A stretch of DNA of 64,000 bases. It comes from Hyaloraphidium curvatum. Its lineage: Eukaryota; Monoblepharomycota; Hyaloraphidiomycetes; Hyaloraphidiales; Hyaloraphidiaceae. Within the stretch, counting starts at the first letter, position 1. Each line of letters starts with the position of its first letter. The stretch spans positions 248,001-312,000 of the forward strand of contig JAIVFI010000007.1 in the NCBI GenBank assembly GCA_025558095.1, in the 5' to 3' direction. The notes beneath the pieces are model-generated. The model searched no databases. It was not told the DNA's origin and saw only the letters and a list, made by a program, of their open reading frames with translations. The position numbers and the translations under genes were made by a program. Below, in pieces: positions 1 through 64,000 of this stretch.

Positions 1-1710
1 CGGCTGATGATCGGGGACGCGAGCAGGGTGCTGCGCGGGCACGGGGAGGAGACGCCGACGACGGCGGTGGACGGGAACGCCCACGGGCCCGAGGGTCCGA
101 CGGCGGTGTCGGCCCCGGCTCCGGACGCTGCGAAAGCGGAGGAGCCGAAACCGACCGCCGATTTGGAGTCCACCGTCGGGGTTGCCATCGCCGAGCCCGA
201 GGCGCCTTCTTTGGAACCTGCTTCTGCCGAAGTCGCAGTTACGCCCACGGAGCCTGAGGTTTCGGTTGCGGAGCCCTTGGTTGCTGCTGCGGAACCAGCT
301 GCTGTCGCAGAACCCGCGGCGGTCGTCGATCCCGATCCCGCATCGGAACCTGCATCTGCACCGGCGCCCGACGACGCGTCATCCGCGCCGGCCGAGCCTG
401 CGCCTCCGGTCGCGGTCGTCGAGAAGGTGGAGCAGGAGCCAGAGGCACCCACGCGTCCGGCGCCGGAAGAGCAGCGCTCGGAGGACCAGCTGTTCAGCAG
501 CGCCGTGGAGCTGCTCGGCTCTTCGGACGACGTCTCGGGCGAAGCTGTTCCCGAGCCGCTCGCTGCTTCGAAATCCGATGAGGAGGCCTCGCGAGAGGTG
601 CAGCACGGGGAGGAGTCCGTGGAGGAGGTCAGCAGGGAGGAACCAATGAAGCTGGTACCAGCGGGACAAGCACCAGCACTTGAAGCACCGAAGGAGGAGC
701 TTTCTGTTGAACACCCACCGCCTGCGGTTTCGTTGGGGGACAAGGAGCTGCCGGAAAAGATCAGGATGCCGGGTCACCTTTCTGCCGTGCTGGAAGAGCC
801 CAAGACGCCGACGCAGGAGGCGCCTCCTCCTATCGCACCAAAGGTCGAAGTCGCAAAGGAGGCGATTCCGGTGACGACCTCGGGCCGCTCCCTCTCCCCC
901 GACGACACGGCGGCTTCGGGCTCCGCTGGCCGGAGCAGCTCGATTGACACGCTCCCAATGACTCCCTTCGGCAAGGGCCTTTCGTCGCCCCCGGGCTCGG
1001 ACGATGGTCGCGCCTCGCGCCCCAAGAACCTCTTCACGGAGCTCGATCGCCTCTCGATCCGCTCCGCACCCGTTTGGCGGCGCGCCAAGTTCTCGCCTCC
1101 GAGCCTGGCCGACGACCTGGACGGCCTGGCCGAGGACCACGTCTCGGAGGACGGCAAATCCGAGACCTCTTCGGCCGTTCTCTCCGACGCCCCCACCGAC
1201 GCCTCGTACGCCTCTGCGCACGAGGTCGAGCTGGACGCCGCCGAAGCCCGCAGGGCAGCGCTGAGGCTCATCACCCTCCTCCGCGAGCTCGAGACTGCCG
1301 CCGCCGGTCTGGCCTCGCAGCCCAACCCGGCACCGGCGCCGGCATCTCCCCCGACCCCCGCTTTCGGACTGAACATGCTGGTCCGCGACGCCGTCGCCGG
1401 CCCCGCCGTGGCCTCGGCTTCTACGACCCCGCAGGCCGCGGTGCTGAGGCTCGCCAGGGAGGCACTCTCGGTCTCGGAGGCGTTCGGAAGGCTTTGCGGG
1501 CTCGAGGCCGCGGCACCGGCACCGGCGTCGCCCAAGGTGCAGCAAAGCGCGCAGGCGAGCAGGCCGCCGGCGCCGAGGCAGGCGAGGCCGGGGCTGAGGG
1601 AGATGGTGGGAAGGCAGGCGCTGCTGGGCGGGCCGCTGGGGCCGGCGGGTACGGGCGTTTTTGGCGCGAGCATGCGAAGGCCTCCGGGGTACGCGGCCAG
1701 TATCGTTTAA
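1..1710 (+). CDS. C-terminal part of an unrecognised Ala/Pro/Glu-rich protein (5' end outside window)
   Basis: The reading frame is open from the first base to the TAA at 1708-1710. The first ATG at 7 is probably internal, so the true start lies upstream. About the first 350 residues are low-complexity Ala/Pro/Glu/Val with scattered Ser, as expected for a disordered region. The last 150 residues are more ordered, with a likely Ala/Arg/Leu helix around residues 410-430 and a second segment near 475-500. No catalytic motif, membrane segment or signal was seen. The gene ends 145 bp from the convergent stop of PCCB. Codon use is very GC-rich like its neighbours. I do not recognise the family; a scaffold or regulatory protein is possible, but that is only a guess from composition. 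Confidence 0.55.
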
Positions 1711-1855
1711 CGCATGATGCTGGTGAGGCGCAGTGGACGATACCGAGGATACCCAGACCAAAGGACAATACCCTGTAGATAACTTTTTCGCCGTTTTTGG
1801 ATATTGCCTACTAATATCGACGCCGTACATCGTTCTACGTCCTGCCGGGCACCGT

Positions 1856-3872
1856 CTAGAGCGGGATGTTGCCTGCCACCCGACCAACATAAGCCACAGG
1901 CCAAGAAGTGCCAACCGTGGTGATGACCCACCGTGCTTTTTCGCCGGGTTGACCAGCTTCTTAGTCCTCAGCATTCTCAGGTCCTCGATGATCCGCCGCC
2001 GCGTCTCACGGGGCTCAATCACGTCGTCGATGTAGCCGCGCTGCGCAGCCGGGAGGGGGTTGGCGAACGTCTTGATGTACTCCTTCTCGGCCTCGGCTGC
2101 AAGAACGCGGATCAGCCAAAATTTGGCGGACGTTCCAGGGCATTGCAACTCACCCCTCTTGGCCGCGTCCAGGTGCCTGAAGATGATCTCAACGGCGCCC
2201 TTGGCGCCCATCACGGCGATTTCGGCCGTCGGCCAGGCGTAGTTCGAGTCGCCGCGGAGGTGCTTGCTGGCCATGACGTCGTACGCGCCGCCGTAGGCCT
2301 TGCGGGTGATGACGGTGATCTTGGGCACCGTGGCCTCGGAGTAGGCGTAGAGGAGCTTGGCGCCGTGGCGGATGATGCCGTTGTGCTCCTGCGCGGTGCC
2401 GGGGAGGAAGCCGGGCACGTCGACAAAGGTGACGATGGGGATGTTGAAGGCGTCGAGGAAGCGGACGAAGCGGGCGGCCTTGACCGACGAGGCGATATCG
2501 AGCACGCCCGAGGAGACCAGGGGCTGGTTGCCGACGATGCCGACGGTGCGGCCCTCCATGCGGCCGAAGCCCATGACTATGTTCTTGGCGTAGTCGGGCT
2601 GAACCTCGAAGAAGTCGCCGTCGTCGACGACGCGCTCGATGACGTGCTTGATGTCGTAGGCCTTGGTGGGGTCCGCGGGGACGATCTCGTCCAGGACGAC
2701 GTCCTCGCGGGTCCTGCCAGCAAGTGAGATCGGAGCTATCAACGAATAGGGACGAAATGAAACTCACGGCGAGTCCTGCGTCAGCCTCGTCGGCGGCTCC
2801 TCCCTGTTGCTCAAGGGCAAGAAGTCGACAAACTGCCTCAGCTTGCTCAGGGCCTCGACGTCGTTGTCAAAGGCCAGGTGGGCGACGCCCGACTTGGTCG
2901 TGTGGGCCTTGGCACCACCGAGCTCCTCCTGCGTCACGGTTTCGTTGGTGACGGCCTTGACAACGTCGGGGCCCGTGACGAAGAGGTACGACGTGTCGCG
3001 GACCATCATGGTGAAGTCGGTCAGGGCGGGGGAGTACACGGCACCGCCGGCACACGGGCCCATGATCATCGAGATCTGAGGGATCACGCCCGACGCGAGC
3101 ACGTTGCGCTGGAAGATGTCGGCGTACCCGCCCAGCGAGTCGACTCCCTCCTGGATACGGGCACCGCCCGAGTCGTTGAGGCCGATCACGGGGGCGCCGA
3201 CGAGCATGGCCTTGTCCATGATCTAGAAGGGGATTCGGGCGGGCAGTGGGCGGCGGAGGCGCACGACAGCGTGGAAAAAAAGCAAGAAGGTGGAGCAGGA
3301 GTCAGGGACGCTCAAGAAAAATGGCCACTCCGGCTGCCGCAACGCACCTTGCAAATCTTCTGGGCGTGGGTCTTGGAGAGCGATCCACCGAAGGCGGTGA
3401 AGTCCTGCGAGAAGACGTAGACGAGACGCCCGTTGATCGTGCCGTAGCCGGTGACGACACCGTCTCCGACGATCTTCCAATAAAATCAGGGCCTGTTTCT
3501 TCGGGCGAGCACGTAGCAGCTTACCTTCTGCTTCTCCATGCCGAAGTCCGCGCACTGGTGGATCACGAACTGGTCGTACTCGCGGAACGAGCCGGGGTCG
3601 AGCAGCAGGTCGATGCGCTCGCGGGCGGTCAGCTTGCCCTTCTCGTGCTGCGCATCGATGCGCTTCTGGCCGCCACCGAGCCGGGCCAGCTGCCTCTGCT
3701 CCTCGATGACCGCGTCGATGTCGTGCTCGGCGGTGTGGCCGACGGCGTAGGTGCGGCGCGAAACCGGCGCGGCCACGGCGCGGGGCGCGAGGGGAACGCG
3801 GGCGGCGGCGCGGGCGAGGCCGGCCAGCGCGGGCACCGCGCGCCGCGACACGGTCGAGAGCACTCCGGGCAT
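1856..3872 (-). CDS. PCCB: Propionyl-CoA carboxylase beta chain, mitochondrial (six exons)
   Basis: Carboxyltransferase subunit that moves CO2 from carboxybiotin to propionyl-CoA, giving methylmalonyl-CoA in the mitochondrial matrix. The ATG at 3872 opens an Arg/Ala-rich presequence ending near RRTYAVGH. The N-terminal carboxyltransferase half has [18 protein letters not shown] and [16 protein letters not shown]; the C-terminal half has [20 protein letters not shown] and [15 protein letters not shown]. Joining exons across donors GTAAGC, GTGCGT, GTGAGT, GTGAGT and GTGGGT keeps the frame. The last intron (1931-1873) leads to a tiny exon encoding the end of KKHGNIPL and the TAG at 1856-1858, matching the usual PCCB tail. 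It is divergent from PCCA, its partner subunit. The methylcrotonyl-CoA carboxylase beta chain is a relative, but the carboxy end and the PCCA neighbour favour PCCB. Confidence 0.95.
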
Positions 3873-4136
3873 GGGCTGCGGGATGCAGAGGGTGGCGGCG
3901 TCGACGTGACGGGGCGCAACCGGGGCGAGTCACACGACAACCAGTGGAATCCGTATCAGCGACCGGGCAGAAAGGCGTCTTAAGCAGCGCCTAACACGCA
4001 CCGCAGTCGCGGCAGACACGAGGAGTGTGAGAGAGACCGGGTTTCGGGACGGCCCGGGAAAGGTTTTCCGCGCTTGCCGGTGACGCCGCAACGCCGTTTG
4101 AATCATCCGGTTGCCGAACCCCGACCTCCACCAGCG
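3873..4136. promoter_or_regulatory. Shared bidirectional promoter region of PCCB and PCCA
   Basis: These 264 bp separate the start codons of the two divergent genes for the two subunits of one enzyme. No clear TATA box is visible. The arrangement suggests coordinated expression; that is inference from position only. Confidence 0.5.
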
Positions 4137-6851
4137 ATGCCGGGTTCATCGCTGCTGCGGTCGGCTGCTGCCGCCGCCCGCGCCGCGCCGCGGCTGCCCC
4201 GCAGTGCCCGGCCGGCGCTGCGTTCCTACGCCACCGCTGAGCCCGTAAAGGACTACGGCAAGGTGGGCGCAGGGAACGCCTCCAGAGCCGGGGAACGGAA
4301 CGCTGATGGACCTATTAGACCTTCGACAAGATTCTTATCGCGAACCGGGGCGAGATTGGTGCGTGCAGAGGCCGGAAGCACCCCTTCGCAGCGGACGCGC
4401 CAACACGCCTGCACCTTCCTTCTGACAGCATGCCGCGTCATCAAGACTGCCCGCAAGATGGGCATCAAGACCGTGGCGGTCTACTCGGACGCGGACGCGA
4501 ACTCGGTGCACGTGCAGATGGCCGACGAGGCCGTCCGCGTCGTGGGTCCCCCTCGGCCACCTGCTGTCGCGTCGGAACCGACCCCCCGCAATTTCAGGGC
4601 CCGCCGCCGACCAGCCAGTCGTACCTCGTGATGGACAACATCCTCGGCGCCATCAAGTCCACCGGCGCCCAGGCCGTGCACCCCGGCTACGGCTTCCTGT
4701 CGGAGAACAGCCACTTTGTCGAGGCGTGCGAGCGCGAGGGCGTGACGTTCATCGGCCCCAACACCAAGGCCATGGCCGACATGGGCGACAAGATCCAGAG
4801 CAAGATCATCGCCAAGAAGGCCAAGGTCAACACCATCCCCGGGTTCGACGGCGTCGTGGAGAACCTGGACCATGCCCTGTCCATCGCGAAGGAGATCGGG
4901 TACCCGGTCATGATCAAGGCGTCGGCCGGCGGTGGTGGTAAGGGTATGCGTATTGCATGGTGGGTTTGAGAAGGTCGCTATCCACGACGTGGGCTTATAC
5001 TGCAGCCATTTAGGAACGAGGCCGATGCCAAGGAGGCCTTCCGCCTGGCCAAGGCCGAGGCGCTCTCCTCCTTCGGCGACGACCGTCTCCTCGTGGAGAA
5101 GTTCATCGTTGAGCCGCGCCACATCGAGATTCAGATCATCGGCGACAAGCACGGCAACACCGTGGGTCCTTTGCCGTTTTGCCGCCCGCCCGAGTTCTGA
5201 CAGCCATCGCCGCCCCCGCCAGTTTTACCTTCCCGAGCGCGAGTGCTCCGTGCAGCGCCGCAACCAGAAGGTGATCGAGGAGGCGCCCAGCATGTTCATC
5301 GACGACGCCACGCGCAAAGCCATGGGCGAGCAAGCGGTGTCGCTGGCTAAGAACGTCGGGTACTACTCCGCGGGCACGGTCGAAATGCTGGTGGACGCCA
5401 ACAGGAACTTCTACTTCCTGGAGATGAACACGCGGCTGCAGGTGTATGTGTCCGCCCGGCAGGAGCACCGGCGGCAACGGCTGACCCTCCCTTTCCAGCG
5501 AGCACCCCATCACCGAGCAGATCACCGGCTTCGACCTCGTCGAGCTCATGATCCGCGTCGCCGCGAACCAGGTCCTCCCCTTCAAGCAGTCCGACGTCGG
5601 CATCAAGGGTTGGGCGCTCGAGTCGCGCGTGTACGCCGAGGACCCCGAACGGTACCTTCCCTCGATCGGCCGGCTCAACAGGTACATCGAGCCCAAGCTG
5701 CAGCCCGGCTTCTCGTCCGAGGCGGTGGTTAGGAACGACTCGGGCATCCGGGAGGGCAGCGAGATCAGCATGTACTACGACCCCATGATCTGCAAGCTCA
5801 TCACGCACGGCAAGGACAGGACCGAGGCGATCGACATCATGAAGCAGGCTCTTGACAGCTACGTGATCAAGGGTGGGTTGCCGGGATCTTTAGCGCTGCG
5901 CTCCCAAAGCCGATGGCTCACGCGATCTGTTTGTTGCAGGCGTCACCCACAACATCCCCCTCCTCCGCGACGTCCTCACGAACCAGCGGTTCGTCTCGGG
6001 CAAATACTCGACCAAGCTCCTTCCCGAAGACTACCCCGAGGGCTTCAAGGGCCTCAAGATGAACGCGGACCACTGGACCGACCTCCTCGCCGTCTCGGCT
6101 CTCGTGCACGCGCGCAGGGACGCCCGCGACAAGACCTGGATCCAGGGTGGCGGCCAGACCGTGATCCCCGAGGCGTGGGAGGTGTTCGTGTCGACCAAGG
6201 GCGAGGAGAAGAAGCTGTCGATCACCAAGAAGGGCGACGCGTACGAGGTCTCGGTCGACGGCGCGGAACCCGTGACGGTGTCGGCGGACTGGGCCGTCGA
6301 GTCCCCCCTGATCAAGGTCAAGCTGACGACGTCCAAGGGCGAGCGGCAGTTCTTTGCGCAGTACCTGGACGCGCTCCCGGTCGGGTTCAGGCTGGGCTAC
6401 CAGGGCTCCAAGGTGGGCTCTCCGCGGGGCTCTGTCTGTCATTAACGCTCAATTCGTCCCTCCCCGTCCAGTTTGACGTGGCCGTCAAGACCCCGCGGCA
6501 AGAGGAGCTGTCCAAGTTCATGAAGGAGCGCGCCAAGATCGACACCTCGAAGGTCGTCCTCTCCCCCATGCCCGGCACCGTGGTCTCGCTCAGCGTCAAG
6601 GAGGGCGACGTGGTGATTGAGGGCGCCGAGATCGCCGTGGTCGAGGCCATGAAGATGCAGAACGTGCTCCGGTCCTCGCGCAGCGGCAAGATCGCAAAGA
6701 TCAACGTCAAGGTCGGGGACTCGGTGGCGGCGGACGAAATTCTCGTCGAGTTTGCGGCGGGTGGGTTGCTTTCTGCTGCTCTGCCTCGAGGGACCTGCTG
6801 ACCATGCGCTCTTCAGGCGACGTCAGCGCCAAGGACTTGCCCAAGAAGTAG
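4137..6851 (+). CDS. PCCA: Propionyl-CoA carboxylase alpha chain, biotin-containing, mitochondrial (ten exons)
   Basis: Biotin carboxylase and biotin carrier subunit that makes carboxybiotin from ATP and bicarbonate for PCCB. The ATG at 4137 starts an Arg/Ala presequence ending near RSYATAEP. Then come the biotin carboxylase N domain ([18 protein letters not shown]), the ATP-grasp glycine loop [15 protein letters not shown], the active-site segment [19 protein letters not shown], the PCC-type BT region, and the biotinyl domain with the lysine in VEAMKMQNV near 6650. Nine introns can be placed. Their donors are GTGGGC, GTGCGT, GTGGGT, GTGGGT, GTGGGT, GTATGT, GTGGGT, GTGGGC and GTGGGT, and each join restores family sequence. 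The last exon encodes [10 protein letters not shown] and TAG at 6849-6851. Methylcrotonyl- or pyruvate carboxylase were considered, but the length, BT region and neighbour fit PCCA. Confidence 0.95.
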
Positions 6852-7112
6852 AGGAGAAAAAGAATGTGATCGGAACAATCTATATCCGAAATACTCCATG
6901 CAACAGCGCCTCGAAATGTGTCTCTGGCGGAGGCTCAACAATTCGAATCTCAACGTCAATCAGCCAGCCAAGGCCATGGATATCTCCGCTTCGGTTGTCA
7001 AATCCGAGTCACAAAAGACTGGCGCAGTGAAACCACGGAGAAGAGGGCGGGCGAGCAGGTCATGGAACCTCGAAACATCTCCCAGCGAGCAGTGCCCTAA
7101 CTTCCTCGAGCT

Positions 7113-7699
7113 TCAGCCGAACCCGGGCAAAGACTGAACGTATCGATCCACGCTCATCCTGAACAGATCGTTCGAAATCGTGTCCATCGATCGCGCCAAC
7201 GGGTTCTTGGCGACGTACTCGACATACATCTGCGAGTAGATTGTCCGCAGGGCCTGCGCGAGGCCGTCGAGGTTGGGATCCGTGCACATGACGAACTTGA
7301 GACCTGTCGCGGTCTCAAAATAGTGCAGCTTATAGGCATTCTGCAGACGGCGCAAATGATGAAGCGGCAGAACATGCCAGTCGGGCAAGAACCCACTGTT
7401 CGATAGGCAAGGAAGCTCCCGAGCTCCGACGAACCCTTGAGCTTGTTCACCATGTTCCTCAGCGAGTAGATGACACCGTACACGAGCTTCGCCTCCTCGT
7501 CCAGGCTCATGTTTCCGGGCCGCGTCTGCCGAGACCCTCCGATGCTCCCCGGCATCGACGCTGTCCGCGGGGGAATCCCCGGCTGCGATCCCGGCACGGA
7601 ACCTTTCCCCGGCGGCACAGCGGCCGGTGCCCGGTTCCAGCTGGTATAGTACACGCACTTGCAGTGCCGATCAAAGACATAGAGGTTGTAGATGGTCAT
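7113..7699 (-). CDS. BET5: TRAPP complex subunit BET5/TRAPPC1 (two exons)
   Basis: Small core subunit of the TRAPP tethering complexes, which activate the Rab Ypt1/Rab1 in ER-Golgi traffic. The ATG at 7699 gives MTIYNLYVFDRHCKCVYY, the characteristic longin-fold start of this family. A Pro/Gly/Ser-rich loop of about 40 residues follows before the conserved EEAKLVYGVIYSLRNMVNKL. A 56-bp intron (7396-7341, donor GTGGGT) joins FLAYRT to NAYKLHYFETATGLKFVMCT. The protein ends MDTISNDLFRMSVDRYV and QSLPGFG with TGA at 7113-7115. The loop is longer than in yeast or human. It is divergent from EFR3, with 345 bp between start codons. Confidence 0.93.
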
Positions 7700-8044
7700 T
7701 GCTCGCGGCTACCCAGACGCGACCGGCGCGGCGGAGGATCCAAAAGCCGCCCAGGATCGCAAGAGAGAATCAAGAGACACGTTCCTGCGGTGTTTGCCGC
7801 CACGATTCGGCGCGAGGGACCGAGGTGACGGGACAGTTGGGAACGCGGGCCGTACTGGCTGCATAATCGAAAGACACCGCGAGCATCGCGCATCGAGCTT
7901 CGTCCCACCGTTCCCTCGTTTCGCAGCCGGCATTCCGGCCGTGCGATGTCGCGTGCTGAATCACGGACGTTCATCTGCTGGCCGTGATCGCGGCCGGCAC
8001 ATTGCCCGGTCGCGTGGGCAACCTCTCGGGCAGCTCCCGCCGTC
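7700..8044. promoter_or_regulatory. Divergent intergenic region between BET5 and EFR3
   Basis: This holds the 5' flanks of both genes. No credible exon, repeat or RNA gene was seen in it; open frames here lack family similarity and cross the expected promoters. Confidence 0.35.
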
Positions 8045-11000
8045 ATGTCCTGCTTTCCCTGCCTTCAGCAGGAGTTCGTGCGGCTCATCAAGAACTGCTA
8101 TCCCACAACGGCGGCTCAGGAGGTGGCAAATTCGTCGGCCGTCTCCTACCTGTGCTTCTACTGCAACAGCCATCCCTCGCGGCTGCCCGGGGTCTCGAAG
8201 GACCTCGCCAAGCGAATTCGCCGGGACCATTCGTCCAACCGCATCGTGTAGGAGCCTTTGTAGGGCGGTGTTTCTATTGCGGGCGTCTGATTGGGCCTGT
8301 GGCGCGCAGGAACGCGAGGGTCGGTCTCGAAGTCGTCGCGGGCCTGTGCTCCGAATGCTACCCGCATTTTGCGCGCTTCGGAAAGACCGTGATCGCCATT
8401 TTCCTGTCGATTCTGGACGCGCCGGTGGTGGACAATGATGTTTTTAACAGCGTCATGGATGCGGTGGGAGGCAGCGTTCCCGCAGTTTCTGACAATGCTG
8501 ACATGGACGTGCCAAGTTTGCGGCCTTTTCCAAGCGCTACGATCACAGCGTACTGGATTTCGACAACGACTTCCGAAAGTCGTACAAGGCCGTGCTTGGA
8601 CATTGCAGGAAGGGGGCACTCCTGCAGCACTCGAACCCGTCGAAGCAAAACAGGCGAGTATGGTAGTCGGTGGCATGATGGCTCGGCCTCTTACGCTACT
8701 CGCCGTTGGATTTCTTTCTTGAACAGGACACGCCTCCTTTCGCTCAAAGCAATCCACGCCGTTGTCTCGCACGGATCGTTTGTCAACGCTGCCGACATTG
8801 AAGCCTACCTGGACGTTATGTTGTACGCCGTCGGGGCCAACATCCGCGTACCGGTGGACCCTGCCAAGGAGCCGCCGGCGGGTGAAGGACCTGTGCCTCC
8901 GGATAGCGCAGTCAGCAGGGAGGCGGAAAGCGTGCTCATCCAGACGATGCGGTCGGTGAATGGGGGCAACTTTTGGCGGATCATGAGGCCGTTTTACAAG
9001 TGAGCTTCCTTGTCGGCCTGGCTTTGCTGGCCTTGCGCTGACCTAAGGCAGGACGTCCGAGGAGCTGGGCTTCATCTACACTGACCCACTACGGGCAGAG
9101 TACATGTTGGACGTCTGCGTGACCAACGTCAATCCGATCTACCGCCCTTCCCTCGTCGACGTGGCGGTCAAGCGCCTCCTCAACGTGTCGAACACGCAGC
9201 TTGTGATGCCAAGCCGCCCGTTGACCCACGAGGGCCAGCTGACGATGCTTCGTATGCTGACAAAGACCATTGCGACCGGCGGCCTCGCTGTTGGCGTCAC
9301 GGTGCTGGAGCTGGTGGACAACCTGACGAAGCTTTTGTACAAGGCCGTCGACGGTATCGTCAGCACCCGCGAGGCGGACGGGAAGAGAATCTCGCCGCGC
9401 GAGCGGGAGGAGCTGCGGGAGCTCGAAGACGCCCTGGTTAGGTGCATCGGCGCCCTGGCCATCTCCATCTACTACCCGACGCAAATCAACGACATAATCG
9501 GATTCATTGTCAACCGGCTGCAGGTGCGCGATCTGCCCAAACCGGATGGATTCGGGCCCGCAGGGCCCCCGATCGCGTCGGCACTAGGCACTCTGGGCAA
9601 ATCGAGCGTGCTGACGGATGAGCAGCTGACGCTGCTGGAGGCTCGTAAAGGTCTCATGAGATGCCTGCGGCAGGTCATGGAGAACTCTGTCTCGGGATCG
9701 CAGTCGTCCGCGGTGGCATCCCGCGCACCACCTACGTCGTCGTTGACCCCTGCGGAGGATCCGAGACGCTCCTCGATGTCAATCGACGCTGTTTCGACGT
9801 CGGATTCGGCGTCGAATTTGTGGTCTGCGTCGGTTAAGAGGGTTCCGGTGCCCGAGGATTATGTCGTGCCGATGATGGTGTTTCTCGAATCGCCGGACGT
9901 GGATCTCCGGCTGGACTTTGGACTTTTCCTTTACTTTTTCCTAAACGATACGGCGGATTGGAAGGACGACTCGGCGACGCCGAATGCCTTTGCCCCGAAG
10001 CTGAGGCACGATCTGCACCTCACCCTCTACCGCTCCCTCTTCTTGGACTATGCCCTCCCGTCCGACTGTGCCGTCGGATCACTCGCCCTCGCCTCTCTTT
10101 TGCAGCGTTACGGGCCCGTCGAGCTGGTGGATTCTGTTCCGCTCGCGTTTGCTCTCCAGGACAAAGCGGCAGCCGTGTTTGCCGCGCCGGAACTGGCCCA
10201 TCGCAAGGACGCCATCTTTGCGCTTGTCGCCAGGTTCCTCGAGAGTGCGGCGAGTCACCTCGGGGACGCCAGGCTGCACCAGCTTGTCGCGCCGCAGTTG
10301 CAGCGCTTCGCCGCGGTCGGCGCATTGGCCGAAGCAACAAGCGTGCAAAGCGTGGAGGCGCTTCGCGGTTTATCTTGGAGGTGGGCTAATGTTGCACCGA
10401 TGATGTGAGCATTGTGTTGATACCGTCGATCGTCCAGCGACGTTGTGGGCTCGGCACCACCTCCGGGTCTCGAGCCTCTCCAGCGGCAAACGGTCGTGGA
10501 CGTGCTCGCTGCCGACCCTTCCCTCATGAGGCCCGACATGAAGGACGCTCTCAGCAGGGAGTATGATCCTCTGAGTCCGCCAGTCGCTTACGTTCCGGAG
10601 GCGCCGAAGGAGGTTGTCAAGCCGATGGATGCCGAGCTTGCCAATGTCTTTTCCGTCCCGCCGACCGTACTTGAGTCGATATCTTCCGAACCCAAGGTGG
10701 GATGGAGAAAGCTCTGCCTCGGACGGGACCTAACCAAGCCTCCTTTACAGCCTTCTCCCCCGACAAAGCCAGTCGTGGACGTGGACAATCTGAAGAAGGC
10801 GCTGGACCGGACCGTGGACGCCCGCACCACCTCCCCCACCCCCTCGCAAAACCCCTCGGTCGGCACCGGCGCGTCCCCGCCCAACGGCAAGGGCCGCAGC
10901 CGGGATTCGGAGACCAACTCGCTCACACAGAGCACGGTCTCGGTCGCGCGGCTGGAAAAGAAAAAGGCACTGAGCGCCGAGGCCGCCACCATCCTGGCCA

Positions 11001-11146
11001 ACGTCACGGGGGCGTTCCAGCTGCCGTCGGCTGGGCGAGCGGTGGCGCCCAAAGCCAACGGCTCGGCTCCGACGCTGTCGCCGGCGTCGGCCGACAAGGG
11101 CAAGTCTACGGTGCGGCTCGTGATCGAGGACACGAGTGCGACGTAG
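8045..11146 (+). CDS. EFR3: EFR3-like plasma-membrane anchor of the PI4-kinase complex (multi-exon)
   Basis: EFR3 is the membrane-bound scaffold that recruits the Stt4/PI4KIII-alpha complex. The protein starts MSCFPCLQQEFVRLIKNCYP; cysteines right after the start are where EFR3 proteins are palmitoylated. The early block (SYLCFYCNSHPSRLPGVSKD, then a join to NARVGLEVVAGLCSECYP), the exon near 8520-8610 with KRYDHSVLDFDNDFRKSY, and the long alpha-helical repeat region at 9100-10400 follow the EFR3 layout. The C-terminal part (10440-11146) is Ser/Pro/Lys-rich and probably disordered, ending EDTSAT with TAG at 11144-11146. The first intron uses GTGTAG, and the one near 10405 uses GTGAGC and restores the frame as PMIDVVGSAPPP. 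Exon borders between 8480 and 9060 are approximate. The family call rests on the N-terminus and overall architecture. Confidence 0.72.
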
Positions 11147-11205
11147 CGAATTGTAGGCAGCCTGTTGTGGATGAGATCCTTCGTACTACATGCGCCCTTG
11201 CTCCG

Positions 11206-12065
11206 TCAAAGGCACGACGCCAGTTGTCCCGTGAGTAGTCCAGCGAGAGCGGGACAAAGGTAAACAGCGGTCTTCTCGATCCAGTGCGGTGCGATTCCGG
11301 TACCCTGGTACGTCGGCAAGAAGCTCATCAAGAGGAAGAGAAGACAAATGGAAAGAAAGACGATGACCGTCTTCTTTTCCTTTTTCTTCATGCGAGCCTT
11401 CTTGGACCGCAGGCTCTTGTTTTCGGCCAGCAGAAGCTCGAGGTGTCGCAGGTTTTCGGATGCGCGCTGCTCAATCGAGTCCCATGGGCCCTGTGTTGGT
11501 AGGAAGTGAGCTGGCGTTCAAGCAACGATCCCGCAAGCTGACCTCGTGGTTGCACAGAGGGAACAGAGAGCACTTCACGGTCCTTTTGGGGCACGTCGCG
11601 AGGTGGCGCTCGGAGTCTTTGCGGAGCACCGAGATCCCGCAACCCTGGTGCGTGCACTTCACGAAAGCCTTGGCGCAAGCGTTCTGAGGTGTAGCCATAT
11701 GCGTCAGTCAGCCGTTCAATCCGTAAGGCCAGAATCGACATCACGTTGAGTTGTGTGTGAATGTCCCAGATCTGGATCTTGGTACCGCACCGCTCCGGGC
11801 AAGAGACCTGGGCAGACCTGTAGGCAAGCTTCGCAAAGTCGTTTGTGCACTGCAGCAAGGGCACCGCCGACGACCAGGACCTGGCGCAGCTGGCGCATCT
11901 GCGGACTATGAGTCCCTCGATGCACTCCTGACAAAAGATGTGCTGGCAAACGGTCACCCGGCCCGCCGCATCGCTGCAGAGCAGCACGGGCTTCCTTTTG
12001 GGGTGCATGATGTTGAAGCAGATGACGCAGGTGAGCCAGTCCGGATCGCCGGCCGCGTTCGCCAT
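11206..12065 (-). CDS. RING and TRAF-type zinc-finger protein with C-terminal membrane anchor (three exons)
   Basis: The ATG at 12065 gives MANAAGDPDWLTCVICFN. A RING-like finger follows (CVIC, CQHIFCQEC, CASC), then a TRAF-like Cys/His region (CTNDFAKLAYRSAQVSCPERCG, KCTHQGCGISVL, HLATCPKRTVKCSLFPLCNH). Exon 3 gives a short coiled coil (ENLRHLELLLAENKSLRSKK) and a basic stretch. It ends with a hydrophobic segment (TVIVFLSICLLFLLMSFLP) and possibly a second one before the TGA at 11206-11208. Introns use GTGATG and GTCAGC donors. The layout is that of a membrane-anchored E3 ubiquitin ligase with catalytic fingers in the cytosol. The substrate is unknown. No orthologue name can be given safely. 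Confidence 0.75.
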
Positions 12066-12444
12066 GCTTCCGTCCTTTGTTGGCCGCCGCGGGGAGGATT
12101 CGCGATGCGCGTGGCGCACACGTTTTTTCGCCCCGGAGGGCGCTGAAGACGTGCGTCTGAAAGTGTCCGAGGGCCCCTCACAGTCCGGCGGGGTCGGTGC
12201 GGTCAGTTCAATGAGCTTGATTCGGGGGGTTGTCGAGCGTCCCCCGCGGCTTGATGCCTCCCACACACGAGGTTCCAGAATCCATCGATCACCAAGTCGA
12301 TTCACTAGTTTCGGCTACAATTGAATCCATTTCGACTACTTCGGGTGGATGCGGCGGACAGATTGATCAGGACCAATGGACGTGGGCACGGCACGTTTCG
12401 CCAGCACTCCTTCTATGTCTGCTGGTCGCCCGACGGCCAAATCG
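12066..12444. other. Intergenic, no gene seen
   Basis: 379 bp between two minus-strand genes. It must hold the promoter of the RING/TRAF gene and the 3' end of the DUF7719-like gene. I see no coding exon, repeat or RNA here. Confidence 0.4.
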
Positions 12445-13231
12445 TCACGTGAACGGTATCTTTCGAACCCCGTTCGTCGCATAGTAAAGCAGCGTCAGGG
12501 CCAGCGACACTGCGTCCGCTCCAAGGGTGCCCCGGGCAATGCAATAGATCCAAAGGACGGCCAACCCCGGCGTCGTCATGGCCGCCCCGTACGTCCGGTC
12601 GATCTCGGTGGCCTTCACCATTGCGCATCCGCACGCGGTGGCGGCGATGCCCAGCAGCGCCTTCATCAGCGGCGAATCCTTGTACGCCGCGACCACGGCC
12701 ACCAGGACCGCCGAGCAGGCGTAAACGGCCAGGGCTTCCTTCACGCCGCCTCCGAAAGAATAGTCCTCCCAAACGCGGAACTGATTCCGCACCGAGTATC
12801 GGAGAAACGCGAAGCAAAGTGCCATGGGGATGGCCAGCAGCGCGCCCTGAAACATGGGGGCGCCGTCCGGGTCCCCTTCGTCGTCCTCATCGTCGGTAGT
12901 AAGTTTGTGCCGGCCCATAATGCCAGTCTTGCCTGCTATCCTCCGAGCTGCCGGGCTTCGAGGTGAGAGACGCGTCGCGTAACAGCCAACGCGTCCATTC
13001 ACCTTCGGCCTCCGAAATCCCGCCCGGCGCGAGCGGCGCGTCATCCTCGTCGCTCTCGCCGTCCGCCAGCTCGAGGATCCGGTCGTGGCGCGGGTACGCG
13101 CGCCGCCGCGCTGCGGAAGGTTCGGCCGGCGGGGGTCGCGCGGAGCGGCCGCCGGCGACGCCGACCACGGCCGGCTGCGTCCGCGGGATGGAGAACGACT
13201 GATCGTCGTCGATTTCGGTGATCGTCACCAT
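12445..13231 (-). CDS. DUF7719-like multi-pass membrane protein (two exons)
   Basis: Exon 1 from the ATG at 13231 encodes an acidic, probably cytosolic N-terminal half (ELADGESDEDDAPLAPGG). A GTGAAT donor after SEAEG and an acceptor before GCAAGACTGG join it to KTGIMGRHKLTTDDEDDEGD. About four hydrophobic segments follow: MFQGALLAIPMALCFAFL, ALAVYACSAVLVAVVAAY, LLGIAATACGCAMVKATE and LAVLWIYCIARGTLGADAVS, then LLYYATNGVRKIPFT and TGA at 12445. The pattern of an acidic N-tail followed by four helices with a conserved central turn resembles the fungal DUF7719 family, whose function is unknown. The assignment is from memory of the family pattern. The exon join itself is well supported. Confidence 0.65.
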
Positions 13232-13340
13232 CGCACACAGGAAGACTTCGGAGCTGGCGAGGGGCAGACGCGCTCACCCCTCCATCAGTACCCGCTTCAC
13301 AGTGGACACGCTTCTAGAGCGGAATGTCTCGCGTAGCGCG

Positions 13341-15138
13341 ATGAAACGTTCAGAGCGTGACACAATGGAAGAAGGTTCCCCGTTGGAGAGCGACGTGTCG
13401 TCAGAGTTGAGTCAGCACTCGGACTCCTCGGACTCGGACGACGACCGGCGAAAGGCAGCGGGGTCCGCGCCGCAGCCTGCGGCCACCGTACCTCCTTTGG
13501 ATCACACTGAAGCCAAACCTGCCGAGGCCGTGGAGTTGGAGCCCGTTCCAGAGATTCTGGAGACTGCCCCCCACGGTCGAAGACCGAGGCGATCGCCAAC
13601 TTCTCCAGTCGCAAGGAACACAGAACCTCAGGACAATGGTTCTGTGCCCAGTCCAGCGGCATCCAGCTCGCGGGGACGGCCAAAGTCGGTCACCATGGAG
13701 GTTGATGAAGAGGCCAACCTCGGACAAGGTCGCAAGTCTACGCTCGGCCGCGGAAAAGCAAAATCTTCTGAGCCCGTCGAGATTGAAGACAGCGAGGACG
13801 GTGCTGCGAGCGGAAGAGCTGGCCACCAGAAGGTTGCGCGCCATCAATATGCCCGCCTCTCGAGCGCATTGCACACGGCGGAGGAGAAACCAGACTACGA
13901 TCCCAACACCGTGACGGGCAGCCCTGCGTCCCCCGTGGTGTACTTTGAGGCCGGCGACATGGTGAGCGCGCATCGATCGCTCTTCTATGCACTTCGCTCA
14001 TGAAGAGTCCAGAAATCGATGGGCTTCAAACTGTTTTCGATTCTTCCCGAGGAAAGCCGGTCGCGGCTTACCAATCTCCTTCCCGAGTACGAAAGGGAGA
14101 AGCTGAAGGCGAGCAGTGTTTTGGCGGACAAGGCGGCCGTGAATGAAACACTGAGGGGTCTGGTGGAAAAGTTCCGTGCTATCCAGCTCCGGGATCGCGC
14201 GGCCGGCGACAAGCGCGGTGCCTACAGCGCAGAGGATGCCCCTACGCCCGAGTACGATGAGGACGCCGACAAGGCGGCCTTGGACGCGTACCGCAGATTC
14301 GCTGCCGAGCACGCAGATACCCCGGTTCCACCAGAGGCCCTGCGGAAGCTTTTCGAAAGCAACCTGTTCCTGCAAACGGACTTTGACATCTGGCGGAACG
14401 AAATCGCTGTCGGCCACATGGCTCCTGCTTTCCTTGCCGGGTTCGAAAAGTGGGCCGAGGAGAAGGAGCACACGACTTCGCAGAAAGATCAGCATTTCGA
14501 GGCGTGGTGGGGGGAGAAGGCAGATCGAACGAAGCTGGTAGCAGGGTTGGGAAGCAGCCGTCACGCGCCAACGGCGTTGACTAACGCTTGCTGCCTCTGC
14601 AGCGCCTCGAGAGAGATTACCCTTCTCATGCTCATCAAGCGGAAGCTGGTCTTGGCGGGCGACAGGCTGGTATTTCGGCGCAATTTCTCCTTGATCAAGA
14701 AAGAGATCGAGCGGACCGTTGAGGTAGGAATGTCGTCCGAATTCTGCCCGGCAAGTTTCTCACCAATGTGATCAGATTGAACGCGTGGACGCAGCTTCCG
14801 GTGTGACGATCAGGATGCTGCCCGGAAGGGAAGGTCAGGAGGGCTCCGCTTCGAGCGCGGGCTCGCGAATCGAAAAGCTGGACGCCCCGACTGCGATTGA
14901 ACACGCCATTTTGGACGCCGATGGCCGCGTGGGAAGGGAGCAGAGGCCCAACGGGAACGCGTGGAAGTGCCTGAAGCTTCTTCGCCGGGACGGCGGTGGG
15001 ACGTGGATCGATCTCGGGACGCTGTGGCACGTGAGGTTGGACGAGTGGGAGCGCAAGACCGGACAGGTCAATTCCCGGGAAGCAGCAGCTGCCGCAAAGG
15101 ACGGGAATTCGACAAGGAACAAGGGCAAGGGGAAATAG
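13341..15138 (+). CDS. ASX-homology (DEUBAD)-like nuclear protein (four or more exons)
   Basis: Residues 1 to about 205 are acidic, Ser/Pro-rich and probably disordered (SSELSQHSDSSDSDDDRRKA) with basic, nuclear-type patches. A phase-0 intron (GTGAGC donor after EAGDM) joins to KSMGFKLFSILPEESRSRLT and NLLPEYEREKLKAS. That segment looks like the helical ASX-homology/DEUBAD fold of chromatin proteins that bind BAP1-type deubiquitinases. A helical region follows with FESNLFLQTDFDIWRNEIAV. The join around 14530-14600 is uncertain; another intron after KKEIERTVE leads to the last exon (IERVDAASGVTIRMLP to GNSTRNKGKGK, TAG at 15138). That last exon has a compact tail with AWKCLKLLRRDGGGTWIDLG. The family call is moderate. 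The start at 13341 was preferred because upstream in-frame sequence lies in the divergent promoter. Confidence 0.6.
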
Positions 15139-15740
15139 TAGCAGCCTTGTCGCGCTCAACGTCGATGATTTTGGTCCGCAAGACTCCTCTTGCACATCGC
15201 ACACGCATGATCCGCCAGGGGAGCGTCCTTTGCGAAATGGCGTCGATCCTCTTCGGCAACATCGGCGTCCTTCGGCATGGGCCCCTTCCCTGCCGTCACC
15301 CTCGAGGGTCTACGCAGGGGCTGACTGGTGAGCGGCATCATCAGGTGGATATGTTGGAACCTGTGCGTATGGTTCCACCGGGACAGCGCGCACACAAAGG
15401 TGGTAAGGTGGAGGGAGATTCAGCCAAGCCAAGAATGTTCCGCGTTTCCAACAATCCTTTCACGTGCGACCGACGCGGTTGCTGTCCCTGTCCCGATCTG
15501 TCCGGCCAAATGGGCATTCTAGCCCTTCCCGGACAATCGCACTGAGTCTCGGGACCGTCGGATGGACTGCCGCCGCCGGGGATGCGGCGCTTCTCGGAGA
15601 CCGTGGCTATGTCGTCATCGGCGAAATCTGGAAAGAACACACCCGCGGAAAACGTCGCGCTTTCCCTCCAGGCACCATAGATATCAGCGCTCCCAGATAG
15701 CTCAGTTCCACCTGCGTTCAGAGAGCCCGCGGCAGAAACG
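15139..15740. other. Intergenic region, possible small minus-strand gene not resolved
   Basis: 602 bp between two plus-strand genes. On the minus strand a 40-codon frame from an ATG at 15278 ends at 15156 and includes ADHACAMCKRSL. Another frame near 15560-15700 (DFADDDIATVSEKRRIPGGG) looks partly coding. I could not join them into a protein of any known family, so no gene is called. Confidence 0.25.
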
Positions 15741-16436
15741 ATGTGCACAGCCGCGACGCGTGCCGACGGTGCCGACACCGCGCTCCCACACTCCACTCCC
15801 GCCGCCTCCCCGGACGGCAACGAACCCCCCGAATGCCGCATCTGCAAGGACTCCACGCCGCCCTTCGTCTCGCCCTGCCTGTGCCGCGGCACTCTCGACC
15901 TCGTTCACCGCGAATGCCTCGCCCACTGGCGCCGTGCCGGCGGTGCCCGGGCGGAGCGGCGGTGCGAGGTGTGCCTGGCAGAGTACGTTCTCGTGCGCAA
16001 GGGCGCGTGGTGGGCCGGTTTCCTGGCTCGGTGCGGGGGGAAGGGCGGAAAGAGGGCGGCAGCGGCGCTGGCGGGTACGGTGGGGGCGTGGGCGGCGTCG
16101 AGGGCCGCAATGGAGGGGCTCGCGCGGCTCTCCGGAGTCAAATGGTGGCGCCTCGCAGGGGTGGCCGACGCGGATGTTCACCCCGCGCTCGCGGCGCTGC
16201 TGGCGGACCTGCCGTACGCGATGGCGTTCGGCGCCGCGTCCGGGGCTGTGGCGACTTGGTGGAAGACCAGCGGCCCGGAACCCGAGGTCACCCACGGTCT
16301 CTGCGAAACGGTAGCGTGGGTGATGGGTTTCTGCATGGGCAAGGACGCTTGGGGGGCCGGATGGGCTGCCGTGGCCGGCGGGGCTGCCCTCGGGCCGTCG
16401 CACTGGAACTTTGAGGTGGCGGACATGGCCAAGTGA
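15741..16436 (+). CDS. RING-CH (MARCH-type) membrane E3 ubiquitin ligase
   Basis: Single-exon gene of 231 residues from the ATG at 15741. Near residues 30-82 it has a RING-CH finger: CRIC, then CLCRGTLDLVHRECLAHW, then CEVC. The C4HC3 spacing with His in the fourth position and a Trp after it is typical of membrane MARCH/Ssm4 ligases. After the finger are Ala/Gly/Trp-rich hydrophobic segments (roughly residues 105-125, 150-175 and 190-215) consistent with two or three membrane passes. The proteins it would ubiquitinate are not predictable. It is much shorter than Doa10/Ssm4, so it is a small MARCH-like protein and not the ERAD ligase. Confidence 0.82.
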   Translation: MCTAATRADGADTALPHSTPAASPDGNEPPECRICKDSTPPFVSPCLCRGTLDLVHRECLAHWRRAGGARAERRCEVCLAEYVLVRKGAWWAGFLARCGGKGGKRAAAALAGTVGAWAASRAAMEGLARLSGVKWWRLAGVADADVHPALAALLADLPYAMAFGAASGAVATWWKTSGPEPEVTHGLCETVAWVMGFCMGKDAWGAGWAAVAGGAALGPSHWNFEVADMAK

Positions 16437-16775
16437 AGGATCGAGGGTGTGGATGGATTCGACTGCTACATGCGGCCCACAAGGAGCCTTCTTTGACGAG
16501 TTGGACTGCCGACGTACACGCTGCCAGGGAAGACTGATATGCCTCGGGCCCTGCGAAACATCGGGCCATCGGCCCCGGATATGTACTGATTCATCGCCAA
16601 TATATGCAGAACTGATTATCTCCGCCATTCCGGTCCCCAGTACAGCGTCCCCAGCGTTGGGGTCGCTCGGTCAGTTGCGTGGCAAGATTCGTGGGGCGAT
16701 CGAGACACCCTTCCCCCTTTCCCGGGCCTCTCCGCCGCATCGAGCGCCCATGCGGCCCCCATAGCGTTTCCCGAT
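16437..16775. other. Intergenic upstream of IRE1
   Basis: 339 bp holding the 3' flank of the RING-CH gene and the IRE1 promoter. I see no coding exon or repeat. Confidence 0.35.
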
Positions 16776-19700
16776 ATGAGCGGATCAAAGACATTAAGCG
16801 GCCGAGCGGGCCCGCGGGGTCTGGCGGCGGCACGGGCGTGCGCGCTGCTCGCCCTGCTCGGGGTTCTCGCGCTCCTTGCGGGCGCGGCCGGGCAGCCCGC
16901 GGGCAAGTCGACGGTGCCCTCCGCGGGCAGCTCGGGCGCGCTGATCGTGCGCGCGCCGGCCGCGGTGGCGCTCGTGCCGGCGGAGTCCGCGGGCGCCGAA
17001 TCGGGCGGACGCGACTCGCCGGGGAACACGCCGCCCGCCGTCGCCGCAGTCCGCGAGGCGCAGCGCGACCCGCTCTCGGCGCTGCGGGCGGCCGCCGGCG
17101 CCGCACCCGCCCAGCTCGCGCTGCCCGACGCCACCGGCTTGCTCATCGTGGCCACGCTGGACGGCAGGCTGCACGGCATCGACGCGAGGGGCGGCAAGAA
17201 GCTGTGGACCGCGGAGGCCGGCGGCGGCGTGGTCTCGGGGTCCGGAACTGGCGCCGCGTCGGCTGGTGGCGCCCCATCGAACGGTTCGGCGGGGGGACGC
17301 GCTTCCGACGGCGAAGCCGAGACGGCGGACGACGACATTTGGGGCTGGGACGACGAGGACGACGTTTCCTTCCCCGCCGGCTCGCAAGTTCCACCCGAGG
17401 ACTCGCCCGATGCCGTCTACATCGCCGAGCCCATGGGCGGCGGCACGCTCTACGTGTACCAGGCCGGCCGAGCAATGCGGCGCCTCCCGCTGCCCATCCG
17501 CGACCTCGTGGCGCTGTCGCCGTTCAGGTCGGCCGACGGGACGATGTACATCGGGAGGAAATCGGCGCGATTCCTGGCCGTGGAGCCGAAATCGGGCAGG
17601 GTGCTCGGGGACTATGGCGGGGGCGACCAGGGCGAGGGTGGTTCCGTCTGCGACGCTCCGGGCGGGAAGCTTGTTGACGACGACGGGGACGACGAGTGCC
17701 AGGCAGGGCGCGACGCTGTCTACGTCGGTCGGACGGGTATGATGCCTGCACGGCGCCAAGGAGCTTTTACTTACGATTCCTTGTCGCAGAGTACCACCTC
17801 TCGATCATCTCGCCGCCCAACCCCGGCCGCCCGCCCCTCCGCTTCAACGTCACCTACGCCGAGTACTCTTCCACCTCCCTTGACGACCTCTCCCTCCTCC
17901 TCTCGCCCGCGCAGCTCGCCGCCCGCGACCCCGTCCGCGTCCTGCCGGACCCGGGCGGCGGCGTGCGCCTCGAGGACCCCCGCACCGGCGCCGCCTCCAC
18001 CGTGCGCCTGGGCAGCCCCGCCGTGGGCGGCTTCTCCGTGCTCGAGCTGCCCCCGCAGGCGAGGGAGGGCAGGGGACGGTATCACCTCCACCGCGTCTTC
18101 CCGCAAGCCGATCCGCCCGGTGCCGTCGGGCAGGGTGCGGCGGCGGGGATGCTGGAGCACGCGTTCATCGGGCAGCACAACGGCACGCTGTACGCGCTGT
18201 CGTCGCAGCACTTTGCCGATCCCGCGCCGGGACAGGTTGTCGGTGACGGGGAAGGGTGCGTGCCGGGCGGCGAGGGGTACCCCGCATGCCTGGCGGGCCT
18301 GAGGCTGCCGGTGCTCGAGGCGGCACCGGTGCTGCAGATTCAGCCCGCACCGGGGCCGCTCCCGGAGGAGCCGGCGGGGCAGGCCACCAACCCGGTGGCC
18401 GCGAATGTGGGTCTCGGGTGGTGGTGGTGGGCCGCGTCCACCGTGCTGCTGGCGGCGGCGGCCGGGGCGGCCGTCTACGCTTACATGGTAGGAAGCGTCG
18501 GCGGGTGGCATCTCCCAGGGCTGCGCGCGGGGCCGCAGGCGGCGGAGCAGGGGCTGGATCCGGGGCAGCAGGCCAAACGGCGGCGCGGGACGCGCGGGAG
18601 CGGAAAGGGCGGCGGCAAGGAGCGGGAGCAGCCCGCGCTGCCGGCAAATGGCGAGCCGCTCCCGGTCGATGCGCAACCGCTGCCGGCGGGCGAGGAAGCA
18701 CCCAGGGACGACGAGGTCAGCGCGCTCAAGGACGGCACGCCACCACCCGAGGGCGAGGGTGCGCAGGGCAAGGCACGGCGGCGGCGCAAGCCACACGCGG
18801 CCAAGCGCAGGGACAACGACGACGTGCCCCGATCGGGCTCGAAAGAGCAGCTCGGGCCCCCGATCAACGGCGTGGCCGCGCCCCCGGACCCGGCCGAAAA
18901 GCCGCTCCCGGCGCTGCCTTTGATCCTTCCTCCCACGCTGCCGGAGCCTGCCTCCCCGAAGATGATCCACGTGACGCAGCAGGTGCTCGGGTACGGCTCG
19001 CACGGCACGGTCGTGTACCGCGGCTCCTTCCAAGGCCGCGAGTGCGCCGTCAAGCGGCTCTTGCTGGACTTTTACGACGTGGCGGACCACGAAGTAAACC
19101 TGCTCCGCGAGAGCGACGACCACCCCAACGTCGTGCGCTACTTTGCCCGGGAGGAGTGCGACCGGTTCATGTACATCGCGCTTGAGTTGTGCCCGGCTTC
19201 GGTCTACGACATTGTCGAGCGCGCCAACGTGCCCGAGTTTCGGAAGCTCGGCGAGTCGTTGGGGCCGCAGAGGGTCATGTACCAGATGATGTCGGGGATC
19301 GCGTACCTGCATCGGCTCAAGATGGTGCACAGGGACATCAAGCCGCAGGTACGTTGCTCCGATGGCGGTCCGAGGGCGATCTGACCTGCCCTTCGCGACA
19401 GAACATCCTCATTTCCCAGGGCAAGCCGTCCCAACCTCCCCGCGTGGTCATCTCCGACTTTGGCCTGGGCAAGAAGCTCGAGGACAACCAGTCCTCCTTC
19501 AACAACACCCTCCACACGGCCGCCGGCACCGTCGGCTGGCGCGCGCCCGAGTGCATGGCCCCCCGCGGCTCCGAGCCCGGCACGCCGGCCGAGGGCGACC
19601 CGCCCTCGTCGTCCCGCGAGTTCGGCACCGGGGCCAGGATCACCCGCGCCGTGGACATCTTTTCGGCGGGCTGCGTGTTCTACTACATCCTCTCGGGCGG

Positions 19701-20422
19701 CGAGCACCCCTTCGGGGACCGGTACGAGAGGGAGGCCAACATCCTCAGGGGGAACTTCCGGCTGGATAGGCTGCAGGGCATGGGGGAGGAGGGCGTGGAG
19801 GCGATGGACCTGATCTCGGCCATGATCGCGCGGGACGCAAAGGCGAGGTGGGCTTGGTGGTGGCATTGCTCGAGCTCATGGACTGAAACGGGGAGCAGGC
19901 CCTCAGCCAAGGACGTCCTCATCCACCCGTACTTCTGGACCCCCGCGCAGCGGCTGTCGTTCCTGCAGGACGCCTCGGACCGCTTCGAGGTCGAGGTGCG
20001 GGATCCGCCGAGCGCCATCCTGCAGCGGCTCGAGGCCGGCGCGCCCGAGGTCGTGGGCGCGGACTGGCACAAGCGGCTCGATAAGTCGGTGATCGACAAC
20101 CTGGGGAAGCACCGCAAGTATGACGGGGCGCTGATCAGGGACCTGCTGCGTGCACTGCGGAACAAGGTGGGTTTTGCGGGGACATTGAAAGTCATGACAT
20201 TGCGGGCTGACGCTTTTGGCGCTCCAGAAACACCACTACCAGGACCTTCCCGAGAACGTCAAGCGGCACCTGGGTTCCGTTCCCGAGGGCTTCCTTTCCT
20301 ATTTCACCAACCGCTTCCCGCACCTCCTCCTGCACGTGTACCGCGTCGTGGCCGAGGACGAGGGGCTGCGGAACGAGAACATCTTCAAGCCGTACTTCGA
20401 GGTCGGGGACAGGTTCAAATAG
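16776..20422 (+). CDS. IRE1: IRE1 unfolded-protein sensor kinase/endoribonuclease (five exons)
   Basis: ER transmembrane sensor that oligomerises on unfolded proteins and splices a bZIP mRNA through its RNase domain. A signal peptide (ACALLALLGVLALLAGAAG) precedes a luminal beta-propeller-like region (LIVATLDGRLHGIDARGGKK, VGRTEYHLSIISPP). A highly acidic insert (DDDIWGWDDEDDV) lies in the luminal part. The membrane segment is near 18410-18490 (LGWWWWAASTVLLAAAAGAA). A disordered linker precedes the kinase: LGYGSHGTVVYRG loop, ECAVKRLL lysine, HRDIKPQN catalytic loop split by an intron, SDFGLGKKL, APEC. The KEN RNase domain (KHRKYDGALIRDLLRALRNK, FPHLLLHVYRVVAEDEG) ends at TAG 20420-20422. 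Donors are GTATGA, GTACGT, GTGGGC and GTGGGT. ERO1 and a DCR2-like phosphatase lie downstream. Confidence 0.95.
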
Positions 20423-20481
20423 GCCGGAAGCGGCGGGACCGTCCGTGTACATTCGAGGCAAAGATACGCAGCGCGCGTGTC

Positions 20482-21633
20482 TCACAGCTTGGCGTGCGTC
20501 TTGGTGAGGTCCACTCCCCGCTTTTCCATAGCGAGCGCCATCGCGCGGAGCCCGGAGAGGGACTTGGGGAAGCCGACGTCTGCACACCGGGGGTCGGAAA
20601 GCTGTCTTCGCCACAACAACGCGGTACCCACAGCCAACACAGACGACACCGACGCCAAGAACCTCTGCAGGCGTGAGGCCGACGTTCAGGGCAGTGTCGG
20701 TGTGGAACGAAAGCTCGGATTCGTTCCCTTGGGTAAGCAACGAGGAGACGATGGTGAGCGATCGGTCTGGCGTACTGGGTGAGCCTGACCCGATCGCCGC
20801 TTCGGAGAGTGCAACTTACCCTTCTTGGAGAACCCTGGTCGGGCATAGATGGACTCGGAAGTCGCCTCCAGCACTTCGCGAATGTGCGGCACCGCGTCTC
20901 GAACGATCTTCAAGTGCGGCGACCCGCCCGGCATGGCCATGCCGATTTTGCCCCCGGATGCCGTGATCGCGTCGCGATACTCGCGCATTATTGCCTTGGC
21001 GGCGCCTCGTGCGGGCTTCATCGCGTTGAGCTCGATCTGGGCTCGCCCGATGTCGTCCAGCGAAAGCCCGCGCTCCTTGAACGCCTTCGCGGCCACCTTC
21101 AGGGCGTTGAGCGTCCGTGGGAATCCTACATATGGGAAAAGCTGACCCAGGAGTTGTAAGTTTGCCATTGGCCTTGTTGAGGATAACCTACGTTGACCAT
21201 GAGATTAACGATGTCGTTGGCGGAAAGGCCGACGTTCAGGCCCGTGTGGACGTGGATCTCAATCTAGAGCCCCAGTGTCAGTGACATGAACCCCTGAATG
21301 AGAGGTTGGCCCACTTCAGCTTCCACGCCCTGGGTAATGAGGCAGCTCAGGATGACGATGGAGCGCTGCCTCATCGAGAGCTCGTCCCTGGAGTAGATCT
21401 GCGACCAGACCATGTTCCGCGTCAAGTCTCGAAGGTCCGGCACAATCTTGAGGCACAGACGGCGCTTGAGCACATTGGAGACAGCGAAACGCGACGGAAG
21501 AACGCGCCTTCTCCACATCGCTGAGGAAGCCGTTCACCCCCGTCGTCCCCAACCCCACGTTCGCGCCGGCCTTCTTGGCGGCATCGCGGTACGCGCGGGC
21601 CGCTTTGAGCCCGTCCTCGGCAGTCTTCGGCAT
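20482..21633 (-). CDS. Carboxymuconolactone decarboxylase-family (AhpD-like) protein, two domains
   Basis: Assembled from the ATG at 21633 (MPKTAEDGLKAARAYRDA). Domain 1 reads LRDLTRNMVWSQIYSRDELS, MRQRSIVILSCLI, then across a GTGGGC intron to EIHVHTGLNVGLSANDIVNL, and across a GTAGGT intron to LFPYVGFPRTLNALKVAAKA. Domain 2 is shortened (VPHIREVLEATSESIYARPG, then FHTDTALNVGLTPAEVLGVD and VGFPKSLSGLRAMALAME) and ends at TGA 20482-20484. The CxxC of true AhpD peroxidases is not seen in either domain, so the reaction is unknown; many fungal members act in aromatic or lactone metabolism. The first join (near 21470-21520) is unclear and may be a GC-AG intron (GAGAAG|GCGCGT). All other joins hold the frame. 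Confidence 0.8.
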
Positions 21634-21800
21634 CTTCGACGATCGCAAAGAGGGAGAAGAAAGAAAGAGGACGAGGAGAAAACGAGCGGAACTACCGGAA
21701 CGAGATGTTGCGGGAGACACGGCTGGTTCTGAGAAGTCGATATCAGCACCATCGATCGATCGAGCTGCCTCCAACGACGCTACATCCGCTCTATATACAT

Positions 21801-22537
21801 CTACTTCGTGTGCAGCTTGTACTCGATCGGCACGGGCCTCGCGAGCGTGTGTCCGACGGGGCTAGTGGCCTGCACGTGCTCGTGGATCTTCTGGAGCGTT
21901 GCGTCGTCCGCGTCGGCTTCCAAGTGGACGTCCACCTTGATTCCGCGGTATCCAGCGTTGTCAGAGCCGTGGGCCTTGCCCAAGCCCAGGAAGGGGATGA
22001 TGTTGATGTCTCCCGAGAGATCAATCTTTGCGAGATGCAGAAAAGGATGACAGGAAGCCGTGATCGGCGAGCAAAACGCCACGATGGAATCAATCAGCGC
22101 CAGTTCATCGCTCCCATGGCGACGGTCAGCCTCACTTTGAGCTTCTTGATCTCGACTCCATTCACGGATGCTGCGGCGGCGTAGCCCACCGACAGGCACG
22201 CGCCCAAGGAGCTCAGCACAATCTCGACGGGATTCGGAGCAGTTCCATGGCCGCCCAGAGTCGGCGGCTCGTCGGCCAGAACCTTCTGTTTGCCGCCGAC
22301 GCCGGTGTGGGCCACCGCTTTGAAGGCTCCCTCCCATTCCACGGTAGATTTCCAGATGGTCTCGGCCTTTTGGGGATCCGCTTGGATGGCTCCGACGAGC
22401 GCGCCGACGGCGGGGAGGTTCACGTTGTTGAGCAGGGGAGCAGCGGCCGTCGCGTTGAAGCGAGTAGCGGCGATGCGGGAAGCGCTGCCGCGGGCCATAG
22501 CCCTGCGGGCGAGGGTCGTGGCCAGGCGGATGCTCAT
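21801..22537 (-). CDS. OsmC-family protein, probably mitochondrial (two exons)
   Basis: OsmC/Ohr relatives reduce organic hydroperoxides by a cysteine-based mechanism. The ATG at 22537 opens a basic Arg/Ala presequence (MSIRLATTLARRAMARGSAS). The OsmC fold follows: KSTVEWEGAFKAVAHTGVGG, a NPVEIVLSSLGACLSVGYAA helix with the conserved cysteine, an intron of about 105 bp (donor GTGAGG) and KIDLSGDINIIPFLGLGKAH, IKVDVHLEADADDATLQK, TLARPVPIEYKLHTK, with TAG at 21801. The long helix carries one clear cysteine. I did not find the second cysteine of the peroxidase pair, so the redox role is uncertain. It lies tail-to-tail neither with CMD nor with SHMT; all four genes here run on the minus strand. 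Confidence 0.85.
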
Positions 22538-22742
22538 TTCTGTTCTCTCTCGATAGAGTCCGGTGGTTTTCCTGGTCTTTTTTTGCCGCCCCGGATACCT
22601 CCGGGCGGGATAAAAACAAACGCGAGCTGATGGTGCAATTTCAGTCAGGGTCGTGCATGTGCCTCCCGGGGATCACCATCATCGTGGGACCCCAATATCG
22701 TCACGATCGTGGGGGTATCTCTAATCCATAGCCCGATGCACA

Positions 22743-24603
22743 TCATCGATACTTCATTTCATCCTCGAGGAACCCGACCGTGGGGAAGCGCTTCGCAAAC
22801 GCAACAACTTCGGCCTTCGTCTTGCCAATCTCCGGCACACCGGCGCCCTCGCCGAGGAAGTCCTTGAAGTCCTTGAGCTTCGTGCCTGTAACTCCAGTCA
22901 ATGAGGGCTAAGCGCAGCAAACGTCCGAGCCCACCCTTGGCCTGCCCGTTGACCTCGATCGCGATCCGGACGGCCCGATCGATGTACTCGCAGATCTGAT
23001 CGAAATCGGATTCCACCAGGCCACGCGTGGTCATTGCCGGCGATCCGACGCGGAGACCGCCAGGGACCAGCGCGGATTTGTCGCCAGGGACGGTGTTCTT
23101 GTTGGCGGCGACGTTGACGAGCTCGAGGACGCGCTCGACACGGGACCCGTCAATCTTCTTGTCCCGCAAGTCGATCAGCGCAAGGTGCGTGTCGGTGCCG
23201 TCGGTAGTGAGCTTGTAACCCATCTTCTTGAGGACCACCTCAAACCGCTTGGCGTTCTTGAGGACCTGCTTCTGGTACTCCTTGAAGTCGGCGGACTGGG
23301 CCTGCTTGAGAGCGACGGCAAGGGCGGTAATCGTGTGGTTGTGCGGGCCACCTTGGTGACCGGGGAAGACGGAGGCGTTGATGGGCCCTTCGAGGTCGTA
23401 CATAATCTCTGTCGCCGTTCGTTAGCGAACCAAAATCAACCCAAACCGTCATAGTTTAGCCCACCCTTGCCCTTCTTGTCCACGGACTTGACACCCTTCC
23501 GGTAAAAAATCATGCTGCCCCGCGGTCCGCGCAAGCTCTTGTGCGTCGTCGTGGTGACGACGTCCGCGTACTCGAACGGGCTCGGCAACACTCCGGCGGC
23601 CACCAGCCCGCTCACGTGGGCCATATCCACGAGCAGCACCGCGTTCACGCCATCCGCAATCTGGCGGAACCGAGCATAGTCCCAGTTGCGGGGGTACGCC
23701 GACCCGCCGGCGACAATCAGCTTTGGCCGGAAGAGTTTCGACGTGGCCGCGAGCGCATCGTAGTCAACGAGGCCCGTAGACTCGTTGCAACGGTACGGCA
23801 TCTGCTCATAGTATGCCGAAATCGCGGAAATTTTCTTGGTGTCGGTCTGGTAACCGTGTGACAGGCTGGCGAGGGAACACGTGAATCAATACCCGACAAG
23901 CGAGACTCGGGGCCACTCAAGGCCCCAAAGGCGAGAGCAGAGATACCGACTGTCCTCCGTGAGGCAGATCAAGGCCCATGAGGCGGCCATGAGGTCCGAT
24001 GAGGGCGTAGTAGACATAAAGATTTGCCGGAGCCCCTGGCCGCGGCGAGTCAGCTTCCAGAGAGACAGATAGTGCCACCGAAGGCCGCACCCGACAGCGA
24101 CTGGACGTTGACGCCCCACTTGGCGGGGTCCAGCCCAAACGCTTCCAAAGCGCGCTGCTGGCAGAGCCGCTCGCTCATGTCAATGAACTCGTTTCCGCCA
24201 TAGTAGCGCGCCCCGGGGTAGCCTTCCGAGTACTTGTTCTGCATCGGAGAGCCAAGAGCCTCCATGACCGCCCGAGAGGTGAAGTTCTGCGCGGGTCGGG
24301 GTGAGGGTCCCGGAACCCCGTTCACGTGGCGCCCGAACCTCGGACGGAATGAGCACTATACTCTCCCGCTGCCGCTGCTTCTCCAACTCCAGAATGTTCT
24401 GAATCTCGGGGTCCACCCTTGCCAGGGGCGCATTGAGCAGCTGGCCGAATGGAACACGGTCACAGGGTACCGGCCTGAGCGACGATCAGACGGACCTCCA
24501 CGGAGGGCGAGGCGGTCGCCATGCCGCGCTGAGGCACTCTCGGCGCCCGCAGGCGCGTCGGCACGGCGGACCGGAGTCCGCGCGGGAGCATTGCGCCGGA
24601 CAT
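22743..24603 (-). CDS. SHM1: Serine hydroxymethyltransferase, mitochondrial form (multi-exon)
   Basis: Pyridoxal-phosphate enzyme interconverting serine and glycine with tetrahydrofolate. The N-terminal exon from the ATG at 24603 encodes an Arg-rich presequence ([20 protein letters not shown]) ending ATASPSVE. A short intron (donor GTCCGT) joins it to [20 protein letters not shown], a mitochondrial-type start. Then come [30 protein letters not shown], the PLP-lysine loop [20 protein letters not shown] near 23520-23580, [20 protein letters not shown] and [15 protein letters not shown]. It ends with FLEDEMKYR and TGA at 22743-22745. Introns lie near 24310-24355, 24010-24070, 23830-23900, 23400-23460 and 22870-22930. 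Whether a second, cytosolic SHMT exists cannot be seen here. Confidence 0.95.
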
Positions 24604-24687
24604 GTTGAAAGAGAGCGGGCGGAGGCGCGGCGCTCGAAGTCCGGGGGCAAACCCGATTGACGACCTCGCCCCACAGCAGAAGTCCTT

Positions 24688-25812
24688 CTATTTGAACAAC
24701 TCCTTGCCGATTCCGCCGTGACCTTGCGGTTCGTCCCTCAGCCCGGCGTCCAGCGCCTTGATCAGGGCGCCCCCGATCGTCCGCGCAGACTGGATCATCT
24801 CCGACAGCAGGCTGGGATCGATCCCTCCCTTGCCCCCCTTCTGAATGGCGCAAATGCTCCCCCGAGAGTTGACCGCCACCGTCACCTTTGCCGACGAAGA
24901 CAGCTCCTCCAGCGGGTTGGGATCGATAATGTAGCGCTTGCCAAGCTGCACATGAAATGTCAGCGATACGAGGAAGCAATCGGTTAGCCGTGAAGAAGCT
25001 GACCTTGTTCAAGGTCACCGTGACGGGAACATCCTCGGCACCCTTGACCGGGACGGTGCCATCCACGACGTCGAAATCAAACTGCCCTTCGGCGACCTCC
25101 TCGACGACGGTCTTCGGTATCCGGGTATTCCGCAAGGCCCCGCGGACAGCGAGGAAGATGCAGTCGAGCACGTTGCCGTTGTACTCGAGAATCTGTCCAA
25201 GCCTCTGTCAGAATAACTGTAGACAGTTCCAGACACCACGGGCCCACCAGAGCGTCGATGTAGAGAATCCAGCACTGCTGACGGGAAATGATGACAAGGC
25301 TCTCCAAGTCGATTCCGGCCTGCGGCCCGTTGAAGACCTTGTTCATGATCTGCGAGTAAATCGTGAGGGCGTTCTCCCCTCCTTCTGCTCCGGTAAAGTC
25401 GCTGGCCACTCCTGGGGAGCTGAGCTCCGCGTCTCCATGAGAATAGATCCCGAAATATTCTCGTTCCGAAATCCCACCATTCCACGGAGCAGACGACGCG
25501 TCCTCGGTTCTCCGAGAGGCCCTCCGGCATCGCCTCCGCGGTACGCTCGCCAGCGACCGCATCGTCGGCCGCCTCCTCATCCTGCTCCTCCTCCTCGTCG
25601 TCTGCCCGCTCCGGTACTATGCTCCCCACTTCCACTTTGATGCCGACCAGCACGTCCGTCCCGTCGAGCCTCAAGCGGCACGACCCGCTGGCCTGGGCCA
25701 CCACGCCCGTCTCCACCTGGAAACGGCGGTAGTCTGTCCGCTTGCGACCATCGCCGCGAATGTTCCGTTCCACCCCGGTCACGATGTAGTCCGCCTCGGC
25801 TCGCGAAATCAT
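24688..25812 (-). CDS. RRP42: RNA exosome ring subunit RRP42/EXOSC7 (multi-exon)
   Basis: One of six RNase PH-like subunits of the exosome barrel, which threads RNA to Rrp44/Rrp6 in nucleus and cytosol. From the ATG at 25812: ISRAEADYIVTGVERNIRGD, GRKRTDYRRFQVETGVVAQA, TDVLVGIKVEVGSIVPE, then an acidic insert (DDEEEEQDEEAADD). Later exons give NKVFNGPQAGIDLESLVIIS, RQQCWILYIDAL, DCIFLAVRGALRNTRIPKTV, DVPVTVTLNKVSFF, and RYIIDPNPLEELSSSAKVTV to GIGKELFK, TAG 24688-24690. The order matches EXOSC7, including the CWILYID signature. Catalytic phosphate-binding residues of RNase PH are not retained, as usual for eukaryotic exosome subunits. It is divergent from the cotransporter with 237 bp between starts. 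Confidence 0.93.
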
Positions 25813-26049
25813 GGTCTGTGGTGGGCCTCAAAAAGTTGACCGCCGCGGCGCCCAGCGCCGCCGTACTCTGGTTCGGACTCACGCGACCGTTGACCGCCGC
25901 CCAGCGCCGCCGTCCGGACTCACGCGACCCCCTGGACCAGGGTCCCGGAATCACCAAGCCAGAGAGTGTCGAAACGGCCGGGATCGAGCTAATCGTGTCC
26001 TTGGGTCCCGGCCCAGTCCCGGCCTGCAAAGCGCCGTGTACGGAGCGCC
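25813..26049. promoter_or_regulatory. Divergent promoter region RRP42 / cation-chloride cotransporter
   Basis: This 237 bp between the two start codons contains two near copies of a CCGC/GGCGCCCAGCGCCGCCGT segment around 25845-25865 and 25890-25915 (a CAGCGCCGCCGT core is repeated, each with ACTC downstream). No TATA box is obvious. Confidence 0.4.
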
Positions 26050-28953
26050 ATGGCCGACTCTCCGACGCTCGCGCCTTCGCGGACCAACAGGCGCGTCCGG
26101 TCGCAGCGGACATTTGAGGAACACTATCGAGACCTGCGGCGCGCGGATAGCAACACTTCCAGCCTTTTTCCTGACGGTAGACGCGAATCCGAGCTACCCG
26201 GACGTGCTAAGCTGGGAACTTTTGCCGGAGTTTTCGTTCCTACGATTCTGTCCATCTGGGGCGTGCTGTACTACCTCAGATTCGGCTACGTTGTGGGTCA
26301 AGGCGGCGTCGTTGGTACCCTACTGGTCTGGGCCGCTGCCCATGTCGTTTCTATCGTCACCGCTCTCTCTCTCTCGGCGATCTGCACGGCCGGCGTCGTC
26401 AAGACCGGCGGGGTGTATTACATCCTGTCTCGCGTGCTGGGACCCGAGTTCGGAGGTTCCCTGGGCGTCTACTTGGTGCTCAGTAACGTCCTGTCAGCCG
26501 CCCTGGCTGCCCTGGCCTTCGTTGAGTCGCTGCTCGACAACTTCGGGTCGGCCAACGGGGGTTTCCTACCCGATGGCCGCTGGTGGACGCTTCTCTATGC
26601 CACGATCCTCAATTTCGCGTCGGCGGCTGTCTGTTTCGTCGGGGCAGACTCGTTCGCAAAGACGTCGGTCTTCCTGGCCACGATTCTCCTCGTTTCTACC
26701 CTCTCGTGCTATGCGACCTTCCTCTTTCGCGCTCCGTTCCAGAATCCGGAAATGCACCTCAACTTCACGGGCATCCGCATGGAGACTCTGGAGAGCAACC
26801 TCTGGCCCGACTTCCATCCCGACGACGAGGGCAATCCAGTTGGCTACACGACTCTTTTCGGGCTCCTGTTTCCAATTGTGGCCGGCGTTCTTAGCGGGGC
26901 ATCGCTCAGTGGGGACCTCGAATCTCCGAGCAAGTCCATCCCTCGCGGCACGCTCTCCGCGATCGCGTTCACCCTCTTTATCTACGTAACCACGACATTC
27001 CTCCTGGCATCGACCGTCACGCGCGCGAGCTTGCTCAAAGGTGAGCACCTAATCTCGCGGCACGCCGAATGGACGGTGAATGGCGCCTTTTGCTAGACCT
27101 GTCCGTCGTTGTCGATGCTAACTTCTTCCCCGCGACGGTGACGGCCGGCCTGCTGGCCACGTCGATATTTGCATGCCTCGGATCCATCATTTCGGCTGCC
27201 AAGGCGTGGCAGGCGCTCGCACGGGATCACCTGATTCCCGGAATATCCGTTTTCGCTTACGGCGACCTCACGAACGATGAACCGCACCTCGCGACTGCCT
27301 TCTGCACCCTCCTTACCCAGCTTCTTCTCATGACCGTGACGGACATCAACGTTCTGGCTCCTCTGGTTACGATCACGAATCTTATCCTCTTCTCCGGCGT
27401 GAACCTTGCCGTGGCTCTTCTGAAGCTGGCTTCGGCTCCGAACTTCCGCCCCAGCTTTCGCTACTTCAGCTTCGGCCAGGCGCTTTTCGGAACTGTCGCT
27501 TGTATCGTGGCCATAGTGTTGGTCGATCCTGGCTACGGGCTCGTCTCCATCCTCATCGAAATCGTGCTTTTCTTCGTCATTGCCTACTCCGCGGCGCCAA
27601 AGCCTTGGGGCGACGTCAGCCAAGGCATCATCTTTCACCAGGTCCGCAAGTACCTGCTTCAGCTTGACCTCAATCGGACGCACACCAAGTTCTGGCGCCC
27701 GCAGATCCTCTTGTGCGTCGACACGCCCCTGAAGGACGTCAATCTTGTCAAGTTCGGCAACCAGCTGAAGAAGGGCGGGCTTTATGTCCTGGCTCACGTC
27801 TATCCGACCGAGGATTTCCGAGGAACGGTCGCCGCCTTACAGGACGTCAACTACACGTGGTTGAAGTATGTCGAGCAGCTCCATGTCAAGGCGTTCGTGG
27901 AGCTCTCTAGTGCTCCGACCGTTCGCCTCGGGATCCAATCCCTGATGATGACAGCTGGGCTGGGCACGCTGTGAGTCCGATTCCTATTGTGGATGCCTAG
28001 CAGAAGTGGCTGAGCGATCCCTCAGGAAACCGAACCTGGTGATGCTGCGTTGGCCGTCGAAGGACTTGGACGACCCGGCACCAAGCGATTCAAACTCTTC
28101 TGTCGAGGTCTCGGACGACCTGGCACGTCTTCCCACCGTTCGAAGCGCCGTTTCGCCTCAGGAATGGGTAGCAATTTTGGAGGACATCAACGCCGCTAGC
28201 AAGATCACGTGCATAGCGCGGAACTTTGCGAACCTCGATCGCCGCGTGACCGAGCGCGTCTCCAAGCTCGCGAGCCTTTGGAGGTCCGTGCGACCGCTCA
28301 GTTCCAGCAGCGTAGATGAGGAGGCGTCGCCGTTGCTGCCTTCACTGCCGCTCAAGGGCGGCTCCGACAAGCTGACGGTTCATGTCTGGCCCGTGCAGTC
28401 CGCTGATGGCGAAGCTTTCGAATCGGTCACGACCGTCCTGCAACTCGCCTCGATCCTTTCGCGGACCGATCAGTGGGAACGGACGAACTTTGTTGCGTAT
28501 GCGGTGGTGGAAGCGAAAGAGGACGGACCAGCGGAGGTCGCCAGGCTGTCGAAACTGATCGACGATCTTCGCATCGACACCCACGTGGTTGCTGCCTATG
28601 CCTGCGATTCGCCATCGTTCCAGCGGCTCCTTGCGGAGCGCAGCCGCAATAGCAGGAGCGCGCGGCCGAACCAGGATTCGTGGGGTTTCCGGATTTCTAC
28701 GCGATCACCCATCGGATTCTTCGCCGAGCTCTCGGGGGACGAACAGTGCCAGATCCTGAACGATCTGATGCTCGAGCACTCCAGCGGAGCTTCTCTCCTA
28801 CTCAGCACCTTTGCCTCGCCGCCGCCGGGCACCTCCGCGTCGCCGGAATCCGCCGCCTCCTACGTGGCCGCCCTCGACACCCTTACCGCCGATCTCCGCG
28901 TTCCGCTGCTCCTCACGTCAAGCCCGGAGCTGGTCGTGACCATGGCTTTGTAG
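26050..28953 (+). CDS. VHC1: Cation-chloride cotransporter, VHC1/SLC12A9-like (three exons)
   Basis: Multi-pass cotransporter of the SLC12 family; the fungal Vhc1 protein lies in the vacuolar membrane and moves K+ and Cl-. From the ATG at 26050 a short cytosolic tail leads to TM1 with the family signature GVFVPTILSIWGVLYYLRFG. Further helices follow (VVSIVTALSLSAICTAGVVK, GGVYYILSRVLGPEFGGSLG), then LFGLLFPIVAGVLSGASLSG and DLESPSKSIPRGTLSAI, a classic CCC motif. Introns near 27040-27100 and 27971-28005 link to ATSIFACLGSIISAAKAWQA, GVNLAVALLKLASAPNFRPS and the C-terminal domain (KFWRPQILLCVDTPLKDVNL, KPNLVMLRWPSKDLDDP). TAG is at 28951-28953. Ion preference cannot be read from the sequence. 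Confidence 0.92.
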
Positions 28954-29060
28954 AGATGTACCTCGACAGGCTGTATTTGCGTTGCACTAGATTGCACATG
29001 TCTCTTGTGGGGCGTCGACGTGGCAAGGTGGCGGCGTCTCGCGGCGCTGGCCAACACACA

Positions 29061-30791
29061 ATGACCCACTGCCATTCGGAGCCACGCGCGGCCTGGCGCC
29101 GCTCGCCATGGCCGGCAGTGCTCCTGATCCTCTTTGCCTCCGTCGCCGCGGTCGTCGCGCAGCCGCTACAGGCGGGAATGGCTAACGCCGTGCTGCACCC
29201 CGACGAAGGGGACGTTTGCAAAGTGGGTCCGCGCCGCCCATCGGGCCCGTTCCGGCCAGCTGACGGCGCTGGATCCCCTCCGTCCAGCTCTCCGGCCCGA
29301 TCCAGGACTCGTGCTGTTCGTTCGAGGACGTCCAGGCCGTCAACGAGGCCGTGAACCTGCCCCTGAACGAGCTCGTGCGCACGCTCTTCTTCCGTTTCTG
29401 GAAGGTCAATCTGTGGAAGGACTGCCCTTTCTGGAAGGACGGCCTGTTTTGCACCAACCGGAACTGCGCCGTGGAGCCGGCCGACGAGTCCGAGGTGCCC
29501 GATGAATGGAAATCAGGGCCCCTCGGCTCCATCAACCTCGAAGGATCGAGCACCGAGTACTCCTCGGTCTTTGGCGGCTGCTCGATAACGGACAAGGATT
29601 TCTGCATCCTGGATTCCGAGAACGCCCTCAGCGACGGCACGTGCTACGTGGACCTTTTGAAGAACCCCGAACGTTTCACTGGCTACTCTGGCGAGCCCGC
29701 CAACCGCGTCTGGCGTGCCATCTACGAGGAGAACTGCTTCAACCTCATCGGAGACGGCACCACGCCGCTCGAGACGGAGCTGGATCGGGCGCGCGCCGTC
29801 GAGGCCGCCTGCGTGGAAAAGCGGGTCTTCTACCGCCTCGTCTCGGGCCTGCACTCGTCCATCTCGGTGCACATCTGCACCGACTGGCTCAATCGCACCA
29901 CGGGCGAGTGGCACCCCAACTTGGACTGCTTCGTGCACCGCGTGGGCAAGTTCCCGGAGCGGGTCAACAACGTCTATTTCAACTACGCCGTCGTCCTCCG
30001 TGCACTGCGTAAGCTGGCGCCGTACCTGCGCGAGTACGCATTCTGCTCCAGCAACACGACTGAGGACGCTTTGACGAGGGAGCTGCTGGAGCGGGTGCTG
30101 GATGCCCCCGCTGGGTGCCCGGCGGCATTCGACGAGAAGCAGCTGTTTGCCGGGCAGGATTCGAAGCAGCTGATGCGCGAGATCAAGGGCGCGTTCCGGA
30201 ACATCTCGCGGATCATGGACTGCGTGTCCTGCGACAAGTGCAAGATGTGGGGCAAGCTGCAGGTGACAGGGCTCGGGACCGCGCTCAAGATCCTGTTTTC
30301 GCTGGACGATAAGTGGGTTTGTCCGATCTTCTGCCGTGAGCCGCTTTTCTTACGTCGTTCGCAGCTACCGAAACTACCGCCTGAGCCGCACCGAGATCGT
30401 CACCCTCGTCAACGCGTTCCAGCGGTACTCCAACACCCTGAAATCCATCACGAGGTTCAAGGCCATGTGGGAGGCGAGGTCCCAGGCGACGGAGCGGGCC
30501 CCGGTGCCGCGGCCAGCCGAGCGGGCGGACGCGGAGCGGCCCCCGGCAAACGCTTCCCCACCAAAAGCCGAACCCGATTCCGGGCCGGCGCCGCAACCGG
30601 TGGCGCCTCCTTTGACCGAGGGCGCGCGCCGCTTCTTCTTCTCCCCCGGGGGCGTCCTCGTGGTCCTGGCGGCCGCGGCGCTGGCCGTCATCGTGTTCAT
30701 GGTGCTCGGCGGCTACGTGGATCCGGACCCTCGCAGCCGGACCAAGGCTGGGCAGGTGGTGGCAAAGAAAAAGGCGAAGAAGGTGGCGTGA
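29061..30791 (+). CDS. ERO1: ERO1 endoplasmic reticulum thiol oxidase with C-terminal membrane anchor (three exons)
   Basis: FAD enzyme that re-oxidises protein disulfide isomerase in the ER lumen. From the ATG at 29061 there is a signal peptide (WPAVLLILFASVAAVVAQPL). A GTGGGT intron after GDVCK leads to LSGPIQDSCCSFEDVQAVNE. The shuttle pair is CTNRNC (C-x4-C) inside KVNLWKDCPFWKDGLFCTNR. FAD and core motifs are NPERFTGYSGEPANRVWRAI, YEENCFNL, CVEKRVFYRLVSGLHSSISV and GAFRNISRIMDCVSCDKCKM, whose C-x2-C-x2-C is the active site. A second GTGGGT intron joins SLDDN to YRNYRLSRTEIVTLVNAFQR. A membrane segment (VLVVLAAAALAVIVFMVLGG) follows, as in yeast Ero1. The human regulatory Cys104 equivalent is replaced (CAVEPADESEV). 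It ends at TGA 30789-30791; that 3' end is part of a direct repeat. Confidence 0.95.
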
Positions 30792-30873
30792 GCAGCGCCG
30801 GGATGTCTCTGTGGCACGGTGGGGGCTGTGATTTATCGGTGATGAATAGACCTGTGGTCTGAAAGGCTCGCGA
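30788..30873 (+). repeat. Direct repeat copy A, overlapping the ERO1 stop codon
   Basis: 86 bp starting GTGAGCAGCGCCGGGATGTC and ending near GGTCTGAAAGGCTCGCGA. It aligns with 31019-31104 in the same orientation at roughly three quarters identity by eye, with one or two single-base gaps. The first bases lie in the last ERO1 codons. Confidence 0.75.
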
Positions 30874-31434
30874 GGCGTCAGTCGGTGGCGTCCCGGGAAC
30901 ATGCAATTCCTCTGTTCATCGGTTAAGAGTCCAAATAATCAACGGGGACCGACCACCGTCGGTGATCAAAGCCTCGCGCTCCTGCCGCGTCATCGAACAC
31001 GAACCGTAAAGGCGGAACGTGAGCGGCGCGGGACGTCTCTGATGCATGGTGGAAGCTGTAATTTATGGGTGTCCGATACACCTGTGGTCTGGGAAGGCAG
31101 GCGATCCGCGGGCGCTTCTTTGCTCGGCGACGATTCAGAGACATTTGGACAGAAACAAGGCGCGAGAGGCGTCCACCGAGCGAGTCTATTACGGGTATCG
31201 AAAGAAGGAGGGTATTGAGCCCGCGATATAGTTAGCTGCGAGTTGGAGAGAGTGCAGCGACACAGAGATCAGTGGGGCTTGGGCTGCCGTCCATCCGGGT
31301 TAGCTTGCCGTCCCAAGTCGCCCGAGAAAACCCTCCACCAACCTTGTAGCTATCAGACAGCAGGCAGAGCGGCAGCGCGGGACGGCCGAAGGAAAGATCA
31401 AGCGACCCGCCCCACCGCGTGCCCGGCACCGGTC
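30792..31434. other. Intergenic region between ERO1 and the convergent ferredoxin gene
   Basis: 643 bp with no credible exon. It holds most of repeat copy A, all of copy B, and presumably the 3' untranslated regions of both convergent genes. Open frames in it are short and match nothing I recognise. Confidence 0.4.
31019..31104 (+). repeat. Direct repeat copy B, downstream of ERO1
   Basis: 86 bp starting GTGAGCGGCGCGGGACGTCT and ending CCTGTGGTCTGGGAAGGCAG. It is the second copy of the element at 30788-30873, about 231 bp apart. It suggests a local duplication of the ERO1 3' end or a small dispersed element present twice. Confidence 0.75.
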
Positions 31435-32177
31435 TCACCCGTCAACGGCCATGTTGCGCGTCGCCGACGGCAGCTGCATCACCATGCCCTCCAGCTCCTT
31501 GGTCATTTTGATCTGGCATCCCAGGCGGGAGCTACAATTGGGCGGATCGGGGTCAACAGGGCGCGAGGGAAAGGGGCATGGGAGGGGTACGAACGTTTCG
31601 GTGAGGCCAAAGGCCAGGTCCAGCATATCGTTCTCCTCGTCCGTCGGCTCCTCCAGCATGTCGAAGTACTCCTTGTCCACGATCACGTGGCACGTCGAGC
31701 ACGCTTCCCCGTCCGACGTCAGCCCTTCCTCCTCGGCACCCGCACGGCCAAAGTCGTCTCACCGCAGCTCCCCTCGCACGCGCCCTCCATCTCCACGTCG
31801 TTCGCGTGTGCCACGTCCAGCATCGTCTCGTCCTCGCCGGCCCAGCATTCCAGCTCCTCGCCCTCGGGGGTGACGAAGGTGACGCGGTAGCCGTCGCCTG
31901 GTTTGTGCTTCTTGGTGTGCAGGAGGGCTTATCGGGGGTGAGCGGGGACCGCATCAGGGCAGGAAGGGACGTGCCCACCTGATGACGAGTGGAACGGGCG
32001 TCCGTGAGGGGCGGAGGGGGGCAAGGACGGCGCCGAGGCGCGCGGCCGCGGGAGGGCGACGGGGCGGGCAGCGGGCGCGGGGCGCGCCATCGCGGCCGCG
32101 GAGAGGGCGCAGCGCGCGTCACTGAGAGCGGAGAGCCGCGCCGCGGGGGCGGAGAAGGCGCGGACGGCGCGGTGCAT
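31435..32177 (-). CDS. YAH1: Mitochondrial [2Fe-2S] ferredoxin, adrenodoxin/YAH1 type (four exons)
   Basis: Electron carrier between ferredoxin reductase and iron-sulfur-cluster, haem A and ubiquinone synthesis. The ATG at 32177 (MHRAVRAFSAPAARLSALSD) opens a long presequence ending RPFHSSS. Joins by GTGGGC and GTGAGA introns give KPGDGYRVTFVTPEGEELEC, LDVAHANDVEMEGACEGSC and ACSTCHVIVDKEYFDMLEEP. The intron near 31690-31770 splits the codon before the second cluster cysteine, giving C-x5-C-x2-C. The fourth cysteine is in RLGCQIKMTKELEG after a further intron, and TDEENDMLDLAFGLTET is diagnostic. It ends NMAVDG with TGA at 31435-31437. An ATG further upstream was not found in frame. Confidence 0.93.
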
Positions 32178-32567
32178 CGCGGCGTCGATTCGGTTTGCGT
32201 TCGCTGGCGCGGCGTCGGATCGGGTCGGCAACGAATGCTGCCCGGCAAGGCCCGTTGCCGTCGCGAGTCCTGAATCCCCGTTGATCTTTCAGTTTTACCT
32301 TCTTTAGCTTGCTCTGACACGGCTCCGCGGCATCCGAGGCCGCGATCGCTTCTCTACTCCGTGATGCGCAGCCCATTGTCCAGGACGGCCATCCAGGACA
32401 CCGGATCCATCCAGCACCGGGCCGAAGCCTCGCCAGCAATCCTCAACCAGTGCATTAGCCAGCAATGGCATCGATTCCACCTCCGCTTCCGTTGCTTCGC
32501 CGACGAGGTGATCAAATTGCGGCTGTGCACACCGCGTGGCCTACACGCGCCCCGAATCTCGCTCTCA
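32178..32567. promoter_or_regulatory. Divergent region between ferredoxin and DCR2-like genes
   Basis: 390 bp between the two start codons. A plus-strand frame is open from 32361 and includes an in-frame ATG at 32364, so a 68-residue longer N-terminus of the phosphatase is possible. No other structure was seen. Confidence 0.35.
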
Positions 32568-33833
32568 ATGGACGACAAGGAGGCCGCCGCGGCGGAAGCG
32601 GCCTCGCCGATGCTCCCGAAGTCGCGGCACGCGCAGTCCCGGGGTGTCGGCCGGCGGGCTCTACTAGCGGCGGCGGCGTCGGCCGCGCTAGTTGCGGCGC
32701 TGGCGGTCCTCGCCTGGGCTTTGGGACGGGTACGGACACCGGGCGAGAAAACTGCGGTGTGGAATGGAACGGAATCTTGGCCGGCAGCGGAATTACCGTC
32801 CTCTGCGGGCGCGGTGCCCACACGCACAGCGCCGGCCTCCCCCTCTCCATCCTCCGGATCCGACCCTCCCGTTCCCTCTGCCACACCCGAATCCCGCCCG
32901 ACCCTCCGCTTCCCGCCGTCGGGCAAGCTGAAAATCGCCATCCTCGCCGACCTGCACCTCGGCGAGGCCCCCGACACGGCGTGGGGCCCCGAACAGGACA
33001 AGAACACCACGCGCGTGCTCCGCGCCGTGCTGGCCGCCGAGAGGCCGGATTTTGCGGTGCTCAGCGGGGACCAGGTGACGGGGGAATTCATGTCGTCCAA
33101 CGAGACGGCGAAAGTCGGCGCGGTTCTCGGCCTGCTGCAGGAAGCGCGGGTGCCGTGGGCGTCGGTGCACGGGAACCACGACAAGGGGGCCGCCGCGGGG
33201 TTTGCCGAATCCTTGCTCGCCGTTGAGCAGGGGTACCCCCTGAGCCTTACCCAGAGGGGGCCTAAGGACGTGGCGGGGCTGACCAACTATCGTTGGCCCG
33301 TGCTGGGCACGGACGGCTTGCCGCGGGCGGTGCTCTGGTTTTTGGACAGCGGAACGCAGGGCATCGAGCGCGACCAGGTGGACTGGCTCCGCCGGGAGCA
33401 CGCCGCCCTTTCCTCCTCGGAAAAGGCGGCCAAGCACCTGCTCTTCGTGCACATTCCCCTGCGCCGCTTCCGCGAGCTCCAATCCTCGCCCCTCTTCCTT
33501 CCCCCCTCCCCCGGCCGCCCCCCCGCCTGCGCCGGCCTGACGGACGAGCCCAAGATGGCGGTGCAGAAGGCCGACCGCGGCCTGATGCCGCTACTCTCCT
33601 CGTTGAAGTTCACGGCGGTGTATTCGGGGCACGACCACGGGACCACGTGGTGCTGCCGCGATCCCGGGGGCGGGGTGGTGCTGTGCATGGGGCGGCACAC
33701 GGGGTACGGCGGGTACGGGGAGTGGGATAGGGGAGCGAGGATGGTGCAGCTGGACGAGGGGGCGATGGGCGCGGATGGGTGGATGCCGGAGACGTGGGTG
33801 CGGATGGAGGACGGGAGGGTGCTGCGGCAGTAG
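32568..33833 (+). CDS. DCR2: DCR2-type calcineurin-like metallophosphoesterase, membrane-anchored
   Basis: Intronless. From the ATG at 32568 a short cytosolic tail precedes a signal-anchor helix (ALLAAAASAALVAALAVLAW), then a Ser/Pro-rich stem. The phosphoesterase domain has all metal-site blocks: ILADLHLG, NTTRVLRAVLAAERPDFAVL leading to SGDQ, VHGNHDKG, a LFVHIPLRRF histidine, and YSGHDHG. The spacing and the motifs FLDSGTQGIERDQVDWLRRE and MGRHTGYGGYGEWDRG match the Dcr2/plant PAP29 branch. Yeast Dcr2 dephosphorylates Ire1 and dampens the unfolded protein response; whether this protein does so is inference. IRE1 and ERO1 lie just upstream. It ends at TAG 33831-33833. An upstream in-frame ATG at 32364 would add 68 residues. 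Confidence 0.85.
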   Translation: MDDKEAAAAEAASPMLPKSRHAQSRGVGRRALLAAAASAALVAALAVLAWALGRVRTPGEKTAVWNGTESWPAAELPSSAGAVPTRTAPASPSPSSGSDPPVPSATPESRPTLRFPPSGKLKIAILADLHLGEAPDTAWGPEQDKNTTRVLRAVLAAERPDFAVLSGDQVTGEFMSSNETAKVGAVLGLLQEARVPWASVHGNHDKGAAAGFAESLLAVEQGYPLSLTQRGPKDVAGLTNYRWPVLGTDGLPRAVLWFLDSGTQGIERDQVDWLRREHAALSSSEKAAKHLLFVHIPLRRFRELQSSPLFLPPSPGRPPACAGLTDEPKMAVQKADRGLMPLLSSLKFTAVYSGHDHGTTWCCRDPGGGVVLCMGRHTGYGGYGEWDRGARMVQLDEGAMGADGWMPETWVRMEDGRVLRQ

Positions 33834-34010
33834 GATGCTGTCGCAGGAGCCGCTTGATATCACGGCCCGTGATGCTTAAACTTGATGCGCGATTGTGTGA
33901 TGCTTCGGAACGTGGCAAGTTTGGGAGCGACCAGCCGCAACGCGGCAAATACCCCCGCTGCCTCCCACCCCCGTTTCCGCACGCGGCAAACGCTCCATCC
34001 CCCCGCCAAC

Positions 34011-35604
34011 ATGTCCGCCCTCGAGTGCACCTACCTCGTCATCGGCGCCGGCAACGCCGGGGTCTCGTTCGCCGACGCCATCGTCCCCATGGTGCCCGAC
34101 GCGACCGTCATCCTCGCGGACCGCAACGACCGCCCCGGAGGCCATTGGACGCACGCCTACCCCTTTGTCTCGCTGCACCAGCCCGCCGCCGGGTACGGCG
34201 TCCTTTCCCGGGAGCTCAGCGTGCTCACCGTGGACCGCGCGGGGGTGAACAAGGGCTACGAGGCGCTCGCGAGCGGGCAGGAGGTCGAGGCGTACATGAA
34301 GCGCACGGTGCACGAGCTCGAGGGCACGGGGAGATTGCGGTTCCTCGGGCTGCACGAGTGGGTGCCCGAGAGGGGGGTGCTGCGGAGCCTGGTCACGGGC
34401 AAGGACGTGCCGGTCAAGTTCAAGAAGATCGTCTTTGGAAACCACCAGTGGGCCGGCGCGTTCCCCTGCGGCACCCCTTCTGACCCCCGTCGGGCACCGC
34501 AGCACCACCATCACCTCGGCCATGCGGCCCCCGCCGTGGCGCCTCGCCCCCGGCGTCGCGTGCGTCCCCTCGCGCTCCCTCCCGGACGCCATCGCCGCCT
34601 CCCCCACACCCTTCGAAAGGTTCTGCATCATCGGCGGGGGCAAGACCGCCATGGACTGCATCGTCTGGCTGATGCTCCAGGGCGTCGGCGAGGACAAGAT
34701 AACTTGGGTCGTGCCCAGGGACTTCCTCTTCATCAACCGGGAGACGTTCCAGAACATGCAGCTGCGCAAGCTCGGCGCGGCGCTTCACGCCAAGCACCGC
34801 AAGGTGATCGCCGGTTCCAAGTCGTTCGCCGAGGCCGCCAGGGGGCTCGTGGACTGCGGCTTCTGGCTCAAGCTGGCCGCCACGGCGCCCGACGCCCCGG
34901 CGTTCCACGGGGCCGTCATCACCCACACGGAGCTGGGGATGCTCAACACGATCAAGGACGTCGAGAAGCGAGGGCACATCCTCTCGATCGACGCCAAGGG
35001 GTTCGACATGAAGGGCGGGAGGAGGGAGATGCCGCAGGGGACGCTGTACGTCGACTGCGCGGCGCCGACGGTCAAGCCCGTGGCGAGGTTCGACGTGTTC
35101 GAGGGGGACAGGATCACGCTGCCGTTCATGGCCGTCGGAGGGGTGCGTTTGCGCGGAACGATCCCGGGCGGCGATCGCATGCTGACTCGGCCCCTGCCTT
35201 TGCGCCCGCTCCGCCAGGTGGGATTCAGCGCCGCCCTCGCCGCCCGCATGGAAACCCTCCCCTGGTCCGACGCCAAGAAGAACTCGGTCCTCCGCCCGAC
35301 CCCGTTCCCGGACACGCCGGCGCAGTACTTCCTCATGGCGCACAACACCTCGACCAACATGGCCCGCCTGTTCCGGCACACGGAGCTGGCGCGGTGGGCC
35401 GTGAGCAACAGGCTGAGCCCGATGGGGCCGCCCGAGGGCAAGGCGATGCCGGATGCGGCGTTCGCGAAGATGGCGGAGCTGTTCGAGGCGAGGGCCAAGG
35501 ATGCCGAGAGGCTCATTGCCGCCGAGGCGGCCAGGGGGAACAGGGAGGCGGCGGAGTATTTGCGCACCGCGGGGCGGGACGGGTGGGAGGGGGCCAGGCT
35601 GTGA
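34011..35604 (+). CDS. FAD/NAD(P)-binding flavoprotein oxidoreductase (three exons)
   Basis: Two Rossmann dinucleotide-binding motifs are visible: LVIGAGNAGVSFADAIVP with ADRNDRPGGHWTHAYPFVSL near the N-terminus (FAD), and CIIGGGKTAMDCIVWLMLQG in the middle (second nucleotide). A 55-bp intron (34448-34502, donor GTGGGC) is needed between KIVFGNH and TTITSAMRPPPWRLAPG. A second, in-frame intron of 75 bp (donor GTGCGT) probably lies near 35138-35217. The rest reads VVPRDFLFINRETFQNMQLR, LYVDCAAPTVKPVARFDVFE, PAQYFLMAHNTSTNMARLFR, and it ends EGARL with TGA 35602-35604. This is the fold of flavin monooxygenase-like or pyridine-nucleotide oxidoreductases; the substrate cannot be named. No signal peptide or membrane helix is present, so it is probably cytosolic. 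Confidence 0.85.
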
Positions 35605-35765
35605 AGAAAGCGCCTCCGCGCGCGTCTAGAAATCCGCCTACACTTGTCCCGGAGCTCGCGCAGCTAAAAATGGAGATGCAAACCCGCAGCAATTCCGCAC
35701 CGTCCCGCTTCGTGTGCCCATGTCCCACCTCAGCGCCCATGCCATAGCATTTGCCCGCCAAGCGT

Positions 35766-36681
35766 TCACCAATCCCTGACGCCCTTCTGCGGCGGCGCGC
35801 CGGCCGGCGGCATCGCCGTCTTTGGCATCCTCCTCTTGCCCACGCCGCCAAAATCCCCTCCGGTCGAGAGCAGGAACCGCGCATTGTCCGCGCCCACCCT
35901 TGCCCTGAACCCCGCGTTCCTCCTGTCCGCCTCCTCGAGCTCCCCGGCATCGAGCACGTGGTGCGACTCCCAGTCCTCCACGCGGATGGTGATGGGCGAG
36001 TCGAGCCGCGGGTCCTGCTCCGGTGCGAGGGGGAGGACGAGGTGCAGCGTGGGCGCGGGCTGGGGGAGCGAGGGCGAGGCGGCGGTCGAGTCCGAGTCGG
36101 AGCCGTCTGCGGCGTCCAGGGAGAGCGGGTCGGACTCCAGCTCGGCGAGGCGGGCGAGCAGGTCTGGGTGGTGGGTGTTTGTGTTTGGGCCAGCCTCGAA
36201 GCCTGCGAAGGGGAAGGTGAGCAGAGATCTTGTTCGGGGAGCGGGAGTGCCCACCCTGCACCCAGCCGACGGGCGGGCTGCCCGGCGGCGACAGCAGGAA
36301 ATTCTTCTCGGCGTGCGGCACCTGCAGGAACCTGTCCGGGTCGTCGTCGTCGCGCGGCAGCCCGTCCGCGGCGAACACCTTTGCCTGCGCCAGGCCGGGC
36401 AGCGCGGCCACCCGCGCGGGCAGCTCCCTGCGCGCCCGCGCGGCGTCGGCCGGCTTGGCGAACGCGACGATGACGCGGCCGAAGGAGCGCAGCGGCACGA
36501 CCCGCCGCAGCTCGCCGTACGTCGCCGCGAGCCCCGCGACCGCCCCCGCCGCGCCCGCGTCGAACGCCGCCCGCCCGATGCCCGCCGCGACCAGCGTGTC
36601 CGTCATCGCGGACACGAACGGGCTGCTCGGCGTCGGCGGCGCACTGTCCGCCGGCGGGGACGGGCCGGGGTGCGCGGGCAT
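35766..36681 (-). CDS. RCN1: Calcipressin (regulator of calcineurin) (two exons)
   Basis: Binds and modulates the calcineurin phosphatase. The ATG at 36681 gives a Pro/Ser-rich lead, then an RRM-like half: TYGELRRVVPLRSFGRVIVA, FAKPADAARARRELPA. The calcipressin signature follows: FLQVPHAEKNFLLSPPGSPP, VGWVQG. An intron (donor GTGGGC, 36239 down to about 36207) joins it to GFEAGPNTNTHHPDLLARLA, LESDPLSLDAADGSDSDST. The C-terminal part has ITIRVEDWESHHVLDAGELE and ends KGVRDW with TGA 35766-35768. The SPPGSPPVGW block (the FLISPPxSPP repeat with phosphorylatable Ser in calcipressins) is the decisive motif. Confidence 0.9.
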
Positions 36682-37529
36682 GTGTGTCCTCTGTCCTGCG
36701 CCCGATGGCTTGGAGAGCGGCAAGGCGGCAGGCACCGAGTCAAAAGGGTGCCGTTGCGGCCACCTCGCCCCAGGCCGTCGGCCCCCGCAGAAAGCCTCGA
36801 ACGTGCAAGAAATGCACTCCGGATGCTCGGCAGTCAGCTTTTCCCGCCGGATTGCGGTCTGCGAACCTCGGCCGCACGCAAGATCGCTGCGCCTCGTCCC
36901 CCCCTGTCTGGTCACCGCAAGCATCCCCCAGCAGCAGCGAGTTGAGACCTGTAAGTCCTCATCCGAAGCTAGCATGAAAATCCGATGCCCGGGGAACCGC
37001 GTGGGACATCCGCTTCCTGACTGGATTCTCCAGCGTCAGTGCACTCCGGCCGACGATCGCGCCAGAAGCGAAAGGCCGGCGCCCCGAAGCACCCAAGAAT
37101 CAAGGGATGCCCGGCACCGCCGTCGTGGGACCCGCCCCGCCCCACGGAATCCCGAAACCCCGTCTGGAGTGCTTCGACGAGGCGCGCCAGGTGCTCTCCT
37201 CTCCCTCCCACGCCTTTCCTCCTCCAGCTGGGCCTCGTAGGCAGGCAAAACCAGGGTGCGTGTCCGTGAGCCTGGCCCTGCAGGGACGGCGGTTGACCAT
37301 GCATGCTTGCCAGCTGTCCTTGTGCTGCTACGAGCTGAGTCAGCTTGAGCATGGGTGCAGGCGTGGCTCAAGACGGGGAGGTTGGGGCCTGAAGGTGCGC
37401 ATCCCGTCGCATGGAATTTTATCACATCAGAGCCTATCACAGGAGTTCAGAAAACCACCCCTTTGTGCGGCGGGCGGTTGGTTTAGGCTCTACAGCCGGC
37501 CCGGTCCTTCACACTAAAAGTCGACGCAA
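36682..37529. other. Long intergenic region upstream of calcipressin
   Basis: 848 bp with no convincing gene. A minus-strand frame of 127 codons from an ATG at 37352 (MLKLTQLVAAQGQLASMHGQ) to about 36970 is open, but its composition is unlike neighbours and no family is recognised; I treat it as probably non-coding. Confidence 0.3.
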
Positions 37530-38673
37530 CTAAGCAAACACCTTGACGCCGGCATCCGGGAACAGAGCGCTCAGGATGATCAAGAAGAGGAGCTTAATCT
37601 TGCAGCTGTTGCCCGCCAGCGCGACCGAGATCCCCTTTTCCGGCCACTTGAGCGCGTAGGTTTCCCAGCCCAGCGCCTCGCCTTCGTGGCCCAGGAAGGA
37701 GCCCTCAGAATGGATCCCGAGACCGTAATTCATCCCCGGCATGATTTCCTTGAGCTCCAGGCGCTTTGCCGCGAGGTCTGGGGGCAGCGTCGTGTTTCCG
37801 CACAGCGAGTCGGCCCACGTCAGCAGGTCGCAGATGTTCCCCGTCATGGAGCCGCCGCCCTGGCCGTACGACGCATTCCAGCCCGTGACATCCGTGCCGA
37901 GTGCAACGGTGCCACCGGCTTCGGCAAATTCGGCCTGGGCGTTCTCGTTGATCACGGAATGTGCGGCGGGCTCGGGGAGGGCCGTGTTGTTGTTCGGCGG
38001 AAGGTACGTGCCTTTCATCCCCATGGGGACGCAGAAGCGCGCCTGCAGCTGCGAGTCGAGCGTTGAGCCCGTGAGTTTTTCGATCATGAGCTGCAGAATG
38101 AGGTAGTTGGTGGTCGAGTAGCTGGTGCGCGGTGCGAGGGTCAGCGACCGCGCGGAGGGAACCCCGCGGAACCCACCCCGTGGTGCCTGCCGGCTTCACT
38201 CCCTGAGCAAGACCTATGGCGATCAGCTCCTCGCAGGTCCACGCCTTGGACGGGTTGGCCACCACCTGGGGCACGGCCCCAGTAGGCGAGTTCATAAAGT
38301 CCGGCAGCCCCGAGCTCATGCCGAGCAGGCTCTGTACGTCGAGGCCGGCCATGGCCGGGAACTTGGCGGAGAGCTCGGGGAGCACCTCGGACACCTTGGT
38401 GGCGAGCGCGAGCTTGCCGTCGGCCACGAGCTGCAGCGCCGTGGCGGCCGTGAAGGTTTTCGTCACAGAGCCGATGCGGAGCGAGTCGGCGGCCGTCGCG
38501 GGGCGGCCCGGGGCGGCTTCGCCGTAGCTCTTGACGAATGTGCCCTTGGCGGGGTCGCGCACGGCGACGTAGAACGCCGGGCTCATCTTGGTCACGTCGC
38601 CCTTGTAGGTCTCAAGGACCGTGGCGTCAATGGCCGCGGCGTCTGCGTCGGACATGGGGCGGGCGGCGGACAT
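37530..38673 (-). CDS. Beta-lactamase-like serine hydrolase (class C / D-Ala-D-Ala carboxypeptidase fold) (two exons)
   Basis: The ATG at 38673 (MSAARPMSDADAAAIDATVL) has no signal peptide. The nucleophile motif is S-x-x-K in SLRIGSVTKTFTAATALQLV. The second motif Y-x-N is created by splicing: a GTGGGT intron joins AGTTG to YSTTNYLILQLMIEKLTG. The third motif appears as the histidine in FLGHEGEALGWETYAL (H-x-G type). Family-typical stretches are PELSAKFPAMAGLDVQSLLG, MSSGLPDFMNSPTGAVP and GGSMTGNICDLLTWADSLCG. It ends DAGVKVFA with TAG 37530-37532. Fungal members of this fold are mostly esterases or peptidases acting on unknown substrates; antibiotic resistance should not be inferred. The C-terminal tail is hydrophobic (KIKLLFLIILSALFPD), perhaps a membrane anchor. 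Confidence 0.85.
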
Positions 38674-39637
38674 GGCGAGGCTGGTTGCCGCGAGTCGGGG
38701 CGGGTTCCGGTGGGCGAGGACGATTGGGGATACGGGATACGGGATGGGGGTCCCTTCGTGGCTATGTCGGATATCGGCAAGCCATTCTCGGCAATGCCGA
38801 CGAAGCACGAAGGATCCTCACTAAACTCCTTTCTCGCATGCAACTGTGCAAGTCGCTCATTAGAGACCATCTGCAAGGATTGTTGTGATTGTGGATCGGT
38901 CGTCGTCCACAGTCGGCTCGCCCTTGCCTTCCTTCTCGGACTGTCTTTACGGGGGTGTCTCTGCTAGGGCGCTGACTCAGGCCGAAACTGCGGGAAACAA
39001 GGGGATCGCGTAGCTGCTGCAGGACTCTGTCTATGGCGTGACGGATGGGTGACTGCAATGCGCCATCCCTGGAGCAGACGTCCCTCTGACGTAAGCGTAC
39101 ATGCTCCCCTCACACGCAGCCTTTGTCCCGAACGGGCAGGGCAGTCCGTCCGTTCACAGGCGGTTCCCGAGCAGCAGTGCTGTGGTGATCACTCGCCATC
39201 GCTCTCCTGATACCAAGCTACGCTAAAGCCTGACTTCATGCGGAAAATTCAGGATGGGGAAAGGGATCGGCACGGAGGTTCCACTTAGGGGAAAGCCGAC
39301 GCCACAACCAAAGACCGGACCCCCAAACTCCCTGTAACGTAACAGGGAGCTACCGCTCCTGTTACTGGGCATGGCCTGACGGCTTTTTGATGGTCTCCAT
39401 TGGACGTGTACGATAGCATCTCATGTATAGGCCCGGCTCTGCGATCATCATCGCAGTATTACACCAGCTCCGCACACAGTCACACGCCGTCCCTTGCGGT
39501 CGATGGCGTCGGTGGCACGTGGGGAGGGTCACAGGAAGCTGGCCTAGCCCTCTCGGCCCCTTCCACACTCCCTCGACGGGGAATTGCGAAGGGAATTGTG
39601 TTGCGCTCCTATTCTTTCCCCTTCCCTCGCGGCGCAG
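38674..39637. other. Long region upstream of the serine hydrolase and the cysteine-rich gene
   Basis: 964 bp holding the divergent flanks of two genes. It includes a 22-bp near-perfect palindrome at 39328-39349 and a pyrimidine-rich acceptor-like stretch just before 39638. No start exon for the cysteine-rich gene could be chosen with confidence. Confidence 0.3.
39328..39349. repeat. 22-bp palindrome
   Basis: CTCCCTGTAACGTAACAGGGAG: eight-base arms CTCCCTGT / ACAGGGAG around AACGTA, with ACGT at the centre. The sequence CTCCTGTTAC nearby (39357 on) repeats part of one arm. It could bind a dimeric factor or form a hairpin in RNA. Confidence 0.6.
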
Positions 39638-40838
39638 GCGCCGTAGTGCTTCGTGGCGCATGCGGAGCCAACGAATGCGGGACCGCTGATGACAGCTGCG
39701 GGCGGTCGTGCCATGCGGATCCTGCGCGGGCGGCTGGAGCTGCAACTCGGGCATTTGCCAGCAGATCCCCCCTCCGCCTTGCATCAAGAAGGCCAGCTGC
39801 ACCTCCGGACGGGTCTGCGGCAGGGACGACGACGGTTGCGGCGGGACCATTTCGTGCTCTTCGAAACCAGATGGATCCTGCGATGGCAGCAGCGGAGGAG
39901 CATCTCCGTGGGTCTGCTCTCCGGCAGGAACCTGCGATCTCGTGCCTCCCTTGTGCCAGTGAGATCTGCTCCGGCTACTCTCGCCCCATCGTGCGCTCGT
40001 TCACGCGGCAATCGCCTACCCAGGCCAATCAAAAACTGCAATAACAGCGGCATCGCCCACACCGTCACCATCGGCGGCGACAACATCATCCGCGCTCCGT
40101 GCGGGGTTATTTCGGACGGATGCGAAGGTGCCATTATCTGCGGCGACTGCCCTGCCGGGCATCATTGTAGCAAGGGGCAGTGCATAGTGGGCCGGGCGAC
40201 GACGACGACGCGGCGCACCACGCGGACCTTGAACAGGACCCCGACGACCACGACGAAACCGGAGCCACGTAGGTGATGCGGAACCTCACAGTTGCGCGAA
40301 CTGAAAAGTTCTTCCAGCCAAGCAAACGATACCGGGGATGCAGTGCATTCCGGACTTGGAGGCACTTTGCGAGACGACGGCCGAGCCCGTGAACTGCGTA
40401 GGGACATATCCCATCACCTACGTTCTTACGCATCCGGACGGCACCCGAGACGTCAAACGCTACTGCGGAACATTCGCTGTATGCTACGACGAGTGGTATC
40501 TGGGAACATCCGACGACGACAAGTGCCGAGGATCGCTGGGAACGCTTACCTTTGATTACGCATGCACGTTTTGCTGCGACAAGCCTGCCGACGACGGATC
40601 TCCAAGCTGCCGGACACAGGGCGTCGTGTTGCGGGGCGCCGTGTTGACGGGCGCCGTGTTGACGGGCGCAGGCGGGGCTTCGAGCTGCCTGTTCTGCACC
40701 GCACCGGCCGGCGCGAGGAGCGCGGCAGGCATCGTGCCATTGGCGGCGGTCGAGGTGGGCTGCTTGCTGAGCAACGAAAGCAACGATCCCAAGTTCGGCC
40801 TTCGACCTCCTGAGAACACTCTCTGGTATCCGAAGTGA
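39638..40838 (+). CDS. Cysteine-rich putative secreted protein with DxGCGG repeats; 5' end unresolved, possible frame break
   Basis: After a pyrimidine-rich acceptor at 39637 the frame reads GACGANECGTADDSCGR; near 39700 it must change frame to PCGSCAGGWSCNSGICQQIP. Then VCGRDDDGCGGTISCSS, an intron (GTGAGA donor after PPLCQ) to PIKNCNNSGIAHTVTIGGDN, SDGCEGAIICGDCPAGHHCS, and a Thr-rich linker (TTTTRRTTRTLNRTPTTTTK). A GTAGGT intron leads to PPKQTIPGMQCIPDLEALCE and a final Cys-rich part (YACTFCCDKPADDGSPSCRT). A 15-bp tandem repeat near 40625-40670 encodes LRGAVLTGAVLTGAG. TGA is at 40836-40838. The repeat is the xGCGGTxxCGxCxxGxxC type. The signal peptide and first exon were not found. The frame change near 39700 could be an unseen intron, a sequence error or a disabling mutation. 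Confidence 0.5.
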
Positions 40839-41091
40839 TCAGCAAGCAAACAAGCTACGTGGGAAATGAAGCCGACCGAGAATGCAGACCAATATTGTAT
40901 AGACGTGGAGAAAAAGAGGGAAGCATGTGCAGAGATAGATGAAAATTCAGCGCAGGAAATACACGCGTTTTACACAGGTTTGTCGGGAGAAAAGATATGC
41001 GAGAAAAGGCCGCGAAGAGGATAATGGGAAAGCGGAGACTTCGATGCTTGAGACACAGGCTTAGGTCTTGAATCGGCCAGGTGCGTGATCT
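40839..41091. other. Convergent 3' region between the cysteine-rich gene and the small unknown gene
   Basis: 253 bp, clearly poorer in GC than the surroundings, with A-rich tracts (GAGAAAAAGAGGGAAG). This fits 3' untranslated sequence. No gene was seen. Confidence 0.35.
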
Positions 41092-41597
41092 TCACCGCGG
41101 CCCCTTCCCAGAGCGCGGCCGTGACGGCCAGAGCAGAAGGTTGAGCTCTAGTTCCTTCAAGCTCGGCATGTCGGTGAGGAACTTCACCAGGAGCTCTTCG
41201 ATTGCGAAATCGATCCCGGCGTATGTCTCGTTTGTGCAGCGCCGGAAGAACACGCCGACGGCCGTCCGCAGGTCGTTCCTGGCCGGCGCTCCACGGTCCT
41301 CCCGGACCGATGATGCGACGGAGGTGCCGAAATATGCCCTCTCCGGTGTCCGCCTCTCACGATGTCGCTCTGGAACCTCTCCATCAAGTACCTCACCGAC
41401 CCCTGCGCGTGCTCGACGGCTCTCACCGTCCAACGCCCACAGCCACACAGGATCCAACTCAGGTCGACCGTCGCAATGCGGAGAGGCAGCAGCAGTGCGT
41501 ACATCCCGCGGGAAGCGCCCGCAAAGCGGAGTGCCCGGTCGCTCGCGCTAAGCACGCCCGCCGACGCTGATCGACGCACAAACACCCCGCCCAACAT
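41092..41597 (-). CDS. Small protein of unknown family (two exons, tentative)
   Basis: A frame from the ATG at 41597 (MLGGVFVRRSASAGVLSASD) reads into LLLPLRIATVDLSWIL. A 45-bp intron (donor GTGGCT, acceptor GCGCAG) joins it to WVGEVLDGEVPERHRERRTP. The second exon reads AYFGTSVASSVREDRGAPAR, FFRRCTNETYAGIDFAIEEL, FLTDMPSLKELELNLLLWPS and ends with TGA at 41092-41094. The second half looks protein-like (helical, with leucine spacing), so I think this is a gene, but I recognise no family. The N-terminus is Arg/Ser/Ala-rich, as in mitochondrial presequences. The start lies only 3 bp from the DPH4 start; an internal ATG at 41504 is an alternative that would leave room for a promoter. Confidence 0.4.
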
Positions 41598-41600
41598 GCC

Positions 41601-42119
41601 ATGCCCACGCACTACGACGCCCTCGGCGTGCCACCGACCGCGTCCGCCGAGGAGATCCGGCGCGCGTACCAGCGGCTGGCCTTGCAGGTGGGCGTCACGG
41701 CCCCCCGCCGAGGTGCAGGCGGGTTGACGGGCGGGCAGCACCATCCGGACAAGGTAGCCCCGCAGGGGGGCACCGCCGGGCCTGAAAGGGGGGACGACGG
41801 GAAGGAGGGCACCGGGCAGCCGAGCGGGGACGCGTTCCTGCGCGTGCAGGCGGCCTGGGAAACCCTGCGGCAGCCCGCCGCCCGCCGCGCGTACGACGCG
41901 TCCCTCCTCCGGCTCGCCTCCGCGGGCGCGATCGACGCCGAGGTCGACCTGGACGACATGGAGTTCCGCGAGTCGCCCGAGGGGGGCGTGTACGTGCACG
42001 CGTGCCGGTGCGGGGGGGAGTACGCCGTGTCGGAGGGGCAGCTGGAGCGCGGGGCGGACGCGGTGGGGTGCGGGACGTGTTCGCTGAGGATCAGGGTGCT
42101 GTACCGCGCCGTGGATTGA
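41601..42119 (+). CDS. DPH4: Diphthamide biosynthesis protein 4 (J-domain and CSL zinc finger)
   Basis: Electron-transfer co-factor for the first step of diphthamide synthesis on elongation factor 2. From the ATG at 41601 the J-domain reads MPTHYDALGVPPTASAEEIR, RAYQRLALQ. A 51-bp in-frame intron (donor GTGGGC) joins to HHPDKVAP, giving the essential HPD motif. After a Gly/Gln-rich loop: FLRVQAAWETLRQPAARRAY. The C-terminal DPH-type zinc finger has HACRCGGEYAVSEGQLERGA and GCGTCSLRIRVLY (C-x-C ... C-x2-C). The combination of J-domain plus this finger defines DPH4/DNAJC24. The intron was inferred because the translated stretch between would break the helix before HPD. Confidence 0.92.
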   Translation: MPTHYDALGVPPTASAEEIRRAYQRLALQVGVTAPRRGAGGLTGGQHHPDKVAPQGGTAGPERGDDGKEGTGQPSGDAFLRVQAAWETLRQPAARRAYDASLLRLASAGAIDAEVDLDDMEFRESPEGGVYVHACRCGGEYAVSEGQLERGADAVGCGTCSLRIRVLYRAVD

Positions 42120-42144
42120 CGCTACATGGCAGGCGGGTGCGGGA

Positions 42145-43131
42145 TCACCGGCTGAGGCCGCCGAGGCCGCCGCCGAGCACCGAGACCGAGGTGTCCGAGA
42201 CCATCCTCCGCAGCATCGAGGTCCACCCGCCCCGCGGGGCCTGCCCCGCCGCGGGCACCGCGTCGTAGTCCTCCCCGTCCTCGTCGACCACCGCGCCGTC
42301 CCTCGTTCCCGGCCGCACGACGGGCTGCGCGGGCGCGGGGAGGTAGCCGGGGGAGGCGGCGCCGACTGCGATGGCCCACGGGAACGGCGAGGCCGACAGC
42401 GCGCTGCCCGTCGCGCTCTCCCCCGGCCCGGGGCCTGGCGGCGGCGCGGTCAGTTTGGGTATCGCGTCCCGCGCGGCATTTGCCTGCTCCCCGATGCGCA
42501 TCAGCAAGGCGGGCAGCTCGGCCTCGAGTGCGCGCCGCGAGGCGTCGTGCTCCGCGTCCGAGCGCGACGACCGCACGGCGACGTCGAAGCGCCACTCCTC
42601 CCACGGCACGTCCTCGTCGTAGCTGCCGGCGAACCACGAGCGGCGCGGGCGGCGCTCGCTGAACACGACGGCGAGCGGGCAGCGCACGACGGGCGCGCCT
42701 TGGAGGGAGCCGCGGCGGGCGGGCGTCCCCCCGCCCGAATACGCCCCTCCACCGGAATACGACCCGTGCGGAGTGCCGTGCGGCGACGCGTAGGGCGAGC
42801 CGGGGCCGGAGTACGAGGAGGAATAGGGGGACGCGGGCGGCGGGGTGGGCGAGGTCGGCGCCCTGACGGCGTCCACGGCCCTGACGAACCGCGCCAGGCC
42901 CGCCTCGACCGCCGCGTCCACCTCGGCGTCGTCGACCGCCGCGAACCACACGTCCGCCGCCCGCAGCGCGCTCTCGCGGGGCCGCACGTGCGCCGTCGCA
43001 AACAGCAGCCGGTGGAACAGGACGGTCGACACGAGCGCACGCAGCACCTCGCGCAGGTGGAACCGCTCAACCGACACGTCGAACGCGTGCACGCGCGGCG
43101 GCGGCACGGGCGGGCTGTCGCGGGACGTCAT
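42145..43131 (-). CDS. ATG101: Autophagy-related protein ATG101
   Basis: HORMA-fold partner of ATG13 in the ULK/Atg1 initiation complex, kept in fission yeast, animals and most fungi but absent from budding yeast. Intronless, ATG at 43131. Conserved blocks: HAFDVSVERFHLREVLRALV, TVLFHRLLFATAHVRPRESA and RSWFAGSYDEDVPWEEWRFD (the PWExW segment and the WF pair of the WF finger). The end is RGGWTSMLRRMVSDTSVSVL, like the MRRLIKDTL end of human ATG101. At about 328 residues it is half as long again as the human protein because of a Ser/Gly/Pro-rich insert (YSSSYSGPGSPYASPHGTPH) and a second Pro-rich insert near residue 250. It lies just downstream of, and convergent with, DPH4. Confidence 0.88.
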   Translation of the reverse strand: MTSRDSPPVPPPRVHAFDVSVERFHLREVLRALVSTVLFHRLLFATAHVRPRESALRAADVWFAAVDDAEVDAAVEAGLARFVRAVDAVRAPTSPTPPPASPYSSSYSGPGSPYASPHGTPHGSYSGGGAYSGGGTPARRGSLQGAPVVRCPLAVVFSERRPRRSWFAGSYDEDVPWEEWRFDVAVRSSRSDAEHDASRRALEAELPALLMRIGEQANAARDAIPKLTAPPPGPGPGESATGSALSASPFPWAIAVGAASPGYLPAPAQPVVRPGTRDGAVVDEDGEDYDAVPAAGQAPRGGWTSMLRRMVSDTSVSVLGGGLGGLSR

Positions 43132-43264
43132 CGTGGCCGGGGTGGTGCCACGAGCCAGTTCTCAACCGATGATCACTACTCGGACCTTCGGACGGGACGC
43201 AGAAGGCCGATCGCGTCCAAAACTTCTAATAGCCACCTCGCAAAGGCACCGCAACAGGCACGGG

Positions 43265-46200
43265 TCACGCCGCGGCGGGCGCCGCCTTGCCCAGCAGCCC
43301 GACCACCATGAACGAATCCGTCCTCCACCCGCTCACCTCGCCCCCCTTGGCCCCCTCCACCTTCTCCGTCGCAACGCACTCGAGCATGTTGCTCCCCTCC
43401 CTGAGCGCGTCCCCGCCGACCTCGGCCCGCCACGCGTCCGGCTGCCCGCCGCGCTTCGCGGGCGCGTCGGGCTTGGGCGCCGCGAGCGCCGTGCCGTTGA
43501 GCTGCAGCTGCACCTTGCGCTCGGCGTCGGATTCGGCGCCGGGGGCGAGGTGCACCGCCAACACGAGGGATTTGCACGCGGGGGGCAGGACCACCGAGGC
43601 CAGGGCCACCGAGAGGTCCGACGCCGGCACGCGCGCAGACCACGACCCCGCGCGGAGCTCCACGGCGGAGATGAGCGGCCTGTCCGAGGGCCGCTGCACG
43701 TACAGCGTGAGCTTGGGCGGGGGCGCGGCGGTGGGCGGGGGAGGGCGCGGCCCGGGGACGGGCGGGCGCGGGTACAGCGAGCCCGGGGCGGGCGGGCGCG
43801 GGCCGAACCCGGCGCCGGCGCTGTACGGGTTGTACGGCTGCGGGGGGTATCCGCCGGGCGGGTAGAACGCGTTCGGCGGGCGCGGGCCCTGCATGTACGG
43901 CGTGCCGGCGCCGGGCATGCCGGGGGTGCCGGGGTAGGGGGAGTAGCCGCCGCCGCCGGGCTGGAAGCCCGGGTACGGCGCCGGAGGGCGGGAGGGGGGG
44001 CGGCCGGGGGGCCGCTTGATCGGCATGGGGGGCTGGCCGCCGGCGGCCTGCGGCAATCCGTACCGCGGCGGCTGGCCGGGCTGCGCGCCCGGGGGGAAGT
44101 AGGCGCCGGGTGCGCCGGCGGAAACGGGTGCGGGCGAGGCGCCCATGTCGTCGTCGTCGTCCTCTCCCATCTTGAACTTGATCCGGAGCTTCGTCTGCAG
44201 ACACAACTGTCAGTCAGTCGACGCCGTCGGACCGTGCTGCGCTTTCGTCCCACCTTGTCCTCAAACACCTCCTTCCACTTTGGATCCTGCGGGTCCTCGG
44301 CCATGTCCAGCGCCCGCTTGTCCAGCCCGTTGCGCGCGTCCTTGTCCGCCCCGAACTCGTGCACCAGCATCTTGGCGATCTCCACCTTGTCCGCGTACAC
44401 GGCCCACGCCAGCGGCCTGCTGCCGAACCCGAGGTCGGCCTGCTCGACCTTGGCGCCCTTTTCCAAAAGGAAGCGCGCGCACTTGGCCGAGCCAAAGTAG
44501 CACGCCGCGTGGAGCGGGCCCCACTTGAAGGCCTCGCCGAGCTCGCGCGTGGTCTGGTTGGCGTTGACGTCGAGGTGGTAGTCGGTGACGAACTGCTTGA
44601 AGCGCTCCAGGTCGTCCGCCTTGAGGATCTCGTGCATCTTGAGCGCGTCTGGCGAGCGCGGGGAGAAAGAGGCGAAGCGTCAGCGGGCCGCACTCCCTCG
44701 GCTGGACGCGAGCCAACCTTCCGAAAGCAGCGTCTTGGACTTGAGCGCGTTCGGGTGCGGCACGTTCGGCGGCGGCTTGGGCTCCGCCGTCCCGTCCCTG
44801 GCGATGATCTCGTCCCTGATCTTCTGCCACTCCTTCTCGTCGATCATCAGGCCCCGCCACTTCTCCGCCCCCTTGTTGGGCACCAGCTCCCACGCCACCT
44901 GCCCGCCGTTGTTCTGCGCGTTCTTGTCCGCCCCGAGCTCCTCCATCAGCACCCGCGCCACGTCGGCGTGGTCCCCGTAGCACGCCCACGCGAGCGCGCG
45001 CCCGCCGTACCACTCGTCCTGCTGCTCCACGTTCGCCCCGGCCTTGGCCAGCGCGCGGATGGCCTTGACCGAGCCGTAGTAGGCCGCGGCCTGCATCGCC
45101 GTCCACTTGAACATCTGGCGGTCCAGGGTGGCCTGGAAGAGGCGGCCGGGGTTGACGTTGATGGGCGGGCTGAGGAAGCGGACGACCTCGGCCTCGTCGT
45201 CGTCGTGGAGGGCCTTGAAGTAGATGCCGATGTCTGGGCGTGCGGGGCGGCGGTCAGCGCGTTCTGGGAGGGGCGCGGAAGCGGGACGCCAACCCTTGTC
45301 CGACAGCTTCTTGCGCAGGATCGCGGGCTTCTTGTCATCCTCCTTCTTCTCCTCCTTGACCTCCTCCTTCTTGCCGTCTTTCCTCTTCTTGTCGCCCGCC
45401 GGCTTCTCCTCCGTGCCGGACTCGGCGCGCTTCAGGGTGATCTTGAGCGTCTTTTCCTTGGGCGCGTCGCCGCCCGCGGACGCCCCGCCCGAGACCTTGA
45501 CGCCGGCGGCCTGCGCGTTGAAGAATTTCTGGGCACGGGCGCGCCCGTCAGCCGCAACAAATGGAAGTAACCGCCAGTCCGGCCAACCTGAAGGGCCACG
45601 GCGTCCTTGTAGATGTCCGAGCCCGGCATGTTGTACTTTTTCGCGTTGCCGAACATGAGGTCCATGTCCGCCTTAAGCTCCTTGATCCCCGCGTACCCGT
45701 CCTTGGCGATCTTGGCCTGGATCGTTTTGAGGTCGATCGGGTTGTCGATCACGACGTAGTAGTCGGGCAGCTCCTTCTTGGACGGGAGCTTCTCGAAGAT
45801 GCCGGCCATGAGGCGGCCGCTGGGGGGTCGTTGGCCTCCGCTCCCGGCCTCAAACGGCAAATGAAACCCACTCTGGCGAGACCTGCGCCCGCACGGCGTC
45901 CAGCAGCCCCAGGAACACGGCCTTTGCGTCCGCCGACGCGTCCTCTGCGGGCACGGTCGCCGCGGCCTTCTTGTCCTTCTTCCCGCCCTCCTTCTTCGCC
46001 GGCGGGCTCGGCGCCGCCAGCTCCGGGTCCGGCTTGTGCCGCTTCGACGGCCGCTTCTCGCGCGGCTCGTCCGCCGGGGGCGGCGGCTCCTCTGCCGCGG
46101 GCTCGTCCGACGGCCGCCCGCGCCGCCGCATCTTGACGAGCTCGGCCGAGTCGGGGAACGCCTCGGGCGGCGCGGCGTCGGCGTCGTGGTGCGGCAGCGC

Positions 46201-46383
46201 GAGGCGGATCTTGAGCGACAGCGGCTTCGGCGCGTCGGCCGGCGACGCGGGCTGCGGCTCGTCCTCCGCGGGCGCGCCTTCCGCGGGCGCGGCCTCGGCA
46301 GGCGGGTCCGCGGGCGGCTCCGGCGCCGCCTCCGCCTCGCCGCCCGCCTGCGACTCGTCCGACTCGCGCCTTCGCTTGCCCAT
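43265..46383 (-). CDS. Bromodomain and ankyrin-repeat chromatin protein (multi-exon)
   Basis: From the ATG at 46383 (MGKRRRESDESQAGGEAEAA) an acidic/Pro-rich tail with basic nuclear-type patches leads across a GTGGGT intron to a bromodomain. It reads GIFEKLPSKKELPDYYVVID, NPIDLKTIQAKI, MDLMFGNAKKYNMPGSDIY, including the conserved Asn of NAKKYN. A Lys/Glu-rich linker follows (KRKDGKKEEVKEEKKEDDKK). Ankyrin repeats then span two exons (FKWTAMQAAAYYGSVKAIRA, GRALAWACYGDHADVARVLM, GPLHAACYFGSAKCARFLLE, SRPLAWAVYADKVEIAKMLV). Next is a long Pro/Gly/Tyr-rich stretch. The C-terminal folded region is LYVQRPSDRPLISAVELRAG to SFMVVGLLGKAAPAAA, TGA 43265. Bromodomain-plus-ankyrin fusions are rare; a place in a chromatin-remodelling complex is plausible, but the complex cannot be named. 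Confidence 0.82.
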
Positions 46384-46642
46384 GGTGGGCACCTGTCACC
46401 TGTCGCGGCGGACGGTTGGCGAGTGCACTTGGTTTCGGATGGCTGGGCGCGCCCTGCGTCCGCAACTCACCCCCCGCTGCCCTCCACCTTCCGCCAATCG
46501 AACCATTGTTCTGACGCGGATTGCGTGTCTTCCTTGAGCTAAAGGACAAGCTGCGGGGTTTTGGGCCGGACCTGGCGGACTCTCAAGTGTTCGCGAAGCA
46601 ATCAATTGCCAATCGTCTACACAACTGCTCGCCGCAACGCGG

Positions 46643-48475
46643 CTAGAGATAAAGCCCCTCGGGAGTGCCCTGGAAGCAAAGACAGTTCAGCAAATGAAGA
46701 TCCACGGGCCGAAAAAGGCCAATCCAGGTGCGCGCGCCCGGAACGGCCACCACAAGATCCTCACCTCGGTCTTCCTGTACAGGACCTTCTCCTTGGCCTT
46801 GCGGAAATCCTCCGCCACCACGCGCATCCGCCGCTCCCGCAGCGCGAGCAGCCCCGCCTCGGTGCACACGGCCTTGATGTCGGCCCCCGAGAGGTCGTCC
46901 TTGCTCATCACGAACTCCTCCAGGTCCACGTCGTCGGCCAGCGTCATGCGCGAGGTGTGGATGGCAAAGATGCGCCGCTTGGTCTTGACGTCGGGGAGGG
47001 GGAACTCGATCTTGCGGTCGATCCGGCCGGGCCGGATGAGCGCGGGGTCGAGCGTCTCGATGCGGTTAGTCGCCATGATGACCTGTCGCCAAAACGCTCG
47101 TCAGAAAATGCGTTCACCGAAGCCAGGTGGAACGCACCTTGACGTCGCCGCGGGAGTCGAAACCATCGAGCTGGTTCAGCAGCTCCAGCATGGTCCGCTG
47201 GATCTCGCGCTCGCCGCCGCTCGTCGAATCGTACCGCTTGGTCCCGATGGCGTCGATCTCGTCGATGAAGACGATGGAGGGCGCCATCTCGTCGGCAACG
47301 CGGAAGAGCTCGCGCACGAGCTTGGGGCCGTCGCCGAGGTACTTCTGGATCAGCTCGGAGCCGACGACGCGGAGGAAGGTGGCCGAAGTCTGGTTGGCGA
47401 CGGCCTTGGCGAGGAGGGTTTTGCCTGCACACCCCGTCAGCGGGAAACAAGAGCGAAAATGGGGTCCGAACGCACCGGTGCCGGGAGGTCCGTAGAGGAT
47501 GACGCCCTTGGGCGGCTTGATCCCCATCTCCTCGTACAGCTCGGGGTGCGTGAGAGGGAGCTCCACCGACTCCTTGATCTCCTGGACCTGCTGGTCGAGG
47601 CCTCCGACGTCCGCGTACGACTCGGTCGGCGCCTTTTCCAGCTTCATGACGCTGACCATGGGGTCGGTGTCGTCCTGGAGGACTCCGACGACGGCGTGCG
47701 ACTATTCAAGCGGCGCACAACGATTAGCCAATGAATTCCAGTGAGCCCTTTGCCTCGAGCAACACACCTTGTGGTGCATGAGGATCGAGCAGCCCGGCTC
47801 GAGGATATCCTTGTCGACAAACGACATGATGCTGACGTAGTACTCGGGCCCGGTCGAGGCCGACACGATTGCGTGGTCGTCGTCGATGATCTCCTCCAGC
47901 GAGCCCACGTTCATCGGCGAACCGCGCAGGTCGTCCACCCGGGACCGCTCCTCCTGCGCCTTCTCCTCCTGCGGCTTCAGTCGCTCCTGGTTCTGCACGA
48001 ACTCCTCCTCCAGAAGCAGGAAATCCTTGATCCGCTCCATCTTCAGCATCCGCAGCTTGCACCGCGCGGTGGGGAAGACTGGCGCGCGCCGCTCAGACCG
48101 CGTCCCCGGCGGCAACCCGCGCCGTGCTCACTCTGGGGTATCCTGGTCGCGCTGTCCGGCCCGCGCTTCTTCTTCTTGCCGACCCGCGTGGGCAGCGGCG
48201 GCTCCCACTTCTTCTTGGGCTCCTTCTCCTTCTGCGGGCCGGCGCGTGAGCACCCGCCCCTCCGCGCCGCGGCGACGCGTCACGTGCCTTCTCCTTGTCC
48301 TTCGGCGCGCCATCGCCCGGGCCCGGCGGGCCGCCGGGCCGCATGCCCGACTGCTCCTGGCCCTGAGGAACGGGGCGCGTCAGCGGGTCCGGAGATCTGC
48401 GGCGTCCGCACAGCGGCGGCGGGAGAATCGCGCCGCCGGCGGCATGAAATCGCCTCCGTGTGCGAGGCTCACCAT
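46643..48475 (-). CDS. RPT2: 26S proteasome regulatory ATPase RPT2 (multi-exon)
   Basis: AAA ATPase of the 19S base; RPT2 opens the 20S gate and is N-myristoylated. The ATG at 48475 stands alone on exon 1 (ATG|GTGAGC), joined to GGCCAGGAGC to give MGQEQSG, the conserved myristoylation start. A GC-AG intron follows (GAGAAG|GCACGT), joining KDKEK to [20 protein letters not shown]. Next: [40 protein letters not shown] (OB), [20 protein letters not shown], Walker A GPPGTGKT (its second Gly codon split by an intron), Walker [15 protein letters not shown], and [20 protein letters not shown]. It ends [15 protein letters not shown] with TAG 46643-46645; LYL is the HbYX-type gate-opening tail. Confidence 0.96.
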
Positions 48476-48708
48476 TTGCGGAGGCGCAAAAGGGGGCGAG
48501 CAGCGGAAAGCGAGGGGGTTGTTGTCTGGTCGTGGCAGCCCCCGCTCGGCTGCTGCCCGCGTTGCGTTTGCTTCGTTCCTCACCGATCCGGACGCTCTAA
48601 CTCTATGAGGCACACAAAGCACAAGAGCAAAAGTAGGTCAAAGACACTACTATCTTCTCCTGCGTCATTTTTCCCGGAACCGGCTGCCCGGAGCACCCGA
48701 TCGTCGCT

Positions 48709-49979
48709 TCATCGCCCCTTCATTGGCACGCCTCCGAGGTGCAGGCCCGAATCGATCATGAGCACCTCCCCCGTGATGAGAGTGCCGCTGAAGAAGAATG
48801 AGTGCCTGAGATCTTTGGTTTGCTACGGCCCTCACCTCTCCAAAAAGAACAAAATCGGCTCCTTGACTTCCTCGGGCGTCGCCGCTTGCCGGAGCGGGGT
48901 CGTGGTCTCAATCATCTTCTTGGTGGCGTCGTCTGCGTCCACGGTGTATGTTAGGATGCTGCAGGCCGATATGGGGTCCACAACGGAACCCACATCGCTC
49001 CTGGCCCATGCCCTCGGCCAACCTGAAGGAAGATTCAGTCTCGACTCGCTTGGCGTGCGATCGCTGCTATCGCAACCCACCAGCGCCCCTGGATGAAGCC
49101 GGGGCACACAGCGTTGACGCGGATTTCCGGGCCGAGAACGCGGGCGAGCGAGAGGGTCATTGTGTTGAGGGCGCCCTTGCTGGCGGCGTCTGCGAGGGCA
49201 ACGGGGTAAAGACGGGCGACCGCCAAAGCTTGGCGCACTCACAGGCAACCGACGATCCAACGCCCATGACCCCGGCAATCGAGGAGACGTTCACGATCGA
49301 GCCCTTGCCGATCCTCTTCATCTCGGGGGCAACGGCGCGGATCATCTGGTAGGCGGCGACGACATTGACCTGACAAAATGTTCGTCAGAGCCCATTCTGC
49401 CCCTTGCCGCGTGTGGGATCCCGCCTGGTAGATGTTGTGGAAATCCGCTTCGTCTAGGCCGTCAAGGTTCGCGTGGTCGTTGAACTTCGTGGTGCCGGCG
49501 TTGTTCTGACAAAGAGTTCCGTCACTCCGGCGAGCCCCGCCCTGAAACGCAGGCAGAATCCCACGACGAGGTAGTCGATCCGGCCAAAGGCGTCCACGCA
49601 GGCCTTGGCCAGCCTCTTGCAGTCCTCGTCCGAGGAAACGTTGGCCTGGCAAAGGATGCCCTTGGCCCCGGCCGCCTCGATCTGCTTCAGGGTCTCCTGG
49701 GCGCCCTCCACCGACTTGGCTAGGAGTATGCCGGGAGCGGAACGGAACCGAGAAAGTTGCCGGCGCCATTCCGTCAGACACGGGTGCGACGGCAGCTCCA
49801 GGCAAGGCACGAACTGTAGTTGACGACGACATTGCACTTGCGCTGGGCCAGCGCGATCGCTGGAACGGGGAGGTCGGCATCTGGCCGGAAAGACGCGTCC
49901 GATGCCGCTCACCGACGGCCTGGCCGACGCCCGAGGACGATCCGGTAACGATAGCGGCCTTGCCTTCCAAGGAGGACAT
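48709..49979 (-). CDS. Short-chain dehydrogenase/reductase (about eight exons)
   Basis: NAD(P)-dependent oxidoreductase. From the ATG at 49979: [20 protein letters not shown], with the TGxxxGxG cofactor motif. Later exons: [74 protein letters not shown] (catalytic Ser). An intron (GTGAGT donor) cuts the catalytic Tyr codon: T|AC gives [20 protein letters not shown], with the Y-x3-K pair. Then [31 protein letters not shown] and [20 protein letters not shown], with TGA 48709-48711. It resembles 3-ketoacyl-ACP reductase and glucose-1-dehydrogenase-like classical SDRs; the substrate cannot be read. It is unusually intron-rich for its length, with several exons under 100 bp. Confidence 0.85.
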
Positions 49980-50599
49980 CGCGATTACGGGTTGTCAAGG
50001 CGCTGCGCGATGTTTGTTTTGCGGAAGGGTCGCTGGTGGGAGGCAACTGCGGAAGTGGAGGCGAAGCCATCCGGCCCCCCACCGCCTTGCGTTCCTCGGT
50101 CCTCAATCGGGGCGGAAACAAGATAAGAAAATGGGAAATCCTCGATGAATTCACTTGGGCCGCCTTTTTCTGTCGTTCTCGCAGGAGCTATTCAAGAACG
50201 TGCGGACTGCGGACTGCACGCACGCCGACTTTGCAATCGCTGGACGATGAGAAGTATGGGAGAGAAGACAGTCGTGGCCTACACCGGGCGTGGATGTCTC
50301 GCCGGGTCGGATGGAATAGAAGCAGACGATCAAGCAGCGAATCAGTGAGTCGTCAGCGGGTTCGTGATCGATCGTGCCAGAGCAGGATCCAGCCGAACGG
50401 CCGGGCTGTCCCGGGCTGCCTTAAAGAAACGCCCTGCTTTCTTTGCGGACGGGCTTTTGCTGCCAGTGGCTCTTCTGCGGGCGCCTGCTGCCGCTTGCCC
50501 ACCGTCGCTGCTTCCTTCCTGTTGTCCGGACATCGCCGCCGGTTCCTTCCTCCTGTCCCGCCGCTGTCGCCGGTTCCTTCCTCCTGACCTGCCGCCGCG
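49980..50599. other. Divergent intergenic region with pyrimidine-rich repeats before PPIL2
   Basis: 620 bp. The last 120 bp are CT-rich and hold two to three imperfect copies of a CGCCGGTTCCTTCCTCCTG unit (near 50510, 50535 and 50570), just ahead of the ATG at 50600. No exon was seen in the rest. Confidence 0.45.
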
Positions 50600-52315
50600 A
50601 TGGGAAAGGGCTCGGATAAGATGTACATTACTTCCTCGGAGTACTCCGGCTTGGTGCAGGAAGGGGGGATGAAGTTCGGGGGCACCACGGGAAAGTTGAA
50701 GGGGACCGAGTTCAAACGGCTGCCCTTCTACGCCTGCGCGCTCTCGCTGCAGCCGTTCGAGAACCCCATGATGGATCCGCGGGACGGGAGCGTCTACGAT
50801 CTCGTCAGCATCGTGCCGTGGCTGAAGAAGCACGGCGTGAGCCCCGTCACGGGCGAGAAGCTGTCGTCCAAGGACCTCGTGAAGCTCAACTTTTCAAAGA
50901 ACGCGGAAGGGGACTACTACTGCCCCATCACGTTCAAGACCTTCAACGAGCACACGCACATCGTGGCCATCCGGACTTCGGGCAACGTGTTTGCTTACCA
51001 GGCCGTCCAGGAGCTCAACATCCAGGCAAAGAACTGGAAGGACCTCCTGACCGACGAGCCGTTCACGCGGCAGGACATCATCACGCTCCAGGATCCCCAC
51101 AACCTGGAGGCGCGGGACCTGAACCGGTTCTACTACGTGAAGAACGAATTGAAGGCCGAAACATCGCTGGCTGCCGGCAGCATCAACGCGGTCGGCACGA
51201 CGTCGCGGGCGCTGAAGGAGCTCGAGGCGAAGCAGCAGAAGGAGAGGGAAAAGGCGGCGCTGGCGGCGACAAAGGACCCCGCTGCCTCCGTGACGCCTTC
51301 GTTCGTGACAAAGGACACGCTGCCGACCAACGCGGCACACTTTTCCAACAACCGGATGGCCGGGGCCTTTACCTCGACGTCGTTTGCGAACCCTGCGACG
51401 AAGAACGAGCGCGTGCTCATCGACGAGGAGGAGCTCATGTTCTCACAGATCAAGACCAAGGGCTACGCGGCCATCCGGACGAACCTCGGCCAGATCAACC
51501 TGGAGCTGCACGCGGACATGGTGCCGAAGACGGTGTTCAACTTCATCATGCTGGCCAAGAGCGGCTACTACACCGGAGTTTCGTTCCACCGCAACATCAA
51601 GAACTTCATGGTGCAAGGGGGTGACCCAACAGGAACGGGGAAGGGCGGCAAGTCGTTCTGGGGGAAAGATTTCGAGGACGAAATCAAGGGAAGCCTGAAG
51701 CACGACAGCAGGGGGGTGCTTTCGATGGCGAACCGGGGGAAGAACACGAACAGTTCCCAGTTCTTCATCACCTACAAACCAACGCCTCATTTGGACTTGA
51801 AGCACAGCGTATTTGGCAAAGTCGTCGGCGGAATGGAGGTCCTGACGAGGATGGAGGAGGTCAAGACCGAGGAAAAGACGGACAAGCCGGTCAGACCCAT
51901 TATCATGGAGGAAGTCGACGTCGTCGTCGATCCGTTCGAGGAATGGAAGGAGGCCCAGAAGCGGAAGGAGGACGAGAAGGCGAAGGAGGCGGCACGGGAC
52001 GAGCGGGCGAACCGCGAGTACCAGGCTGCCCGCGCGGCGCGAGAGAAGCGGGAGCTGGACCAGCAGCGCGTCGGTGTTGGCGAGTCCTTGCTCGAACCGA
52101 GTGCGAGCAGCACGAGCTCCTTCACCGAAAGTGCCCCGGTGGGCAAGTACCTGAAAGCAGCTCCATCTGGGAAGGCGGAGGCGGAGGCGGGGGACAAGCG
52201 GACAGGCGTTTCGCTGTGGGACCTCGACGACGACGCGCCTTCGGAGACTGCGGGCCTCCCGCCGCCAAAGAAGGTCAAGATGTCGGGAGCGTACGGCAAT
52301 TTCTCGAATTTCTGA
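50600..52315 (+). CDS. PPIL2: U-box cyclophilin, PPIL2/CYP8 type
   Basis: Nuclear peptidyl-prolyl isomerase with a ubiquitin-ligase type U-box; human PPIL2 joins the spliceosome. Intronless, 571 residues. N-terminus: [20 protein letters not shown], then the double U-box region ([40 protein letters not shown]). After a Lys/Ala-rich linker comes the cyclophilin domain from about residue 295: [74 protein letters not shown]. The C-terminal Lys/Glu/Arg helix and a short acidic tail ([14 protein letters not shown]) end at TGA. All the usual PPIL2 segments are in order. It lies 59 bp from the convergent dynamin-like gene. Confidence 0.94.
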
Positions 52316-52373
52316 TCATCTGTGTCCTCGCAATATACCGGCGATTCCAAGACGAAGCGCCTCCTAGGCTTTT

Positions 52374-54606
52374 TCAGCTCTTCAGTTCGCCCATGATATT
52401 CTTGAGCACGCGCAGTTCCTCCCGCACCGCGTAGCCGCGGTCGTCGATCTTTGCGGCGACCTTTCCGTGTGCCGCCTTGTACGCGTCGAGCAGGTTCTTG
52501 AAATAGGTGGAGTAGCTCCTCTTGAGCTCGCTCTTCATGCTCTCCACGAGATCGGTCCGTAGCTGGACGCCGTGCGCATTGATACGCTCCCCGTACTGCC
52601 ATTTGAGGGAGCGCCAGCGGCCTTTCATCCACAAGAACGCGCTGACGGCCAGAGCGCCGCCGGTCCCGTAAGCAACCGGCGGAGGAACGCCGAGATGAAT
52701 AGCAAAGAGTGTTCCGAGGCCGACCGCAGCCTGCGAGGAGAGCGTAAACAAGGCTTGCTGACAGCAATCCAGCAGCCATCATACCTGGAAGCCGACCGTC
52801 GTGAGGACCGTCGAGTCGCCGGCCGACTGCAGACGCTCCCCCTCCAGCCGGACCTTTTCTTCGTACCCGGCCATTGGCGAAGAAAGCGTCCGAATGGGGT
52901 TCATCCCTTTGGCGAACTCCAGCTCGCGATCCAGCTGCTCCACGATCCTCGCGATCTCCACTTCCAGTTCCCGAGACAAGCTATGCCGGTACAAGACCTT
53001 CGAGTGAGCCACGCGGGCGAGAATGTTGCGCAGGTTCGTGGCGTAGGTCGACATGACGCCGTCCGTCCGCCCAACCGCGTGGGAAAACAATATCTCCACC
53101 TCGCGCAGGGTCTGCGCGCCTTCCCAGGTGAAGCCGGAAGCCGAGCCCTCGACATTATTGAGGTGCACCAGACTAGAGCCCATGAGCCTTCGCGTCGCCT
53201 CGAGGCTAATGGGCTCCATCCTCCAAAGGAAGCGCCACAGCGGCCGTTCGGCCACGTAGCTCGTCGCCTTCTCCTCCGACTGGAGCAGCACCCGAGCTAT
53301 CTCGCTGCCCGTCTTTTTCATGGCGGCGTCGAGCTGCCGCTGCTCCTCTTTCCGAACGGCATCGACCACGGCCGTGACCTCGTGGTGGTAGCTCTGGATC
53401 GACTTGTAGGTGACGTCGATCTCCCGTTCGAGACGCTCCAGCGCATAGCGTCCGACGGCCAGATCGGTCAGAAGCTTGGCAGACCGGTGATCCGCCGGGC
53501 TTAGCAGGCGGCCGAGAAGATAGTCCCGCACGACGTCGATCCTCGCCGACGCCAACCGGCTCTGGTAGCTGTACGGGCTAACGGGTACGCCTTCCTCGAC
53601 CGCGCTGCGAAGCCCGATGGGCGCCACTATCGCGCGCTTGGCCGCGGTCCAGAATATGGGCGCTTTCAGGCCGGGCGCGTGGATCTTTGCCCGCTGGTCC
53701 ACCTCCTTCGCCATGCGCGCAACAGCAATCTCCTCTGTCTCCCCCAGCCGGTCCGTTTGGTTGACGCAGACCACCACGCGGTCCGCGCGTCCCATTTTGT
53801 TCAGCTTTTCCAGCGTCGAGATCTCCCGCGCCCCCGTGAGTTGCCGTGCAATGTCCGACACCAGCACGACGGCGTCCGACTCCAAGAGAGCGGTGTCCAG
53901 GATTATCTTGTTGGGCACGCTGTCGAAGTTGTAAAGACCCGGCTGGAAAGCGGAGTCAGGGAGGAGGCAACCGCAGCGACAGGGGAGAACCCACGAGGTA
54001 CAAAACGTCGGCGTGGCAATACTCGAGCCACTTCGTTGGGGCCCTGATCCGGGAGAAACCAGAGGACGGGTCCGGCTCCAGCTGCTCCGCCTTCTCTCCG
54101 TACCTGTATGCGACCTTCAGCATCACCGTCGCTGTCACGAAAGAACGAAGGACCCACGAAATGACGGCAGGCTCCTCCAGCTCCTTCAGGACCCTCGCGA
54201 GGAACGCCGAGGCCTCGGCGTCCACCGTATCGTCATCCAGCAAGCTCCGTATGAGCACCGTCTTGCCCACGTAGTCCTCCCCGATAAAGGCCACGCGCAG
54301 CTTGGCCCCAGACTCCCCAAGCGCCACCCGCCCCGCAGCCCGCCGCATCGCGTCCTTCCAGGCCGGATTCCGCTCCTCCAGCTGGTCCTGGAGCTCCACA
54401 ATACGGGACATCACGTTCTGGATCCTTGGAAGGTACGTTTCCGCCGCCGAGGAGGCATAGGCACGAGCACGCCCCGAGTGGAAGAGGGGGCGCCAAGCAG
54501 CTCCGGGAGCCGCGAGCGGCTGCAAAATTCCGGCATTCCGCTGCCAGTGTTGTCCGCGTCCACGAATAAGGGCCAGAAGCCGCGATGGCCTCGCGGGCGG
54601 GGGCAT
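52374..54606 (-). CDS. MMC1: Mmc1-like divergent dynamin relative, mitochondrial (three exons)
   Basis: From the ATG at 54606 an Arg/Ala-rich presequence (MPPPARPSRLLALIRGRGQH) leads to a helical region and a degenerate dynamin-type GTPase domain. The P-loop is kept (AFIGEDYVGKTVLIRSLL). After a GTGGGT intron the G3 region reads DVLYLPGLYNFDSVPNKIIL, with Tyr in place of Asp in the DxPG motif. The G4 position reads VVVCVNQTDRLGE, not T/NKxD. A long helical stalk follows (HHEVTAVVDAVRKEEQRQLD, GRTDGVMSTYATNLRNILAR), an intron (GTATGA), two hydrophobic segments (VGLGTLFAIHLGVPPPVAYG, ALAVSAFLWM) and a final helix ending NIMGELKS, TGA 52374. Fungal Mmc1 is such a GTPase-dead inner-membrane protein; naming it Mmc1 is from memory and moderate. 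Mitofusin is the alternative but fits less well. Confidence 0.6.
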
Positions 54607-54736
54607 CGTGCGAGAGAAGGAAACGCACGGGCCCAGTCATCAAACGCCCGGGGTCCAAGAATCACGTGCGGATCGCCGTAGTCCCATTTTCAAGTCAGAA
54701 ATAGACATCCAAGACTAAATAGTGTAGATTTACTGT

Positions 54737-57386
54737 CTAGTATCTCGCCGCGCCCCTCGCCCTGTCCTTCTCGTAGTCCTCCGTGCGGTCGTCCTCGTCC
54801 AGCCCGAGGATGCGCGGGTCGCCGAGCCAAACCTTCTCCGAGAAGAAGCGCTGCATCGTCTGGCCGACGCGGTTCCACCCCATGAACCACATGAGGATCG
54901 CGAGGGAGCACGTGGCCAGCGTCCAGGAGAAGACGACGGCGACGGCGATGCCGACGTAGGCGGTGTTGGAGCCGAAGTAGATGTTGCGGAGGATGTAGAC
55001 GCTCCAGTACTGCGAGAGCGAAGGTCAGCTGTGCTTCACAACCATGGGTACGGGGCACGCACCATGGGGAAGGCCTTGCCGATCTGGTACCCGAGGAAGG
55101 AAAGGTTCTGGTCCAGGAACGACCACGACATGCCGAACTGTCAAAAGCAAATGAGCTTCCAATCTCCGCAAGAATCGGCTGCGCAGGATCCCACCTGGAT
55201 GAACCCGAACACGAGCATGAGCGCCTGCCCCAAGTCCCTGCCTGCGAGCTGGTACGCGAGCGAGATGGTCCCGAGGTACGACGTACCCAGGAACACCATC
55301 CACCCCCACGTCGACGCCCACCCGGCCGCGGACGAGCTCGCCCCCGCGAACTGGCCGTTGAGCATCAGCGGGATCAGCGTCGTGCCGAGTGTGAGCAGGG
55401 CGAGCATGCCGGCCGTCGCGCCGAAGCGCCAGCCGAACTCGGTCCCGCGGCGGTGCGCCTCGGGGTGCGTCATCCAGCTCGCGATGGTGGCGATGAAGAT
55501 GCAGCCGATCCAGAGGAGGAAGGTGGTCATGTAAGCGAAGATGTTTTGGCCTTCGGTGGCCACGGGGTGGATATCTGCGAAACACGCATTAGGACGGTCG
55601 AGCTCCGCACAGTCATTGAAAACGCACCGGTGTAGGACAGCCTGACGGGCCCCGTGAGCCAGTATCCCACGCTCGCGCTCACGTTCTGCTTGACGAACTC
55701 GGTGGCGATTGCCACCCTGAGCTTCTCGTTGAACAGGATCATGGAAAACAGCAGGTCGCGCACGGTCTTGTAGTTCTTGCCCGAGTCGTGCACGAACTCG
55801 ACCACGGCCGGCACCGAGCGGCCGAGCAGGGTCGAGGTGTAGTCCTTGGAGACGAAGAAGCCGACGTAGCGGTTCTCATTCGCGACCATGGCCACCACCT
55901 GGTCGCGCGTGGCGCCGTAGACGTAGTCCACGGCGAGCGCGGAGGCGAGCATCGAGTCGATGGGGGAGACGAGGGTGTAGTTGACGAGCTGGTAGGATGC
56001 ATCCGAGGTCTGGGCTGTGGGATCAAAACGAAGTGTGAGTCAGCGGACGACAGCGGCACACACCGAGGCAACTCACGCTCGATGCCGACGACCAGGCTGA
56101 TCTGCCTCGGCCGCAGCGCCCACGACATGCCGGCAAAGATCCAGTTGAGCAGCCACATCCCGCACAGCGCCGCCATCGCCAGCCCGATGAAGTGGCACAG
56201 CGAGCGCCTCCACCAGGCCACGTGCTTGCGCGGGGGCTGCTTGTAGTAGTACCGCGCGGCGCGGGTGCCGTCGACCGACTCGTCCGGCGCGACGGCGGCC
56301 GACCTGGTGCCCGGGGTCGCGGGGGGAATCGCGTACGCGGAGCGGCTGTGCCCGCCGCCGTACGAGCTGGGGGGGTAAGGAGCAGTGCCGGTGGGGCTGG
56401 CGAGGTAACGGTCCCCGTACTCGGCGACGGCGGTGCGGTCCGTGCCGGGGTTGGTGTGCCGCGTGCGCGACGAGGAGGGGCGGTCCCGCTCGCGCTCGCG
56501 GTGCCGCCGCGAGTGCCGCATGACGGGCGTCGGCATGCCCTCCGAGTACATGTCCACGACGGGGGGGGCGCCGTACGCCGCGCTGCCCTCGTACTCGTCG
56601 TCCTCGTAGTAGTCGTCCTCCTCCTCGCGGCGGGTGGAAGCGTACGCCGAGCGCACGGCCGGGGGCGGGGGAGTGTACGCGGGGATCGGGGCCGCGGGCA
56701 TGGTGGCCATCCCCATGAGCCCGAGCGAGGCGTTCGAGTACGCGTTCGGCATCCCCAGGGCCGGCATCGACGCCGACGAGGCCACGGGGATGAGGCCGGA
56801 GCCGGGTGCGGCCGAGACGCGGATCACGGGCACGCCGTTCAGGTCCACCATCGACGGCGGCCCGGGGCTCAGCGGGAGGTGCTGCTGCGAGGGCATGGGG
56901 AGGAGGGAGGGCGCCTGCAGGAGGTCCGCGGTCGACCCGGCGCGGGAGGGGGCGCGGTAGGCGCGGTAGAGCGACGACTGGTCGGCGGGGGTGGCGACCG
57001 AGCGCAGCGACGGCGACGGCGCCTGCTCCTGGTCGTCGACGTCGACGTCGCCGCCGGCCATGCTGCGGAGCTCCTCAAGCTGCTGGTCCATCAGCACGTT
57101 GTAGCTGTTTTGTGGTCATGCGGGGGGGGGGAATGCGTGCGGAGCGGTTCAGCGTCGACGTGAGCATTTCGGGGGCGGGGGTCAACCGATCGGCGGCTCC
57201 GGCGGCGGCAGCGAGCACCCACGACATGTGGCGCGAGGCCGACTCGGAGATGCGCATGGCCGGGTCCCGCGAGCGCGGCATCTGCGGCGTCGGGGCGTCG
57301 CCGACGACGTACTCGCGGCGGATGGCCTCCGACTCGGGCGACACGGCGCCCGACCGCACCGTCACGGGCGTGTACGGCTCGGCCAT
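54737..57386 (-). CDS. SNG1/DUF3533-like multi-pass membrane protein (multi-exon)
   Basis: The ATG at 57386 (MAEPYTPVTVRSGAVSPESE) and a long disordered, Pro/Ser/Tyr-rich cytosolic region precede the first membrane helix (SLCHFIGLAMAALCGMWLLN). An intron with donor GTGGGT (57230 region) joins ASRHMS to YNVLMDQQLEELRSMAGGDV. After TM1 come an extracytosolic domain (YQLVNYTLVSPIDSMLASAL, VANENRYVGFFVSKDYTSTL, LLFSMILFNEKLRVAIATEF, GPVRLSYTDIHPVATEGQNI) and about five further helices. These include YMTTFLLWIGCIFIATIASW, AGMLALLTLGTTLIPLMLNG and AVAVVFSWTLATCSLAILMW. The tail reads VWLGDPRILGLDEDDRTEDY, TAG 54737. One helix before a large extracellular domain and several after is the DUF3533/SNG1 (nitrosoguanidine resistance, YhgE-like) layout. 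The family name is an inference from layout and the PVxLSYTxIxPV segment. Confidence 0.6.
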
Positions 57387-57678
57387 GTTTTCCGCACGGT
57401 CGTCGAGGGCTGGCCGCTGCGGGGTGTGTGTGCCGCGGGCGGCGGGACTGCGGGCTCGGCGTGCGCGCTGCTGCCGCGGCCGGCCGAGCTCTCCGCGGGG
57501 CGCCGCACGGCGATGCGGCCGGTTGTAACGTGCGCCGCCGCTTCTGCACACGCAGTAGGCGCCTGCGGACCGAGCTGGATTGGCGGGTGGAGTGGAGTTG
57601 AGGTCAGGCTGAGCAGCCCAGCGAGACCCCCAAATCGGGCGGCACAAACATTCGCCTAAGCACCGACTTCGGGGGACG
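57387..57678. promoter_or_regulatory. Divergent region between SNG1-like and MRX11-like genes
   Basis: 292 bp between the two start codons, GC-rich, no TATA box. No gene seen. Confidence 0.35.
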
Positions 57679-58348
57679 ATGCGGGGCGGAGGACGCGCTG
57701 CTGAGCCGGCAATGACTGCCTTGAATGCATTCGCGGGCGGAAAGGCCCCGTTCCTGGGGTTCCCGACGGGAGCGGCCGGACTCGAATGTGGCCTGGGACG
57801 GACAGCCGGCCTGGCGGGCCGACCACGGGCTCGGACCTTCTCTTCGGCCGCCCCCGAGTCTACGGACGCGTCGAAGCCCCCACCCGCCCGGGAAACGGCC
57901 TTCCAGCGCTACAAGGCCCTCTTCAGGGCCCAACCCGCCTCGCACCTGACCGCCTTCCTCGTCCTGCACGAGATCACCGCGGTCCTGCCCCTCCCCCTGC
58001 TGTACTACGCGCTGCACCGCAGCGAAGTCGCGTGGGACGCCGTGTTCCCGCGGGATTGGCTGGAAAAGGGCGACAGGAGGATGCGGGGGACGTTCAAAGC
58101 CTTGGGGCTGCCGGAGATCGAGGGCAGCAGGGCGGCGCTGAACGCCGCGGCGGCGTACGGGATCGTCAAGGCGGCGATGCCGCTCCGGTGGGTTACAAGG
58201 CGTGGCGGAGGTTCGTGCACGTGCTGATCTAGGTGGCGATCGCAGGCTGGCGGCGTGCGCGTACCTCACCCCGTGGTTCGCCCGGACCTTCGTTGCGCCC
58301 ATCGGACGATTGCTATCTTTCGGGCGCGGTCGGATGCCGCCTACATAG
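57679..58348 (+). CDS. MRX11-like mitochondrial membrane protein (two exons)
   Basis: From the ATG at 57679 a presequence runs to TAGLAGRPRARTFSSAAPES. The core is RYKALFRAQPASHLTAFLVL, HEITAVLPLPLLYYALHRSE, an amphipathic part (MRGTFKALGLPEIEGSRAAL) and AYGIVKAAMPLR. A GTGGGT intron then leads to LAACAYLTPWFARTFVAPIG, ending GRMPPT with TAG 58346-58348. The HExTAxxPLxxxYY helix and TPWFAR end resemble the DUF1279-like fungal mitochondrial family of yeast YPL041C (Mrx11), a protein found with the mitoribosome. Function is otherwise unknown. The second exon was found only by splicing; the unspliced frame ends shortly after 58200. An internal ATG at 57712 is a possible start. Confidence 0.7.
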
Positions 58349-58488
58349 ACTGATTTGGCGGGGTAGCGTGTGGAGGCGGCGATTCGTGATCGCTGGCTCG
58401 CGGCCGGAATCAAAGTAGCCGCAAGCCGAAGACCACCCACCCACTTCGACCCACCCGTCGCGTCCGCAGTTGCGCCCCGCCGGCCACG

Positions 58489-60928
58489 ATGCAGGCGGGC
58501 GGCGCCGACTGCGGGCCGGTCAACCCGCTGGCGGGGCTCGTCAAGCAGTTTGCCGACGCCGACCGGTCGCTGCAGCGCGACCGCTTCGATGCCGCGGCGC
58601 CGCCGCCGGGCGCGATGCGCCAGCGGCCCATCGACGCGCGCACCGCGCGGGACCTGGAGGTGCGCTAACCGCCGTTGGTACCATTTCCCGGGGAGATCTA
58701 ACCGCCTTGACTTGGTTCATCTAACCTCCTTCATGGGGGAACAGCTCGCCGACGAGTTCTTCCGGCAGGCGCACGCCGGCGCCGGCCCCGCCGGGCTGCG
58801 GCCGTTCGAGATGCGCGACGTCGGCCGCGAGCTCGAGCGCGTGGCGGCGGCCGGCCCCGCCGACTGGGCCGCCGAGTTCCACCGCGCCGCGCACCGCCCG
58901 CCGCCCGCGGACTTCGCCGACCTCGAGGCCGCCTTCGCGCGCCACGCCCCGCCGCAGCTGCAGCAGTGGGCGGACGACTTTGCCCGCTTCGACGCGCAGC
59001 ACCGCGGCCCGCGCATCACGGAGCTGGTGACGCCCGAGCAGGAGGCAGAGTTTGAGGCCGCCTTCGCCCGCGCCGAGGCCGCCGCCGGCCCGCAGAAGAG
59101 CTGGGAGCAGGAGTTCGTCGCGCACGAGGCCGAGTCGTGGGTCGAGGAGTTTGCCGCGCAGGAGGAGCGGCTGGCGCAGGCGCCGAGCGCAGAGTCGGAC
59201 GAGACCCGCGCGGCGCTGGCCCGCACCGCCGGCCTGCTCATCTCGGCGGTGCAGGACTCGGCCAACCCAAAGTTCAAGCAGAGCAAGTTCATGCAGTTCA
59301 TGAAGCAGCTGCGCGACGGCGAGGTGGCCATCGAGGGCAACAAGGTCGTCGAGGCAGGCGGCTGGGAGGCTGAGTTTGCCCGCAAGGAGGGCGGCGAGGC
59401 GTGGGCGGACGAGTTTGCCGGCAATGCCGGGCCGGCCGGCTGGGCCGAGGAGTTCGGCCCCAAGGAGGCCGCGGGGCCCCTGGGCGGGACCGCGGGGGAC
59501 TGGGCCGCCGAGTTCGGCTCGGCCGAGGGTCCGCGCGGCTGGGCGGACGAGTTTGCGATGCAGGCCGAGCACGGGCCCGTCGGCGCCGCGGGCGACTGGG
59601 CCGCCGAGTTCGACGCGCGGGAGAAGCCGATGGACGCGCACGACTGGGCAGAGGAGTTCCGGAAGCAGGGCATGCCGCAGACGGCCGAGGAGATGGAAAA
59701 GTGGATCTCGGACTTTTCGCAGGAGGAGGACGAGGAGTCCCGCATCAAGGAGTACATGGAGATGCACGAGGAGCAGGCCAAGATGGACGACTGGGTCGCG
59801 CAGTTCCGCAAGTCGCTCAAGGAGGCCGCCGGCGACGCAGAGGCCGAGGGCGAGTGGGGCGACATGCAGGACGAGTGGGAAAAGTTCCAGGCCACCAGCC
59901 TGGGCTTCCGCGCCACGGACCAGCGCTACAGCAAGTACGAGTTCCAGCCCAACAACCCGTACCTGGAAACCGCGGACACGGCCTTCCTCCGCGACACCTC
60001 GCGGCACCGCTCCCTCGCCGAGTCCATCCTCGCGCTCGAGGCCGCGGTGCAGCGGGATCCGGACGACGCGCAGTCGTGGCTCATGCTCGGCATGCGGCAG
60101 CAGGAGAACGAGCGCGAGCCCGCGGCCATCGCCGCGCTGCGCCGCAACGTGATGATCGAACCCGACAGCCTGCCCGGGTACATCGCCCTCGCCGTGTCGT
60201 ACATCAACGAGGGCTTCCGGGACGACGCCTACGAGGCGCTCGAGGGGTGGATCCGGCACAACCCGCGCTACGCGCACCTCGTGCAGGGCCGCCCCGCGCC
60301 GCCGGGCGGGCCGAAGCAGCAGGACGTGGTCTCGCTCTTCCTCGCCGCGGCGCGGTCCAATCCCGGCACGGACCTGGACGCGGACGTGCAGCAGGCCCTG
60401 GGGATCCTGTTCAACGCGAGCGAGGAGTACGACAAGGCTGTGGACTGCTTCGAGGCCGCGCTGGCCCGCCGCCCGGGGGACTACATGCTGTACAACAAGC
60501 TCGGTGCGACGCTGGCCAACGCCAAGCAGAGCGAGCGCGCGATCGAGGCGTACTCGGCCGCGCTGGACATCAACCCGGACTACATTCGCGCGAGGTGCGT
60601 TGCTGATCGCCACACTGGGTTTGCCGAAGCTGACGTCCCACACCCCATCATTAGGTACAACCTCGCCATCTCCTGCATCAACCTCGGCAACCACCATGAG
60701 GCGGCCGAGCACCTCCTACACGCCCTGGCCATGCAGCAGGCCGGCGCGCCCGCCGCCGTCAAGGGCAAGGGCCGGCCGGGCGCCTTCCCCGGCGGCGGCC
60801 CGTCGCCCATGTCGGACTCGATCTGGGATACGCTGAGGATGGCGATGCTGATGATGTCGCGGCCGGACATGGTCGGGGCGGTGGACGCAAAGGACATCAA
60901 CGCGTTCCGAGGGGAGTTTGACTTCTAG
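58489..60928 (+). CDS. PEX5: Peroxisomal import receptor PEX5 with thirteen W-x3-F motifs (three exons)
   Basis: Receptor for PTS1 cargo, shuttling between cytosol and peroxisome. From the ATG at 58489: MQAGGADCGPVNPLAGLVKQ. The early cysteine in DCGPVNPL is where PEX5 is mono-ubiquitinated for export. An intron (donor GTGCGC) follows RTARDLE. The N-terminal half has thirteen W-x3-F/Y PEX14/PEX13-binding motifs, such as WAAEF, WADDF, WEQEF, WVEEF, WEAEF, WADEF, WAEEF, WISDF and WVAQF. The PTS1-binding TPR half starts near YSKYEFQPNNPYLETADTAF and includes LALEAAVQRDPDDAQSWLML, NVMIEPDSLPGYIALAVSYI, FEAALARRPGDYMLYNKLGA. A second intron (GTGCGT) joins DYIRAR to YNLAISCINLGNHHEAAEHL. TAG 60926-60928. 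Human PEX5 has seven or eight such motifs. Confidence 0.95.
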
Positions 60929-61108
60929 GTCGGCTTGTAGATATCTCAGGGTGAAAAGAATGGACTGTGTCTCTCTCGAGCTCGGAAATAGGGTATCTTT
61001 TGAATCCAACCGCGCGACAGAGCCATCGCAAACACGCGGCCACTACACAGCCCACTGTTGCGTTCCACCACAACCTTGCCCCAAGATGTCCCACACACAG
61101 AGACTCCA

Positions 61109-62406
61109 TCAGCCTGAAGACGGACAGTCAGAAGCAGAAGAGAGAAGAGGCGCGCACAACGCTTACAGAACTTCCAGCGGTTCCCGCCTGCAGGGCGCGA
61201 GGCTCAAGTCAGATCCAGCCAACGTCCATGCCGAATTGGCCACTCACAGTTGAGGCACGTCACGAAGGTGGTCATCGGCTCGTCCGCCGACCGCGTCTGC
61301 ATCTGGTAGTACTTTGTTCTCCGTTGCTTGCACTTGCCGCACTTGAACATGTCCGTCTCGGCAGAGTTGTCAGCGTGGATCTGGGCGTCCAGGAGGTTCT
61401 GCTTCTGGATCTTCTCCCATTCCTTCTTCAGGTCGTCCGAAGCCATGTCCTGAATTCAATCGGTCGGTCGCTTAAGCTTCTGCGGCTTTGGCGGCGCCGG
61501 ATCTCGGCCTACCGCGGTCGTCATCTTGCAAAAGTCGGCGACCGGCAGCTTCCCCGTCACGACATTCTCCCGCAGCCCCGGGTTGTCCTTGGCCTTCAGG
61601 TTGAACACCAACGATCGCACGCGGTCCTTGTACTTCTTGTTGTCCGGATCCTTGTTCCCGTACTCTTCCCACGTCTGCTGCTCGACCGAGGTCGCCACCT
61701 TGCCCACCAGCTCGGGGTTCACCCAGGTAACGTAGGAGAGCGCGGTGTATATCATTTCGGAGCACTTGTCCCTCGAAGTATGGCCGGTCCGCGGCAGGGA
61801 CACCCCGTCCTCAGCAGGCGTACGTCCCTCTCGCCGTTCCGTGAGCGGCGTCTCGGCGCTCTTGAGGCCGCCGCCGGACGACTGCGACCCCAGCTCGCTC
61901 TCGACCTTTGTCTCGACTGATTCAGCCGCCACTGAGCAATCTCTGCGGCACCGGCACGTCTCCACCCACTCTTGAGCTTCCCGTTCTCGACCTTCTCGTC
62001 CTTGACTTTTGCCTCCTTCTCCTCCTTCGGCTTCTTCTCATCCTTGGACCCAACGTCGTCCTTCCATTTCCGCACAATGTCCTTGCACCGCTCCGATATG
62101 GCCTCGTCCACGTCCGGGTTCTTCCGGAGCTTGTTCACAAAGGCCCCGATTTCCGTTTTCTGCGGCCCGGGGAGGCATTCGTGAACCGCGACGCGCTCTC
62201 CGACCGCTGATCCGGACCTTGAGCAGATCGGCCGTGGCCTTGACCTCGGCCAGCCTGTCCAGGCAATCCTTGACAAGCTACAGAAGGCACGTCCCGTCAG
62301 GCCGCGTGCGTCGGCCAGCCTCGGATCCTCCCACGTTCAGCTCCCCCGGGATGGCTTTCTCGATGTCCCGCTTGATCTGCTCGATGTCCTCCGGCGACAA
62401 TGCCAT
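61109..62406 (-). CDS. DST1: Transcription elongation factor TFIIS (six or seven exons)
   Basis: Stimulates RNA cleavage by paused RNA polymerase II. The ATG at 62406 gives ALSPEDIEQIKRDIEKAIPG. Introns (GTGGGA, GTCCGG) join to LVKDCLDRLAEVKATADLLK and KTEIGAFVNKLRKNPDVDEA, the LW domain I. Domain II: RDKCSEMIYTALSYVTWVNP, KKYKDRVRSLVFNLKAKDNP. Domain III zinc ribbon: MFKCGKCKQRRTKYYQMQTR, then SADEPMTTFVTCLNC, with the catalytic Asp-Glu in the RSADEP loop. A GTGAGT intron and then a GTAAGC intron leave a last exon of five coding bases: T|GC TGA, giving NRWKFC and stop at 61109-61111. The ending WKFC is the family's normal end, which confirms the tiny exon. Confidence 0.93.
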
Positions 62407-62484
62407 CGTGGACGCGTTCGGGAGGGCGGGAATGAAGGCAGCGGTCGGCGATCGGGGTCAACATCAAGACAACACATCCTCGCG
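62407..62484. promoter_or_regulatory. Compact divergent promoter TFIIS / NAF1
   Basis: Only 78 bp separate the two start codons, the tightest divergent pair among the confident genes here. Both flanks must share promoter elements; no TATA box is visible. Confidence 0.45.
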
Positions 62485-64000
62485 ATGGACATTCTGCCCG
62501 AAGGAGATGCTGGAGGGGCCAATGACAGCGTGCGGGAGGAGCAGATTGTTCCCATGGATGCCGCAGCGGAGGACATTGCCGCGCTCGAGGTGCACGATGA
62601 ACAGATGGGAGGCCTAGAAGGGGCAGTTGGAGCACCGTTGCAACCCGGCCCACTTGAAGGCTCTTCGGACGAGAAGGCGGAGATAGCACGGTCTGAAGAG
62701 GGACACGTGGAGGTCAGCACCTCGGTTGAAGCCCCGATGGAAGCTGCTGCCGCGGGAACGGACGAGTTTGTCATCTCTTCTTCTACCCGAGTGGTCCTCG
62801 GCGCAGATGGTCTTGGCGGCGACGCTGGGGCCGAAGAAGGGTTCGTTTCGATAGCCGAGGACGACGAGGCGCCTGCTCCGTTGTTCGCTATCGACACGAC
62901 GAAGGAGGAGACAAATCTAGCTCTGTCGTACCGCAAAGCTTCCGAGGAGGACGATCTTGTCGTGCAGCCTGAGCGACAGGGAACAGCCGACGTGGCGGAA
63001 GAGCCGCCAGCGTCTCCCTCGAGGAGTTCCAGCAGCGACTCTAGCTCAGAGTCGGAGTCTGAATCGGCGGGAGGAGGCGAGCCCGAGACGATGCCGGATT
63101 CAGACTACGATTCGCAAGCGGAAAGCAGCGACGATGACGAACTGCTCCCGTCCATCCGCATGACTCTCGAGGAGCGGGAAAAGCTGCTGGTTGCCATGGA
63201 GTCTATGGAAGAGGACGACGATGGCAGCGGCAAGCCCGTTGTCGGAGTTCCGTTCACAAAGAACGAGCTGCTGGTCGGTTTCAATCAACGTTATCGGGCT
63301 CCTTCTGTGCCTAACCGTTTGCTTCCTAGGATCTGCCGCCGGTGGAGCCTCTTCCGATCAAGGAGGTGCCGCCAGACATGTCTCTGGAAGAGATCGGCGC
63401 CGTCCACTCGATCGTCAAGGAGGTCGTGATAGTTGAAGCAAAAGTGTCCGGGGATTACCAAGTTCTGGACATGGACAGCGTGCTCTGCTTCGAAGACCGC
63501 GAGATCCTCGGGAAGGTTAGCCAGGCCCCAGCTTTTGCTCCGATCGAGTTTACATTCTCGACGTACCCAGGTTTTCGACACTTTTGGCCCCGTTGCGCGT
63601 CCCATGTACATGATTCGCTTCAACAGCGTCGAAGATGTCGACCTGGAGAAGGTGGTGGTCGGGAAGCCCGTGTTCTACGCCGCCGACATGGCGCATTTCG
63701 TCTTCACCAAGGCTCTGAAGGCCCAGAAGGGGTCGGACGCTTCCAACAAGTTCGACGAGGAGCCCGACGAGGACGAGCGCGAGTTTTCGGACGACGAGGA
63801 GGAGGCGGAGTACCGGAGGCAGCAGAAGGCAAAGAAGCGCGGCGGCAGCGCGGGCTCGCACCTGCAAAGGGACGATCAAAGACCCGCCGTGGAGGACGAT
63901 GCCGAGGGCATGCTTTCGCGGGGTGATCGTGGCGGGCGAGGCAGAGGTCGCGGCGGCAGGGGACGTGGATTCAACCCCGACCGAGGAGGGCGCCCGATCG
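62485..64000 (+). CDS. NAF1: H/ACA ribonucleoprotein assembly factor NAF1 (3' end outside window)
   Basis: Nuclear assembly factor that binds Cbf5/dyskerin in place of Gar1 during H/ACA snoRNP build-up. The ATG at 62485 opens an acidic, Ser-rich region (SPSRSSSSDSSSESESESAG). Introns after NELL (GTCGGT) and ILGK (GTTAGC) join to DLPPVEPLPIKEVPPDMSLE, IGAVHSIVKEVVIVEAKVSG, LCFEDREILGK and VFDTFGPVARPMYMIRFNSV. The last is the Gar1-like beta-barrel signature. After EKVVVGKPVFYAADMAHFVF an acidic/Lys tail leads to RGG repeats (GDRGGRGRGRGGRGRGFNPD) cut by the window end. The DLPP start of the NAF1 core and FGPVxxPxYxIRF are diagnostic. Confidence 0.94.

Follow-up and report, generated by a model that had tools for sequence, protein, structure and literature searches.

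Which donor do the introns of Hyaloraphidium curvatum carry, and what sets its fourth position? The textbook donor is GTAAGT or GTGAGT. An earlier note on the window, the 64,000-nucleotide stretch of contig 7 analysed here (bases 248001-312000; the assembly comprises 31.9 Mb in 55 contigs), had placed splice joins with frequent GTGGGT or GTGGGC donors (GTGGGY), putting G at position +4, and had proposed either base composition or a shift in U1/U6 recognition as the cause. The window has a GC content of about 61-72%, the genome of about 64%, and the genes named in that note include IRE1, ERO1, BET5, an SNG1-like and a Mmc1-like gene, a content which, together with spliceosomal introns of about 57 nt, is as expected of a fungus. 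We confirm that in predicted introns the commonest donor is GTGGGT, not GTAAGT/GTGAGT.

Donors of individual genes

All introns reported here are predictions, some of them backed by homology. They come from a semi-Markov gene finder trained on sequence alone, with an initial donor model consisting of GT only; GT and AG ends are imposed by the model. Homology was brought in with a motif-free spliced protein-to-DNA aligner, which knows only GT and AG, using as queries human PCCA, PCCB and RPT2 and the closest serine hydroxymethyltransferase of the Protein Data Bank.

In the gene model of PCCA (forward strand), seven of nine donors are GTGGGY, exactly as had been claimed. Introns 3 (4542..4597), 4 (4960..5013), 5 (5162..5222; score loss 124 if barred) and 7 (5873..5939), all GTGGGT, are found by both gene model and alignment, as are intron 2 (GTGCGT, 4359..4428) and intron 6 (GTATGT, 5444..5498). 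The other three rest on the gene model: intron 1 (GTGGGC, 4263..4318) precedes the stretch over which the human homologue aligns, intron 9 (GTGGGT, 6761..6816) lies downstream, past the aligned region, and intron 8 (GTGGGC, 6413..6471) falls in a weakly conserved region where the alignment favours another join by 10 units.

The gene models likewise bear out at least one GTGGGY donor in each of PCCB, BET5, IRE1, ERO1, ferredoxin, the calcipressin-like gene, the serine hydrolase, DPH4, the bromodomain gene and CMD. The last intron of PCCB (GTGGGT, 1873..1931) and two introns of serine hydroxymethyltransferase (both GTGGGC, 22886..22934 and 23409..23464), all on the reverse strand, are placed identically by the motif-free alignment. 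The gene model gives the introns of BET5 (GTGGGT, 7341..7396), the calcipressin-like gene (GTGGGC, 36203..36254) and the serine hydrolase (GTGGGT, 38122..38176) on the reverse strand, and those of IRE1 (GTGGGT, 20167..20227), ERO1 (introns 1 and 2, both GTGGGT, 29223..29287 and 30313..30364) and DPH4 (GTGGGC, 41688..41738) on the forward strand. In contrast to PCCA, none of the six introns of the RPT2 gene (46643..48475, reverse strand; gene model and motif-free alignment) has a GTGGGY donor. Within a donor population that is mixed, PCCA stands at one extreme.

Among 100 predicted introns of the window, 31 donors are GTGGGY and 7 are GTRAGT; at +4, G occurs 55 times, A 25, C 17 and T 3. At least one GTGGGY donor is present in 20 of 31 predicted genes, with no clustering by gene of either donor types (p=0.32) or GTGGG (p=0.78).

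The donor logo beyond the window

The logo was built on 324 kb from 8 contigs, about 1% of the genome (C7:228001-412000 and 20 kb from each of seven further contigs), together with a few targeted genes. At convergence, C7:228001-412000 yields 290 introns with G 47%, A 26%, C 22% and T 5% at +4, G 66% at +3, G 88% at +5 and T 48% at +6. Across the 8-contig sample (426-436 introns), +4 is G in 44-47%, A in 24-26%, C in 22-25% and T in 5-7%; the run with 426 introns gives 46%, 24%, 25% and 5%, and with +4 left unmodelled the 95% confidence interval for G is 39.5-49.0%. In this predicted-intron logo G, at 44-46%, is the main base at +4.

GTGGGT is the top donor hexamer, with about 19% (18.7%) of donors against 0.5% of GT hexamers when both strands are counted, a 37-fold enrichment; of the GTGGGT hexamers on either strand, 54% are donors. 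With GTGGGC it makes up 131 of 492 donors (27%) in the genome sample. The donor is thus often used, as the earlier note had it, but its wording overweights PCCA. A literature search for GTGGGT donors found no paper describing this hexamer as the consensus of a genome.

Several observations lie beside this. We looked for introner-like families and found 16 intron pairs with E<0.01 versus 9 after shuffling, with no family apparent. A second histone H3 gene (L037, G000:C10:157700-158700) has the donors CAG|GTGCTT and CAG|GTACTT, without G at +5, which represent the exon-strong donor class at its extreme. An RPL7a-like gene (L043, about 455-733, G000:C10), mis-split by the gene finder, has an unusually long intron of roughly 280 nt (median of all introns, 57 nt) that might host a small nucleolar RNA.

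Base composition and preference at position +4

Base composition alone, the first explanation offered, would leave A favoured at +4, as is usual, and let a GC-rich genome drag the position to G. The G:A ratio at +4 (1.8-1.9) is indeed near that of intron bodies (2.0), and A:G at +4 tracks the third-position A:G of the host gene: A/(A+G) falls from 0.48 to 0.36 and 0.27 over terciles of GC3 (gene permutation p<0.001), and extrapolation to a GC3 of 0.5 brings A to about 0.67 of A+G. Against it, neither intron GC nor flanking GC adds an effect on +4 once GC3 is included; the simple correlation with intron GC is weak.

A further point is the use of available sites. With +4 unmodelled, GTGxGT sites serve as donors in 91 of 170 cases for G (54%), 36 of 75 for A (48%), 34 of 166 for C (20%) and 4 of 56 for T (7%), without a significant difference between G and A (p=0.49). 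For each GTGAGT site available there are 2.3 GTGGGT sites. G outnumbers A at +4 by supply, and its intrinsic acceptability equals that of A, contrary to an intact A preference. Nor does composition override donor positions generally: at +6, T still beats C per site, 0.36 to 0.10.

In Schizosaccharomyces pombe, +4 is A in 2539 introns, T in 1846, C in 514 and G in 157 (PMC8163875), that is, 50% A and 3% G, with A:G at 16:1 and G the rarest base. Transferred to the background found here, with the GC content of S. pombe set at about 36%, these preferences predict about 7% G; the 44% observed indicates that something beyond composition has been altered. Since G equals A per site here, against 16:1 in S. 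pombe, the effective preference at +4 in the predicted introns has changed, without a change of snRNA bases. The earlier interpretation is thus partly supported: of the two causes first proposed, composition matters, through the supply of GTGGGT and the GC3 trend, but is insufficient by itself, and we consider composition alone an unlikely explanation.

Over terciles of codon adaptation, GTGGGT rises from 14% to 27% of donors, along with G at +3 and T at +6. Together with the lack of an added effect of intron or flanking GC, this may mean that GTGGGT is actively favoured, by selection for G over A and not by neutrality. Highly expressed genes do not point to a simple optimal donor: they are mixed, and those of histones are mainly GTGCGY.

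The METTL16 homologue and SNRNP27K

The preference for A over G at +4 in S. pombe and humans is attributed to the m6A43 of U6 that faces this position. Reduced or altered m6A43 could thus leave A no longer favoured, if the METTL16 homologue lacked the KA-1-like domain and some of its RNA-binding residues. The sole METTL16-family gene that we found (L005:1495-2346, G000:C33) encodes a complete methyltransferase domain, with the catalytic NPPF kept, and nothing else: the stop follows directly after the domain, and with the following gene of that strand starting about 115 bases further on, there is no room for a C-terminal KA-1-like domain. In an alignment to human METTL16, R200 is deleted, R204 is replaced by A in a shortened loop and R279 by Q, arginines which we take to bind RNA. 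M167 is replaced by P; it is, with K163, an RNA-binding residue of the human enzyme (PMC10978996). The protein is as similar to psilocybin synthase of mushrooms as to human METTL16.

Against this, KA-1 is naturally absent from some METTL16 orthologues (PMC10581693), an upstream exon could carry an N-terminal module, and a second gene may have been missed. The direction of the change also disagrees: loss of METTL16 in yeasts, and in mutants, brings a gain of U at +4 (PMC10581693, PMC9803359), and U is the most avoided base here. As the shift is to U and not to G in mutants and in lineages that have lost the gene, the odd homologue would be a lead to the cause of the +4 state, not a result, and we regard altered m6A43 as distinctly unlikely to account for it. 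SNRNP27K is intact, with RQYMN and the conserved C-terminal Met (SNRNP27 domain, E 1.2e-29).

Robustness of the joins

The first joins were placed by hand, by a reader without tools, and PCCA, the leading example, is extreme; the logo could then be an artefact of their placement. Five starting motifs, GTAAGT and GTATGT among them, lead to the same logo. In C7:228001-412000, G at +4 amounts to 46% with +4 taken out of the model and to 46% with only GT modelled; the 8-contig run with only GT modelled gives 43%, and models blind to all of +3 to +6 leave the logo unchanged. The motif-free alignment places 22 introns, 21 of them as in the gene models, which argues that the joins do not stem from a motif preference; at these 21 joins, +4 is G in 8, A in 5, C in 6 and T in 2. 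An artefact of hand placement is highly improbable.

Intron class and spliceosomal RNAs

The introns are ordinary major U2-type GT-AG introns; the GT and AG ends are imposed by the model, but the alignments restore protein families. Their median length is 57 nt, the branch point is CTGAC, mostly 15-17 nt before AG, and the acceptor is CAG; in the learned logos, +5 is G in 90% and acceptor position -3 is C in 86%. A minor U12-type class was considered and rejected: the RTATCC donor and the distal TTCCTTAAC-like branch point are absent from the learned donor and branch logos.

U1 is canonical (AUACUUACCU), with two identical genes that start 5' with AUACUUACCUU; U6 is canonical too, with ACAGAGA in two identical genes. 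A search for variant copies with the U1 body returned the two canonical genes only. A compensatory base change in U1 or U6 to match GTGGGT, the shift that the earlier note had in mind, thus finds no supporting point and two canonical genes of each RNA against it, which excludes it in the sequences compared and leaves its probability next to negligible.

The genome further contains two U2 genes, with similar search scores, and one LUC7 gene. U1, U2 and U6 are each present in two nearby copies (among them the pairs at G000:C2:67851-68014 and 73103-73266, and at G000:C3:501742-501985 and 517247-517490), identical within the U1 pair and within the U6 pair, which suggests a recent duplication or gene conversion for each. 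The U6 genes (L003:1501-1611 and L004; G000:C42:52802-52912 and 54474-54584) stand in opposite orientation. Over the 700 bases 3' of their ACAGAGA core, T never occurs four or more times in a row, and an ordinary Pol III terminator is therefore not seen; an intron or another mechanism of 3' end formation is possible.

U1 pairing and a model for position +4

For CAG|GTGxGT, the predicted U1 duplex energy is -9.9 kcal/mol with A at +4, -9.1 with G, -5.5 with C and -5.4 with U. That G pairs worse than A, as had been pointed out, is true, but the loss is small, while C or U costs more than 4 kcal/mol. Exon ends follow the same division. Among donors with G at +5, with donor positions unmodelled, -1 G and exon AG reach 77% and 36% when +4 is C, 61% and 22% when it is G, and 52% and 17% when it is A. 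The stronger exon ends at +4 C, and the likeness of G to A, indicate that G counts as paired, and C as mismatched and in need of compensation.

Position +3 prefers G over A three-fold per site (0.22 vs 0.07), and in the branch point CTGAC, G stands at 62% and A at 8%. From the frequencies at +3, +4 and the branch point, three positions that face U or pseudouridine of an snRNA therefore favour or accept G.

We propose that ordinary introns are read by canonical U1 and U6, with a changed weighting of bases at +4: the purines are nearly equal, and a GC-rich supply favours GTGGGT. We hold this reading to be probable. G would be accepted about as well as A, C would pass chiefly where the exon end is strong, and U would be avoided. 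The ranking G≈A>C>T would track pairing to U5 of U1 (probably a pseudouridine), with which A pairs and G wobbles, C and U being mismatches. A preference for A over G of the U6 m6A43 type would be weak or absent in this lineage; with A and G nearly interchangeable and about 64% GC, G would be supplied more often, making GTGGGT the commonest donor. In this lineage, we infer, +4 is read chiefly by U1, with less discrimination from U6.

Pairing with U1 does not account for everything: it treats C and T alike, yet C is used at three times the rate of T. U is avoided more strongly than U1 pairing would demand, in keeping with a report that U6 m6A is incompatible with U at +4 (PMC10581693). That +4 is chosen mainly by U1 pairing and not by U6 m6A43, in a third, G-dominant purine state beside the known A and U states, and that the cause lies in a protein, for instance a METTL16 lacking its U6-specificity domain, and not in an snRNA base change, is possible, if on balance doubtful.

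Comparison with known systems

No position of the donor varies more than +4, for which links to U6 m6A and to two splicing factors are known. The switches published go from A to U; G as the main base differs from them, and we see the GTGGGT preference as ordinary donor evolution in a new form. Whether +4 is set by U1 or by U6 finds a natural test in a genome such as this, where G leads at that position, the snRNAs are normal and the METTL16 homologue is odd. On the practical side, a gene finder built on GTRAGT will overlook introns here or put them in the wrong place.

In Saccharomycotina, nearly every change at +4 exchanges A and U, and there is little movement from W to S (PMC10581693). The METTL16-linked switch described there resembles our case in that variation is centred on +4 and the pairing sequences of U1 and U6 are invariant; it differs in running between A and U after loss of METTL16 or SNRNP27K, while here the shift is to G, U is avoided and both families are present. 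Compared with the METTL16-positive class with A at +4 (PMC10581693), H. curvatum has the NPPF methyltransferase, in a homologue without the KA-1-like domain, and the Met of SNRNP27K, and shows no A preference (A 24%, G 44%, equal per site). It also departs from the +4 U class of METTL16-less yeasts, as U makes up 5-7% and is used at 7% of GTGTGT sites.

S. pombe shares a METTL16-type gene, many introns and frequent purines at +4, with A at 50% and G at 3% (PMC8163875) against 24% and 44% here. The GTGCGTG donors of Ostreococcus lucimarinus (PMC2483917) are similar in lacking A at +4, in G at +3 and in the CTGAC branch point, but have C at +4 and are very uniform; here donors are mixed, G is commonest and introns are numerous. 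Yarrowia lipolytica, with GTGAGT donors (PMC2483917), also has G over A at +3 but, unlike H. curvatum, retains A at +4. Finally, the division into exon-strong and intron-strong donors recurs here, since donors with C at +4 have stronger exon ends and those with a purine do not; the difference is that in this lineage G joins A in the intron-strong class.
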